Positions 1-64,000 of a stretch of 64,000 nucleotides of DNA are shown piece by piece. The notes under the pieces were generated by a model that was not told the origin of the DNA, did not search any database, and was given only the letters and a program-made list of their open reading frames with translations. The stretch spans positions 1 to 64,000 of the forward strand of contig NBAY01000042.1 of assembly GCA_002794775.1 (NCBI GenBank), written 5' to 3'. The DNA is from Porodaedalea pini. Its lineage: Eukaryota; Basidiomycota; Agaricomycetes; Hymenochaetales; Hymenochaetaceae. A program made the position numbers and the translations under genes. Within the stretch, counting starts at the first letter, position 1, and each line of letters starts with the position of its first letter.

Positions 1-547
1 GAAGGCGAGTCGATAGCGATGACATACGCTGGGGATGAGCCTGGGTGGGGTTCTGCTTTTATGTTAGGTGGAAGTCTGGGTGGAACTCAGACTAGGCAAC
101 CTCAATGTGCAGCACCTGACGGTGATGCGGACGTTGTCTGGGACGGGCTGTATCTCGAATGCGAAGTTTGGGCAGCAGGTTTACTCAGACTGGACAACAT
201 GGAGGTAAGAGGATTAATACAAGTCTAACTAATACAGGGGGGACGGGTCTCACCTGGACGACGTGGAGGTAAGAGGAAAAGCAGAACAGGGGGCTTCTGT
301 GATTCCACCTTCCTCTATATAGTGTCATCCACGGGATTGTATTATCTAAGTGCTGTATAGTTTATGTAACTAGGAATGGAACGAATGAAGGTTGGGTCGT
401 ACTAAGTGAGTGTGGGAATGATTGTGTATGACATAAGGATGGGAAATGATTATGAAAGAAGGTTAAATATAATGGAAAGGAGCGGTTAAAAGAAAGGAAA
501 TGGTAAAAGGGAAAAGAAAAGAAAAGGTAAAAGTTCGAGTCCTAACA
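1..547 (-). mobile_element. 5' LTR and leader of a diverged chromovirus copy (runs off the window)
   Basis: Bases 62-547 are an LTR on the minus strand with ends TGTTAGGACT and CACCTAACA. Bases 1-61 are the start of the internal region; their reverse complement matches the leader just after the 5' LTR of the complete chromovirus at 43141-49396 almost base for base. The LTR is clearly older or of a different subfamily: similar at both ends but with many substitutions and indels in the middle. The self-primer arrangement of the complete copy is conserved here: GTTCTGCTTTT at 50-60 marks the primer binding site, and AAAAGCAGAAC at 277-287 is the complementary piece in the LTR. The rest of the element lies to the left of the window. 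Confidence 0.85.
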
Positions 548-906
548 CCTGCTGCACTACAATATTTTGTTCCGCTATCACATCTATCAGAGTGTTGTCT
601 TATATTCTTTCTTCACTCCTCGTACAAAATTCAAGTCCAGAAGACAACATACAAGTTTACGTGAAATAGATTCAGATACATACAATGAAAGTATAAATAA
701 TGCCGAAACCATGGATATTCTAATTAATAGCCAATATTTATTCTCTCCACAAATTAAGCATGAATCACTTTTTCTGATTAGACTACACCGATCGATTCTG
801 GAAAAGAGGAAACTGAACACTTTATGGAGCTACCCATATAGGAGAAGCTATCATATGATGTACCAGCACTCTTAGAAGTGCTGCGATTTAAAGCCACCAC
901 GTCAAT
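548..906. other. AT-rich spacer, no gene recognised
   Basis: The stretch after the LTR has short overlapping open frames on both strands without protein-like composition or recognisable motifs. I see nothing to annotate. Confidence 0.5.
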
Positions 907-1672
907 TCAGTGTAATAACGGCCCAACGTCCAACTCGACTTCCTGCATATTATCTTCTTCCTCCTCCTCTTCTTCTTCAACATCATAAGCTACTCTCCAT
1001 CTAACATTACAAACAATGTTCAATGCCTCTTTGGCATGTCATTTTCGCTCTGCAATACGCACTTCGAATGCGTCATAATCCATTTCCTGTAGCAGATATT
1101 TATAAGAAGGACTCGCTGATAAAACAGATAACATACCTCACAAAGAGTCGAATCCACATGCAAAACCGATCGAAGAACCATTTTCAGACGTTTTGAGTCC
1201 TTTCCAACAACGACAAAAGCAACTTGGATTTCAACAATATCACCCACATTGAACATAACAGGTCAAGCAGGCTTTGCTCTGCAAACATGATTGTATCAAT
1301 TAGTTATAGACAAATGCATGATTTCAGAGTGCACATTTTCTTTTTGTTCTTGTCCACTTCCCATCAAAAATAATCCACTCAATTATCATCTATATGCTTC
1401 CAATCTCCACTCATGATGGCATCATTTAAAATGTCTGTAGGATTGACATCAACATTCAATGTGTATGACCGGCTTTTCGGGCAGAGTTTTGCAGGGGTGA
1501 GATATCGCGAACTAGCTAAAATTTTGATGTTTCCGTGAAATAGTTTCAGGGTCCAGCGCTTGTGCCTATCTCGTACAAATTCACGATGGAAGATATCATC
1601 CAAGGCCATTATGTTCTTCTTCATATGTTCGATGCAGGGTGAGTCGAAGCACATAATGTTGATCGCCTGCAA
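907..1672 (-). pseudogene. Decayed hypothetical fungal protein (C-terminal exons)
   Basis: Coding-like stretches lie at 1672-1379 and 1256-907. The last two exons can be joined across a clean 50-nt intron (1087-1136, GTATGT to CTACAG). They then read through a segment containing NVGDIVEIQVAFVVV, HVDSTLCE and EMDYDAFEVRIAERK, an acidic run of glutamates, and end in DVGPLLH and a stop at 907. One in-frame TGA (1039-1041) sits where AAA CGA CAT would read K-R-H, so the copy is broken by a single C-to-T change. The GDIVEIQ-type sequence resembles an uncharacterised protein family I associate with Agaricomycete repeat regions; I know no function for it. The 5' end is not resolved. Confidence 0.5.
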
Positions 1673-1689
1673 GGCATATCCGATTTTAC

Positions 1690-3080
1690 CTCCTCTGAGA
1701 TGTCTGTATATTGATAAGCGATCAGATAGCTTGACATTTCATCAGAGCTTACCTGTCAACAGGAGGAAAGTTAAGGTTCATGACGACTCCAACAAGTTGA
1801 AAAATACATTCCTCAAAGCCGTCATTGGAGTCGCATTCTACAAGTCTCCACATTGGAGGTTCGCTGCAGAAGATGACTTTATAGTTTTGCTGATTAAAGT
1901 CCTATGCATCGTTAGTCAAATATTCATGTCACGAACTGACACTGTGACTTACTTGTTTGCTGCAAGTCAAATAGTTGGCCAATGTTCTATTCTTTCTCTC
2001 GTTTTTCAAGTGAATATCGGTTAACTTTCTAACTGATATAAGCTTCAATTCAGACCAATGTCAGAATCACAATATATGCAACGTACCAGCTTTAGCAACA
2101 CCGTAGGTCGCAACGTCAAGAGTCATGATGATAGGAGAGCAGTAGATGAAGATGTGAGTACAAGACGTCCTGACTTGATACAATGTTCACTTATTTATGT
2201 TCGCAGGTGCAGTCATCATATCTGAAATGCGGATCGTATACCGTGTCGCACATCCGACTCGACCGACAGATCTGCACCACTCACGAGAAAAATCCGCTAC
2301 ATGTAATATCAATGTCAGGATATCGATAAAATTATTCAAATTAAAAACTAGCTTACCAAAGGATGCAATTGTCAAGTCATGAGACCCATTGTATACAAGA
2401 AATGCAGCAAATGTTATATGCAATTCATTCAAGTTCAAAATCTACCACATCACCATTTATTTCTTTAGCGAGCATTCGGACTGACTCATATTTTGACATT
2501 TGATTCATGTTGAGTCATTTTTTGTATGCTGTTCGAGTTCATTGTCGGTGATGAAATCACATATCTCATGTGATAATACACCCCATATGATGAGTCACAG
2601 TTGCTCGATACATAACTCACTGGGTGACTAGGTGGCTTTCCGTAAGGAATCTGGGACATTGTCCCAGTTATAAAACATCAGCCCAATGCTAGGCGAGCAT
2701 GAGCAATTATGGAGCCAGATTGTCGGTCTGGTACTTATCTGAGTCCTAGATGTGAGCAGTCTGGAAGCGTGTACCCCCCTCTTCCAGATTCTTCAAGTGA
2801 ACCAAATGCTTAATTTCAAGGTCCGCATGCCCTAGCATGGCAGCTTAACTGATCATCACCTCTTATTGCAGATGCTTAGTAATTGTTTATATGGATTTAT
2901 ATAATTTGCACTGTGTATGTCGTTACAGCCTGGGTCACTTTCCTAACCGCATACCTGGCACAGTTGAAAAAAATCTGGAGCATTTTTGTGTCCCAGATCC
3001 TTATGGAAAGTCACCCACTATGATCCAGTGATATACAGGTGATGGTGATCAGCATGGAATGGCCAAAACAGTAAAGTAGG
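1690..3080. other. Intergenic, no supportable gene
   Basis: The region is AT-rich. A minus-strand open stretch at 2187-2438 could be an upstream exon of the preceding decayed gene, but I cannot connect it by splice sites. No repeats shared with the rest of the window were noticed. Confidence 0.4.
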
Positions 3081-3084
3081 CTTG

Positions 3085-3255
3085 TAGTGCTCAAGCCCAG
3101 TGAAAAATAGCAATTGTGGCATCGTGCCACATCGTGTGACATCGAACCATATAACCCTACTCGATATGAAAATATAAAAACGTCCCACACAAGATGTCAC
3201 AAGATGTGCACTCGATGAGTTTACGAGTGGCATCTTGTGAAACCAAGTACAGTTC
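3085..3255. repeat. Dispersed repeat, inverted copy near 18415-18540
   Basis: The piece around 3088-3125 (CTCAAGCCCAGTGAAAAATA, then GCAATTGTGGCATCG) matches the reverse complement of 18480-18535. Both are followed by runs of TCGA- and CATC-containing short words. The other copy lies beyond the right end of the ubiquitin-armed transposon. I cannot assign it to a known element. Confidence 0.5.
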
Positions 3256-3340
3256 TATCTCACTCGACGCACTCATTTTGCAATATAGCTATATGTATTC
3301 ATATTGTGTGTTATCGAGCCAGTTCTATTTGTTTTGAGGG

Positions 3341-3370
3341 GAGCAATATCGAGCAATATCGAGCAATATC
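3341..3370. repeat. Three tandem 10-bp units GAGCAATATC
   Basis: Three perfect head-to-tail copies of GAGCAATATC, followed by degenerate relatives (ATCGAGCAAAGTCGAGTC). A simple short tandem repeat. Confidence 0.8.
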
Positions 3371-3561
3371 AAATGAAATCGAGCAAAGTCGAGTCAAATT
3401 ATTTCTCGCAATCCAAAACAATTAGCTTAATAGTATTCTACCCTCCTGCACCCGTTATTTTCCACCAAATGAAATCCACAATGCACAGCGACTGAAACCA
3501 TGCTGTCAGAATCACCGATCCCTTCAATCCGTACCAGCCTTACGCCCAGAAACCCTTGTCT

Positions 3562-4246
3562 TCACAAACAATAAGAATATAAGTCATTAAAAAGGAGAGC
3601 AATGTTTGTACTAACTTTTTTTTGCGAAGCTTTTGCTAATGCGGATGCGGCATTGTAATGCTGAAATCGGTGTCAGTAGCTAATAAAGTGATAAAGAAGT
3701 ACTACATGCCTGTTCTAGAGGCTTTCCTCTCACGTCGTTGTCCCAGTATAAGGCAAACTGGATTGCTGTCCCTCCAGGATTCGCTGCACACCAGTCAACG
3801 CAACAAAGGTTTCTAAGATGATTTGGTTAATTGTTTAACTTCATTATTTAATAACAACTACTTACCGTGCAGTCATAGATTTAGTTGGGACCATTTTACG
3901 GTCCTTCTTTCCATCCTTTGAAACCAGAGGGAGTATGCTGGAAGCCTTATTGAAGAGTGAAGCACCGTCATTGTTTTCTGCATGCTGCACAACTTCGCTA
4001 TCTGGAGGCCGGCTATGGTCAGTATCCCCAGTAGCATGCTCTTCATGTACAGGAGCTGCGGCTGACGAACAACAGGCATGGGCAGTTTCTGCGCCTGCTG
4101 CAGCAGTCAGTGCAATAGGTCCAGGAGCGGAAGATAGTGCTTCTGTAACGGGTTCATTAGTAGCAAGAGGAGATGGGACAGGAAGGATGCGGTATGGTGG
4201 ACTTGGCGGCCTTGAGAATGCAGTTAACCTACACAAAGCTGCATGA
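3562..4246 (-). pseudogene. Hypothetical protein C-terminal fragment
   Basis: Reading right to left, a proline/serine/alanine-rich segment (4246-3870) leads into ILPLVSKDGKKDRKMVPTKS and, after introns, NLCCVDWCAANPGGTAIQF, ALYWDNDVRG and HYNAASALAKASQKK, ending at a TGA at 3562. The intron at 3661-3709 would use a GC donor (CAG|GCATGT) with a TTTCAG acceptor. The composition looks like a genuine fungal protein but I do not recognise the family. The 5' end is missing and it directly abuts the GFA1 fragment to its right, so it is probably one more piece of the mosaic. Confidence 0.4.
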
Positions 4247-4399
4247 GAAGAGATAACACAGAATCAAAAGAGAAAGCTTACAGCGGGTTTATAACCTGTG
4301 TGAATAAATTATTATTTCGTCAGTAATGGATTTATATGGATCAACGATCAAGGCAGAAAAATTGCAGAGAAAGTAAAATATGTTGACACGCCCAGGTGT

Positions 4400-5055
4400 T
4401 GTGTTCCACAACAGACCACCTGCTCGTAAATCTCCTTCTGCATGAAGTAGTTGAATTTGCCCTTCATGGCCTCTGTAATCTCGTTCTCGCGTGTCTCGAT
4501 GGAGCGAGTTGTCGCAGCCTGCGAAGGAGACTGCGCACCATCCTCACGAAGGCGCAAACGGTGGATATGAAGTTCGCCAGCCGCAATGTGAGCAATGTCA
4601 TCGTCCTCGAGGTACAGAACGCACTTGGTGTGCTCGACGATAGCAGACGTGTCAGGCGCAATGAAAAACTCGATAGGCTGGGGGAGACTATCCTCGGACA
4701 TAAAAGCACGAGACTGGGAGTGGAAGATATGAAACGTAGAAGAAGGCGCGAGAAGGCTGGTAGTTGACGCCGGCGTGACTGTATCATTTTCATTAAAGGT
4801 GCAAACTGAATAAATTAGACATTACTCACGAAGATCAGGCTTCGGGTCTGAAGGGTCACCAGAAAACTCGACGTCGACAAAGTCAACCTTCAGCTTCTTT
4901 TCGGTCTTGACACCAATAAAAAGAGAACCACGACGCACAGTGATGAGCTCGTTGGGGAAGTGCATGGACTTGAAGACAAACACGATTGAACCCTCAAGCT
5001 CCTTTAGGACCGTCTTGACCAGTTCGGTAAAGTCGCTTCCGTATCTTCCGGGAAC
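4400..5055 (-). pseudogene. GFA1: GFA1 fragment (glucosamine-6-phosphate synthase, glutaminase domain part)
   Basis: GFA1 converts fructose-6-phosphate and glutamine to glucosamine-6-phosphate, the entry step to chitin precursors. The minus strand reads FTELVKTVLKELEGSIVFVF, then SMHFPNELITVRRGS and GVKTEKKLKVDFVDVEF (5040-4830). After an intron it reads SEDSLPQPIEFFIAPDTSAI, VEHTKCVLYLEDDDIAHIA, ELHIHRLRLREDGA and KFNYFMQKEIYEQ (4701-4420). These follow the order of the middle of fungal GFA1. Both ends are missing and several positions are degenerate, so this is a fragment rather than a working gene. Its N-terminal portion lies separately at 7275-7715. Confidence 0.75.
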
Positions 5056-5061
5056 TCGCAG

Positions 5062-5609
5062 TCAACAACTGAAGGAGTGAACGTGGTTGGCCTTCCGGAG
5101 CCAATACTCTGTTCGAGATATCAGATTATCAGAAGTATCAGAATCTATAATGGTGTCGTACTTTCCACGCGTCAACGGTGTAAAGCTCCCAAAATATCTG
5201 TCCTGCGTCGGATGAACTTGGGAGAAAGCTTGAAGTGGGCGGGGTCTCGATCTATATACAAGCCTTAATGTCAGAAAGGAATTGAATTGTACGGACATCA
5301 CTCACTCAAACCGATCTGACCAGCAGAAAGAAGTTAGAACACTATATAGTTGGAAAATGGGAGACGTACGTTAGCAGCGAGCGACGCAGAAAAGCTGACC
5401 ACCTTCCATGTGCCCTCTTGCGAGTTCGATCCCCGACATGAAGCAAGCTCATACACTCCAATGAGCGCGATGGTTTGCACGGCATGTAGGCTAACTCCGT
5501 CGAAGACCGGTTTGAGGCTGACCGCAGTCCGTGCATGATGGTAGTACAGTTCTCCCTCCTCATTCCAGGGTGCGAGCGTCAGATCCGCAACCGCACCGCA
5601 GGCGAACAC
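5062..5609 (-). pseudogene. Fragment of a zinc-cluster transcription factor (Fungal_trans region)
   Basis: The minus strand reads AVADLTLAPWNEEGELYYHH, ARTAVSLKPVFDGVSLHAVQ and TIALIGVYELASCRGSNSQE, then GTWKVVSFSASLAANVRL. This is the typical middle-homology (fungal-specific transcription factor) helix region of Zn2Cys6 regulators. After an intron it continues through SRPRPLQAFSQVHPTQDRYF and TIIDSDTSDNLISRTEYWL. The DNA-binding cluster is absent. It is sandwiched between GFA1 sequence and the reverse-transcriptase-like fragment, so it is a displaced gene piece. Family assignment is from motif recognition only. Confidence 0.5.
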
Positions 5610-5629
5610 TGCGAGTAGCAGCAGCAGAA

Positions 5630-6265
5630 TCAGCTGCCTTGCGCAAACGAAGACGGTCTGCGAACTCTGCGCTTTCTTATACTCTCAGGCCATCTCCAAA
5701 CCAGAGGAATCCACGCATTCTGCTGGACCATCGCAAGCTCGTATCGCCATTCATCCTCGAAGTAAGCATGCCTTAGAATGCCATTGACCGACCGCCCTTC
5801 GTAGCCATTACGCACGAGGAAAAGATCGACAAGCGGGTCCTTAACCTCGAGTCCCCCCGCCACATTGGGCCAGAGATACCAGCCGTACGGAATTTCTTTG
5901 GTAGGCACTCCAAACTTGTCCTCGATCATTTTCGCAACTGCAGTGACAAAGCTACCCTGGTCCGCGCCGCCCGCCTCAGCGGAGAAGAGTGTCTTCTGTA
6001 CGCGGGTGAGCATATCAATGATATCGTCGATGTGTTTCTTGCCATAAACAATGGCGGGTGAACGACAGTTGCACACGATGAAGGCGTTGTATTTGTTGTA
6101 TGCCTGAATCCATGCAAAGACAGACGTCGTTGCTGACAGCTGCCGGCGCAACTCCGTGATATGGTTGACGACCATCGCCTGATCCACTACGAATCGTCCA
6201 TTCGACGCGGCATCCATACACAGGAATCCCCAGCGTACATCATCGCAAGGAAGATCGTTGTGCAA
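5630..6265 (-). pseudogene. Reverse-transcriptase-like gene fragment (C-terminal region), tentative
   Basis: A 211-codon open frame contains WGFLCMDAASNGRFVVDQAM, SVFAWIQAYNKYNAFIVCN, GKKHIDDIIDMLTRVQKTLF, DKFGVPTKEIPYGWYLWP and GGLEVKDPLVDLFLVRNGY. The pattern (RWG-hydrophobic-D, YNKYN, IPYGWYxWP, GGLEVKDP) resembles the part downstream of the palm in domesticated fungal reverse-transcriptase-related (rvt) genes as I remember them. The catalytic part is not present, so the assignment is tentative. A 3' piece of the same sequence is duplicated at 6583-6668. Confidence 0.35.
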
Positions 6266-6582
6266 TACGTCTTCCCCGATGGCAACTGAACCGGTCTTCT
6301 CTACTTAGTAGATTGAAAGTAAGACCCGCGACCGCCGCGTAGCGCTGCATTTCAGTCCAGGCGGCAGCACAACGTGTGTAGTCCGCATCCTAAAACCAGA
6401 AGTCGTAGTGAATGCGATGGAGGAAAAGTCCATCCGCCCTTTGATTAACAGCGAAATCCATGATAAACATCACAAGCTCGCTGAAGAGTGTACTACGAGT
6501 AGATCGTATTTAGCTACGTTCGAAATAGAAATCAACACATAACATACCTTAACATATACGAGATCGGAACACCAGCGCACCT

Positions 6583-6668
6583 GCCTCGACGGTCTGCGGA
6601 ATCTGCGCTTTCTTATACTCTCAGGCCATCTCCAAGCCAGAGGAATCCACGCATTCTGCTGGACCATC
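6583..6668 (-). repeat. Partial duplicate of the 3' end of the RT-like fragment
   Basis: About 85 bases here repeat 5651-5739 with only a few changes; both encode MVQQNAWIPL-WRWPESIRKR on the minus strand. The direct duplication shows local copying within the mosaic. Confidence 0.8.
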
Positions 6669-6682
6669 CTGTCTTCGACAAC

Positions 6683-7324
6683 TTGCTCGTTCTGCGCAGC
6701 TCGATGCTTGCCGCCCCACCCTTTGACCTTACATTCGACGACGACTCAGTCTGGTTACCGCCTTCCGATCTGAAGGCCAGGCTTCATCGAACGGCCAGCG
6801 TTGGCAACAGCTGGGGAGTCACTTCCATCGGTGGTGGCTACAGCTGGAGCGCAAAGGACAGGGACAGCGAACACTCAGATGACCGTCGGCATGATGATGA
6901 CCGGCCCATCCCGTCCAGCGGTAGCTTCATCGAACCCAAATCTCCCAACGGAACGCGCTCGTTTGAAAGAAAGGTCGCGAGCGAGTCTCCTGTTGTAAAT
7001 CCTAGCGCTCCGAGCCGTCCTCTCAGTTTTGTATCCAGTCGCATCGCAATGCCGAGCCGCTTCGCTCTGACGCATTTACAGCAGAGCCCGACTCGACAGA
7101 GGCGCTGTTTACACGACGCCTCTCTCCTCGTCGGCTGTCTCTCTCAACTTGCTATGGTCGACGCCCGAAAGTCTTTCACTGAACCTCACGGGAAAAGCAG
7201 GAAGCTCGCGTACGCACTTAGCACGTTCGTCATCTGTGCCGAGACCATGGCGCCGTTCGTCGCAGCAACACGTGTCACTCACTACTGGCCGCCTCTCCGT
7301 GGTCTCCATAGAGCCACCATCTGA
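6683..7324 (+). pseudogene. Unidentified open frame inserted in the GFA1 mosaic
   Basis: A 213-codon plus-strand open frame starts directly after the duplicated RT-like piece. It contains FDLTFDDDSVWLPPSDL, TASVGNSWGVTSIGGGYSWS and a D/R/H-rich low-complexity segment, then SAPSRPLSFVSSRIAMPSRF. Protein-like composition is convincing for roughly the first 125 codons, after which the frame seems to change. I do not recognise the family. It lies opposite in strand to its neighbours and is bounded by GFA1 sequence, so I read it as another displaced gene fragment. Confidence 0.3.
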
Positions 7325-7339
7325 TTAGGACTTCCCAGC

Positions 7340-7715
7340 ACCAAGACTTCAGCGGATCGGTAGTACGTCTAGCTTGCTGAGTGTGTGGGCAATAGAAGCT
7401 TGGGACACGAATGTCTCGGATGGAGCTCAGCAGAGTTGGTGACGATATCGTTGTGGACGAGCGTGAACTCCGTGAACTCGGCAGTCGGGTCGGATCGAAG
7501 AGGGTGGTAGTTGACCACAGAGGGAACACCGTGAGTTGCGCAATGGGTGCAAGCAATAGAAACTTGGGACACGAATGTCTTGGAAGTGTCCATGGTGGAC
7601 TCAGCGATGCGCTTGCAGAGTCTGTGGACTTGTCGACCTCCTTGAAGAGAGAAAAGCGTCAATGGCCTGAGTCGCTGTCAATGCCTATGCCGGCAGAATC
7701 GTGACCTCGTATCGA
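7340..7715 (-). pseudogene. GFA1: GFA1 N-terminal fragment (glutaminase domain)
   Basis: The minus strand reads GHDSAGIGIDSDS (7710-7670; compare the RGYDSAGIGID region of GFA1), then VHRLCKRIAESTMDTSKTF, VSQVSIACTHCATHGVPSV, HPLRSDPTAEFTEFTLVHND and IVTNSAELHP. This is the glutamine-amidotransferase part that precedes the segment at 4400-5055. The usual HTRWATHG motif reads CTHCATHG here and an extra copy of EFT is inserted, so it is decayed. About 2.2 kb of unrelated fragments separate it from the downstream GFA1 piece. Confidence 0.7.
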
Positions 7716-7744
7716 AAACCGGAATCATCAACGTCAAAGATAAA

Positions 7745-7840
7745 GAGCAGAACTGGTGTGCTCGACGATAGTAGACATGTCAGACACAATGAAAAACTTG
7801 ATGGGCCGGAGAAGACCATCCTCGAGCATGAAGGCACAAA
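7745..7840 (-). pseudogene. GFA1: Second short GFA1 fragment
   Basis: The minus strand reads FMLEDGLLRPIKFFIVSDMS, then TIVEHTSSALYL, a diverged second copy of the segment at 4620-4715. It sits upstream (in transcription) of the GFA1 N-terminal piece, so the order of GFA1 parts is scrambled. It lies just beyond a splice donor of the hypothetical gene at 7915-9472. Confidence 0.65.
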
Positions 7841-7914
7841 ATTGGTGCAGAAAAAAATGAGAAGATGAAGGAGATGCGAGGAACTTGCATGATATGAGAA
7901 GAAAAGAACTTACA

Positions 7915-9472
7915 GTGATATCGTTCATCATCGCTTGTTCATTCGTGGCTCCACCGGTTGTCATTGTCGTTGTCTGTGCTGTTACTGGTTCGTTCTGGAG
8001 GTCTTGTAGTTGTTCGGTGCCGTTGTTGGTGCCAAAGGCTGGATGTAGGTTAGACGGTTCTGTTAAACAAATGTCTGGACCCAATGACAGAGGTACTGTA
8101 GGAGCAAATGTCGATGTTGCAGAAGGTTCAGATAATCCACTTGATGAAGGACCAGCCTGTGCATTCGACACCAATGGAACTGCATTGTGACGATAGTCAT
8201 GTTCGAGCTGCTCATATGAGAGGCCATGAGGAATCAGATGATGCGAAGGTTGGTGTGGATTTGTGTGCTCAGAGCCTGGAATGAGGTGTGTGCCGTCAGG
8301 TGAGAAAGCAATGGATGAGACGCCGGGGTGAATGGTTTGCTTCATCCTCTTCCTTGTCGGATCTGACATCTGGTCACTTGAGCGTTTCAAGGTCACCTCG
8401 TGGTCTCCATCTTCTGCTCGCTTTGAAGCCATCTTTTTACGACGATTGTTGAGCCATGAAGGGTACCTGTCTGTTGCGACCTGCTGTGTTTTCCAGTGAT
8501 CTGCGCAAAGACGCAACTCAGGATACTTAGCCTCCATTTCCGCCAAGTATTGCTTGCTAACATTGGCAGCAGCCTGGCTCCAGGTATCTGGTGCTACTCC
8601 ATGGATCAAAAACTCTGTAAAAAGAGAGAAAGCAAATTCTCGAATAGCCTTTGCACGTTCACCATCAACGGGTTGCCCATGTTCATCCTCAATGAATTGC
8701 ATTGCTACGTTGATGCCTTTTGATGCTCGTGAACCTCCTCGCTCGCCTTGGGATGGACCCTTGCTCTTTTCGAATGCTTTCCATAATGACTTATACCAGA
8801 AGCGCACCTCTGGGTAATCAACCTCGTTGAGTTGCGTCATTACAGGGATTTGTAGACCTGTATTTGTAACTCCAACAATTGAAGGGATAGCCTTGACAAG
8901 CCGGTCATATGCATCTCTGGTAAAGTTTAGTGAGAATGAGAATTTATGGTCATTTCAAGAGAAGACGAAAAAGAGCATGGTATTACCATCAAATCCACCG
9001 TCAACACAAACACAAAAGAACACAATAGGAAACAAGAAATGACAGTACTCTTGAAAAATGTCACTTACTTGTATGTGCTGCTCTCTGCATTTAGAACCAC
9101 ATTTTTCTCCTTTAAATCGACATTCTGCATCTCCAGTTGCCTGCAACGGGCTTCGAGCTGCTCCATTCGAAGGGAGGTTGAGAATACTGATGGGGAAGGC
9201 TCTCTACTGAAATCGCGTGAGTGATGTAGGTCCTGGCCAAGGGAATACCGATTAAAGGAGCTCTGGCTTGTCCGAGCCTCAGATGGAGCACGAGATGAAT
9301 TCGACGAGGAATAGGAAAGTGAACGATGGAATGTTGAAAAAGGACCACCAAAAGAGTTGCTTTCAGGGTACATCTGGGAATGGGAGTCTGGGTCCCCACC
9401 AAGACTGCCATCTTGATTTGTGTGGTTGAGAGAGTGGCCCATGCAGTTTAGATTCTGGACGTCGTCCGCCAT
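7915..9472 (-). CDS. Hypothetical Agaricomycete protein with N-terminal coiled coil, 3' end replaced
   Basis: Exon 1 starts at ATG 9472 (MADDVQNLN). It is serine-rich and ends in a short heptad-like segment (SLRMEQLEARCRQLEMQNVD). After an intron near 9060-8920, exon 2 encodes DYPEVRFWYKSLWKAFEKSK, RAKAIREFAFSLFTEFLI, APDTWSQAAANVSKQYLAEM and YPSWLNNRRKKM, followed by a low-complexity tail. I recognise this as an uncharacterised family frequent in mushroom genomes; function unknown. At 7914 the exon meets a good donor (ACT|GTAAGT), but the sequence that follows is GFA1, so the true last exon seems lost. It lies immediately left of the ubiquitin-armed transposon. Confidence 0.5.
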
Positions 9473-9573
9473 TGTCACGTCGAAGTGTAGGACAAGCGTG
9501 TTCAACACATGTTTTCAGAACTAGGTTTAGAAGTATTTACCCACGCATATAAAGTACGCATTTAGTTGCTTGC

Positions 9574-12140
<2,567 letters not shown>

Positions 12141-12447
12141 GATCTTCGTGAAGACTCTTGGGACGAATAAGGGAGTTTTTGTGTATCACATAGACCATTA
12201 AGCAATGTGTGAAATTTGCCGACAAGTAGCTTGACAACTGCAATACTGGAATGAGCTTGACATTTAATATTGTTTATCTTCTGCATGGCGGTATGCAGAT
12301 ACTTGTGAATCAATGGCCGGTGAAATGTCGGAAATTAAATGAGCTTCTACGATTGAATCAGCATGTGTACTTCAATGAAGGCCGCGTGTACATGAATGCC
12401 AGCAGATGCAACAGCGTCGTCTGGATCACCCTCTTTCTGCTACCACC

Positions 12448-15400
12448 ATGACTGACAATACTGAACCTGGAAAGCAGCGGTGCTACTGCTCATTGAGATG
12501 TGGTGGCCCTAATGGTCCTGGCAGGCCCCTTGCACCCACAACAATCAAGAGACACATGCGTGAAGATGCTAAGACGACAAGCTTGGGCTTTTCAAGTTTT
12601 CTTCAGGCGCTTCCTGGGCAACCACAAATTGTAATAATTTAACTCTGCTTTGTATGCTACTAAAACACACTCCGTAATATTTTCCTCTAGGAAAAAGACA
12701 AAGAACATGTAGATCAAGGGGGATCTTCTAACTGGCAGCAAGAAATGATTGTAGATAATCCGGTGAGCTCAAGAAATGCTTATTAAATTATTTCTGATTT
12801 CTGATTTTTTGTGTCTTGTATTTTGTAGAATAGAGATGGGCCAATGGTCACTACAACAGGACAAGATGTGCCTCTAACTAGTCCAGTGAGTCTCAAGCTA
12901 TACACTGTTAGACTCTTTTTACTGACCATGTATTTTATTGTAGAATATGGGTGAATCAATGGATGCTGGCGAAGGACCAGACTTACAGGCACACTTTGAT
13001 TTCAGTATGGATGTTGACAATGCTGTATGTGCTTAACTGTGTCATGCTCATTTCTGAAATACTAACTATTCTCTACCATTGCTAACTACTAACTTTAGTT
13101 GGACTACAATCTGAATGATCCAGGGCTTGAAGAAGATATCAATACAGCTGAGCATGTATGCTTGGATGATTTGATCCTTATGCTTTTTGTTACTGATTTA
13201 TCTTTCAAACTAGTCTGCAAACATACTGAATGATCCAGGCAGTTTAGATGCTAGTCAGGAGCCTCTGCAAGAGACAGCTTCTCTTCTAGATCTTGAGCGT
13301 GATGCTAATGACCAGAATCCTTATGCAGAGCCTCTATTTAATCCCCAGTTGGATGACATAGGGACTGCCTTTGGCTTTATCAAGGCACTTAGGGAAGCAT
13401 CTCTGGATAGTGAACTTGAACCTTTGGATGAGGATCTCCTTTACAGTATTCGCAATCCAAGGAATTCTATCCTTACAGTGGATGATCCTGATGAACGGCT
13501 TTCTCTTGACATATTTCTATCCATCTCCAATGCCTCTGAGGAGACATACAGCTCAATTTGCAGATCAATTCTTAAGCGATATCCTGACAGTGGCATTTTA
13601 ACATACTACAAGGTCAAAAAGCTTGTATCTGAACTGTCTGGTGTTGTCCCTATCATAAGGGATATGTGTGTTAAATCATGCATTGCATTTTCAGGACCCT
13701 TTGCAGGATTAAACAGGTGTCCAATCTGTGATTCTCCTCGCTATAAGTCAGGTGTAGAAAAAATCCCTGAAGCACAATTTCATACTTTTCCTTTGGCACC
13801 ACAGCTTCAAGCCCTCTGGAGAACACATGATGGTGCACTCAGTATGCGTTATAGGCAAGAGTGTACAGATAGAATCATACAGGAGCTGAATCAGAATGGA
13901 GGATCCAAGGTCTCATCATATACAGATTTTTTTGATGGCTTTGATTATATTGAGGCTGTCAAAAGAGGTGATATAAAGACAGATGACATGGTGCTCATGC
14001 TTTCAATTGATGGAGCTCAGCTATATCGCAACAAAGTATCTGAATGCTGGATATACATATGGGTTATTCTTGATCATGCTCCTGATGTACGGTACAAAAA
14101 GCGACATATTCTTCCAGGTGGAATTATACCTGGCCCAGGCAAGCCAAAAAATCTGGACAGCTTCATATTTCCAGGATTACATCATTTAGCAGCTATCCAG
14201 AAAGAAGGACTTTCTATCTGGGATGCTGCAGAAGATAGGCTCTTTACCTCAGATCCATTTCTAGCTCTTGCAACTGGAGATGGTCCAGCTATGGCTTGTA
14301 TTAGTGGATGTGTTGGTCATCATGGAAAGCGGCACTGCCGCTTTTATTGCCCTCTTATAGGTAGGCATAAACCTAGTGCACCTACATATTATCCAGCTCG
14401 TTTCAAGCCAGATAATTATTCTGAACTGGGTTGTGCTCATGAAGATGTAGACATTCATGACCTTCTTATCAGCTTTAACTCAAAGAAAGCATCTGAAGAG
14501 TATGATAAGAACCTAGCTTTGGTGGTGATTGCAAAAAATAAAACTCAGTATGAAAAACAAAGACGTGAAACAGGAATAGCAAAGCCAAGCATAATTAGTG
14601 GTATTTCAGAAAGACATAGACTTAGTCTTCCTGGCTGCTTTGCAGCTGATGTCATGCATCTCCCTGCCTTAAATCTCCCTGATCTGTTTATTCCACTCTG
14701 GAGAGGAAACTTTGAGTGTGATAAAGCAGATAATAAAGAATCTTGGAATTGGGCAGTTCTTAAAGGAGATGTTTGGAAGTCTCATGGGAAAAAGGTAGCA
14801 GACACAACACCTTATATACCTGGCTCATTTGATCGTCCACCACGTAATCCTGCTGAGAAAATAAACAGTGGATACAAGGCTTGGGAGTTCTTGCTCTATT
14901 TCTATGGCTTAGGCCCTTGTCTATTTTTTGGCATTCTCCCAGAGTTGTATTGGAAGAATTATTGCAAGCTTGTTAGATCAGTCCAGATCTTGCTTCAGGA
15001 AGAGATTCTCCCAGAGGAGGTCAAGGAAGCACACAGGCTACTCACAGCATTTTCTGATGAGTTTGAAAACTACTATGTTCAACGAAAAGTAGAACGTCTT
15101 CACTTTGTTAGGCCAAGTGTACACTCTCCCTCACACCTGCCTTTTGAAACAGTCAGAGTGGGTCCTGGTATTATATACTCACAATGGGCAATGGAGAGAA
15201 CAATTGGTAACTTGGGTGAGGAGATAAAGCAGCACTCAAGCCCATTTTCAAACCTTGCACAGAGAGGCCTGAGACGATGCCAGATTAATGCTCTCAAAGC
15301 TATGATACCTGATCTAGAGCCTGCAGAAAATTTGCTGCCTAGAGGTGCAAGAGATTTGGGTGATGGGTATGCCTTGCTCACAGCAACAGACAGAACTCGC

Positions 15401-15989
15401 TATGAATTCTCAGCTAGAGAGGCTGATGCACTGAAATCCTATCTGAGAACAATTGAGCAGGAAAAGGATTTTGAGAAATACATCTTTAGATGGTCACGAA
15501 TACACCTGCCCAATGGCCAAGTTGCCCGATCTGCTTGGAGAGAAGATGCAAAGCAACTTTCAAAGGTTAGGAAAGCAAAAAATGTCATGGTAAGTTCCAT
15601 ATATAAGTATTTCAGAATGGTAGTTCTTACTCACATTACTTATATAGGTCATTTCAGAGGGACAAACACATCTGGCAGAGATTCTGTACTATTTTCTTTT
15701 TGATCTAAAGGAAAGCCAGGTAGCTCTTGCAATGGCTTCTTTTTATGGCTCACCTCATAAAGAACTATATGAGGCTTCTTCAAAGACATATTGGACAGCA
15801 CATCACACTCATGACATACAAGTCATTGATGTAAAGGCTATTGATTCTGTTGTAATGATGGCACCTGACACCAATTACCCCTACCATGATGGGACAGAGA
15901 CAGACCGCTGGTTTATGATGCAGAAACCTGGAAAGAAGCTTTCTGTTATGGTTGGATATCAGGAACAGATAACAGAGGAGAGACTGTAG
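12448..15989 (+). CDS. Tnp2-type transposase (Transposase_21-like), 7 exons, intact
   Basis: Predicted exons: 12448-12630, 12691-12762, 12829-12885, 12944-13024, 13099-13155, 13214-15589 and 15648-15989. Every exon length is divisible by three and every junction is GT-AG, giving about 1055 residues with no stop. The N-terminus has a Cys/His cluster (CYCSLRC...TIKRHM) likely to bind DNA. An acidic linker is spread over five small exons. The large exon carries LNRCPICDSPRY, MVLMLSIDGAQLYRNK (probable first catalytic Asp), ILPGGIIPGPGKPKNLDSF, GHHGKRHCRFYCPLIGRHKP, CFAADVMHLPALNLPDLFI and SQWAMERTIGNLGEEI, all typical of basidiomycete Tnp2-like transposases. A KDZ-type assignment was considered but the motifs fit Tnp2 better. 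The gene lies centrally between the ubiquitin-derived arms. Confidence 0.8.
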
Positions 15990-16194
15990 GGTTTGGTATA
16001 TAGTTACAATGTACATATCATGTCTCGTCTAACACTATTCATCAAATGATTGCATGAATGATTGAAGAGTTATATAGTACATTTAATCAACTGTATATAA
16101 GAGACCTGTAACAATAAACAACGTACACATCCTCATCATATTGTCATCAATGACTTCAGTCTCTGATATGACCATCTTGCTACAGCATCCTCAC

Positions 16195-18160
<1,966 letters not shown>

Positions 18161-18171
18161 CAACTAAATGC

Positions 18172-18847
18172 ATGTGAGCCGAGGGACGCACAAGGTAGCT
18201 AGTAGGTATAAACTTACATCGATGAAGCTGAAAGCTCTTTAATTGTGCATCGATGGTGCTGTTAGATTAATAATACTAGAGCTAGAGTAAATCTGTCGAT
18301 CAATGATGTCAGTTTACAGCTTGTGCGGATTTATGATTACATAACAATGGACACAGAGGCCTTTTCTAAATTCTATGACAAGGCTGTGCTCACAAAAGAC
18401 GAGAAAAAAATATGTTGATTGCCACTCGATTTCACTTGATTTCACACGAAGCACAAGATTTCATTCGACACCACTCGATACCACAATTGCTACTTTTCAC
18501 TGGGGCTCAAGTTCTGCAAGTAAAAACATACAACTTGTGTAGCATAAGAAGCAAGTCTGATTAAAAGTATCTGTGAAGTTATTATATCTTCAGCTACATT
18601 GTGTAAGTTTTTGAGAGGCAAAAAAGAGTACAATTTAATATCCAAGTCATTACAGATCACATGCCGACCATTGTCACTTCTTACAACTGACTGTATGGAT
18701 CAAGACCCCCAATGGAAATACAAAAACTTATCAGCATGCGTGTTGTATCTTAAGTTTACGTGAGTTTGAGCATTCACACAAAATGACATGTTATACTAAA
18801 TGTAATGAGAAAACATTTTGGATGAAGCCAAACATTTAAGTATTTGA
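18172..18847. other. Spacer right of the transposon, with dispersed repeat at 18415-18540
   Basis: AT-rich with no gene recognised. Bases 18415-18540 are the inverted counterpart of the repeat at 3085-3255 (CTCGATTTCACTTGATTTC words, then CAATTGCTACTTTTCACTGG). Confidence 0.45.
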
Positions 18848-19246
18848 CTATGAGTGGACAAGAAGTGACAGCCCAGAATTGACTTCATTGAACACATCCC
18901 TGCTAACAACAAAACCTGTATTCTGCGCCTTTTGATAGTCTTCTACAAAATGGAAGAGGTTCACTGACTCCACAAATCGATTGCTTCCCTCTCCTTTGAT
19001 AGTTCCAATTTTAGTGATAGCCATTTCTGATTGAACTTGATTTCCCTGGTAGCTATGCCAAAAGCACCCAGCTGCAGTATACTGGACAACAGATACTCTG
19101 TCATCACCCTCCTGTAGAGGAGAATTTGTTAGCAGCAGTGAACCAAAAGGGTCACACTTCACACCTGAGTCCAATGGATGAGTGCAACAGATAGGGACAC
19201 TCATACATGGACTCAGCCGCTTTGAAGGTAATATTATATAATACAA
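18848..19246 (-). CDS. Unidentified open frame
   Basis: A 132-codon minus-strand frame contains DPFGSLLLTNSPLQEGDDR, VSVVQYTAAGCFWHSYQGN and VESVNLFHFVEDYQKAQN. The composition looks protein-like but I recognise no family and see no clear start context. It lies between the transposon and the 3' end of the copia element, on the same strand as copia. It may be an exon fragment of a host gene. Confidence 0.3.
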   Translation of the reverse strand: MYYIILPSKRLSPCMSVPICCTHPLDSGVKCDPFGSLLLTNSPLQEGDDRVSVVQYTAAGCFWHSYQGNQVQSEMAITKIGTIKGEGSNRFVESVNLFHFVEDYQKAQNTGFVVSRDVFNEVNSGLSLLVHS

Positions 19247-19257
19247 GAAGTCATGTG

Positions 19258-19358
19258 ATGCTCACGGATGGGCACCCATCTGTGAGCAAGAGCGTGGGAA
19301 CACAAAAATCACGTGATGCTCGCAGATGGGCACTCATCCACGAGCAAGAGCGTGGGAA
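19258..19358. repeat. Two tandem copies of a unit of about 57-60 bp with internal palindrome
   Basis: The unit (CATGTGATGCTCACGGATGG, GCACCCATCTGTGAGCAAG, AGCGTGGGAA) occurs twice with a few changes, starting near 19252 and 19311. Each copy contains the near-palindrome GATGGGCACCCATC. It lies downstream of the copia polypurine tract (AGGTGGGAG at about 19418-19426 on the minus strand), so it may belong to the copia LTR, whose start would be TATTGGAAGTATGATCC at about 19417. Confidence 0.6.
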
Positions 19359-19416
19359 TAAAATAATTAAAGTAAACAAAATACAGAATAAGTGTCAGGA
19401 TCATACTTCCAATACT

Positions 19417-22400
19417 CCCACCTGATCTGACACATCTGTAAGTCATTTAAGACCTAACATCCCACACATTTCTCCCACCTTCAACCGCCCAAGGGCTTTG
19501 GTCATGATATCAGCAGGCATAGACTTGGTGGGCAAGTACCTCACATCTACATAGCCTGCTTCAACTACATCCCTCAACCAGTAATGATGCAGGTCTAGGT
19601 GTTTCATGCGCCCATGGTGTTCAGGATTTCTGGCAACTGCTAATGCAGACTGGTTGTCAACATAGAGAACAGATGGGGCATCAAAATGATACCCAAACTC
19701 AGTGAGCAAGTTGCACAACCACATGATCTCTTGTCCTGACTGTACAGCAGAAATGTATTCCGCCTCAGTAGTAGAGAGAGTCACAATAGTTTGCAATTGA
19801 CTTGCCCAACTGATTGCACCAGTTCCCATTTTGACCACCATGCCGCTTGTAGAGCGCCTATCATCCTCATCACCACCATGGTCTACATCAGAGAACGTGG
19901 TGAACAGCTCAGCTGAGTTGGGGTCAGGTGCATAAGTCAACTTGTAGTCTTTGGTACCTTGAAGGTAACGACATAGGTGCTTTGCAGCCTTCCAGTGAGC
20001 CATGCCAGGATTAGCACTAAAACGTGCCAGAACTCCCACTGCATAAGCAATGTCTGGGTGTGTAGCCACAGCAAGATACATGAGAGTGCCAACCAACTGC
20101 TTATAAGGAACAGTCTTCATGAAGGCAGCCTCTTCATCATTCTTAGGAGCCATGGACTTGCTAAGCTTATGACCTTCAGATAATGGGGTTGTCACAGTGC
20201 CACAATTGCCAAGTTCAAAACGCTCAAGTATGTCAATGATATACTGGCGCTGAGATATGGACAATGAGCGCTGAGAGCGATCGTGCTCAATGTGAACTCC
20301 CAAGAGGAATGAAGTTGGTCCAAGGTCATATAGCTTGAAGTGCTTCTCCAGCTCACTCTTCACAAACTGGTACTGCTCCTTCGACTTTGCAGCAATGGTC
20401 ATGTCATCAACATAGACAGGAATGATAATGTGTACATCCTCTCTGCGATAGACCCATATGCTGTTGTCACAGTGCACCAGTTGGAAGCCCATACCCTTCA
20501 ATACTGAATTGAGTTTCTTGTGCCACTGGCGTCCAGCCTGTTTCAGTCTATAGATAGACTTCACTAGCTTAAGAACAAATCTAGTGCCATAATACTCCTC
20601 AAACCCTTCAGGCTGGTCCATGTAGACATCATGATCCATCTCGCCATTGAGAAAGGCGATGGAGATGTCCACACTGTAAAGCTCAAGGTCCTCAAGTGCA
20701 GCTATAGCCAGAATTGCATGCAGTGCTGCCCACTTTGCAGTTGGTGCAAACACTTGTGAAAACTCCAATCCTGGGCACTGTGAGTATCCCTTTGCAACTA
20801 GTCTTGCCTTGTACCTATCCACAGAGCCATCTGCCTTGCGCTTGAGCTTGAACACCCAGCGGCAACCAATGGTCTTACGACCAGTTGGAAGTCTGACAGG
20901 CTGGAAAGTGCCATTCTCAATCAGACTGATGAACTCTTCCATTGCAGCCTGTTCCCAAAGATGGGCATCAGGGCGCCCCTTGATATCCTTCCACTGATAG
21001 GGCTCTGGACCATATTGCTTGTGCACTTCTGCAGAGAATACATGCTCAAGACAATTTGTAGACTTAAAAACATAGTCAAACACATCATCAAAAGCAATGT
21101 ACTTGTCTTCAAGACCTGCATTTGCACCAAAGTCCATGAGCCCAGTGAACATGAGCGCTTCTGCTTGCATTTCCTCTTCAGACATGACATCAAGTTCATC
21201 ATGCTGTTCAGCATCCTCCATGTGCACATCCATTTCTGGCTGATGCACAACTTCAGGCTCTGATGTGGGAACAGGATCAGGTCTAGGGATGCGTCGACCT
21301 GGATAATCCATGAGTGGATTGATCATTCTGTCCCATGCACCAGTGGTAGTGCATGGTTTTGGCCTGGGAGGAGGAGCTGGTGGCGGAGTTTGAGTCTGAT
21401 TAGGTTGCTCATTCCTTGGTTTCTTAGCAGGAGGAGTCTGAGAAGGTGGAGGAGATGCAGTGTGTTTATGTGCAGAAGCGAGTGGAGAAGGGGAACGAGT
21501 TGGTGGAGGTCCAGGAGGGTCCGCTGGATGAACAGAAGGTGGAGGAGATGGCAGAACATCATCATCATCATCACTCTCTACTCCCACCTGTTCTGGCAGA
21601 TCTTTTGCCTCTGGAGGAGATTGTACCCACAAATCAACAGGAGTCCTAGAATTGCCTGGAAACACACGTTCATCAAACTGAGCAGAGTCACTAATGATCT
21701 CTTTGCGTGTAACAGGATTCCAGAATAGCCATCCTTTGTAATTTGCAGGGTAGCCAAGGAAGACACATTTCTGTGTGTGGGATTGCAACTGTTTGCGTTG
21801 ATCTTTCTGAACGTGCACATATGAAGTGCAGCCAAAAATGCAAAAATGAGAAACATCTGGTTTAGACTTGTACCAGAGTTGATAGGGTGTGTTGTCATTC
21901 ACCGCAGATGTAGGAGAGCGATTATGGACATGAACAAAAGCAGCAACTGCATCCCACCAGAAAGTAGCAGGTAAGTGTGCTTCATTCAGTATAGTGGTGA
22001 TGCCCTCAGCTAACGTCCTGTTTGCGCGTTCAACAACACTATTTTGGTGGGGTTCATTTCTGACAGTGTGCTGGCAATGAATGCCTTCATTTTTGCAGAG
22101 TTGATCCCATTCCTTTGGCATGTATTCTCCTCCCTTATCATCACGAGTGGCCTTAATCTTCAAATCCAACTGATTCTCTGCATATGCCTTAAAACACTTA
22201 AAAGCACCAAAAGCGTCACTCTTCTTCTTCAAAGGCAGGACTGCCCAGAAGCGACTGAAATCATCAATGAAGGTGATCCAGTACTTGTAACCATTCCTTG
22301 ACTGAATGGGAAGAGGACCATGCACATCTGAGTGAACCAATTGAAGAAGACTTGATGCACGATGCGATGCAAGTTTTGAGACATTAGAACGATGCTGTTT

Positions 22401-23287
22401 GCCTGCAATGCAAGGCTCACAGATCAGATCTGGCAAGTCCTTTGACTTAATCACCATTCCCTCAACTAAATGCTTATTGAGCAGTTTTCTCACATCACCA
22501 TGGTGTAGGTGTGCAAAACGTCAATGCCACAGAGTCAAATCGAGTGGACAAGTGCTTGTAAGCACAGAGAATGCACTCATAGGCACAACTTGGCCATTGA
22601 GCAATGCAGCATTGTTGGGAGTGATGTTTGCAGTGAAGAGAAGAGTGCCATTTCAATTGAACAGAATCTTATCATGCTGAATGGTGACAATATATGATTT
22701 GGCACAAGTTAAATACAGGACTGAGAGGAGATTGTTTCGCAAGTCAGGTACATGAAGTACACATTCAAATTCAAGTAAGTGTCCATCTTTGCCATTGACT
22801 ACTGGTTGAAATCGCACTGTGCCCACTCCAACAGAATAGATGATTTCGTTGTTTGCAAGGCGTATAGGGGTGTGATTTGGTGAATACTTGTGAAACCAGT
22901 GTCAGTGGGGTGTCATGTGGCAAGTGGCACCTGTATCAACGATCCAATCAGTTCCTGCATCGAGAATGAGGGGTGTATGGGGGTTGGTGAAGTCTGGGGT
23001 ACTTGCATTTCCAGCAAATTCAGCAGATTGGACAGACTTGGAGTCGTCCTGCTGAGCAGATTGTGCTTTCTCCTTAGTCTTCCATTTCTTATCCTTTTTC
23101 TTAGCCCTAATTGCATCAATTGCATCACGTCTCTTGAAGCACTTTGACTCTGGATGACCTTTAATGCCGCAAAACTCGCAGACAACAGGCTGAGACAATG
23201 AGGAAGGCTTAGAGGGAGCAGAGGACGCTTTCAGGGCCATGGACTGATCACCAGCATGCGATTGACAGTTCATCTGCTCCTGCATAA
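19417..23287 (-). mobile_element. Decayed Ty1/copia retrotransposon, 5' end lost
   Basis: From right to left: a zinc knuckle (CEFCGIKGHPESKC, CX2CX4HX4C), a protease site (WIVDTGATCHMT), integrase core (LVHSDVHGPLPIQSRNGYKY, DDKGGEYMP, NSVVERANRTLAEG), reverse transcriptase (SVDISIAFLNGEMDHDVYM, YVDDMTIAAKS) and RNase H (ISAVQSGQEIMWL, VDNQSALAVARN). Integrase to RNase H is one frame of about 1016 codons (22493-19443). Upstream, three TGA codons interrupt the frame at 22902-22904, 22653-22655 and 22521-22523; each fits a former CGA (Arg). Gag is cut at 23287 by the terminus of element A, and no 5' LTR is seen. A purine-rich AGGTGGGAG tract precedes the probable 3' LTR. Confidence 0.85.
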
Positions 23288-23467
23288 ACTTGAGGTAGTG
23301 GGCCATTAGGATGGCAAGCTACGATTACTGTTTACTGAATACTAAATAATTCACTAATGAGAATAATGTTTTAGTATAATTTGCAAGCTTTAGTCCTCTC
23401 ATATGGAATGAAAGACACAGAAAACAGGAATTGTAGCTTGCCATCTGAATGGCCCACTACCTCAAGT
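23288..23467. repeat. 180-bp palindromic terminus of element A
   Basis: Starts ACTTGAGGTAGTGGGCCAT and ends with the complement ATGGCCCACTACCTCAAGT. About ten differences separate it from the other two copies. The inner edge interrupts NOT1 directly after the codons for HQLAPL; the outer edge abuts copia gag. Confidence 0.9.
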
Positions 23468-26400
23468 GCAAAGGTGCTAACTGGTGACTGATTGTCACCA
23501 CATTTGCCAAGTTCACCTGAATTTCCTCAATGTGAGCTTCCATGGTCCTATCAGTCTCTGGCGCACTCATCGTCCTGAGAGGGATGACCTGACCATCACT
23601 GGCATGTTCATAGCCACTGATGGGTAGGGCATCAATATCGGGCACCATATCGGGCAGCCTGGCTCAGCCATCAACTCAACCGGTGGGCGACTGCATAGAA
23701 TATTTGCAATTTCAGTAGTATCAAAATCAATGGAAAGTGCCTTGCATAGCACTTCGATCCCAAACATCAAGTTCAGTTTGAGCTCGGCGAAATGGTAGAG
23801 CTCTGCGAGAAGGCTGATGACAGCTATGAGCCACGGGTTTGGTGGGCGGAACACTTTCGACTTTGCTGCAGCTTCAAGAATTTTACACACAAATGGGATC
23901 GCGACTATCAAGCAGTCACTATCCACGCCCTCGACAAGGAACTCCTTGAAAGCAAGATTCTTGTGCTTGATCGGCTTGTCGCGAGCAAGCGTGATCTGCC
24001 CAAGCCACGAGGCAAGGTTTTTGAGGATTGTACGCTCTGCGGTCGAGCTTTTTGTTTTGTCGGAGTTCAGTAACACTGTGGACTTCACAAACGTTTCATG
24101 GAGGATGTACTTCGCCATTGCCTTACTGTCTAGCCCATCGAGGAATCGTAAGTAAAGCTGGTGGTTGTTCAGCTCGGTACTAACATGCTGATCGACAAAG
24201 TAGTTCGCAAGCCAGTGCGAGTACATCTCTTTGAAACACTCCTTCATCTCTGTAAGTTTCGATTCAAAGTTGCTCGGCGCAAGGTTGTTGATAATGAAAA
24301 GAATCTTGTCGGACGTCTCTTCGGGCGGGGTCTCAAAGTCTGCCTCGTCCAAGATGTCTGGCTTGATGGATGTGAAGGTTGGATGAGTGTCGACAAGAGT
24401 CAAGGCCGATGGGAATGCCTGCAGCTGCGCTGCTCCTCCTGCAGTAACTGGTTCTGTGGGGGCAGCGAGAGCTCGACGAATCGTCTCAATAATGTCTGGT
24501 CGCTGCTCGGCGAGATGGAGAATGTTTAGAAGTGCTTCGCACAGGAGCTACCACTCTGGCAGGCGCGATTCGAAGTGTGTCAGCGCTTGCACACCAAATT
24601 TAAAGAGGTTAGTGTCTGGGGGACACTGGAGGGAGTCAATAATGTAGCGGATGGCAGTGCTGAGGGGGATATAGTCAACTAGTTATTGCTGTATGATAGA
24701 TCTGAATAGGTAGCCTGTCATCGCGAGTTCGCGCGGCGGATAGAATGTCTGGAAGAATTTATATTCGTCGAAGAGGAAGTGGAGCATGCAAGAGAAGATT
24801 TCGTGGTCATGAGGATTCGTAGATTCCTTAGTGCGCTGTAGCATGATGATGACTTGGTCGACCGTGATCTGTTCGTCGTACATCTGCTTGAAGATACCGT
24901 CGACCTCTGCTTCAATGTCAGAGAAATAGCTGACGACAGTTAACCCAGGCTCCGAATTTTCGGCACTAGGATTCAGAATCATCAACCGAGGGTGGATCTG
25001 CAGGCAAGCATTTCGCGTCTCCATGCAATATTCCGCGTCTCACTCATCTATAACGTTGGAACTACAAAGGAAAGATTTAAAATATTAGACGGGAGCTTTG
25101 GTCAATGTAAAAGGAAAGAAACGAACTACGTGCGAAGGGAACGCAAGAAGATGGCGATCGTTGAGGGGCTGAGTGCCATCGTCCTGTTCTCCGCCTGTGG
25201 GTCAATTGTCCGGACATTTTTCTCGTTTTGCATCTTGAGCTCCAAGAACACAATAATAGTGTGCAAGAAATCTGCCCCATGCGCCGATACGTTGTCCTGT
25301 AGCCACTTATCGAGTTTATGGTACTCGCGTCGAGATGCAAGAGCAGCGACGTCAAGCGCGAAGACGAAAGGCCATACTTTAAGCAGCGAATCAAGGATCT
25401 TCAGGTCCTGCGCGACATCTAAGATGCGCGTGATGTTCATCGGGTTCTCGTCATAGAACTCGCACAGGGCCGTCGTGAGATACGTCGGCTCGATCTGCCA
25501 TATGCGCATGAAGACGAGCTGGTGATTCGGATGACCACCGAGGAACATTAAAAGCAGCTGTCGTGTATACTCAATCTACAATGCATTACATGGTTTATGG
25601 GAACATAATAAAGATAAGCCACTCATGAAGCAGAAGTAACGATAGATGACTAGTCACTCACAGGAGCCTGAAGCAATCCATATGCACAATGTCCGCACTT
25701 ATCCGGACGGCCTTGTCCAACATCTCCCGTACATAGCTTCTGACATCCTCATTATCCGAATCTCCCAGCCTGACCAAAACCTCAAACAAATCCAGCGAGT
25801 TCCACGTATGACTCTGCACATTAGCAGCCAAAGTCTTGATTGTGGGGCTTGCGGCTGCAATGTCGTCAACACTCACTACGCTCCAACCGGGCAGGCTGAC
25901 GAAGTTGAATGTGTCGCTAGGTAAAGAAAGTAGAGCATCGAGGAGGCGGAGTTAATAGAGAGAATTGTTCCAGTGTGACCAGAAGCCAGCAACGGCAGGT
26001 TTGTCTGCATCGCGGGGAGAATTGATGAGGATAGCAATAAGGAGCTTGAGCGTATTGGTATCGACACCTTGCCGATCAGGCCAATCGAAGGCCTCGATGA
26101 CTTTGCTCCGGTCAAGCTTTGCCCTCTGCATACAAGGCGAGTAAATGATACAGCACGTACAGAAGCAAAAGAGGCTCACAAAGCTACTTAACGCTCTCAC
26201 AAGAGCACCGATATCACACAGTTGGGCACCCTCAATCGTAAGGCGGCTGAGATGTCAACGATTTGCTCGTCCGTCGGAGGGCTCTGATCGGTCATCCCGA
26301 ACCTTGCAAGCAAACCTCTTACGACAGCCGCATCACTCGTGATTTCTGGACCAAATTGGTTTAAGGCCTGGACAAGAGATGTCTGCGGTGGGAGGCTGCG

Positions 26401-27150
26401 AAAGTCACACCAACATTTTGATGAGCTTTCATGCTAACAAAATGGGATAAAACGTACCTGAGATTCTGGAACAACTGCGCCAGAATCGGTACAACCATCT
26501 CAACACCAAATTTTGTCTGCGCAGCAGCAACAAGTGCTTGGCGCTGCGTTGCATCGAGGAGCGGTGCATCCCGCGGCGGGTCAGACAGTAGAGTTTGCAG
26601 CAGTTTTCCCGCCTGCGCGGGTGACAAATCGGCATGGTCAAAGCACGGATGCTGGCACAGCGCGAGCACAGCGTTCTCAAAGTCAACGCGAATGATCATC
26701 GCCGCCTGATCCGCCAACGGCTTTCGCACACCCGTTCCCGGTGTCGATCCCTGCTGGGCTTGAGCGCCAGAAGTGTTTCCCGTGCTCACTCTCACGGCGG
26801 CGATTGACGCAGTGAGGATGAGCCGCTCGAGCGGGCGGAGGCCTATGCGGTCCGCGAAGCGCACGAGGTCGAACGTGCGGAAGATCTCGCCCTCGCGGAA
26901 GCGGTCTGCGAGGAACGGGTCATGCGCGAGTCGCGGCGTCTCCTGTATGAGCAGACGAAACGTGAGCGAGGTGGATGTGTCGAATGCAGTTGGGGCAGCG
27001 GTGCTTGTGAGGCGGGCTTGAGAGTGGACTATGAGGCGGCGGATGAAGTGGAGGTAGGTGTTGAGGCTATGCTGCTCCGATAGCTGCAATACGATAGTAT
27101 GACGAAAGAGGAGGAGACATAGATCGCGTGTGGAAAAGAGAAATGAAAAG
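23468..27150 (-). pseudogene. NOT1: NOT1 (CCR4-NOT scaffold) truncated gene captured in element A
   Basis: NOT1 scaffolds the CCR4-NOT deadenylase complex. Exon pieces in order: 27089-26440 ([39 protein letters not shown]-terminal HEAT region), 26200-25950, 25876-25658, 25548-25126 (GGHPNHQLVFMRIWQIEPTY), 25024-24683 (FSDIEAEVDGIFKQMYDEQ, YPPRELAMTGYLFRSII) and 24403-23640 (the MIF4G-like CAF1-binding region, LTEMKECFKEMYSHWLANYF, KNLASWLGQITLARDKPIKH, NPWLIAVISLLAELYHFAEL). The last coding part reads TMEAHIEEIQVNLANVVTIS and is cut at HQLAPL by the element terminus, so the conserved C-terminal NOT box is missing. The first part of the protein is replaced by RPB1 sequence. Several exons contain small defects. 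Confidence 0.85.
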
Positions 27151-29262
27151 TACTTGGATCAGGATCGTAGTAGATCTCGACCGCCGCTGTAACGGTACGC
27201 AGCGATGTGTACGCAAGTTCTGTTTGCACCGACTTGGTCCTTGTGTCGACAGCAGCAATTTCTGGGTCCAGGTACATGGAGTCTTGATATTCATGGCGAC
27301 GTTGATGATCTCTTTAAGACGCGGCACACCGAGCGTGACGTTTTTACTCGAAACACCAGCGTAATGGAAGGTATTTAGTGTCATCTGCGTCGCCGGCTCA
27401 CCGATCGACTGGGCAGCGAGTGTGCCGCACATCTCGCCCGGATGAGCGACCGACTGGTTGAACTTCGTCTCCACCTCGCCCAAGATCCAGTCAAACGCTT
27501 CTCTGTTGAGATGGAACTCCTCTAGGACTGGGCACGCGGCAAAAGTCGCCCGAAGGTGCATGCGGAATGCAACAGAAGCGTTCTCGGCAGCCTCCTGTAT
27601 TAAAAGGTCGTCGCTGCGCACAACGATGAGGCGGTCCGCCAGCTGCTGCACCTGCTCAATGATGTAAACAGGCTCCAGATCGCTCGGCTTTCTGCGGTCG
27701 ATATGGAAAATCTGCGTTGCGTTCTGCACGATACGGTTCAGGTTGACAGGAAGATAGTGGACAGTGGAATTGTCACGGCCCGGGAAAATGAAATCACGGA
27801 GCAATTTACGATCCTCATGAAGACGGTCGTATTCCTCGTCGAGTTTTTGCTGGAGCTCGAGGGATGAGTCATCGATACCGAATTGCAAAACACCAGGAAG
27901 GGAATCCACCCTTCGGGTCAGTGACGTCGACCCGATAGCGATGTTCGAACTCGCGATCATTGGTACCGAACATTTTGATCATTTGCCGTTCAATAAAAGC
28001 ACCGTCCATACCATCCTCGCCATACACGAATTGAATCAGGTCACCCAGAGAGTTTCGTACAGTCCCGTCGTAGCAGACAGCCACGTCTTCGAGTGCCTTT
28101 ACAAGTCGACGCTGAATGTAACCAGTCTCGGCTGTCTTGACAGCACGCCTCTGGGCTGAAGTCATCCTTCGTAAAGTGAGGTAGTGTGCGATGTCTGAAG
28201 CCAAACGGGATTCGCTTCCCTTCAACGGACTGCTGACCAACACAGACGGTCATCTGCGAGATGTTAATGAACGAACCCTTTGAACCTGCGACAACCATCT
28301 GTTTGACATTGTTGTCCTCCTTCAGGTTCTTCTGAGCGGATTGACCGGAATGGTCACGCGCCAAGTTGAGCTCGCATTCGACTCGACTCTCGAACGACTC
28401 GTGAATAGCCATACCCAGTGCAGCTTTCAGACGGTCTTTAGATGCATCTTCAATGGCCTGCACGACATCCTGCTTCCGCATCTTGATCTGCTCCGTGATG
28501 TACGCCATTGTCTTCTTATCAGCGACCATATCACCAATGTCTATACTGAATCCATTGTGGAACAGCCGGTAATTAACGATCTGCTGGAGACCAGTGAACA
28601 GCGTACGAGTCGCTTTGGGACCTTTTTCGCGGAAGACGACGTGGATCAGACCGCCTTGCGACGCTCCAACCGTCTCTTTCTCCACGATACCAAAGATGAT
28701 CTCGCCGTTTTCAATGAGCATGCCATCGTCAAAAACAGAGCTCGAAGATTTCGGATCAGGCGAGCGATATATGTTTATTCCGCGAGGAATCGTCATGCTA
28801 AGAATCTGTTTGCCCGCCCATAATGGCTTCCGCTTCAAGATCGCCGGCGTCGGAATCGTGCCGTCCCAGTCCCAGAGCAGGATGTTTTGCACCTGCGCCC
28901 AGTCGAGGAAGCTATCCCGCAAAGTGAATTTCCGGACACCGCACAACGTGTCCTGTACGATGCCCATAACAGGTTTGTTCGCCTGCGGCGAGATGATCTG
29001 CTTCGCAACCCATGCAATTTGACTGAGTTCGGCTCTCGTCTCTTCGCTCTCAGGAACGCTAGACGGAGCTGAGAAAGAGATGTAAAGCTAATCTTAAAAG
29101 TGACATACTGCATGTTCATCTCATTGCCATCGAAATCGGCGTCATACGGTGGAGTGACGGAAAGATTTAGACGAAAGGCTAAAATACACTAATCAGCGAC
29201 CATACAATGAGTTGAAGGTGGATAAACACGTACTAGAGTAAGGCATAAATCGCACGCGATGC
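27151..29262 (-). pseudogene. RPB1: RPB1 (RNA polymerase II largest subunit) middle fragment, copy A
   Basis: The fragment begins at HRVRFMPYS, passes an intact GT-AG intron, then [10 protein letters not shown] and the active-site loop. Here the loop reads DADFDGNEMNM instead of [11 protein letters not shown], so the third metal-binding aspartate is lost. A second intact intron follows, then [84 protein letters not shown] and the trigger-loop region [19 protein letters not shown]. About 95 bases around 28147 that encode the bridge-helix entry ([15 protein letters not shown]...) are deleted compared with copy B, shifting the frame. The fragment stops at YYDPDP and runs into NOT1. No clamp core, wall start or CTD is present. 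Confidence 0.9.
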
Positions 29263-31644
29263 CTCGCCGGAGAAGGTTTCTTCTCATCAACTGCAGGGGA
29301 CTTCTTCGTCGCTGTCTTGTTCCCTCCAGCTGTTGCCACAGATGCAGTTGATCGAATTGAATTCGCCGACGGTGACTTTTGAATGACGGGCGTCTTGTTC
29401 GCTGTTGTTTTCGTAGATACTGTAGTAATGGGCGACACCTTCCGTGTGCGCGACGCCGCGTTTACTGTACTAATTGGTGCCGCACTCGTTTCAGAGACGC
29501 GACGCGGCCGTCCTTTCGGTAGCGCAGGCGCCGGCGTTTAGGAGATCTTGAGATTCCGGTGCTGCGCATCGAGGTCGTTGACGTGGTTGAGACTTTCCTC
29601 GACTGAGTAACAGAGTCGCGCGGAGTCATATTCTCGCGGGGCGTCTTGAATGCAGACTCGCGTGTTGAAGCCCCGCTCCTGCTGCTGGACATTGACACAT
29701 TCGAGAGCGAGGATGTCGGTCGCGAGGGCGGATGAGGTGGACGAAGAGTACCTTGCTGGCCTGCAGTGGCGGCATTTCTGCGGATAGTCGATGCATGTGA
29801 ACGAGCAGATGAAACAGAAGCGGCGGCAGATTTTGGTCTTTGCACGGAGACGACGCTTGGGAGTTTTACACTCGTAACACTCGCATTGTCACCTGTGTCT
29901 TTCCCAGTTGTGCGTGGAGAGCGAGAAGCTACATCGGGCCGTCGAGAAACCACAGAAGATGACGTGGTAGAGCGCGCAAGGGACGAGGTCGAGCCCTTTA
30001 GTCGCGGGCTTTCTTGTTCGTCACCCTCCCCATCCACGTCCATACCTGAAGTATACGAGAGTGCACTCGGTGCCCTATGGACGCTTGGACTCGTGCTACG
30101 CGGGGTGGACGGCACAAATTTCGAGTCTGGCCGGCTCTCCTTACGCTCACGCTCCATCGCAGTGGTAAGGCGCAATGACGTTCGGCTAGTCGTCGACCCA
30201 ACGCTGCGCGCTACGCTCCGGACAGATTCGCTAGACGAGGTGGCAGCTGCATCCCCGCGAGCAAGGTTCTTGTTCAGCACGCTCGTACGAAGCGAATGCG
30301 ACGTGCTCATGCTATCGCGCTCAGTGGTGTCTTCGACCCTGCTGAGAGTAGGGCGAAGGCCTGCTCGCGTAAGCGGCCCACGCACCGTGTTGGAGTTGCT
30401 CGTCGTCGGCGTTAGAAGATCTTCGACCGGAATGTTGATCTCTGTAGATTGTTATTAGCAATACCATCGCTGATCTCCTTGATCGCCCAACTTTCCAGCG
30501 CATCGAAGCCACCCTCGTTCCGGATACAGACCCAGCGCCTTCGCATCCAGCGAAGCAGATCCATACGAGTCTGTTCAACTTGCACACGGATGTGGATGAT
30601 GTTTGATAAGAGGGTCTCGCTTGGTTCCGTAGGGTGCTGACGAAGAAGAATTGCACAAACGAGAGTCTGCGAAGGAATGAGCACAACAACAAACCCGATT
30701 ATATTTTAATACTCACCTGATAGAGCATGCCAGCATTCGACTCCACCATGCCCCTCTGCACAGCTTCCATAACCACTCAACTCACTCCCTGTCCTCAATC
30801 CGTCCTAGCCCATCATTCCCCATAATCTCAACCCACTGGCGCTCATTGAAACACTTCTCCACCTCGTTGCAAAGCAGCGCATCCACAAATCCCCCTTGCT
30901 GTCATAACCATTTCTCTCACACCCTCTACCCAAGCGTCGCGCACAGAGTTGAGCTTCACTAAGGCCGCATGCGCAGCGAAGGGCAAAGGAAACGCATTCT
31001 GCGGGAGCGCACGCTTCTTCAGGCCGGTCATCAACCCATCTTTCGTCTTCTGCGGGAGTGTAGCGAAGTCCGGCGTGCACTAGCCCTCTCCGAAAGACCA
31101 ACAAGGGCGCGCCGCGCTCCGCGCTCAAGGTATGTGTTCTGCACGTCTGGACGCACGGAAAGCGGTGTCCAAATCATATGAACGGTTTCTGAAGCTGAGC
31201 GTGCCAGAGCACATGGAGGCCGGGTAGGGGAACTCAACGTCAAGGTTGAAAGAGAGTGCAGATGTCGTCGGCGTTGGAAGAGATGGTGTCGGAGAGGCAG
31301 CGAAAGGAAGTGGGGACGCGATAGGTGCTGGGCAGAATGTGAAATAGCGTGCTTGGAAACTGGGTGGTGCACCAGCATAAATGATAGCTAGTGTTTGTTA
31401 TTCTCAAGGACAGGTGGTAGGTTCTGTGCTCGTGCTCACCTTTATGTCCCCAACCCTCCGAGTCCACGTTGCTGCCTTCGTCCATCGCGTCCTCATCCAG
31501 TAGATCCCAGACGTCATCTGGGAAGCGATCTTTCGCGCGATGAAAGAGCGATTGGAGGTCCTCTTGCCATGCTGTCGTCGACCTCTTCGTTGCCTCGAGC
31601 AGTGCGGGTGGGCAGGCAGGCAGCTGTGACGAGACGGCTACCAT
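29263..31644 (-). pseudogene. BTB-domain protein gene 5' part with serine-rich region, copy A
   Basis: Starts at ATG 31644 (MVAVSSQLPACPPALLEAT). The BTB entry DVWDLLDED...GWGHK is followed by an intron and AGAPPSFQARYFTF, a typical BTB core. A helical region follows (RPDVQNTYLERGARRALVGL, QTLVCAILLRQHPTEPSETL, RVQVEQTRMDLLRWMRRRWV) and then a long Ser/Thr/Arg-rich tail (30385-29240; VLNKNLARGDAAATSSSES, TTSSSVVSRRPDVASRSP). Relative to copy B, the BTB back half (EYLYTGMLSFSNHSYDLDTA to GRWGTGG) has an internal deletion. The tail ends PSPAR and switches into RPB1. The natural gene probably continues into a CAP-Gly domain, as seen in copy B. Its role is unknown; CAP-Gly would suggest microtubule or septum association. 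Confidence 0.65.
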
Positions 31645-31744
31645 GAGAAGCAGTGATGTAGTGTGATTAAGAAAAAAGTAGAGACAGCCCGAGAGAAAAG
31701 TGAAGGAGACAAATCAGCTCAAGTATGCCTCCTGCTGAGGATCA

Positions 31745-32167
31745 CATGAGGGAGCGAAGTGAATGTCTTGGCTGCAGCAAAACAGACTCGTCGACGACCG
31801 CAAGGGTGGAGATCACATGTTGGCACTGTCGTCAACTTTGCTTTCAACTCATTTTTAATTCAACCAGGCCACTTTATTTTACCAAAAATACATAGACAGA
31901 TAGAGAATTGTGTGAAGTTTTTTTACATGGTTCAAGCTTGCGATTTTGATGGTTGAATAAAATTAAATATGCCAATGAAGAAAGTGAGCACTGTACAGCC
32001 ACAAAAGCAGTGAACCCTTCATAGCCACAGCCTGAATTTAGTAGAAAAGGGGTCCAAAATTAACATATATGGTATGCCATCAGCTTATGAAGCTGACAAA
32101 AACCCAAATCGGGCTCCAAAAATTGGCCCACATTAAAAGACGATACTTCGTAAACTCAGTAATCGTA
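31745..32167 (-). repeat. Shared ~420-bp 5' end of element A
   Basis: In minus orientation the end starts TACGATTACTGAGTTTACG and is followed by a stem TCAGCTT-CAT-AAGCTGA. It runs to about ATGAGGGAGCG and is repeated in B (42381-42773) and C (55450-55860). Outside 32167 all three copies diverge at once. Confidence 0.85.
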
Positions 32168-32534
32168 AAAATAGGAAAGAACAATTAAAATCCATCATTC
32201 ATAAACTGGTAGACTTACACACGCAGTGTAGTTACAAGTTCAAGTTCTCTATAAATTACAACAACAGGACTCATACAGGTGTAGTACATTCCCAGGCTGG
32301 CTGGAATCACATACATAATATTATCCGAACGAAGAATAATAGGAACAAAAAGCACACACTTAGAGGCCAATTTACGAACAAATGTTCCATCCAAGTGAAA
32401 CACAAGTAAAAACTTGAGTACAGTTCAAGGAACGGAGGCAAGGAAACAGGGAATTGAAGGTGCCTAAGTCATATGAGCTAAAGCACCAGCAATGCAAAAG
32501 CCACGTACCAGACATCAGTCACAATAATGGATCG
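32168..32534. other. Flank of element A, no gene recognised
   Basis: AT-rich sequence between the element end and the 3' end of the next minus-strand gene; probably its 3' UTR. A 62-codon frame (32403-32215) has no recognisable features. I do not see the missing copia gag here, so element A did not simply split the copia copy to its left. Confidence 0.4.
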
Positions 32535-33613
32535 CTAAGCTAATGCTGTGCTGGTCGCGATCAATTTGTGATAGGTAAGCGGTGAAGTGTCTGGTGTCAT
32601 ATCTTCGTCTGTCGCGTCTTCGTCCGTCGCATCTTCGTCCATCACGTCTTCGTCCATCGCGTTTTCGTCCATCGCATCTTCGTCTATCGCACGTCCATAA
32701 TTACAAGCTTCGGCAAGATAACGAACGGGATAGGAAGGTTTGAGATCGTGAATCCTCCCGATGAGAATGTCAAGCTTCTTCATCAATTCTACGGAGAGAT
32801 CGGTACGCCGTAAACCTTGCGTCGCAATCACGTGCTCAACGTGCGCCATGACCTTATCGTCGCCCCGTTGTGCGTATTTACGAAATGGCGCAAAAATCAG
32901 CAACGACAAGGTCTCCTGTGATATATCGTCATTCGGGAAGACCTGATGGGCGCGCTCTAGGAGAGTGAAGCGATCCTCTGCATCTTTGGTCTCTAGGTTG
33001 CTTAACTTCAGGCCAAGGGCTACGTTTTCCGCATCGTTCGCCCACTTCTCCAACTGCTGACAGAAACGATTTGATAACGATCTCAACTCTAGCAACCCCA
33101 TCTTGTGTTTTGATTCTTCATCGCATTCCAAGAGTTCCCAAAGCTTCCGTGCGAGTTCCCTGGGACTGATGTCTCCGTGGGAATCTTTCACCTCATTGAT
33201 GTTGTAATCGCGATTCGTCTCTGCATGGAGACTCGTAAGCATCTGGCGGCTCCGAGATGAACGAGATGTCACAAAACAGTGGACCGCTTCATAGACAGTA
33301 TGCAATGCCTGCTTGATTTCTGTCGGCTTTAGCTCCATTGCGCTACCTCGAAATACCTGGGAATTGATAGATATGAAACCCGTTCTTATGTCGAGAAAAA
33401 AGAAACAACACCTACGGTATTTAAATAGGCCTCAAATCCGTTCGCCGTAGCCACCTGATCACGAAGATTCTCCTCCTCTTGAGTTACTTGACGCAAATCA
33501 AGTATGTATTGTTGGGTTTGAATTTCCACAACGTCCCTTAAGCGTCCCAGGGTGTCCGAAAGAGCTCCGTCTCGGTGAGTGTCCTTTTCCTTTGCTTCTT
33601 GACGTGCTGCCAC
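32535..33613 (-). CDS. Hypothetical protein with acidic DED repeat tail
   Basis: Two exons can be joined: up to 33416 (DTLGRLRDVVEIQTQQYILD, LRQVTQEEENLRDQVATANG, coiled-coil-like) and from 33359 (VFRGSAMELKPTEIKQALHT) across a short intron GTAGGT...CCCAG. The rest is helical and charged (ELARKLWELLECDEESKHKM, ENVALGLKLSNLETKDAED, HQVFPNDDISQETLSLLIF). It ends in tandem DEDAM/DEDAT/DENAM repeats and TPDTSPLTYHKLIATSTALA. The start is uncertain: the frame is closed just upstream. No family recognised; perhaps part of the same host locus as the next gene. Confidence 0.5.
32603..32700 (-). repeat. 15-bp coding minisatellite (DEDAM units)
   Basis: Six to seven units of the form (A/G)TCTTCGTC(C/T)(A/G)TCGC encode the repeated acidic pentapeptides at the C-terminus of the hypothetical protein. 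Confidence 0.8.
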
Positions 33614-33659
33614 TCCACCTTCAGATTCAATAGACGTTCCCGTATAGTGGTCTGATCAT

Positions 33660-34110
33660 CCATGTCAGAGTGTGGGCACTATAAAGCAGAGCTGAGCAAC
33701 ATCACCTGCTCGATGGGCAGTGGCCGGTCTGGCAAGGTCCAGATGAAGCGCACTCATCACACCTGGCACTAGATCACGCCGGTCAGCGACAAAACGAATA
33801 AACAGCAGTTCAGTCGCTGCTTACACTTGTGTGGTGAAATTGGCGTAGAGGGTGTAACAACAGACGACATTGGTGATGTGGAGATGATATAGTTGGGAGA
33901 CAAAGGCGCCACACATGAACCCCATTTCTCCTTGGGGCTTTATATGCCCGGTTAGATCCGTTTTCTTTCATTCATCTGACTAATTAATCCCACAGTGCCG
34001 AACCTACCGGTCAGGGTCGGCAAACTTAGCGCAGAGTACAGGAGCACAGGAACGATACACAAATGATACAAAGGTTATTTTCTAATTATCCATCGTCTGG
34101 CTGCTACCCT
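33660..34110. other. Intergenic, no gene recognised
   Basis: Contains a few short open frames without protein-like composition. I see no repeat shared with the rest of the window. Confidence 0.4.
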
Positions 34111-34116
34111 TATCTA

Positions 34117-35934
34117 TGTGCCTTCGCTTCCACTCTGTGACGTGCTCGCGATAGGCCGTTTCGAAGAGCCAGGAGGCGACTCATCAGAAAGACGGCGCTT
34201 TTGGGGCGATCCCTGCTGGGATGAACTGGGCGCAGAAGGTGCAGTCTGTAGAGAAATTGGCACTACCTCAGGAGTCATGAATTTTGGTGAAACCGATGCG
34301 GATACGTTCCCCTTCTTCTTCTTCTGACCCTTTATACGCTGCCTGTCGAGTTTGTTGACCTCAAAATAGTCTTCTTGGTCATTTTCTGTATTCGTGTACC
34401 AATCCTCAAAGCGTTTGGCCATATCCTGGAGGCTAATTTTGTGTGCTTCGGTTATGGTTATGCTGCTTGTAACATAAACCATTCCCGCTGTAACGTCTTT
34501 GTAACTCTTTGGGTGAGCAGCTTCATTCCCGACGTCTCGGATGGCATTCTTCGAGATCATCACGAAATTCGCCAGTATCGACGCACTCTGTTCCCCTTTT
34601 GGGAAAACTGTGAGGAACCGGTTTAGGGCAGTCTGCTGCACCACTCATACAGAACGGATAGCTGGATCAACCGTCTTTCCCTCATTCTGCTGTTGGTCCA
34701 TTTCGATCAGTAGGTTGGTAACGGTGATCCAAGTGTCAGTCGCCTCTTTTAGGAACTCCGTCATTACTTCCATCAGCGACGGCTCATCACCTTCGGCGAC
34801 TTTACCGAGTACAACAAGCAAGGTGGCCACGCGATTGGCCAAGATTGATAGCACCACCTCCCCATGATGGTTGATGCATTCCTTGATAAGCAGGAGGCGT
34901 TCGTCACTATCCTTTGTTACTAGGGGGACTTTGTCGTAGGTTTTTTCCATGGCGACAGCGCAGGCTGCCTCGTACGTGATCCTCCGACATTTGTCAAGTA
35001 CGGATCAACAACCGATCTGATACCTTTTTGCAAGGTCCTAGGAAGAGATAGGTAATGATAAATCACTGCAATTATTCGAAATATATAACCAGGCTGGGAC
35101 TCATGTCATTGACAAGGTCATAAAGTTTGTGGACCTGGTCGTTCAGGGATTTGCTGATGCTCGATATATTTGCAGACCGATCGAGCAGCAATTTCCTATC
35201 CGATTGTATGTTGACCAGCACATGATGAAGGTGCTGGACCACATCGAGGAACTTTGTAGAAAAATCTACCATGCCTTCATCCTGCGACCTATTCTTATAG
35301 TTTATCGCCGCCCAGACAAGCTCGTTGTAGTTCGCCACCCACTGCGGTGACGTCTCTGCCATAAAGCTAGTTCAACATTTAGCGCAATAGATAACATTTT
35401 TTGCTTACCATCAAAATCGTGGAGGGCGAGCCTAGTATACACTGACAAAATGAATCGATTATTGGTGTCAAATGCACAAGCCACTTACAAGCCGAGTCCT
35501 CAACCATGTGTACTGACATTGTGGCAGTTGAAGACGAACGACGATGGACACCTATCGATCTTCTCATGGGCGCGAGAAGACAGCTCACTAAGCTGAACTC
35601 TATGTATGTACAAATTAGGAAATTTGTAATTGACTCCTGCCGCGCCTCCACCTGATCCACGGTAGGGTCTCGACCCGTCATGTACATGCTGGGGAGCTGT
35701 CAGTGATGACTCATGGTGATTTCTTCCTCCAGAAGCATTTTCTATTTGCACGGTTTGGAGGACAACGATATTCGCGTCTGCTTGCACTTGTCCGGTACCA
35801 ACTTGGTTTACAATTGCTTGTTGTAGTCCTAAGCGGGCTGGGTCTATGTTGACCTGTGCAGGCCACGTTGGTCTCGAGTAACCCGACAGCTGGCTGGGTA
35901 TCTGCGAAGACGTCATGCCTGGAGTTTTAGCCAA
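34117..35934 (-). pseudogene. Hypothetical multi-exon gene with one nonsense codon
   Basis: Exons can be traced from 35934 (MTSSQIPSQLSGYSRPTWPA, TGQVQADANIVVLQTVQIEN) through 35362-35084 (SPQWVANYNELVWAAINYKN, LDVVQHLHHVLVNIQSDRKL). They continue into a long last exon from about 34980 (MEKTYDKVPLVTKDSDERLL, LSILANRVATLLVVLGKV, DTWITVTNLLIEMDQQQNE). At 34645-34647 a TGA (fits a former CGA) interrupts the frame, which continues VVQQTALNRFLTVFPKGEQS and ends in a KKKK stretch and a Pro/Ser-rich tail with KRRLSDESPPGSSKR, possibly a nuclear signal. No family recognised. Apart from the one stop the last exon looks intact, so a recent loss or polymorphism is possible. Confidence 0.5.
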
Positions 35935-36006
35935 CTACGAAAGCTCATAAGCTTCCAGAAATGAATTGACGTGAGGAAGACACGTACCAAGAGCCTCGCA
36001 TGGTCA

Positions 36007-36861
36007 TTATAATTGTTCATGGTGTAGGGCTGATGCCTTCCATTGGAATGAACCAAAAAAGTCCTCCGGGTGCTCACTGCATCTCATACTCTGTTTGATT
36101 TCCTTTATAAAAGGTGTGAGTATTTCATTCGAGTTGACTTTCGCTGCCTGAGCTGCACTATTTGGCTTAGTCGTGTCCTGTAACATGCTTCCAGGCATCT
36201 TGGAACTTTTCTAACCAGAACAAAATTCGCGCGTCAACCCTTAGAGAAGACCAAGAGAAACAATCGCCATTCACCAAATCATCATTCATATTCATATCCA
36301 CGACATCATGTGCAGTATCCTGCTTGTGTTTCTTCTGCTGCTGTTTAAGTTACCCCTTGACCCCTTGCACAAGCTCGTCGAGATCTGCATCAGAGTCGAG
36401 ATACCGTGGTTGAACCTTTGCTCTGATCTTTTCGAACCACGGAGCGGTGTAGCATAGTGCGACCATTGTGCGACGACACTGAAGACCAAAGAATTTCCAC
36501 CACAATGTCGCACACATCAATTATGGTATCCCATGGTTCACTGTTCATTTTGAGCAAGCCGCGCCCATCATCGACTAAGGCGGCAAGTGTGAGTCAGTGT
36601 GAGTCACGGTTGCTCAATGGCAGGCGGTTCTTCAGGCTCACATTGGAGACGTTCCATGTAATGAATATTGTCTCTAGTCGTCGGGCTCAAACTTTTTTCA
36701 ACACTCTATTCATCCCAGTTGTTTGGATCCTCATTGGCCATTTGGGCTATATCAAGTTGTGTTGGTTCTTCGTCATAGTCTTCCTCGTAAATATAGGTCA
36801 GATCGCAATCAGTAGTCCTTCAGCTCCTTCTCTGACACTCGGCCTCCGCATCATCCTGTGA
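36007..36861 (-). pseudogene. Hypothetical gene fragments left of element B
   Basis: Coding-like minus-strand pieces: 36198-36007 (SAAQAAKVNSNEILTPFIKE, IKQSMRCSEHPEDFFGSFQW) and, near the element border, an acidic stretch DKLSQDDAEAECQRR, one TGA, then TTDCDLTYIYEEDYDEEP and DIAQMANEDPNNWDE followed by a stop. They could be one gene upstream of the hypothetical gene at 34-36 kb. The open frame runs up to the element B border, so B may have cut this gene, but I could not find a convincing continuation beyond 42774. Confidence 0.35.
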
Positions 36862-36878
36862 TAGCTTGTCAACTATGC

Positions 36879-37058
36879 ACTTGAGGTAGTGGGCCATTGG
36901 GATGGCAAGCTACGATTACTGTTTACTGAATAGTAAATAATTCACTAATGAGAATAATGTTTTAGTATAACTTTCAAGCTTTAGTCTTCTCATATAAAAT
37001 GAAAGATACAGAAAACAGTAATCATAGCTTGCCATCCCAATGGCCCACTACCTCAAGT
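36879..37058. repeat. 180-bp palindromic terminus of element B
   Basis: Same length as the other two copies and only one base difference seen from copy C (ATCATAG instead of ATCGTAG near the right end). Terminal inverted repeat of about 46 bp. Confidence 0.9.
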
Positions 37059-37219
37059 TGAAATGCAATGCACAACTCATCTGTGTGCTAACATACTCCA
37101 AAATGATTTTTAACTTATTGCATGAGACACAAGAATGCTGTTTGTACAGAAACTCTACACAAATGTACTAACTAAAAAACCGACAGCATTCAAAAGCTGA
37201 CTAAAAAAAGTCTCCAAAA

Positions 37220-38165
37220 GGTGCAATTCAAGAATCCAGAGCAATCCGATTGAGTAGATAAGAGAGGAATATGAACATGCCAACAAGTGATTTCGGTGAT
37301 GAGGGCATCTGCCCAGAGCAAGGAGTGACTAAACATGGGAGTAGGGTAAAAGAAAGAAAGAAAGAAAAAGAAAAGGGGCAGGAATCTGAACTTAAATATG
37401 TTCCAAGGTTCACAAGCCCGAACCGACAGCATCTACAACATACAGCACCTGCTGTGGCCTCACAAAGAGACCTCGATACTCCGCGTTCGACACGTCCGAC
37501 ACCGACGGCGACGCGCTACGGAAACACTTCTTGCGGTCAACGCTGAGCTGCTCCCCCTCACGCTTCGTGCCCTTCCAGCCACTAATAACGCTAGTGCCAT
37601 AGTTATTCGTCACATCAATGCGTTGCCGGCAGGTCATGCATTCGTCGTCGCCCCATTCTGATGCCAAAGTCCAGACGTCAAAGTAGCGCACGCCACCCCA
37701 TGAGCCGTCATTCCACTGGTGGCCCTCGAGCTGATCGTCTGCCTAAGCATCGCCCACAGGCACCTCGACACCGACCCATGGCCCGCTCTCACCCTCAACC
37801 TCGCCGATATAATGGGCAAACACACGGAACCGCTTCCACTTTGAAGTAATGATACATGGAATGCCAATGTCCAATGTAGCACCATGGGGTTCCAGCATGA
37901 CCGTCTCGCCTGCAGACACCGTCTCCCCCACAGGCACTCGATTGAGGGTAATGGTGTCATTCGATTCCTTGTGCCGCAATGTAGCGAGAGTTGTATTTGA
38001 TCCGTTGTCGCTCGATCGCAGAGATCTGTCGTCTGCGATGATGGCATCCGCCCGCCCTTTCCCCTTCCCCTTCCCTTTAATCGTCAATGTACTGCCTGTA
38101 TTGGGAGGATCTTCAAAGTTGATATTTTCCTTAGATGGCATTTTTGGCAATGGCAAAGCTTTCCG
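37220..38165 (-). pseudogene. CAP-Gly domain gene 3' part, copy B
   Basis: The frame contains [20 protein letters not shown], a GKGKGKG linker, then the CAP-Gly domain: ATLDIGIPCIITSKWKRFRV, FAHYIGEVEGESGPWVGVEV and, after an intron or frame change near 37740, GSWGGVRYFDVW. It ends AEYRGLFVRPQQVLYVVDA. CAP-Gly domains bind the C-terminal tails of tubulin and EB proteins. Here it is preceded by RPB1 sequence, with a six-base overlap (AGCTTT) at the junction near 38160 that leaves the two coding frames out of register. I infer, without certainty, that it is the C-terminal end of the BTB gene found in the same element. Confidence 0.7.
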
Positions 38166-40125
38166 CGATACGGCCAGCAACGTAGTTCATCGTAAGTTTC
38201 CTGTCAAGCATCTTCGAGCGACCGAGCTCAAGACAAAGTAGCCATGGCGACTGAAGATGAAGACCCAACTCAGTTTCCTCGTCGGACTTGGCGAAGAATG
38301 CATCAACAAACTCCTTATCCTCCTCAATGATCGTCGGACTTGAATCAGGATCATGGTGGATCTCGACCGCTGCTGTAACGGTACGCAGCGATGTGTACGC
38401 AAGTTCTGTTTGCACCGACTTGGCCCTTGTGTCGACAGCAGCAATTTCTGGGTCCAGGTATATTGTGAGCGACGGAGTCTTGATATTCGCGGCGACGTTA
38501 ACACCGAACGTGACGTTTTTACTCGAAACACCAGCGTAATGGAACGTATTTAGTGTCATCTGCGTCGCCGGCTCACGAATCGACTGGGCAGCGAGTGTGC
38601 CGCACATCTTGCCCGGATGAGCGACCGACTGGTTGAACTTCGTCTCCATCTCGCCCAATACTCAGTCAAATGCTTCTTTGTTGAGATGGAACTCTAGGAC
38701 TGGACGCGCGACAAAAGTCGCCCGAAGGTGCATGCGGAATGCAACAGAAGCGTTCTCGGCAGCCTCCTTTATTAAAAGATCATCGCCGCGCACAACGATG
38801 AGGCGGTCTGCCAGTTGCTGCACCTGCTCAATGATGTAAACCGGCTCCAGATCGCTCGGTTTTCTGCGGTCGATATGGAAAATCTGCGTTGCGTTGTGCA
38901 CGATGCGGTTCAGGTTGACAGGAAGATAGTGGGCAGCGGAACTGTCACGGCCCGGGAAAATGATTTCACGGAGCAATTTACGATCCTCATGAAGACGGTC
39001 GTATTCCTCGTCGAGTCTTTGCCGGAGCTCGAGGGATGAGTCGTCGATACCGACTTGCAAAACACCAGGAAGGAATCCACCCTTCGGGTCAGTGATGTCA
39101 ACCCGATAGCGATGTTCGAACTTGCGATCATTGATACCGAACGTTTTGATCGTTTGCCGTTCAATAAAAGCACCGTCCATACCATCCTCGCCATACACGA
39201 ATTGGATCAGGTCACCCAGAGAGTTTCGTACAGTCCCGTCGTAGCAGACAGTCACGTCTTCGAGTGCCTTTACAAGTCTACGCTGAATGTAACCAGTCTC
39301 GCCCGTCTTGACAGCGGTATCGATCAAACCTTCGCGACCAGCCATAGCGTGGAAGAAAAACTGTTGCGGAGTTAATCCGCGAAGATACGAGTTCTCAATG
39401 AAGCCGCGCGCCTCTGGGCTGAAGTCGTCCTTCGTAAAGTGAGGTGGTGTGCGATGCCTGAAGCCAAACGGGATTTGCTTCCCTTCAACGGACTGCTGAC
39501 CAACACAGACGGACATCTGCGAGACGTTAATGAACGAACCCTTCGAACCCGCGACAACCATCTGTTTGACATTGTTGTCCTCCTTCACGTTCTCTGCGTA
39601 CTGACCGGAGTGGTCGCGCGCCAAGTTGAGCTCGCGTTCGACTCAACTCTCGAACGACTCGCGAATAGTCATACCCAGTGCAGCTTTCAGACGGTCGTTA
39701 GATGCATCTTCTATGGCCTGCACGACATTCTGCTTCCACATCTTGATCTGATCCGTGATGTACGCCATTGTCTTCATCCGCGACCGTATCACCAATGCCT
39801 ATACTGAATCCATTGTGGAACAGCCAGTGATTAACGATCTGCTGGAGACCAGTGAACAGCGTACGAGTCGCCTCGGGACCTTTTTCGTGAAAGTCGACGT
39901 GGATAAGACCGCCTTGCGACGCTCCAACCGTCTTCTTCTCCACGATACCAAAGATGATCTTAAAAGTGACATACTTCATGTTCATCTCATCGCCATCGAA
40001 ATCGGCGTTATACGGTGGAGTGACGGAAAGATTTAGACGAGAGGCTAAAATACACCAATCAGCGACGATACAATGAGTTAAAGGTGGATAAACACGTACT
40101 GGAGTAAGGCATAAATCGCACGCGA
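38166..40125 (-). pseudogene. RPB1: RPB1 fragment, copy B
   Basis: Starts with the same HRVRFMPYS junction and first intron as copy A, and keeps the canonical active-site loop [12 protein letters not shown] deletion then joins the following intron to [17 protein letters not shown] with a 4-base overlap (ATCT) near 39958. It retains the bridge-helix region that copy A lost ([38 protein letters not shown]) and extends further 3' ([26 protein letters not shown] region altered, [32 protein letters not shown]). A TGA replaces the Trp of AFDWILGE near 38664. Other small frame defects occur around 39780. It cannot encode a functional subunit. Confidence 0.9.
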
Positions 40126-42380
40126 TGCCTCGCCGGAGAAGGTTTCTTCTCATCAAATGCAGGGGACTTCTTCGTCACTGTCTTCTTCCCTCCTGCTGTT
40201 GCCACAGATGCAGTTGATCGAATTGAATTCGCCGATGGTGACTTTCGAATGACGGACGTCTTGTTCGCTGTTGTTTTCGTAGATACTGTAGTAATGGGCG
40301 ACACCTTCCGTGTGCGCGATGCCGCGTTTACTGTACTAATTGGCACCGCACTTGTTTCAGAGACGCGACATGGCCGTCCTTTCCGTAGTGCAGGCACCGG
40401 CGTTTGCGGAGATCTTGAGGTTCCGGTGCTGCACATCGAGGTCGATGACGTGGTCAAGACTTTCCTCGACCGAGTAACAGAGTCCCGCAGAGTCATATTC
40501 TCACGAGGCGTCTTGAATGTAGACTTGCGTGTTGAAGCCCCGCTCCTGCTGCTGGACATTGACACATTCGAGAGCGAGGATGTCGGTCGCGAGGGCGGAT
40601 GAGGTGGACGAAGAGTACCTTGCTGGCCTGCAGTGGCGGCATTTCTGCGGATAGTCGATGCATGTGAACGAGTAGATGAAACAGAAGCGGCGACAGATTT
40701 TGGTCTTTGCACGGAGACGACGTTCAGTAGTTTTACACTCGTGACACTCGCGGTGTCGCCTGTGTCTTTCCCAGTTGTGTGTGGAGAGCGAGAAGCTACA
40801 CCGGGCCGTCGAGAAACCACGGAAGATGACGCGGTAGAGCGCGCAAGGGACGAGGTCGAGCCCTTTAGTCGCAGGCTTTCTTGTTCGTCACGCTCTCCAT
40901 CCACGTCCATACCTGAATTATACGAGAGCGCACTCGGTGCCCTATGGACGCTTGGACTCGTGCTACGCGGGTGGACGGCACAAACTTCGAGTGTGGCTGG
41001 CTCTCCTTACGTTCACACTCCGTCGCAGTCGTAAGGCGCAATGACGTTCGGCTAGTCGTCGACCCAACGCTGCACGCTACACTCCGGACAGATGTGCTAG
41101 ACGAGGTGACAGCTGTGTTCCCGCGAGCAAGGTTCTTGTTCAACACGCTTGTACGAAGCGAATGCGACGTGCTCATGCTATCGCGCTCAGTGGTGTCTTC
41201 GATCCTGCTGAGAGTAGGGCGAAGGCCTGCTCGCGTAAGCGGCCCACGCACCGTGTTGGAGTTGCTCGTCGTCGGCGTTAGAAGATATTCGACCGGGATG
41301 TTGATTTCTGTAGATCGTTATTAGCAAAGTCCTTACCCTTGAGAAGCGCGGACCTACCATTGCTGATCTCCTTGATCGCCCAACTTTCCAGCGCATCGAA
41401 GCCACTCTCGTTCCGGATACCGACCCAGCGCCTTCGAAGCAGATCCATACGAGTCTGTTCAACTTGCACACGGATGTGGGAAATGCTTGATAAGAGGGTC
41501 TCGCTTGGTTCCGTAGGGTGCTGATGAAGAAGAATTGCGGAAAGGAGAGTCTGCGAAGGAATGAGCACAATAATAAACCCGATTATAATTTAATACTCAC
41601 CTGACAGAGCATGCCAGCATTCGACTCCGCCATGCCCCTCCGCACAGCCTCCATAACCCACTCAACGCGCTCCCCGTCCTCAAACCGTCCTAGCCCATCA
41701 TTCTCCATAATTTCGACCCACTTGCGCTCATTGAAACTTCTCCGCCTCGTTGCAAAGCAGAGCATCCACAAACCCCCTTGCTGTCATAACCATTTCTTTC
41801 ACACCCTCTACCCAAGCGTCTTGCACAGAGTTGAGCTTCACTGAGGCCGCATGCGCAGCGAAGAGCAAAGGAAATGCGTTCTGCGGGAGTGCATGCTTCT
41901 TCAGGCCAGTCATCAACCCGTCAGTGGGAGTGCAGCGAAGTCCGGAGTGCACCAGCCCTCTCCGAAAAGACCAACAAGGGCGCGCCGCGCGCCACGCTTA
42001 AGGTATGTATTCTGCACGTCTGGACGCAGGGAAAAGACGAGCGTACGCGGTGCACGACGTGCACACTGGCGGCAGCAACACCCACCTGTGCCCCAGCGGC
42101 CTCCAATGATGCGTTCATACCCAGCAAATTCGAGGAAAGCGTGGAAGAGCCCATGGAGCATCTCCTGCACGAGGCGTGCCTGCATCTTGTCATGGAGCGT
42201 TTGCAATTGAAGATAGTTTGCGGAGCACAGGATAGTGAAAGCGGTGTCCAAGTCATATGAATGGTTGCTGAAGCTGAGCATGCCGGTGTATAAGTATTCT
42301 AAGGTAAAGTGCAGTGCTGGAGGAGTGAAGGGAGGCGAGGGAAGGCGAAGGTTCGTGAGCTCGCCGGGGGCAAGGGTACT
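40126..42380 (-). pseudogene. BTB-domain gene, serine-rich region, copy B
   Basis: The N-terminus is missing. The BTB back half is present (PPALHFTLEYLYTGMLSFSN, ILCSANYLQLQTLHDKMQAR, LVQEMLHGLFHAFLEFAGYE), followed by GGCCCRQCARRAP, LVFSLRPDVQNTYLKRGARR, PLLFAAHAASVKLNSVQDA and the helical RVQVEQTRMDLLRRRWVGI. Then comes the long Ser/Thr/Arg-rich tail to KKPSPAR. The region is highly similar to 29263-31400 in copy A; differences are mostly single bases and small indels. The junction with the shared element end carries the word CTCGTCGACGACC, which is found in both parents and could have guided the join. Confidence 0.65.
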
Positions 42381-42773
42381 CGTCGACGACCACAAGGGTG
42401 CCTCCCACTGGTTGGAGATCACATGTTGGCACTGTCGTCAACTTTGCTTTTGACCGATTTTTAATTCAACCAGGCCACTCTATTTCACAAAAAATACATA
42501 TACAGATAGAGAATTGTCTGAAGTTTTTTTACATGCTTCAAGCTAGTGATTTGGATGGTTGAATAAAATTAAATATGTCAATGAAGAAACTGAGCACTGT
42601 ACAGCCACAAAAGCTGTGTATCGCCTCATAGCCACTGCTCAATTTAGCAGAAATGGGGTCCAAAATTAACATATATGGTATACCATCAGCTTATGAAGCT
42701 GACAAAAACCCAAATTGGGGACTTTATCTTTGCCCACAACAAAAGACGATACTTCGTAAACTCAGTAATCGTA
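42381..42773 (-). repeat. Shared ~400-bp 5' end of element B
   Basis: Ends CAGTAATCGTA at 42773 on the plus strand; matches the ends of A and C, including the TCAGCTT/AAGCTGA stem and the GGTCCAAAATTAACATATAT block. Confidence 0.85.
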
Positions 42774-43140
42774 ATATTTTCGGGGAGGATGTGCACTATT
42801 TTTGGGTAGTATTTAACCCAAGCAAATATATCATATGTGCCAGACTTCGTACTCTTGGTGCCTGCTGGCAGCCGATCGAGTACTCTTCAAGGCTACATGT
42901 ACATATTTATTTGTCTAAGGAAGCCATGTGTACATTGTTTTACTCGAATACATACATTTGATATTCATGGTCAATCTTCTTTACATTTAGCGATACGCTT
43001 AACCAGTTCTCTCCATGTTGACATCTGCAGCCTCCTTCTCATTCAACAAGGCCATGATCTTTTATACTTTTTACTCAAAGACAGCATTTGAGTTAAGTCT
43101 CGTCAACTCTTCCTCATCAATTCCCGTGATATCATCCATG
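42774..43140. other. Spacer between element B and the chromovirus
   Basis: No supportable gene. The last five bases, CCATG, are the left copy of the chromovirus target-site duplication. Confidence 0.5.
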
Positions 43141-43563
43141 TGTCAGGACTCGAACTTCCCCTTTTCTTTATTTCCCCTTTTCCTTTTTCGTTTCTGTTAA
43201 TTGCTCCTTTTCATTATCTTTAATCATCTTTCCAATCACTTCCCACACTCCCTCTACACGACCTTCATTCGTTCCATTCCCACTCGTTATGTAATGTTAG
43301 GTAATATAGTCTCACGGTCGTCGCTATATAAGGTCTCAGGAATCGCATGAACTCCTTGTTCTGCTTTTCCTCTTACCTCCGCGTCGACCTAGGTGAGACT
43401 CGTCCCCCTTGTATTAGTCTAGTCTTGTATTAATCCTCTTACCTCCGCGTCGACCTAGCCTGAGTAAGCGTGTCCCGAGTCTACGCTCGAGTATAGCACG
43501 TCCCAGACGACAGTCAGCCGAGGCCTGCCCAGTCCGAGCCGTCTCCCGGGCTTCCGCCTAACA
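43141..43563 (+). repeat. 5' LTR of the chromovirus
   Basis: Begins TGTCAGGACTCG and ends CCGCCTAACA. It contains a TATA box (43325-43332) and two copies of CTTACCTCCGCGTCGACCTA about 68 bp apart downstream of it. Confidence 0.95.
43325..43332 (+). promoter_or_regulatory. LTR TATA box
   Basis: TATATAAG lies 33 nt before GTTCTGCTTTT, the inferred 5' end of the transcript and self-primer. Confidence 0.6.
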
Positions 43564-43575
43564 TAAAAGCAGAAC
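43358..43575 (+). promoter_or_regulatory. Self-primer (43358-43368) and primer binding site (43565-43575)
   Basis: GTTCTGCTTTT in the LTR is an exact 11-nt complement of AAAAGCAGAAC, which starts two bases after the LTR. No tRNA-like TGG primer site follows the LTR. This is the arrangement of Tf1 and related elements, where the first 11 nt of the RNA fold back to prime reverse transcription. Position relative to the TATA box fits the RNA starting at or near 43358. Confidence 0.75.
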
Positions 43576-44267
43576 CCCACCCAGGCTCATCCCCAGCGTA
43601 CGTCGTCGCTGTCGACTCGCCTTCACTCAGTCTAGAGGAGCGCTCCCCTCGACGGATTTGACGTGTAAACCCCCTGAACGACAACCCTCAACCCTGCCCG
43701 GACGTTTTCGGACGTTCGTGTATTACGTAAACATATCAACCGACATCTCCCGACCCTGGCTCTACGAATTAGCCTCTGGTGGAGCACGCACCTAACGTGG
43801 ACGTGGGTAACCAGACGAGTCCAAACTTCGACGACAATCTCGTTTGTAATCTCACTCGGATCCTACCGCCTCGTCATCAACTTCGCTGACGAACCCGCTC
43901 AACGTTGGCGTAACCCCGGATCGAACACGCAACCGATCCCTGTCCCACCGCCAACGTCAAGATAGATCTCACCGACGAACAGCGACGGGCCCTTCCTGCC
44001 TCAGCCCGTTGGGATCCAGATCGACCAGGCTACGTCGCGACCAATAACAGCGGCGTCACTCACGACATCTGGTGGAGTGAAATCCGGCACGGCTGGTATT
44101 CGTCAGACGAACGAGGAAGGAGAGCAAGGTGGCCTCCAGCTACCCCATCGTCACCCGCACCGTCAACATCTACGGTTAACCTACCACCGACTCCGGGTCC
44201 TTACCGCGAGACCAACAGAGATCCCTCACCGCCGACTCCCCCAGAACCTTCAACACCCGAACCCGCG
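43576..44267 (+). other. Chromovirus leader
   Basis: An untranslated leader of about 700 nt before gag. It is GC-rich and contains short open frames but none that I would call a gene. Confidence 0.6.
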
Positions 44268-45347
44268 ATGTCAGCAGAAGGTTTCAGCCAACAGCAAATG
44301 GCGCAGATCGCGGCCATCGTTGCGAATGCCTTCGCCCATCAGGCGAACAACGCCCCAGCACCGGTCGCGGCCGCTAACCCCCCGACCCCCAACATAGACG
44401 TCGCCCGACCACGTGAATTCACTGGTGGCGACGATTACCTTGACTTCAGACGCGAAGTCCTTCTTTTCGTGTCCGCGAACCCAAACCGATACCCTACGTC
44501 GGAGAGTAAGATCTACGTAGCTCTCTCCTACCTGAAGGGTGGTAATGCGGCAACGTGGGCGCAGAACTACGTCGAGGAGTCGACAACGGTGGGAATCGTT
44601 ACCTTCACGGACAGCTGGGAAAGATTCCAGGAACGACTCGACGCCTCGTTCGACGATCCGAACCGAAAGGAAGCTGCGCTGAAGGATTTCCGGGAGAAGG
44701 TTCAGAAGGACCTCACCGCGGATAAATTCTTCCAACAACTTGACGTCATCATCAAGCGGGCGGAACTGAAAGACGACAGCGTTATCTGCGACCGCCTCAA
44801 GCGAGCAATGAACATCGAGGTAGTCCGCGGCGTGCTGAGGTCGACGCCCGTACCGACAACGTATGAGGCGTGGAAGAACAAAGCTATCGAGATCGATCGC
44901 GGAGAACAGCAGATCCGCGCGATTCAACGAGGCCGCCCGTTCATACCGCAACCTCGCCAACAACAACCGGCACCCCCCGCTCGGCGCCAAGTTGCAACCC
45001 CGCACGTCGACAAACGCGACGCGACCGGCGTCACGTTCGGAGGTATCGGACAACCGATGGACGTCTCTATGAACGAGGCACGTCGCAGAAGAGCTTGCTG
45101 GATCTGTGGTCAAGAAGGCCACTTCAAGGACAGGTGCCCGCAGGGGAAACCGATTATCCAGCGTATGCTGGAACTGATGGCCCCTGGCGAACGCCGCATC
45201 CTCGCAGACGAGCTCGGAGCGATGAAGGAGTCAGCCTTCGAGGAAGTCGTAGACACTCGGAGGTCGACGGTGGAGGACTATGTGGAGGAAGGAGAGAATG
45301 ACGAAGAGGTCGTTGACTCGCAGGGTTTTGCGAGTGGTCAGGCGTAG
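44268..45347 (+). CDS. gag: Chromovirus Gag
   Basis: A 359-residue protein starting at ATG 44268. A proline-rich N-terminus precedes a retrotransposon-gag helical region (EFTGGDDYLDFRREVLLFVS, SYLKGGNAATWAQNYVEES, DRLKRAMNIEVVRGVLRST). Then come a basic Gln/Pro linker and one zinc knuckle CWICGQEGHFKDRC (CX2CX4HX4C), and an acidic C-terminal tail. The stop is TAG at 45345-45347. Pol is in the -1 frame and overlaps the last 31 nt of gag. Confidence 0.95.
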   Translation: MSAEGFSQQQMAQIAAIVANAFAHQANNAPAPVAAANPPTPNIDVARPREFTGGDDYLDFRREVLLFVSANPNRYPTSESKIYVALSYLKGGNAATWAQNYVEESTTVGIVTFTDSWERFQERLDASFDDPNRKEAALKDFREKVQKDLTADKFFQQLDVIIKRAELKDDSVICDRLKRAMNIEVVRGVLRSTPVPTTYEAWKNKAIEIDRGEQQIRAIQRGRPFIPQPRQQQPAPPARRQVATPHVDKRDATGVTFGGIGQPMDVSMNEARRRRACWICGQEGHFKDRCPQGKPIIQRMLELMAPGERRILADELGAMKESAFEEVVDTRRSTVEDYVEEGENDEEVVDSQGFASGQA

Positions 45348-48300
45348 CCATCGGGGCGACTGACCGGGAAGAACAAGGGACTTTGAATCCGGACTCGTTA
45401 AAATATAACCAACCGTCTGTACAACACGTAGATGCGAACAACGTCGATGGTTTTCCGGAGTATGAAGTCCCCACCGGTGTGAAAAGAAGTGAAGGGTACG
45501 AGCAGTTGTTCATGAGAGGAACTGGCGGACGCCAGCTGGACCTTCTCCTGAACGTCGGACACAGTGTGAAAGGTGAAGTGAGGGAGGTAGACGCTCACGC
45601 ACTCGTGGACTCGGGATGTACAGGATCGTGCATCGACGTGAGGTTCGTCGAACGGTATGGGCTAGAGACGAAGCGGTATATCCGACCCCTTGCGGTGCTC
45701 AATGCCGACGGCACGCACAACGAAGCTGGGTTGATCGAGGAATACGTTGACGTTGAACTCACGATCGGTCATCATAAGGAACAGATCGTCCTGGCAGTAA
45801 CCTCATTGGCGTCTTCTAACATCTTCCTGGGGTACGACTGGCTTCGACGACACAATCCAGAGGTCAACTGGAAGACGGGGACACTCGACTTTACTCGCTG
45901 TCCAGGTGAATGCGTGGTAGAGAAGGACGACGAGGAAGGTATGCGGAGGGTGTGGAGAGCAGCAGAGGAGACGAGGAGGGTGAGAGAGGTGCGAATGGAC
46001 AAGGAGTCCTGGCCCGCATACCTCAACGACTACGCCGACGTCTTTAGCGAAAAAGGCTTCGAAAAGCTACCGGAACACCGACCGTGGGACCATGTCATCG
46101 ACTTGAAGCCCGACTTCAAACCAAGTGACTGTAAAATCTACCCGCTCACGCCAACAGAGCAACAGTCACTCAAGGACTTCCTCGATGAAAACTTGAAGTC
46201 GGGTCGCATTCGACGGTCGATATCGCCCATGGCGTCGCCCTTCTTCTTCATTAAGAAGGCCGACAAATCGCTACGCCCGATCCAGGATTACCGTAAGCTC
46301 AATGACGGTACGATCAAGAACAAGTATCCCCTCCCTCTCATTGACGAACTCGTCGACAAGGTCAAGAAAGCGAAGTACATCACTAAGCTTGACCTTCGCT
46401 GGGGGTACTACAATATCCGGATCCGCGAGGGTGACGAATGGAAAGCAGCGTTTCGCACAAACATGGGCCTCTTCGAACCGACGGTCATGTTCTTTGGTCT
46501 CTGCAACGCCCCGGCAACGTTCCAGGCTTTTGTCAATCACATCTTCAAGGAACTGATTTACGCTAACCTGATCATCGTATACCTCGACGACATATTGATC
46601 CTCTCGGAGACCATTGAGGAACATATAGACACGTCGAGACGCGTCCTTCAGATCCTGCGAGAGAATGGCCTGTACCTGAAGCCGGAGAAGTGCGAATTTG
46701 ACGCCAAGGTCGTCAAATACCTCGGCCACATCATCGGTAATGGCGAGATCAAGGCTGACCCAGCAAAGACGGAAGCGATTGCGAACTGGCCGGTCCCACG
46801 AAACCTGAAACAGCTACAACAATTCCTCGGCATGGGTAACTGGCTACGATGGTTCATCAAGGACTACAGTAAGGTGGTCCATCCGCTGACGTCGTTAACG
46901 GGCAAGAAGGACTGGGTATGGGAGACCGAACAGCAGGAAGCGTTCGAGGAGCTGAGACGACGTCTCTGCTCACCTCCAGTCCTAGCCATCGCCAACGACA
47001 AGGGTCCTTTCCGCGTAGAAGCGGACTCGTCAAACTTTGCGCTCGGCGGTGTGTTGTTGCAAAAACAGGAAGGGAAGTGGAGGGTGATTGCCTATAGGTC
47101 AGAAGCGCTCCTACCCGCTGAACGAAACTACGAGATCTACGACAAGGAGATGCTCGCGATCGTTTCGGCACTCAAGGAATGGCGACAATACCTCCTCGGC
47201 GCTCGCCACACGATCGAAATCTGGTCCGACCACGCTAACCTCACCTACTTCAGGTCAGCGCAGAAGCTGAGCTACCGTCAAGCCCGCTGGCGAACCGAAC
47301 TCGAAGAGTTTGACTTCCACCTCGAACACAAGTCGGGGAAGACGATGGGCAAGGCGGACCTATTATCGCGCAAGGCAGGTTACGACAAGGGCCAGGATGA
47401 CAACGACGGCATCGTCTTCATCAAGGAAAAGTGGTTGAATCGTGGAATAGTGAGGACGTCGCGGGATGAAGTGTTGGAACGAGTGGGTGAAGCGCAGAGG
47501 GCACAAGACGAGTCGGAAAGGCCGACGAATATGGTAGAAGTCGACGGGTTGTGGCGAATGAAAGGCAAGGTGTACGTGCCGTCGACGATGAAGGAAGCGG
47601 TGTTGAGGGAGTGCCACGACTCGACCCTGGCAGGACATCCGGGATCGTCGAAGACGGTCGAACTGGTACGTCGAGACTTCTGGTGGGCGTCGATGTTCTC
47701 CGATGTCCGAGCATACGTCCGAGGATGTGACCGCTGCCAACGAACGAAGGCTCTGAGGGCATCAAGGTCGAGGCCACTTCATCCAAACGCGGTCCCTGAA
47801 GGTCCCTGGGAAATTGTCACGGTCGACCTCATCGGAGAACTCCCGGACTCCAAGGGGCACAACGCAATCTGCGTTTTCGTCGATAGGTTCTCGAAACAGA
47901 TGCACGCGATCCCGACGACGACAAAATTGTCAGCGGAAGGCATGGCTCAACTGTACCGCGACCACGTCTTCCGTCTCCATGGCTTGCCAAAAAAGATCAT
48001 CCATGACCGAGGCACGCAGTTTGACGCATCAATGATGAGGGAGCTGTACAAACTCCTACACATCGAAGGCAACCCGTCGACGGCGTATCACCCGCAAACG
48101 GACGGTCAGACGGAACGCGTCAACCAAGAGCTCGAACAGTACCTCCGGCTCTTCGTTGACCATCGACAGTCAGACTGGAAAGACTGGCTCCCTCTCGCAG
48201 AGTTCGCCTACAACAACCGAGAACACTCGGCGACAAAGATGTCACCCTTCTACGCGAACACTGGACGTCACCCTAGGAGCTTCGACGCCGTACGAACTTC

Positions 48301-48973
48301 CTCTACCAACATGTCGGCAGAAGAATTCGCGAAGCACATCAAGGAGACCCATCGCGCGGCAAGGGACAATCTGGTCAAGGCAGCAGAAGACATGAAACGC
48401 TACCATGACCGGACGGCAGGAGCATCGGTGGAATACAAGGCTGGCGACAAGGTCTTCCTTGACGGGCGAAACATCAGTACGGACTCGCCGACAAAGAAAC
48501 TTGCAGACAAATGGTACGGCCCCTTTGACGTCGTCGACAAGGTAGGAGCGAGCGCGTACAAGCTCAAACTCCCGAAGCGATGGAAAAAGGTCCACCCTGT
48601 CTTCAATGAAGCCCTGTTGAAACCCGCCGTTGAACCGTCGTTTGAGAGCCAGAAGCTACCGCCACCGCCACCACCGGAAATCGTCGACAACGAAGAGGAA
48701 TACGAGGTTGAAGAGGTCATTGACTCACGTCTGCACCGAGGTAAACTACAGTACCTCGTCAAGTGGGTCGGGTACAACGAACCGACCTGGCAACCGGAGA
48801 CGGACTTCGGCGAGAACGCAAAGGAGGCAATTGCTGAATTCTACCTCAAACACCCCGGTGCTCCCCGCAAACTCGATATCCCTCACTCACGACTCCGTCC
48901 GCTCTTCGTCGACACCGAGCCAGACGACCGCGATCTTGGTTGGTCGGGACGCCCAACCTTGAGGGGGGGGTAA
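45317..48973 (+). CDS. pol: Chromovirus Pol: protease, reverse transcriptase, RNase H, integrase, chromodomain
   Basis: Open from 45317 in the -1 frame; there is no obvious ATG start, in line with expression by frameshift. Domains in order: aspartic protease (ALVDSGCTGSCIDVRF), RT (KADKSLRPIQDYRKLND, FFGLCNAPATFQAFV, IVYLDDILILSE catalytic YLDD), RNase H (FRVEADSSNFALGGVLLQK, IYDKEMLAIVSALKEW), integrase zinc finger (HDSTLAGHPG...CDRCQRTK), integrase core (VDLIGEL, IIHDRGTQFDASM, TERVNQELEQY) and a C-terminal chromodomain (YEVEEVIDSRLHRGKLQYLV, KWVGYNEPTWQPETDF). The final codons are the polypurine tract (GAGGGGGGGG), and TAA at 48971-48973 touches the 3' LTR. All catalytic residues are present. 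Confidence 0.95.
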   Translation, partial: LAGFCEWSGVAIGATDREEQGTLNPDSLKYNQPSVQHVDANNVDGFPEYEVPTGVKRSEGYEQLFMRGTGGRQLDLLLNVGHSVKGEVREVDAHALVDSGCTGSCIDVRFVERYGLETKRYIRPLAVLNADGTHNEAGLIEEYVDVELTIGHHKEQIVLAVTSLASSNIFLGYDWLRRHNPEVNWKTGTLDFTRCPGECVVEKDDEEGMRRVWRAAEETRRVREVRMDKESWPAYLNDYADVFSEKGFEKLPEHRPWDHVIDLKPDFKPSDCKIYPLTPTEQQSLKDFLDENLKSGRIRRSISPMASPFFFIKKADKSLRPIQDYRKLNDGTIKNKYPLPLIDELVDKVKKAKYITKLDLRWGYYNIRIREGDEWKAAFRTNMGLFEPTVMFFGLCNAPATFQAFVNHIFKELIYANLIIVYLDDILILSETIEEHIDTSRRVLQILRENGLYLKPEKCEFDAKVVKYLGHIIGNGEIKADPAKTEAIANWPVPRNLKQLQQFLGMGNWLRWFIKDYSKVVHPLTSLTGKKDWVWETEQQEAFEELRRRLCSPPVLAIANDKGPFRVEADSSNFALGGVLLQKQEGKWRVIAYRSEALLPAERNYEIYDKEMLAIVSALKEWRQYLLGARHTIEIWSDHANLTYFRSAQKLSYRQARWRTELEEFDFHLEHKSGKTMGKADLLSRKAGYDKGQDDNDGIVFIKEKWLNRGIVRTSRDEVLERVGEAQRAQDESERPTNMVEVDGLWRMKGKVYVPSTMKEAVLRECHDSTLAGHPGSSKTVELVRRDFWWASMFSDVRAYVRGCDRCQRTKALRASRSRPLHPNAVPEGPWEIVTVDLIGELPDSKGHNAICVFVDRFSKQMHAIPTTTKLSAEGMAQLYRDHVFRLHGLPKKIIHDRGTQFDASMMRELYKLLHIEGNPSTAYHPQTDGQTERVNQELEQYLRLFVDHRQSDWKDWLPLAEFAYNNREHSATKMSPFYANTGRHPRSFDAVRTSSTNMSAEEFAKHIKETHRAARDNLVKAAEDMKRYHDRTAGASVEYKAGDKVFLDGRNISTDSPTKKLADKWYGPFDVVDKVGASAYKLKLPKRWKKVHPVFNEALLKPAVEPSFESQKLPPPPPPEIVDNEEEYEVEEVIDSRLHRGKLQYLVKWVGYNEPTWQPETDFGENAKEAIAEFYLKHPGAPRKLDIPHSRLRPLFVDTEPDDRDLGWSGRPTLRGG
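45323..45365 (+). promoter_or_regulatory. Putative -1 ribosomal frameshift signal in the gag-pol overlap
   Basis: In the gag frame the codons read CAG GGT TTT, giving the heptamer G GGT TTT (45323-45329), a canonical X XXY YYZ slippery site. After a 6-nt spacer a stem forms from GGTCAG (45336-45341) with CTGACC (45360-45365), extendable by a T-G pair. The pol frame opens at 45317, just after a TGA in that frame, and stays open through the gag stop, so slippage would give Gag-Pol. Confidence 0.65.
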
Positions 48974-49396
48974 TGTCAGGACTCGAACTTCCCCTTTTCT
49001 TTATTTCCCCTTTTCCTTTTTCGTTTCTGTTAATTGCTCCTTTTCATTATCTTTAATCATCTTTCCAATCACTTCCCACACTCCCTCTACACGACCTTCA
49101 TTCGTTCCATTCCCACTCGTTATGTAATGTTAGGTAATATAGTCTCACAGTCGTCGCTATATAAGGTCTCAGGAATCGCATGAACTCCTTGTTCTGCTTT
49201 TCCTCTTACCTCCGCGTCGACCTAGGTGAGACTCGTCCCCCTTGTATTAGTCTAGTCTTGTATTAATCCTCTTACCTCCGCGTCGACCTAGCCTGAGTAA
49301 GCGTGTCCCGAGTCTACGCTCGAGTATAGCACGTCCCAGACGACAGTCAGCCGAGGCCTGCCCAGTCCGAGCCGTCTCCCGGGCTTCCGCCTAACA
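48974..49396 (+). repeat. 3' LTR of the chromovirus
   Basis: 423 bp, one visible difference from the 5' LTR, followed by the right CCATG target duplication. Confidence 0.95.
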
Positions 49397-49401
49397 CCAT
49401 G

Positions 49402-50257
49402 TCAATAACCGGAGGCTGAATTCTGTGTCAGACAAAGTGGCAGTGGCATGGTAACATTAAACTCACATGAATTGCTTTCAGACTCCACTGCTGCCATCTC
49501 CTCCATTGCATTTGCATAATCAATATCGAGTCCAGCTGAGACAGGAGGAATGGCTGGTAGGCGAAGCTGATAGTAAGGTAGCTCGTCTGATGATGGGCTA
49601 TCTGGGTCACGGATCTCGCCATCTCTCAAGCGGATTCCATGTGAAAGCAGGCTTCTTTTGATGGTTAGACCTCTGATCCAACTACCTTCAGTGTCAGACT
49701 CATCATGACTCTGGTTCCGCGTATCTATGGGATTGTCTGCTTCGGCTGCGCTCTTTGAATTGGTGTCGGATTCATTATCAAATCTGAATGGATGTTCGGC
49801 AACGGATTTAACTTTATGTTCATCTGAATCGTACTCAGGATCTGTTTGTACACTGACATCACATACGAAGAGTGTGATGATGTCCAGGCCTGTTAGTAAA
49901 ATCTCGACGAACTTCTCATCCATGACATCCTGCGCAGATGTATTGTTGTAGGCCTCACTCTCAGAATCTGAAGCATGTACGCCGACACTGAGAAGGCATC
50001 CTATATCTAAGATCAGGAAGGCGTTAGAGCTGTTCTCAAATTTGAACAAATGTACACTCACCTGACTTGTCCTCGGGATGTGAAGGATGCGAAGTCTGTA
50101 CATCGACATCTACTACATGAGTTCTGTAGAGATGTGAGGCTAAAATGCACTTCTTATTTTGCACAGGCATGAATCGTGAGTCGTCCACACTAGTAGCGTC
50201 CTCAGTATCGGCATCGTATTCGAACATATTGCTGTTGCTGCTGCTTTCGAAGAGCAT
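49402..50257 (-). CDS. Hypothetical acidic, Ser/Asp-rich protein; chromovirus at its 3' edge
   Basis: Exon 1 starts at 50257 (MLFESSSNSNMFEYDADTED, VVDVDVQTSHPSHPEDKSG) with a good donor (CAG|GTGAGT). Exon 2 encodes DSESEAYNNTSAQDVMDEKF, VEILLTGLDIITLFVCDVSV, QTDPEYDSDEHKVKS and, near the end, LRLPAIPPVSAGLDIDYANA. Two related DV-VQT segments suggest an internal repeat. The unspliced frame stops at TGA 49402-49404, directly at the chromovirus target duplication, so the insertion may have removed or separated the last exon. No family recognised. Confidence 0.45.
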
Positions 50258-50765
50258 TAAGTTAGCTATTTTTCATGAAGTCATGAAACAAGTTTCATAG
50301 ACTATACCGTGAGCTAGTGTTCATGGGTGTACGAAAGCTTCATTGGAGCCGTAAATGCCCAAAGCTTACATTCGTCACGTGTCATCGGAGAGCCAAAATA
50401 AGAAACACCGAAATCTAGTTTCCACCATTCACATCGAGTTTGTACATTAACCTCATCTTCATTTACATAGTCCCATGGACTTGTCTATTTGCAATAAAAG
50501 AACTCACCTTGCTCCAATTATCATGCAATTGAGTCGAGGCTAGGCTCAAAAACCTATCACTTGAATTAAGAGTACACAATTACAGTCTCTGATGCATGTT
50601 GAACTGCAGGTTGCATGTGCGTGTCGACTGCATTCTGTAGGATGTATGATAAGGTGTGATTAGGATGAGTGCTGGAGTATTCCATTAAGTGAGCGTTGAC
50701 ACATAACTGAATTTAAAGTCATCCCTATTACTATGCAGATGCTCAATGTAGATCCTGACTTAGGG
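50258..50765. other. Intergenic, no gene recognised
   Basis: Short open frames only. AT-rich and without repeats shared elsewhere in the window. Confidence 0.4.
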
Positions 50766-51610
50766 GTGTCTGGGATCAATGGTCCTTTTGGGGATGTGAT
50801 CGCGTTGCTCTGGGAGGTTAGGGGTAGACTGCGGTGAGATCACTCGACGTACCGGTATGCGTCGGTACGCTTCGGTATGCGCCGGTACGTGTCGATATCG
50901 AGAACAAAGGTCGGGAACTCCTGTCAGGTCTGTGGTTTGACCAGTACAGAGTCGGTACATGTGGGTAATCAACACCAGTACAATGTGATCACGACAAGCA
51001 ACGAGGTTCGAGTTACGAAGTATGAGACGAGAGACGGTTTTGAGAGATGAGATGCTAAGACGAAGATGGAACAACTACAAGATTACGAGAACTAAGACGG
51101 ATCGCACTCAAGTTACCCTATCTGAGGGAGACTCTGCGGTAGAACTGACTTGTCCTCTACCTATGACATGGGGTGCATATTTATACTAAGTCCAAAGATC
51201 TATCTACAGTTAATAATTTCCATACGGGCATACTGTGCATATCAGTTGAAACATAGAGAAGTCGAAAGGAAAAGTCATAGGTCATAGAGGCGCGCATAGA
51301 GTGCATAGAAATCAGAAGAACATAGGAAAAACATAAATCATAATGAGGAAAAACATCCGCTTCGCGTCCAATCACACCGGTGCTCCACCGGAACTCAGAT
51401 TGTCCAATCGGTATGTGGCTCCCATCATCGGACAGCAGTCCGGTACGCGTCTTGGCTGTATGCTCCATGTGACCGCATCCCTAATCGTCGAGATAAGATC
51501 TCCGGTACATTCCGGTATGCTTTCAGAGGTGTCGGAACGTGCTGATGATGCGATCGCGAGGTTCTGATTCAAGACCGGACCGATCGGGTTGAGTCCGGTA
51601 CTGATTGGTA
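50766..51610 (-). repeat. Probable 3' LTR region of G2
   Basis: The stretch lacks coding signal and has a TATA-like GCATATTTATACTAAG at 51175-51190 and dispersed GGTACG/GGTATGCG words. It lies where the LTR should be. I cannot confirm the ends without the partner LTR. Confidence 0.35.
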
Positions 51611-51841
51611 TGCGTCAGAACCAGTTCTTGAATGCTTCTGGAGTGATCGGCGGTGATGGGACGATCGGCACGGCTCTACATCTCCCGGGGCGTTTAAATC
51701 GTGACTGTCCCCAGTCACACCTTCTCTTCTTCTGATATGCGTGAGAAGCTTGATCACGCTGATCACGTGCATCGGAACACGCTAGAGAGGGTGTTGGAAA
51801 AGTGGTCGTACCAACGGGTTTTTCTCCTGCTTCTTCCAACC

Positions 51842-54014
51842 ATGTCGTCTCTGCACCGCGACAGCAGCAGCAACAGCACGGCGCCGCCTCAGCTGGCACA
51901 CAAGGCACCCCGCGTACCGGGGTACGTCGACAACGTCGGCGCCATCGAGTGCGAGAAGATCACACGGGACGCCTGTGAGATCGAGCAACAGCTGGTCGAC
52001 ATCGACCAGTACGTGCGATGCCGCCTCGGGTGGTACGTGAAACAGCGGGAGACGTTACTGGCGGGGAGTCGGGGTCGCGAGATCGGCGAATGGTGGAAGT
52101 GGGCCGAGTGGGCATACGGCACGAAGGTGAGTCCTCGAAACTCGATCAAGCACGCGTACCGAGCTGACCGATTCGAAATAGCGCACCCTGGAGAGCTACT
52201 ACCAGCTCTACTGGGACTCCGTGGTGCCGGCGAAGCACCACCCGATCGCGTCCGATCTGCGGACATACCTCCAGGTCGCACAGGTCTGGAAGGACATGCG
52301 GTGGGCGCTGGATGGGCTCGACAAGTCCACCGCCGACCGGCTCTACAGTCGGTATTTCGCCGACCACCAGACGGTCGACCTCACCAAGTACCGGGGTGAG
52401 GGATTCGTCGTACCGGTCGTGGACTGGCCGGACGACGTACTGTACATCGGCGGAGAGCTCGAGCGCGTACTCGTACCCGACGGGTACGGGTATAAGTTCA
52501 TCTACCCCGTGGAGCGTGAGGTGCAACCACGCTTCGTCGGAGTCCTGTCGGCTGTACCGGCAGTCGAGGCGTTCGTCGAATGTCTCGAAACGCCTGGTCC
52601 ACCTGAGGTCAAGGAGGTCGTGAACGAGGAGGAGGAGCGCACCGTCCCGCGTACCGATGGTACTGCATCTGCGCAACAGCAACAGCAGACAGGTCCGCGC
52701 GAAGTCGAGGTGAGCGCGATGCGCGAGGAGAGGTCCAGCGTACCGTGTACCGGTGATGCCCCGTCAGCACAACAGCAACAGCAGACGGGTGCCGACAAGT
52801 GGCAATGGCGTACGACTGTTGAGATTGCGTCTGACGACGAGGAGGGAACACGTACCGGACCATGCGAGGAGCCGCTGCAGCAACAGCAGCAGCAACAACC
52901 CGCGCTGAGCGCGGCGTCAAGTGTCCCGCCCCCAGCGAATACGCCTGGGGGACTATTCTTCGAGATGGAGGAGGCCGTGGAGCACGAAGCCGAGCAGCGG
53001 GCGCAAGACGAAGCCGGTCTCGCTGCCATGTTAGCCGCTCAGGAAGAGGCTTGGAAGCAGGCAGAAGCGACGCGTCGGGCACGTGAGCGCGGTCATCGGG
53101 AGAGTGGAGGAGGCGCGCGTCGAGCGCGTGAGCAAGGTCGTGGGGGCCCTCGCATGAAGCAACGCTGGGAGCCGCCAGTCAAAGAGGTGGAGGAGCATCT
53201 CGCTCCAGCTGAGCCCGCCCCCGTATCGATGGAGGCAGAGGGTGGTGGTTCGTCATACCACCACGCAGACGAAGGGCGTACTGACGGTACGTCGGGTCCC
53301 TTGGTCACTGTGTTCGACGGGGTCAAACTGGTCAACCCGGCAACCAGCCATCTATGGTGGGCGGGACCACTGCCAGTCCCTCTCGAGGAGGCGTGCGCCA
53401 ACTGCACGCGTCGGGGGAGAACGTGTCAGGGGCAGCCCGGTAGGGCTTGCTTCCTCTGCACGGTTGTCTGGCGGACGGGGTGCTCGCTGGTGACCCAGGG
53501 ACGCGCGAAGGAGGTCCGGGGCGGAAAGTCGGGTGGAAAGCGGAAACGCACCACCCGCGACGAGGGCGTACCGTGCGCTGCACCTAAGGCACTGCAGCAG
53601 CAGCAGCAACAGCAGCAGCCGTCTGCGTCGTCTGCGCCGCCCGCGTCAGCTTCTCCGATCATGGTGGACACGCCGTCCCCACCACCTCGTGTACCAAGGC
53701 CTGCTGCTGCACACGTACTGCGGCAGCAGAAGCAGCAACAGAGGGGCCGTGCTGCCTCGCCACCTGTCGCAGGTCCAAGCCAGTTCGCCGGCGCATACGA
53801 GGACCCGCGCGAGCTCGTCTTGGAGCACGACTCCAAAGACAAGTTCGACCACGTCGTCGCAGAGCTCGTCCGCGACGTCCGCGAGCTCGAGCATAGCTCG
53901 TGTCGACTCACTGTGGAGGCGACTTGTCAGGCGGCCAAAGCAGCCTCAATCCGCGCGTGCCTTGCGGCGCTTGAGAAGGGGAAGTGGGGCACAAGGGAGG
54001 AGGAGGAGGACTAG
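51842..54014 (+). CDS. Antisense ORF with polyglutamine tracts and a Cys-rich motif, within G2
   Basis: Exon 1 starts at ATG 51842 (MSSLHRDSSSNSTAPPQLAH, PGYVDNVGAIECEKITRDA, GEWWKWAEWAYGTK). A GTGAGT donor near 52127 and the acceptor GAAATAG near 52181 lead to exon 2 (LESYYQLYWDSVVPAKHHPI, DLTKYRGEGFVVPVVDWPDD). The second half has several Gln tracts (CAG/CAA runs), an Ala/Glu/Arg helix and a cysteine cluster CANCTRRGRTCQGQPGRA, then CFLCTVVWRTGCS. The cluster resembles cysteine motifs common in transposon-linked mushroom proteins. It ends VRELEHSSCRLTVEATCQAA...EEEED at 54014. The frame is long and open, transcribed opposite to G2 Pol. Confidence 0.6.
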
Positions 54015-54437
54015 TCGGTACGCGTTGGTACGCGTTGGTACGACTCGGTCCTGTGGAAAGAAGAAAAGAAAAAAAAGAAAAAAAATTACAAAGTGTAGTA
54101 ATTTATTTGTATATATTTTTGAATATGGATTTTTCTTTGTTTTCTTTAAGTTTTGGTGTGATAAAACGAAAGAACGAAAAGAATAAGAAAAGGAAAGATC
54201 GTCCTTAAGTGTCCGTTTGTGATTTTACTAATGTACCGAAAAGGGAAATCGAAGATAGGCCACATAGTTAATGTTTCGATAATCAAGAAAGCGTTCCGTA
54301 TGAAAGAATGTAAACGGTTCCATGGTCAAAACATAAACAGGTCATAATTGATTAAAAGATAATAAAATAAAGAGGCGTCGGTACGTGTCGGTACACGTAC
54401 CGGTACCTTGGATGGTGAACATAATCAGAAATCGCGA
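54015..54437. other. Spacer between the antisense ORF and G2 pol
   Basis: Contains an A-rich stretch (54060-54090) and GGTACGCGTTGGTACGCGTT-type repeats at 54015-54045 and 54376-54406. No gene. Confidence 0.5.
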
Positions 54438-55449
54438 CTAGGTATCCGAGTCCAACTCAGAGCCGTCTTCTTCCACCAGGTCTTCCTTCATCATGCTATG
54501 TTCGTCGTCATCCTGTCGAAGGATTTCGTCAAGGGGAACAGAAATGTCAGATCGGGGAAAATAAGGAATGAGACGAAAAGCTGCAACCTGAATCCGGGAA
54601 ACCGATCCATCGAGTTCTGAGATGATATACACTCCAGAACGTGTCCTACAGATGACGACGTATGGTCCTAAGTACCAGGCCTTCGTCTTTCGGTCCAACT
54701 CCTTTTCGATCCGGGTGTTCCGTACAAGTACGAGTCGACCGGGCTGGAAATCGTAGTCCTTGATGATGTGCTTATGGACTTCGGCGAACTGTCGAGCGTA
54801 CTTGTGTCGAGCATCTCGAACCAACTGCGCGATCCTATCAAGGTCCGCCGGATGCTTCTGTAACTGGCACGCCCGGGTCACTATCAGTTCCTTGGTATGC
54901 ATCGGGGAATCCAACGGCAGAGTAAGATAATTGGCCTCGGTGAGATCGAAAGGAAGTACCGGCTCGACTCCATGAACCATGTAGTACGGCGACATGCTGG
55001 TCGATTTCTGGATTGTGATACGCTCGGCCCAGAAAACCGAGTAAGCGTGCTCATGCCACTTGGATGCGTTCCCGTCGGCTGCCTTGATCAAGGCTTCCTG
55101 GACGTCGTAATGCCGTCGTTCGACGATCCCGTTGGCCTGAGAATTATATGCCGAGATCTTGATGTGCAAAATGTGGTACCGATCCCGCAACCAATCAAGT
55201 GCAGCGATAAACGGAGTACCATTATTGGTAACGAGTTCGGGACACGCACCATACCGACACAGTAATTCCTGAAAAATGAACTGCCCGATCGTGTGACCAA
55301 TCTGCTTTCGTAACAGTCAGAACTCTGGGTAACTGGACAAGGAGCACCGCGCATGTACGATGTAGTGAAAGCCTCCTGAAGCGGGCATGTGCTTCGTGTC
55401 GATGTGGATCCGGGCGAACAACGTCGGTACGTCCGGTACCAATGGCGGT
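54438..55449 (-). pseudogene. G2 integrase core and C-terminus
   Basis: The minus strand reads PLVPDVPTLFARIHIDTKHM (first catalytic Asp), then GGFHYIVHARCSLSSYPEF, a TGA at 55317-55319, HTIGQFIFQELLCRYG, VTNNGTPFIAALDWL, ISAYNSQANGIVERR (catalytic Glu), YYMVHGVEPVLPFDLTEAN, DFQPGRLVLVRNTRIEKELD and ELDGSVSRIQVAAFRLIPY. The second catalytic Asp (usually VTDNGT) is Asn here, and the TGA breaks the frame, so it is inactive. The 5' edge is exactly the element C insertion point. Confidence 0.8.
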
Positions 55450-55860
55450 TACAATTACTGAGTTTACGAAGTATCGTCTTTTGTTGTGGGCCGAGATAAA
55501 GTCCCCAATTTGGGTTTTTGTCAGCTTTTATAAGCTGATGGTATACCATATATGTTAATTTTGGACCCCATTTCTGCTAAATTGAGCTGTGGCAGCTTTT
55601 GTGGCTGTGCAGTACTCACTTTCTTCATTGGCATATTTAATTTTATTCAACCATCCAAATCGCAACCTTGAACCATGTAAAAAAACTTCAGACAATTATC
55701 TATCTGTATATGTATTTTTTGTAAAATAAAGTGGCCTGGTTGAATTAAAAATCGGTCGAAAGCAAAGTTGACGACAGTGCCAACATGTGATCTCCAACCT
55801 CAGTGCGGTCGTTGACGAGTCTGTTTCGCTGCAAAGACACTCGTTTCGCTCCCTCATAAG
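55450..55860 (+). repeat. Shared ~410-bp 5' end of element C
   Basis: Same sequence as 31745-32167 and 42381-42773 in inverse orientation, up to CTCCCTCATAAG. It includes the stem TCAGCTTTTATAAGCTGA. Confidence 0.85.
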
Positions 55861-55899
55861 TCTACTTAGGCCAAGGGCCCTCCTGAAGCCACATCCGTA

Positions 55900-58584
55900 G
55901 TGTCTTCACCTCGCTCTCAGTTGCCAGCTTCTGCCACTCCTCAGGCTCAGACGCAGATGCACTCGAGAAGGTCTTCGCAACTGGGAGGTTTAAGGATGCA
56001 GTCGGTGTCGGGATTGCGAGCGGGCCAAGGTTCCGCCTTCCAAGATGGGTACGTCATGCATGCCCCATCTTTCCTTGTTCATCCTGTCTAACGCGAATTT
56101 GCAGCAAATCCAATTAGTTTTGGTACGGTAAATGGCTCCGTGAACGATAAAACGACTGCCCCGTCCTCCTCACCGGCGCCTGCCCCACCTCTTGCTAAAT
56201 CAGAGTCGCAGCCTGTACAGTTGTTCGGCTCAATCGAAGCAACGCAAAGCAGCATGCCGACGACAGCAAAGCCGTCTCTGGCATCCGCATCTTCCATCTC
56301 ATCTGCTGCACCGTCATCTTCTGCAGTATCAACGGCGAACACGATGCCTGCCGCAGTGCCGCTCAAGCCTAAGGTCGATGTCTCTGCGTTCTTCCGTGGC
56401 GGCGGAAGCAGCGCAAAAACCTCTTCACCTGTAAATACTTCCTCTCCCGAGAGCATGGCTTCGCCGCCAATGCGTTCGAACACCTCATCTCCTGCTGTGC
56501 TGCCCGCACAATCCCAAAATGCTCCTGGACCAGCTGGCCCCGGTATTCATCCTCACACCCACCCACATCAACAACCTCCGCAGCCATACCCGCAACCTTT
56601 TGTACCCGCAGCTTTGCGAAATCAAGGCGTTGGGAATGGCCTTCGCTCACCGTCTTTCCAGCGCGGCAAATAGACCATCCGTCAACAACGAACCGCCTGG
56701 TGCAAACGGAAACAGCATGCCTTTGCCTCGCCTTGCACCCCCGCAGAATCAACCGCACATCCAGCACCAGCACCAGCACCAGCACCAGCACCAACAGCAG
56801 CCTGCACCCGTCCAAGGCATGCCGCCGCAGATGCAGCCAGTTCCTGGCTGGCCTGGTTACTATGTAAGTTAAATTTAATTTTCTCATATTTTGTTTAGCT
56901 CTAACTATATCGCAGTTCCCCTACATGCCCGGCATGCCGATGCAAGGTGTCCCCAGTGCAGAGCACTATATGCGGTATTCACCGCAAGGCTGGCACATGC
57001 AGAGGGCGCCCGGTACGAACGGGCCGCCGCAGACGCCGCTCGCACATTCCCATGTTCTCCCTGTTTCCTCACCCCGCCAACCGCCACCTCCGCTGCAGGC
57101 ACCAGGGACAAGCACGGGTGCGCTTTGAACACCAATGCGAACGCCTTCATCCCTGGCCAGAGCGCGCCGACGCAGTCGCAGTGTCAAAACAGGATCAAAA
57201 TCAGGGACGCTTCAGGCCATGAGCTTGATCCGAATGGGCTTCGAAAGCAAGGTGGTATGCCGTCGACGCCTTCTACTCCTGCATCTGACATGAATGGATG
57301 ACGTGCAGCAGTTTGGCTAGAGACGGAAGAAGCAAGGTTGAAGCGAATTATGGGGAGCAGGTACAAAAGGTGGAAGAAGAGGAAGAGCGTCAGCGCAAGG
57401 AAGCGGAGGAAAAGCAACGGTTCCACAAGGCAGAGGAAGAGGCCAAAGCTAAAGCAGAGGCGGAGGCTGAGAAGTCAAAGCCTGTTGCACTCGTGATCAA
57501 GTCGAAGAAAGAGAGTGAAGCGTCCTCAACTATATCCGACGTCCCACTTTCTACGTCGCCTGAAACATCCAAGAGACGGCCTATCCCTAGACCGCTCGAC
57601 CTCTCCTCAACTCACAAACCCATCCCTCAACCTCTCCCATCCGCCCTTGCTACCGCCCGCCACATCCAAGATGTTTACCAGGTCCAGTATCCGGAAGGTA
57701 TCAAGAGTCCCAAGCCAGAGCTTAACACGAACGCGAAGGATGGCAAGTTCCGGTTCGTATTTATTGTTTCGCATTCTTTCCATGACTAACAAGCTAACAC
57801 TATATTTCTGCGATTAGCTACGATCGAGACTTCCTTCTCCAATTCATGTCCGTGTGCAACGAAAAGCCGGACAATCTCCCTCCTCTTGAGGCTATCGGTC
57901 TCGGATCATCCGACCAATCGCATTCTATGGGACGGGGTGGCTCTTGACGCCGAGGTGTATCTGGTAGTATGGGCCGGCCATCTTCCACTGCTTCAAGGCA
58001 AGCATCGATTGCGCTTGGCCTCGGTGCTTTGAACGACTTCGGTGGCAAACCTGGTTCAGGCTTTGCGATGGGCAACTTCTCTGCACCGAACAAACTGTCA
58101 AGTGAAGAGCGCTTCATGCGATCGACGTCGATGAGCGATGGGCCCGGTGGCCTTCCATTTGCAGGCGGGCACCCATCGCCTATTGTTCGCTCTTCCAGTC
58201 AGGGCGGTGCGGGCGCTTTGGGCAACAAGCGTACGCGTAACAAACGTGGCGACTCAACACGCAACGAGTCGAACCGTATCAGCGCCTCTGCCAATCAGTT
58301 CAACACGAATGCTGCTTCCTCCGTCGAACCTGGCGCACCGCTCGAGCAGTCTGCGAATCGCTGGGTCGCGGGGAGCGCGTCCAGGCGTGGGGCCTCGAAT
58401 GACGCAGACTCACCTGAGATCGTGGACAAGAAGGTCCGTTCGCTGCTCAACAAGCTCACTATGGAGAAGTTTGAGTCTATCTTAAACCTGATCATTGCGT
58501 GGGCAAACAAGAGAGAGAGCAAGAAGGATGGGCGGACGCTTATTCAGGTCATCCGGCCTGTGTTCGAGAAGGCGACGGATGAGG
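55900..58584 (+). pseudogene. TIF4631: eIF4G 5' two-thirds, captured in element C
   Basis: eIF4G bridges eIF4E, eIF4A and the ribosome. Pieces in order: 55920-56095, 56100-56870 (NPISFGTVNGSVNDKT, Ser/Pro/Gln-rich region), 56915-57300 and a charged coiled coil (57330-57480; EEEERQRKEAEEKQRFHKAE). Then RPIPRPLDLSSTHKPIPQP, YPEGIKSPKPELNTNAKDG and the eIF4E-binding motif YDRDFLLQF (57820-57850) after an intron. RNA-binding-like [10 protein letters not shown] follows, and finally the MIF4G start, [40 protein letters not shown]. There it stops and PRP8 sequence follows in frame. Minor frame defects occur in the 5' half. The gene symbol follows the yeast homologue. Confidence 0.8.
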
Positions 58585-61500
58585 CGGCTGGAGTAACCCT
58601 GTCTCCTCTCATGGTTTTCAACCAAAGAATGTGCCTCATTTCTCACGAAGACGAAATCTTCGGACCCAACGGCGCGGACGAGGATGAATTCGAGCTACCA
58701 GATGAAGTTGAGCCATTCCTCTCGGATAAGGATTTGGAGAACGAGAGCACTGCGGACGGTATTGCATTATGGCGGGCGCCGGCGCCTTACAGTCGCCGCT
58801 CGGGACACATGCACCGCGCGCAAGATGTACCATTGGTGAAGAATTGGTATTTGGAGCACTGCTCACCGAACCAGCCTGTAAAGGTTCGCATGTCGTACCA
58901 GAAGCTACCCAAGTGCTTTGTTCTCAACGAGCTGAAGACGAGGCCGGAGAAGCCGATGACGAAAAAGAACCTGTTCCGTCAGTTGAAGGCGGTGAAGTTT
59001 TTCCGGACCACAAAGCTGGACTGGGTGGAGGCTGGTTTGCAAGTGTGCAGGCAAGGATACAACATGCTGAACTTGCTCGTCCGTCGCAAGGTATGATCGT
59101 TGGGAAAGCTGCGTTACATCATTCTGACTTTCAATCCTTCTAGAACTTGAATTACCTTCATCTCGATTACAACATGAATCTGAAGCCAGTAAAGACGCTC
59201 ACGACGAAGGAACGCAAAAAGTCTCGGCTTGGAAATGCATTCCATTTGTGCCGTGAAATTCTTCGCCTCACGAAGCTCGTTGTCGATGTGCACGTCCAAT
59301 TCCGGCTTGGCAATGTCGATGCCTTCCAACTGGCGGATGCATTGCAGTATATCTTCGCACATATCGGTGCGTTCAGCGGCATGTATCGTTACCAGTAAAA
59401 ACTTATGCGTCAGGTCCGGATGTGCAAAGGTCTCAAGCATCTGATCTACTATCGGGACCTGTTGGTAAGGGCCCAGGCTGTGGGTTTGGGGCTCCAGGTT
59501 GGCGGGTGCGGCTCTTCTTCATGCGTGGAATTGTACCGCTGCCTGAGCACTGGCTCGGAAACTTGCTTGCGCGTCAGTTCGAGGGTCTCAACAGCGAGGG
59601 TCGCAAAGACGGTCACGAAACAGCGTGTCGAATTGCACTATGACTTGTAATTACGCGCTGCCGTGATGCACGATATTCTTGATATGATACCGGAGTTGAT
59701 CAAGCAGAACAAGGTGAAGACTATCTTGCAGCACTTGACGGAAGCGTGGCGCTGCCGCAAGGCAAACAGTATGTCGTTTGGTTGAATCTGGACTTTGCGT
59801 ACTAAGCCTTATTCTACAGCTCCATGGAAGGTCCCGGGCATGCCGACTGCAATCGAGAACACCACCTTGCGGTACATCAAGAGCAAGGCGGATTGGTGGT
59901 GCTCGGTTGCACACTACAATCGTGAGTGTATCAGGCGCGGTGCGACTGTCGACAAGGCTGTGGTCAAGAAGAACTTGGGGCGTCTTACTTGACTGTACTT
60001 GAAAGCTAAGCAGGAACATCAGCATGGTTACCTCAAAGATGTCCTTACATTAGCGCTGAGGAGGCCGTTGCGATCTACACATCGACGGACCAGTGGCTTG
60101 AGAGTCGGAAATTTGCTCCCATCCCATTCCCGTAAGATTCAATTAACTACGTCTTTCAGTAACTCTCACTGATGTTTCCATACAGTCCCCTTTCGTACAA
60201 GCATGACGCGTACAGCGTCAAAGGTCGTCTTAACGAATCTCAGCGTGAGGAGCTTGCTCTCATTGAGCAAGTGTATGACAATCCACACGAATGTATGTTC
60301 TTTTTCTAATTGGTCGTAGGGTGTAGCTAATTGATTCGCGTGCTGGTCTGTCTAGGATCAAGCATCTCTTGCTCGTTTAACGAGCCTTCAAAGAGGCAGG
60401 CATCGAGTTCTTCGACACATATGACAAGCTCGCATATCTTGACCAATTCTTATCCTTCGAGGCTGACAAGTGCGGACACCGAACCTCCTCCCATTCTAGT
60501 GTACAAGTGGTGTCAGGGTATGAATAACTTGATGGATATCTGGGAGACGAGCGAGGGCGAATGCGTAGTGATGATGGAGACCGTACTTTCGAAGGTCTAC
60601 GAAAAGATTGACCTGACCCTTCTCAACCGTCTGCTTCGTCTTATTCTCGATCATAGTCTTGCGGACTATATCACAGCGAATAATAACTGTGTTCTCACCT
60701 ACAAAGATATGGCACATACGAACACATACGGGATGATCCGTGGTCTGCAGTTCTCTGCCTTTGTCTTGCAATACTATGATCTTGTCCTCGAACTTCTCAT
60801 CCTGGGCTTGCAATGCGCAAGTGAAATGGCAGGTCCCCCACAACTGCCCAACAATTCCCTGCAGTACCGTGATTCTGCGACCGAGACATGCCATTCAGTC
60901 CGTCTCTATTCTCGTTATGTTGATCGTTTGTATATTTTATTCCGCTTCACCGCCGAGGAATCACGCGACCTTATACAATGTTACCTCAACGCGAATCCTA
61001 TTGTGTATAACAACAAGAGATGTTGGCCGCGGGATTGCCGTATGCGCCTGATCAAGCACGACGTCAATCTAGGTCGAGCTGTGTTCTGGAACGTGAAGCA
61101 GAGCCTGCCTCGTTCTTTGACAACGATTGAATGGGAAGATACATTTGTTAGTGTCTACTCCAAAAACGACCCTCAGTTACTCTTCTCAATGGGCGGCTTC
61201 GAGGTGTGCATTCTGCCGAAGATTCGGACGATGAGTGGAGAGCAGTTGTCGCTCAAGGACGGGGCGTGGAACTTGACCAACGAGCAGTTGAAGGAGCGTA
61301 GTGCACAAGCCTTCCTCCGCGTCTCCGACGAAGGTAAGAATATTAAAGTTTCCATGGAATATGTAACGCTGAAGAATTTCATAGGTGTTCAACAGTTAAA
61401 CAACCGTATCCGCCAGGTCCTCATGAGCTCAGGCTCTACCAACTTTTCCAAGATTGTCAACAAATGGAACACTGCGATCATCGGTCTAATGACTTACTAT

Positions 61501-62645
61501 CGAGAGGCCGTCATCCACACGAACGAGCTGCTTGATGCTTTGGTGAAGGCTGAGAACAAAATTCAGACCCGTGTCGAGATTGGCTTGAACAGTAAGATGC
61601 CTTCGCGTTTCCCTTCGGTCATCTTCTACACCCCCAAAGTAAACATCGCACCTCTTATGTATATCCGCAACGGCATGCCGGGTAAGCATGTCCATTTCGC
61701 TGTAGAGAAATGCGCTCAGCTGTTCATCCTTATCCAGATCCGCTCAAGGTCCATCTTCTCGAATTCCCAAACATTGTCATTAAATGAAGTGAGCTGCGAT
61801 TGTCGTTCCAAGCATGTATGAAGATGGGGAAGTTTGGCGACCTCATTCTTGTAAGTATATCCGTCGTTAGAGGCTGGCCTGCTGCTCAACTTGTTCCGTA
61901 GTGCGCAATGCAACCCCAGATGGTGCTCTTCAACCTTTACGGTGTGAGTTATCTTTTTTTCGTACGAGGACGACCTTTTAATATTTCGCTATAGATGATT
62001 GGCTGAAGTCAATCTCAAGTTACATGGCATTTTCGCGTCTCATCCTCCTCCTGTGTGGTTTGCATGTAAACAATGAGAGGGCTAAGATCATCTTACGCCC
62101 TGAGAAGTCGACAATCACAGAGCCGCGCTTTGTCTGGCCAACGCTGTCTGAGGATGACTGGATTAAGGTTGAAGTGGCTTTGAAGGATCCCATGCTTGCT
62201 GTATGTTGTAGTACCTTGCTCTATTGCTTTGTATCCATCTGATCCATTCTTTAAAGGATTTTGGCAAGCGGAACAGCGTGAACATCGCTTCTCTGACAGC
62301 CAGCGAAATTCGCGACATTATTCTTGGCCAGGAGATTGCTGCACCGTCTGTGCAGCGTCAGAAAATGGCTGAGCTCGAGAAAAGCACGGAAGCTCGGGCA
62401 CAAGTCACTACTGTTCAAACGTGAAGTTTCTTGACTGTCAGTATGTTGATCAAGCCCTTACGACATACATTTTTCACAACAAAACCACGAACATTCATGG
62501 TGATGCAATTCAGACTGTCACCAGTAAGTTTAATTGGAATGTCACTTGTTTGTCAATCTTCTGATGTTTGTCTCTTTCAGCGACCAACTATGAACAGCAG
62601 GTCTTTTCAAGCAAGTCTGACTGGCGCGTTCGTGCTATCTCGGCT
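58585..62645 (+). pseudogene. PRP8: PRP8 (U5 snRNP core splicing factor) fragment, captured in element C
   Basis: PRP8 forms the spliceosome catalytic scaffold. From 58600: [54 protein letters not shown], a clean intron 59092-59143, [19 protein letters not shown], then [58 protein letters not shown] (RT-like palm) and [20 protein letters not shown] up to [13 protein letters not shown] large internal deletion then removes the rest of the thumb/linker and endonuclease-like parts. The sequence resumes near [15 protein letters not shown] and [15 protein letters not shown], and ends KSDWRVRAISA just before the C-terminal MPN domain, where the element terminus begins. Several frameshifts, for example near 60300-60480 and 61770-62030. 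Confidence 0.9.
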
Positions 62646-62825
62646 ACTTGAGGTAGTGGGCCATTGGGATGGCAAGCTACGATTACTGTTTACTGAATAG
62701 TAAATAATTCACTAATGAGAATAATGTTTTAGTATAACTTTCAAGCTTTAGTCTTCTCATATAAAATGAAAGATACAGAAAACAGTAATCGTAGCTTGCC
62801 ATCCCAATGGCCCACTACCTCAAGT
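62646..62825. repeat. 180-bp palindromic terminus of element C
   Basis: Starts ACTTGAGGTAGTGGGCCAT; the inverted repeat is perfect for about 46 bp. The outer arm reads CAGTAATCGTA, then GCTT, the hairpin GCCAT-CCCA-ATGGC, then CCACTACCTCAAG(T). The inner arm is the mirror image. The outer edge abuts G2 integrase, the inner edge PRP8. Confidence 0.9.
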
Positions 62826-63970
62826 ATCGACACTTTCGTGGTCTGGCGCATCTGACAGATATGACACGTACGCACGAAGTATTTGACATCCTCCAAAATC
62901 GACGGCCACCAAAACCGATCCAGCAATCGAGCACGTACCAAATACACTCCCTTGTGTCCGAGATCGTCGTGAGCCTGCTGGACGAGCGACCAGCGGTGTT
63001 CCTGTTCGACGACCAGCTGGGGATGCTCTCGTCGGGTCTTTCGCCAAAGCCGTCCTGTTCGCACGAAGAATCCAGAGGCGTACCAGACGAACGAGGGAAA
63101 GCGCTTCTCGTCAATCTCCGGGGGCTTCCTTCCGTGTTCAAGGAGGTACCGAACCAACTCTAATCGCTTATCTCACGACTTTACCGAATCCGAGGCCGGG
63201 AATCGCTGCCCCTGAGGATCTGTGGCTGTACCGGACCCTTCTTCGACGTCGGTACTCAACACCGCTCCATACAAAAACGCATATGCCGCATCGATCCATT
63301 CTTCATAGTCATCTTCTTCCCGTGGGTCCTCTGGCACGGCTCGCCGTCTCGACAGTCCGTCGGTACATGTGAATTCCACGGCCGGTACGTGGCGAAGCTT
63401 GAAGTCGAAAAGGAGAATTCCCATGATCCACCGGTTTATCGTCACGTTCGGCTGTAGATCCAGATTGCTAATCATCCCTTTGACGTACGCTGCATCCATC
63501 TCGACCACCAGGAGCTTAACTCCATAAATAAACAACCTCACCACCCTCAATGCCCTAAACAACCCAAACAACTCGATCTTTGGCTGGGAGTACATCACCT
63601 GTACTGAGTTCCAGTTGATCGACCCAAACTGATTAATCCTTCTCCTACCATCCGGGTGATCCTGGCCCAACGTCCACCCTACTCCTATGATCGACGAATC
63701 CACCGCTAAGATAACCGCTCTGTCCAACCCGTAGTCGATCACGCACAGTGCCGGGCAGTCGATAACCACTTCCTTCAACGTGTCCATCGAATCCTGCTCT
63801 TCCGGTCCCCAATCGAATATGTTGTTTTTACGTGTAAGTCGGGTCAATGGTCGAGCTTTCTTCACAAAATCCTTAATAAACACCCTCAACACTCCAACCG
63901 TACCGAGAAATCCTTTCACCTCCGTCACCGTTCGACATGGGGGCCAATCCCGCACCTTCTGAACCTTCAA
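62826..63970 (-). pseudogene. G2 Pol: end of RT, RNase H, integrase zinc finger
   Basis: The minus strand reads VTEVKGFLGTVGVLRVFIKD, ARPLTRLTRKNNIFDWGPEE, RNase H region (AVILAVDSSIIGVGWTLGQD, PKIELFGLFRALRVVRLFIY, VVEMDAAYVKGMISNLDLQP, LRHVPAVEFTCTDGLSRR) and the integrase HHCC finger (HDDLGHKGVYLVRARLLDRF, FVRTCHICQMRQTTKVSI). It is cut by element C at KVSI and continues at 55449. The frame is open over most of its length; catalytic RT motifs lie beyond the window edge. Confidence 0.8.
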
Positions 63971-64000
63971 ATCGTCCGGTTCGCGCCCTCGGTATGTGAG

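Follow-up and report, generated by a model that had tools for sequence, protein, structure and literature searches.

Why should three loci in one 64,000-nt window (the whole stretch of DNA that was analysed) end in the same two sequences while carrying different pieces of host genes? The preliminary description of the window had proposed that these loci, elements A, B and C (Table 1), share both ends, and pairwise comparison agreed: the 180-bp palindromic end (Pal) is 92.8–99.4% identical among the three elements, and the other end (E, ~365 bp) is about 87–91% identical. The cargo common to A and B is 91–93% identical. Element C is oriented opposite to A and B, yet its Pal is oriented as in A and B, because Pal is a near-palindrome that occurs both ways round in the family. 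Taken as a whole, the best explanation, which we consider highly probable, is that A, B and C belong, as non-autonomous members, to a single Helitron2-type family in the genome of a fungus, probably a basidiomycete.

Table 1. Positions in the window of elements A, B and C, their ends and their cargo.
Feature	Position	Strand	Remarks
Element A	23288..32168	+	8881 bp, non-autonomous; Pal left, E right
Pal of A (180-bp palindromic end)	23288..23467	.	inverted relative to Pal of L001
NOT1-locus genomic DNA in A, with CAF1-binding region	23465..26778	-	94.2% to parent C3:1908500-1917500; cut at Pal
RPB1 fragment in A, two blocks	27150..29261	-	93-94% to parent C5:1012000-1018500
E end of A	31804..32168	+	terminates ..CTCAGTAATCGTAA
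Element B	36879..42774	+	5896 bp, non-autonomous
Pal of B	36879..37058	.	99% to Pal of C; opposite element-relative orientation
Possible CAP-Gly gene fragment in B	37413..38186	-	sub-threshold Pfam matches, two frames
RPB1 fragment in B	38156..40127	-	92.6-93.6% to parent
E end of B	42410..42774	+	
Element C	55449..62825	-	7377 bp, reversed; E left, Pal right
E end of C	55449..55799	-	
eIF4G fragment in C	57289..57786	+	
Chimeric open frame eIF4G-PRP8 in C	57948..59093	+	382 aa
PRP8-locus fragment in C, internal deletions	58594..62647	+	blocks 91-94% to parent on C12; cut at Pal
Pal of C	62646..62825	.	

Genome searches with the tips of the two ends returned 206 matches (half-sites) for Pal (20 bp, up to 2 mismatches) and 123 for E (25 bp, up to 3 mismatches), against none for the reversed-pattern controls, so the shared ends are not due to chance. 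Pal and E tend to pair in fixed orientation. The preliminary description had also asked whether the two ends usually occur separately, or whether the loci are a single segmental duplication; on contigs 1–54, 42 of the 61 listed Pal sites have a consistently oriented listed E within 15 kb, and the cargo mixtures differ among copies at different places, as expected of the gene-capturing transposon family that it had envisaged. The high activity that it had deduced from three copies in 40 kb finds its support elsewhere, in six near-identical copies of ~7.72 kb, five of which are 99.1–99.95% identical to the first.

Genes for a Helitron Rep and a PIF1 helicase occur in copies of the family that match in E end and cargo. 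A genome profile search with Helitron_like_N (PF14214) gave 10 matches at 8 loci, five of which have an E end downstream on the same strand, about 12–19 kb away, and a single stretch (C79:17098-29591) holds Pal, Rep, helicase, cargo and E. The Rep frame (L023) contains Helitron_like_N together with an HLH stretch (LTLHLHLLLW) and CYVTDYITK, which would mark a putative HUH Rep nuclease with two catalytic tyrosines. Downstream of Rep and on the same strand lies a PIF1 helicase match (PF05970, L023:6513-9083) in an interrupted frame, and the C79 helicase frame contains GMGGIGKS. The Rep copies that were fetched have a reading frame that is interrupted (C54) or carries a stop (C79), so that no intact copy was seen among them, and the three scanned Rep/helicase frames, all broken, gave no match to a Helentron-type endonuclease domain. 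The ends of the family are TTACGATTACTG.. and ..CTCAAG, and the canonical Helitron1 ends (5'-TC and CTRR-3' with a short 3' hairpin) are absent. The sequence TACGATTACTG starts at base 2 of the E terminus and recurs 32 bp inside Pal, an arrangement like that of the asymmetric inverted repeats described for fungal Helitron2 elements (PMC5148889). Pal has a strong predicted fold (-55.6 and -61.6) and the first 60 bases of E a weak one (-6.2), these being values with no shuffled control. As the Rep and PIF1 helicase genes lie in copies that share these ends and cargo, the family is, with good probability, a non-canonical, Helitron2-like Helitron. Of its two ends, E (5'-TTACGATTACTGAG..) most likely represents the 5' start and the 180-bp Pal ending in ..CTCAAG-3' the 3' terminus; the orientation of Rep, from Pal to E, speaks against this proposed polarity. 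The preliminary description knew of no described fungal element with these ends, but the class itself is a known one, as copies with the same E and cargo (one also with Pal) carry Rep and helicase.

Pfam and PDB searches identified NOT1 and RPB1 in A, RPB1 in B, and eIF4G and PRP8 in C, in agreement with the genes named earlier. Two further assignments fared less well: the CAP-Gly matches in B are present but fall below the curated cut-off (E 0.0059 and 0.017), and the BTB gene reported for A and B had no match in the scanned ORFs of these elements, a subset of those listed. Likewise, the claim that the elements hold nothing but fragments of essential genes stands for the named genes only, which cover part of A, B and C, and some relatives (L015, L016) also carry Rep pieces. 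Sequence of RPB1, PRP8 or NOT1 is present in 19 of the 22 elements examined, which were chosen by their paired ends and not at random, and eIF4G and a flippase were found as further cargo. Three parental loci were located, for PRP8 on C12, NOT1 on C3 and RPB1 on C5; Rpb1-domain matches on C18 and C8 were rejected as parents because the cargo does not match them. The mapped RPB1, PRP8 and NOT1 blocks all run in one sense, from E to Pal, a uniformity that may reflect no more than about six captures. Both L007 and L011 retain a PRP8 intron (L025 5483-5531, GT..AG), and six cargo pieces, once aligned, showed nothing resembling the loss of an intron; intron loss in the cargo was rejected, the recurrent gaps relative to the parents being coding deletions. 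RPB1, PRP8 and NOT1 were captured as genomic DNA lying in the E-to-Pal sense, and for PRP8 a retained intron bears this out. Some cargo borders recur: the E-side cut of RPB1 at L043 position 2208 is common to A, B, L014 and L015, and that of PRP8 at L025 7162 to L007 and L009-L013. A rule that E-side cuts are fixed and Pal-side cuts vary was dropped, as other copies differ in their E-side cuts. Comparison of the PRP8 cargo with the parental frames, by a crude codon count and not a dN/dS test, found stops in 17 of 29 comparisons and more replacement than silent codon changes in 27; selection on this cargo was rejected on these grounds, and by this count the cargo is decaying, with signs of constraint absent.

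Two clean empty sites, one for L009 in the flank of L011 and one for C75:162784-170297 inside a copia element, lack a target duplication. Of 30 classes of junction between Pal and flank or cargo, 28 show a T at the Pal cut in the uncut relative (preceded by G in 15, A in 11 and T in 2), although a few of these calls rest on homologues of only 26–47 bp. For E, the complementary A was present in 11 of 11 classes, although one class is mixed. The T rule is broken at two of the 30 junctions (L007, L049), and at three more (L013, L016, L009) the T is not in every homologue. As read from the uncut relatives, insertion in this family takes place at purine^T and leaves no target duplication. Element C had been described as interrupting a host gypsy element that resumes beyond it; its right flank is weakly similar to gypsy and its left flank did not match the gypsy of the window itself, which leaves this description without support for C.

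How do the captured genes acquire their borders? One possibility, which we advance tentatively and at somewhat less than even probability, is that the palindromic 3' end acts as a two-faced terminator and capture engine, so that any DNA between the 5' end and a palindrome, whichever side the palindrome is met from, becomes mobile and new gene-bearing elements keep arising. As part of the best explanation given above, we propose that a palindrome landing at purine^T inside cargo or a captured gene sets a new Pal-side boundary; because Pal is palindromic, it can end a unit read from either side, and the DNA between the E end and the landed palindrome would become a new element. Captured stretches were probably then trimmed, fused and multiplied by transposition. 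The junction rule is an observation, and from it we infer that Pal, inside an element or a captured gene, defines the new mobile unit. Pal may flip through its use in both directions or through hairpin opening during replication, and such flips are few by comparison with copying, since all six ~7.72-kb copies have the same Pal orientation. The two Pal orientations had suggested a parvovirus-like rolling-hairpin element, which was rejected on this shared orientation and because the enzyme is a Helitron Rep. Simple nested insertion was likewise rejected as the origin of the head-to-head composites C3, C75 and C54, where, as far as testable, the cut cargo does not continue outside the partner's E as predicted, a result that counts against landing in its simplest form. 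C79 is not a full A-like element joined to a Rep arm, as the E expected near C79:8396 is absent, and a search for founder junctions among 44 E flanks found only the known L009 site itself.

The closest competitor to the two-faced terminus is classical read-through, demonstrated experimentally for the bat Helraiser (PMC4778049, in part), in which replication continues beyond the 3' end into neighbouring host DNA and copies it until a new terminator is reached. It would accommodate long tracts, such as those taken here from the PRP8 locus (5.5 kb in L009-L012) and the NOT1 locus (3.3 kb in A). However, the new boundaries examined bear the same 180-bp palindrome rather than a de novo terminator, the insertion-target T recurs at nearly all Pal junction classes, and in Rep-bearing copies the cargo occupies the interval from Rep to E and is not on the far side of Pal; we regard read-through as rather unlikely. 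A different proposal, that segmental duplication and ectopic recombination between repeats spread the loci without transposition, draws on one-sided flank sharing in the chain L001-L005-L002-L003-L006, on E flanks common to B, C105 and C75, on flanks of A and L014 that lie apart in the uncut relative, and on corresponding hits on C8 and C153, a hint of unresolved haplotigs. Recombination clearly does reshuffle copies, but it makes no exact insertions such as those seen at the two clean empty sites, and L004, L008 and L009 each have immediate flanks on both sides unlike those of the remaining fetched copies; we consider the proposal improbable. Still less probable, and only a slim chance, is a cut-and-paste transposon or MITE, with Pal a mobile palindrome beside unrelated E repeats. 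A lone Pal does resemble a 180-bp MITE, and 19 of the 61 listed Pal sites (contigs 1–54) have no listed E within 15 kb, but the six near-identical copies are bounded by both ends, the empty sites span both ends with no target duplication, and a Rep copy bears both. Moreover, of the 12 fetched E-less Pal stretches, which cover 13 of the 19 sites, the 11 that were analysed (all but L052) are flanked on a side by family or Pal-neighbour sequence, and solo palindromes were rejected as independent MITEs; L055, one of the 14 fetched stretches and outside these 12, had no match on either side. That a retroelement gathered retrotransposed mRNA copies would fit housekeeping coding sequence mapped in one sense, but the cargo is colinear with genomic loci, its deletions fall in coding sequence and not introns, and the retained intron refutes such an origin for PRP8, leaving the idea a negligible probability.

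The Helitron class is known, and it is the heavy gene pick-up together with the palindromic end that is unusual for fungi. FoHeli of Fusarium oxysporum, a Helitron2-type element whose asymmetric terminal inverted repeats are terminal at one end and 20–40 bp inside the other, resembles the family in these repeats, in the lack of target duplication and probably in its hairpins, and the ORFs of two FoHeli subgroups are oriented opposite to those of a third (PMC5148889, in part). The FoHeli hairpins are short, whereas here the whole 180-bp end is palindromic and occurs in both orientations; and the consulted part of that paper lists 27 putative captures with no evidence of an important capture role, in contrast to the RPB1, PRP8 or NOT1 cargo in most of the pair-selected elements examined here. 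HELPO1 and HELPO2 of Pleurotus ostreatus are likewise basidiomycete Helitrons with RepHel and no target duplication, and HELPO1 has extra genes downstream of Rep, but they differ in their 3' CT[A/T]G end; the source of the extra genes is given as unknown, and capture of host genes or fragments is, in the part consulted, ruled out by the authors (PMC4289320, in part). As these two fungal studies, in the parts consulted, found host-gene capture absent or minor (PMC4289320, PMC5148889), we count the family as a new variant. Maize gene-capturing Helitrons share stepwise capture of multiple fragments and the formation of new elements from nested Helitrons, with several 3' termini in the new maize elements versus one both-direction palindrome here (PMC3288121, in part). 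Helraiser/Helibat of bats shares a 3' palindrome terminator and DNA-level capture, but its palindrome is 19 bp long, versus the 180-bp Pal, and its capture reads through to de novo ends (PMC4778049, in part).

The family represents large-scale fungal capture. Its parental genes, exact ends, target rule and Rep copies are all available in one 53-Mb genome, which makes it possible to test, by comparing strains, how Helitrons fix the limits of the genes that they capture. The many PRP8, RPB1 and NOT1 pieces can also confuse gene prediction and searches for markers, RPB1 being in common use as a marker in fungi. Among the matches listed, the named relatives are mushroom-forming fungi, such as Piloderma and Athelia.

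Self-comparison of the window and alignments bore out the claim of the preliminary description that elements A (23288-32168), B (36879-42774) and C (55449-62825) have two ends in common. One of these, which we call Pal, is an imperfect 180-bp palindrome whose outer parts are mutually inverted copies (ACTTGAGGTAGTGGGCCATT..), and the opposite end, called E, is ~365 bp long and terminates in ..AAACTCAGTAATCGTAA. Element C is inverted relative to the other two. The Pal sequences of B and element C are 99% identical, yet that of element C is flipped relative to its own element, and the E ends of B and element C share just 91% identity. Among A, B, C and 18 elements fetched from the source genome, 21 in all with a regular Pal (L020 was set aside), Pal is oriented one way in 14 and the other way in seven.

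A search of the source genome (53.27 Mb, 201 contigs) returned 206 matches to the Pal tip with up to two mismatches and 123 to the E tip with up to three, and the reversed controls returned none. Pairing was made among the matches listed (the first 100 places of either list). On contigs 1-54, these comprise 61 Pal sites and 62 E ends: a consistently oriented E lies within 15 kb on one side of 39 Pal sites, on both sides of three and on neither side of 19, and the nearest E within 10 kb of Pal is consistent in orientation in 39 cases and inconsistent in 13. On all contigs (78 Pal sites and 104 E ends among the matches listed), a Pal lies within 10 kb on the inner side of 48 E ends and on the outer side of 20. 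The proposed pairing of the two end sequences was thus recovered, with consistent orientations prevailing among the matches listed. Six copies of 7722-7729 bp (L001-L006), five of them 99.1-99.95% identical to L001, begin and end at identical bases with several different flanks across the set, which defines the termini of the element.

The preliminary description had proposed a gene-capturing transposon family and knew of no described fungal element with these ends. A family with captured host genes it is, but the class is known: Rep and PIF1 helicase were found, and the family of A, B and C is a Helitron. The Pfam domain Helitron_like_N has ten matches at eight loci in the genome, and at five of the eight (contigs C79, C54, C62, C128 and C37) Rep is followed on its own strand by a listed E, ~12-19 kb downstream. 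Contig C54 has the same Rep, cargo (carried host-gene DNA) and E as C79 (see table), and Pal is not recognisable in its fetched stretch. The Rep frame contains DUF6570, Helitron_like_N, an HLH stretch and CYVTDYITK, followed by a PIF1 domain; an unbroken Rep-helicase is absent from both fetched Rep copies (C79 and C54). Among the 120 of 518 relatives listed, those with names are mushroom-forming fungi, e.g. Piloderma, Athelia, Armillaria and Coprinopsis.

We take E as the 5' end and Pal as the 3' end, since an 11-bp inverted repeat stands at the terminus of E but 32 bp inside Pal, as excerpts of PMC5148889 describe for fungal Helitron2, and since Pal is flanked by T, canonical Helitrons inserting between A and T according to excerpts of PMC4778049. 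A third reason is that an antisense Rep has precedent in FoHeli, where the ORFs of two of five subgroups are opposite to a third (PMC5148889, in excerpt). Taken by itself, the direction of Rep would favour the opposite polarity.

Several cargo blocks could be placed on parental loci. Element A carries 3.3 kb of NOT1-locus DNA at 94.2% identity, colinear with C3:1908500-1917500, and L014 carries a different part (5862-6943 of L026, the NOT1 parental stretch); therefore NOT1 may have been captured once, as ~7 kb, or twice. The RPB1 pieces of A, B, L001-L006, L008 and L013-L015 are 90-94.5% identical to C5:1012000-1018500. In L009-L012, about 5.5 kb of PRP8 is 93-96% identical to contig C12; it extends 320 bp beyond the first long PRP8 frame on one side and runs past the U6-binding frame on the other. 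Cargo from eIF4G, with a possible parent on contig C33, and from a DNF-type flippase was identified through protein searches. The sequences indicate capture at the DNA level, because L007 and L011 retain a PRP8 GT..AG intron and no recognisable introns are among the gaps of at least ten bases in six aligned cargo pieces, several of these gaps being coding deletions. The PRP8 pieces are decaying: 17 of 29 frame comparisons reveal stops, and many pieces are frameshifted. The order of PRP8 and RPB1 in L001 and L013 differs from that in L014 and L015, and thus the mosaics were built in several steps.

All mapped RPB1, PRP8 and NOT1 blocks of the fetched elements run in one sense, E to Pal, opposite to Rep, as do eIF4G (element C) and the flippase (L001) judged by ORF strand; the weight of this is only modest, as the independent genes number perhaps six. 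Copies with differing Pal-side cuts have E-side cuts in common, for PRP8 at position 7162 of its parental stretch (L025) and for RPB1 at 2208 of L043. Generally fixed E-side cuts were rejected, as other copies have other E-side cuts.

Neither of the two clean empty sites (see table) has a target duplication, and a single A is shared at both. The target is mostly purine^T, reading from E to Pal. Starting from 94 Pal ends of the fetched loci and the window, we obtained 37 Pal junction classes with an uncut homologue, of which seven were set aside (five inside other palindromes, one duplicate, and L014, whose sole comparison was a deleted Pal). T lies exactly at the cut in at least one homologue in 28 of the 30 classes, a few of which depend on homologues of 26-47 bp; L007 and L049 lack it. 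In L013, L016 and L009, T is present in some homologues only, and for L013 in just the closest one. T was found in all eight host-flank classes (about eight, by our reading) and in 20 of the 22 classes in cargo, element interior or unclear sequence. Of these 28 classes, 15 have G before the T, 11 have A and two have T. All 11 E-side classes have the complementary A (three of four homologues in the case of L042). Judged from this T rule at the junctions, the edge of Pal resembles a fossil insertion junction where it borders cargo. Since the palindrome reads nearly alike both ways, Pal could terminate a unit arriving from either side. In L051 (C23:461620-461797), a palindrome lies ~24 bp inside the E of another copy and replaces the E end, again at G^T.

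Coordinates of empty sites, the Rep-containing stretch and neighbouring repeats
Feature	Location	Context or sequence
Clean empty site of the L009 insertion	uncut in flank of L011	..CAGGT A TGCAC..
Clean empty site of a 7.5-kb element	C75:162784-170297	in copia retrotransposon; ..GCTTG A AGTGC..
Pal, Rep, helicase, cargo and E in one stretch	C79:17098-29591	
tnp2-type (PF02992) transposase frame	window 13214-15703	inside region 9577-18161
~1.06-kb inverted-arm element, L041	C3:1606828-1608085	inside a palindrome
~1.06-kb inverted-arm element, L039	C40, just outside 404270	near other ends
~1.06-kb inverted-arm element, L019		near other ends

The observation that opened this analysis is real. Excerpts of a Fusarium study, one of the two main studies of fungal Helitrons that the open-licence literature yielded, report 27 putative capture events without evidence of an important role (PMC5148889), and in those of a 2025 paper a TET/JBP gene is reported as part of Helitrons of several fungi (PMC12730594). 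No description of a 180-bp palindromic end in two orientations was found in the accessible parts of the open-licence literature. Within a class already known, the extent of capture for a fungus and the palindromic end that shows the T rule at its cargo junctions distinguish this family and make it worth following up.

Five head-to-head composites around one common Pal are present among the matches listed (C3, C40, C54, C75 and C105). Under simple nested insertion, the cut cargo should continue outside the partner E, which is not so in C3, C75 and C54, as far as testable; recombination through the palindromes or self-insertion is a possible origin. Copies have often recombined with one another or been duplicated, because the near-identical L001, L005, L002, L003 and L006 form a chain in which neighbours have a flank in common on one side only (X/R1, Y/R1, Y/R2, Z/R2, Z/R3) and because B, C105 and C75 have E-side flanks in common. 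The chain bears the mark of recombination, or of break-induced copying, via the elements. One large contig of the genome and one small one (C8:1150038 and C153:20010) have matching Rpb1-family hits, possibly unresolved haplotype duplicates in the assembly, and such haplotigs may add to the flank sharing and duplication. Tail-to-tail E pairs only 0.6-1.3 kb apart recur in L027, L028, L029 and L030 (C75, C77, C5 and C45) with unrelated DNA between them, a copia stretch in C75.

A gypsy retrotransposon (window 43141-49396, LTRs 99.8% identical) is inserted in the E-side flank of B and interrupts DNA that C105 and C75 have in one piece. The tnp2-type frame is flanked by inverted tandem arrays (window 9577-12158 and 16203-18161) of ~290-350-bp units, which are degenerate polyubiquitin repeats; the region is possibly a second transposon, with a host gene turned into its subterminal repeats. 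The ~1.06-kb element has inverted arms of ~490 bp, 98% identical in L041.
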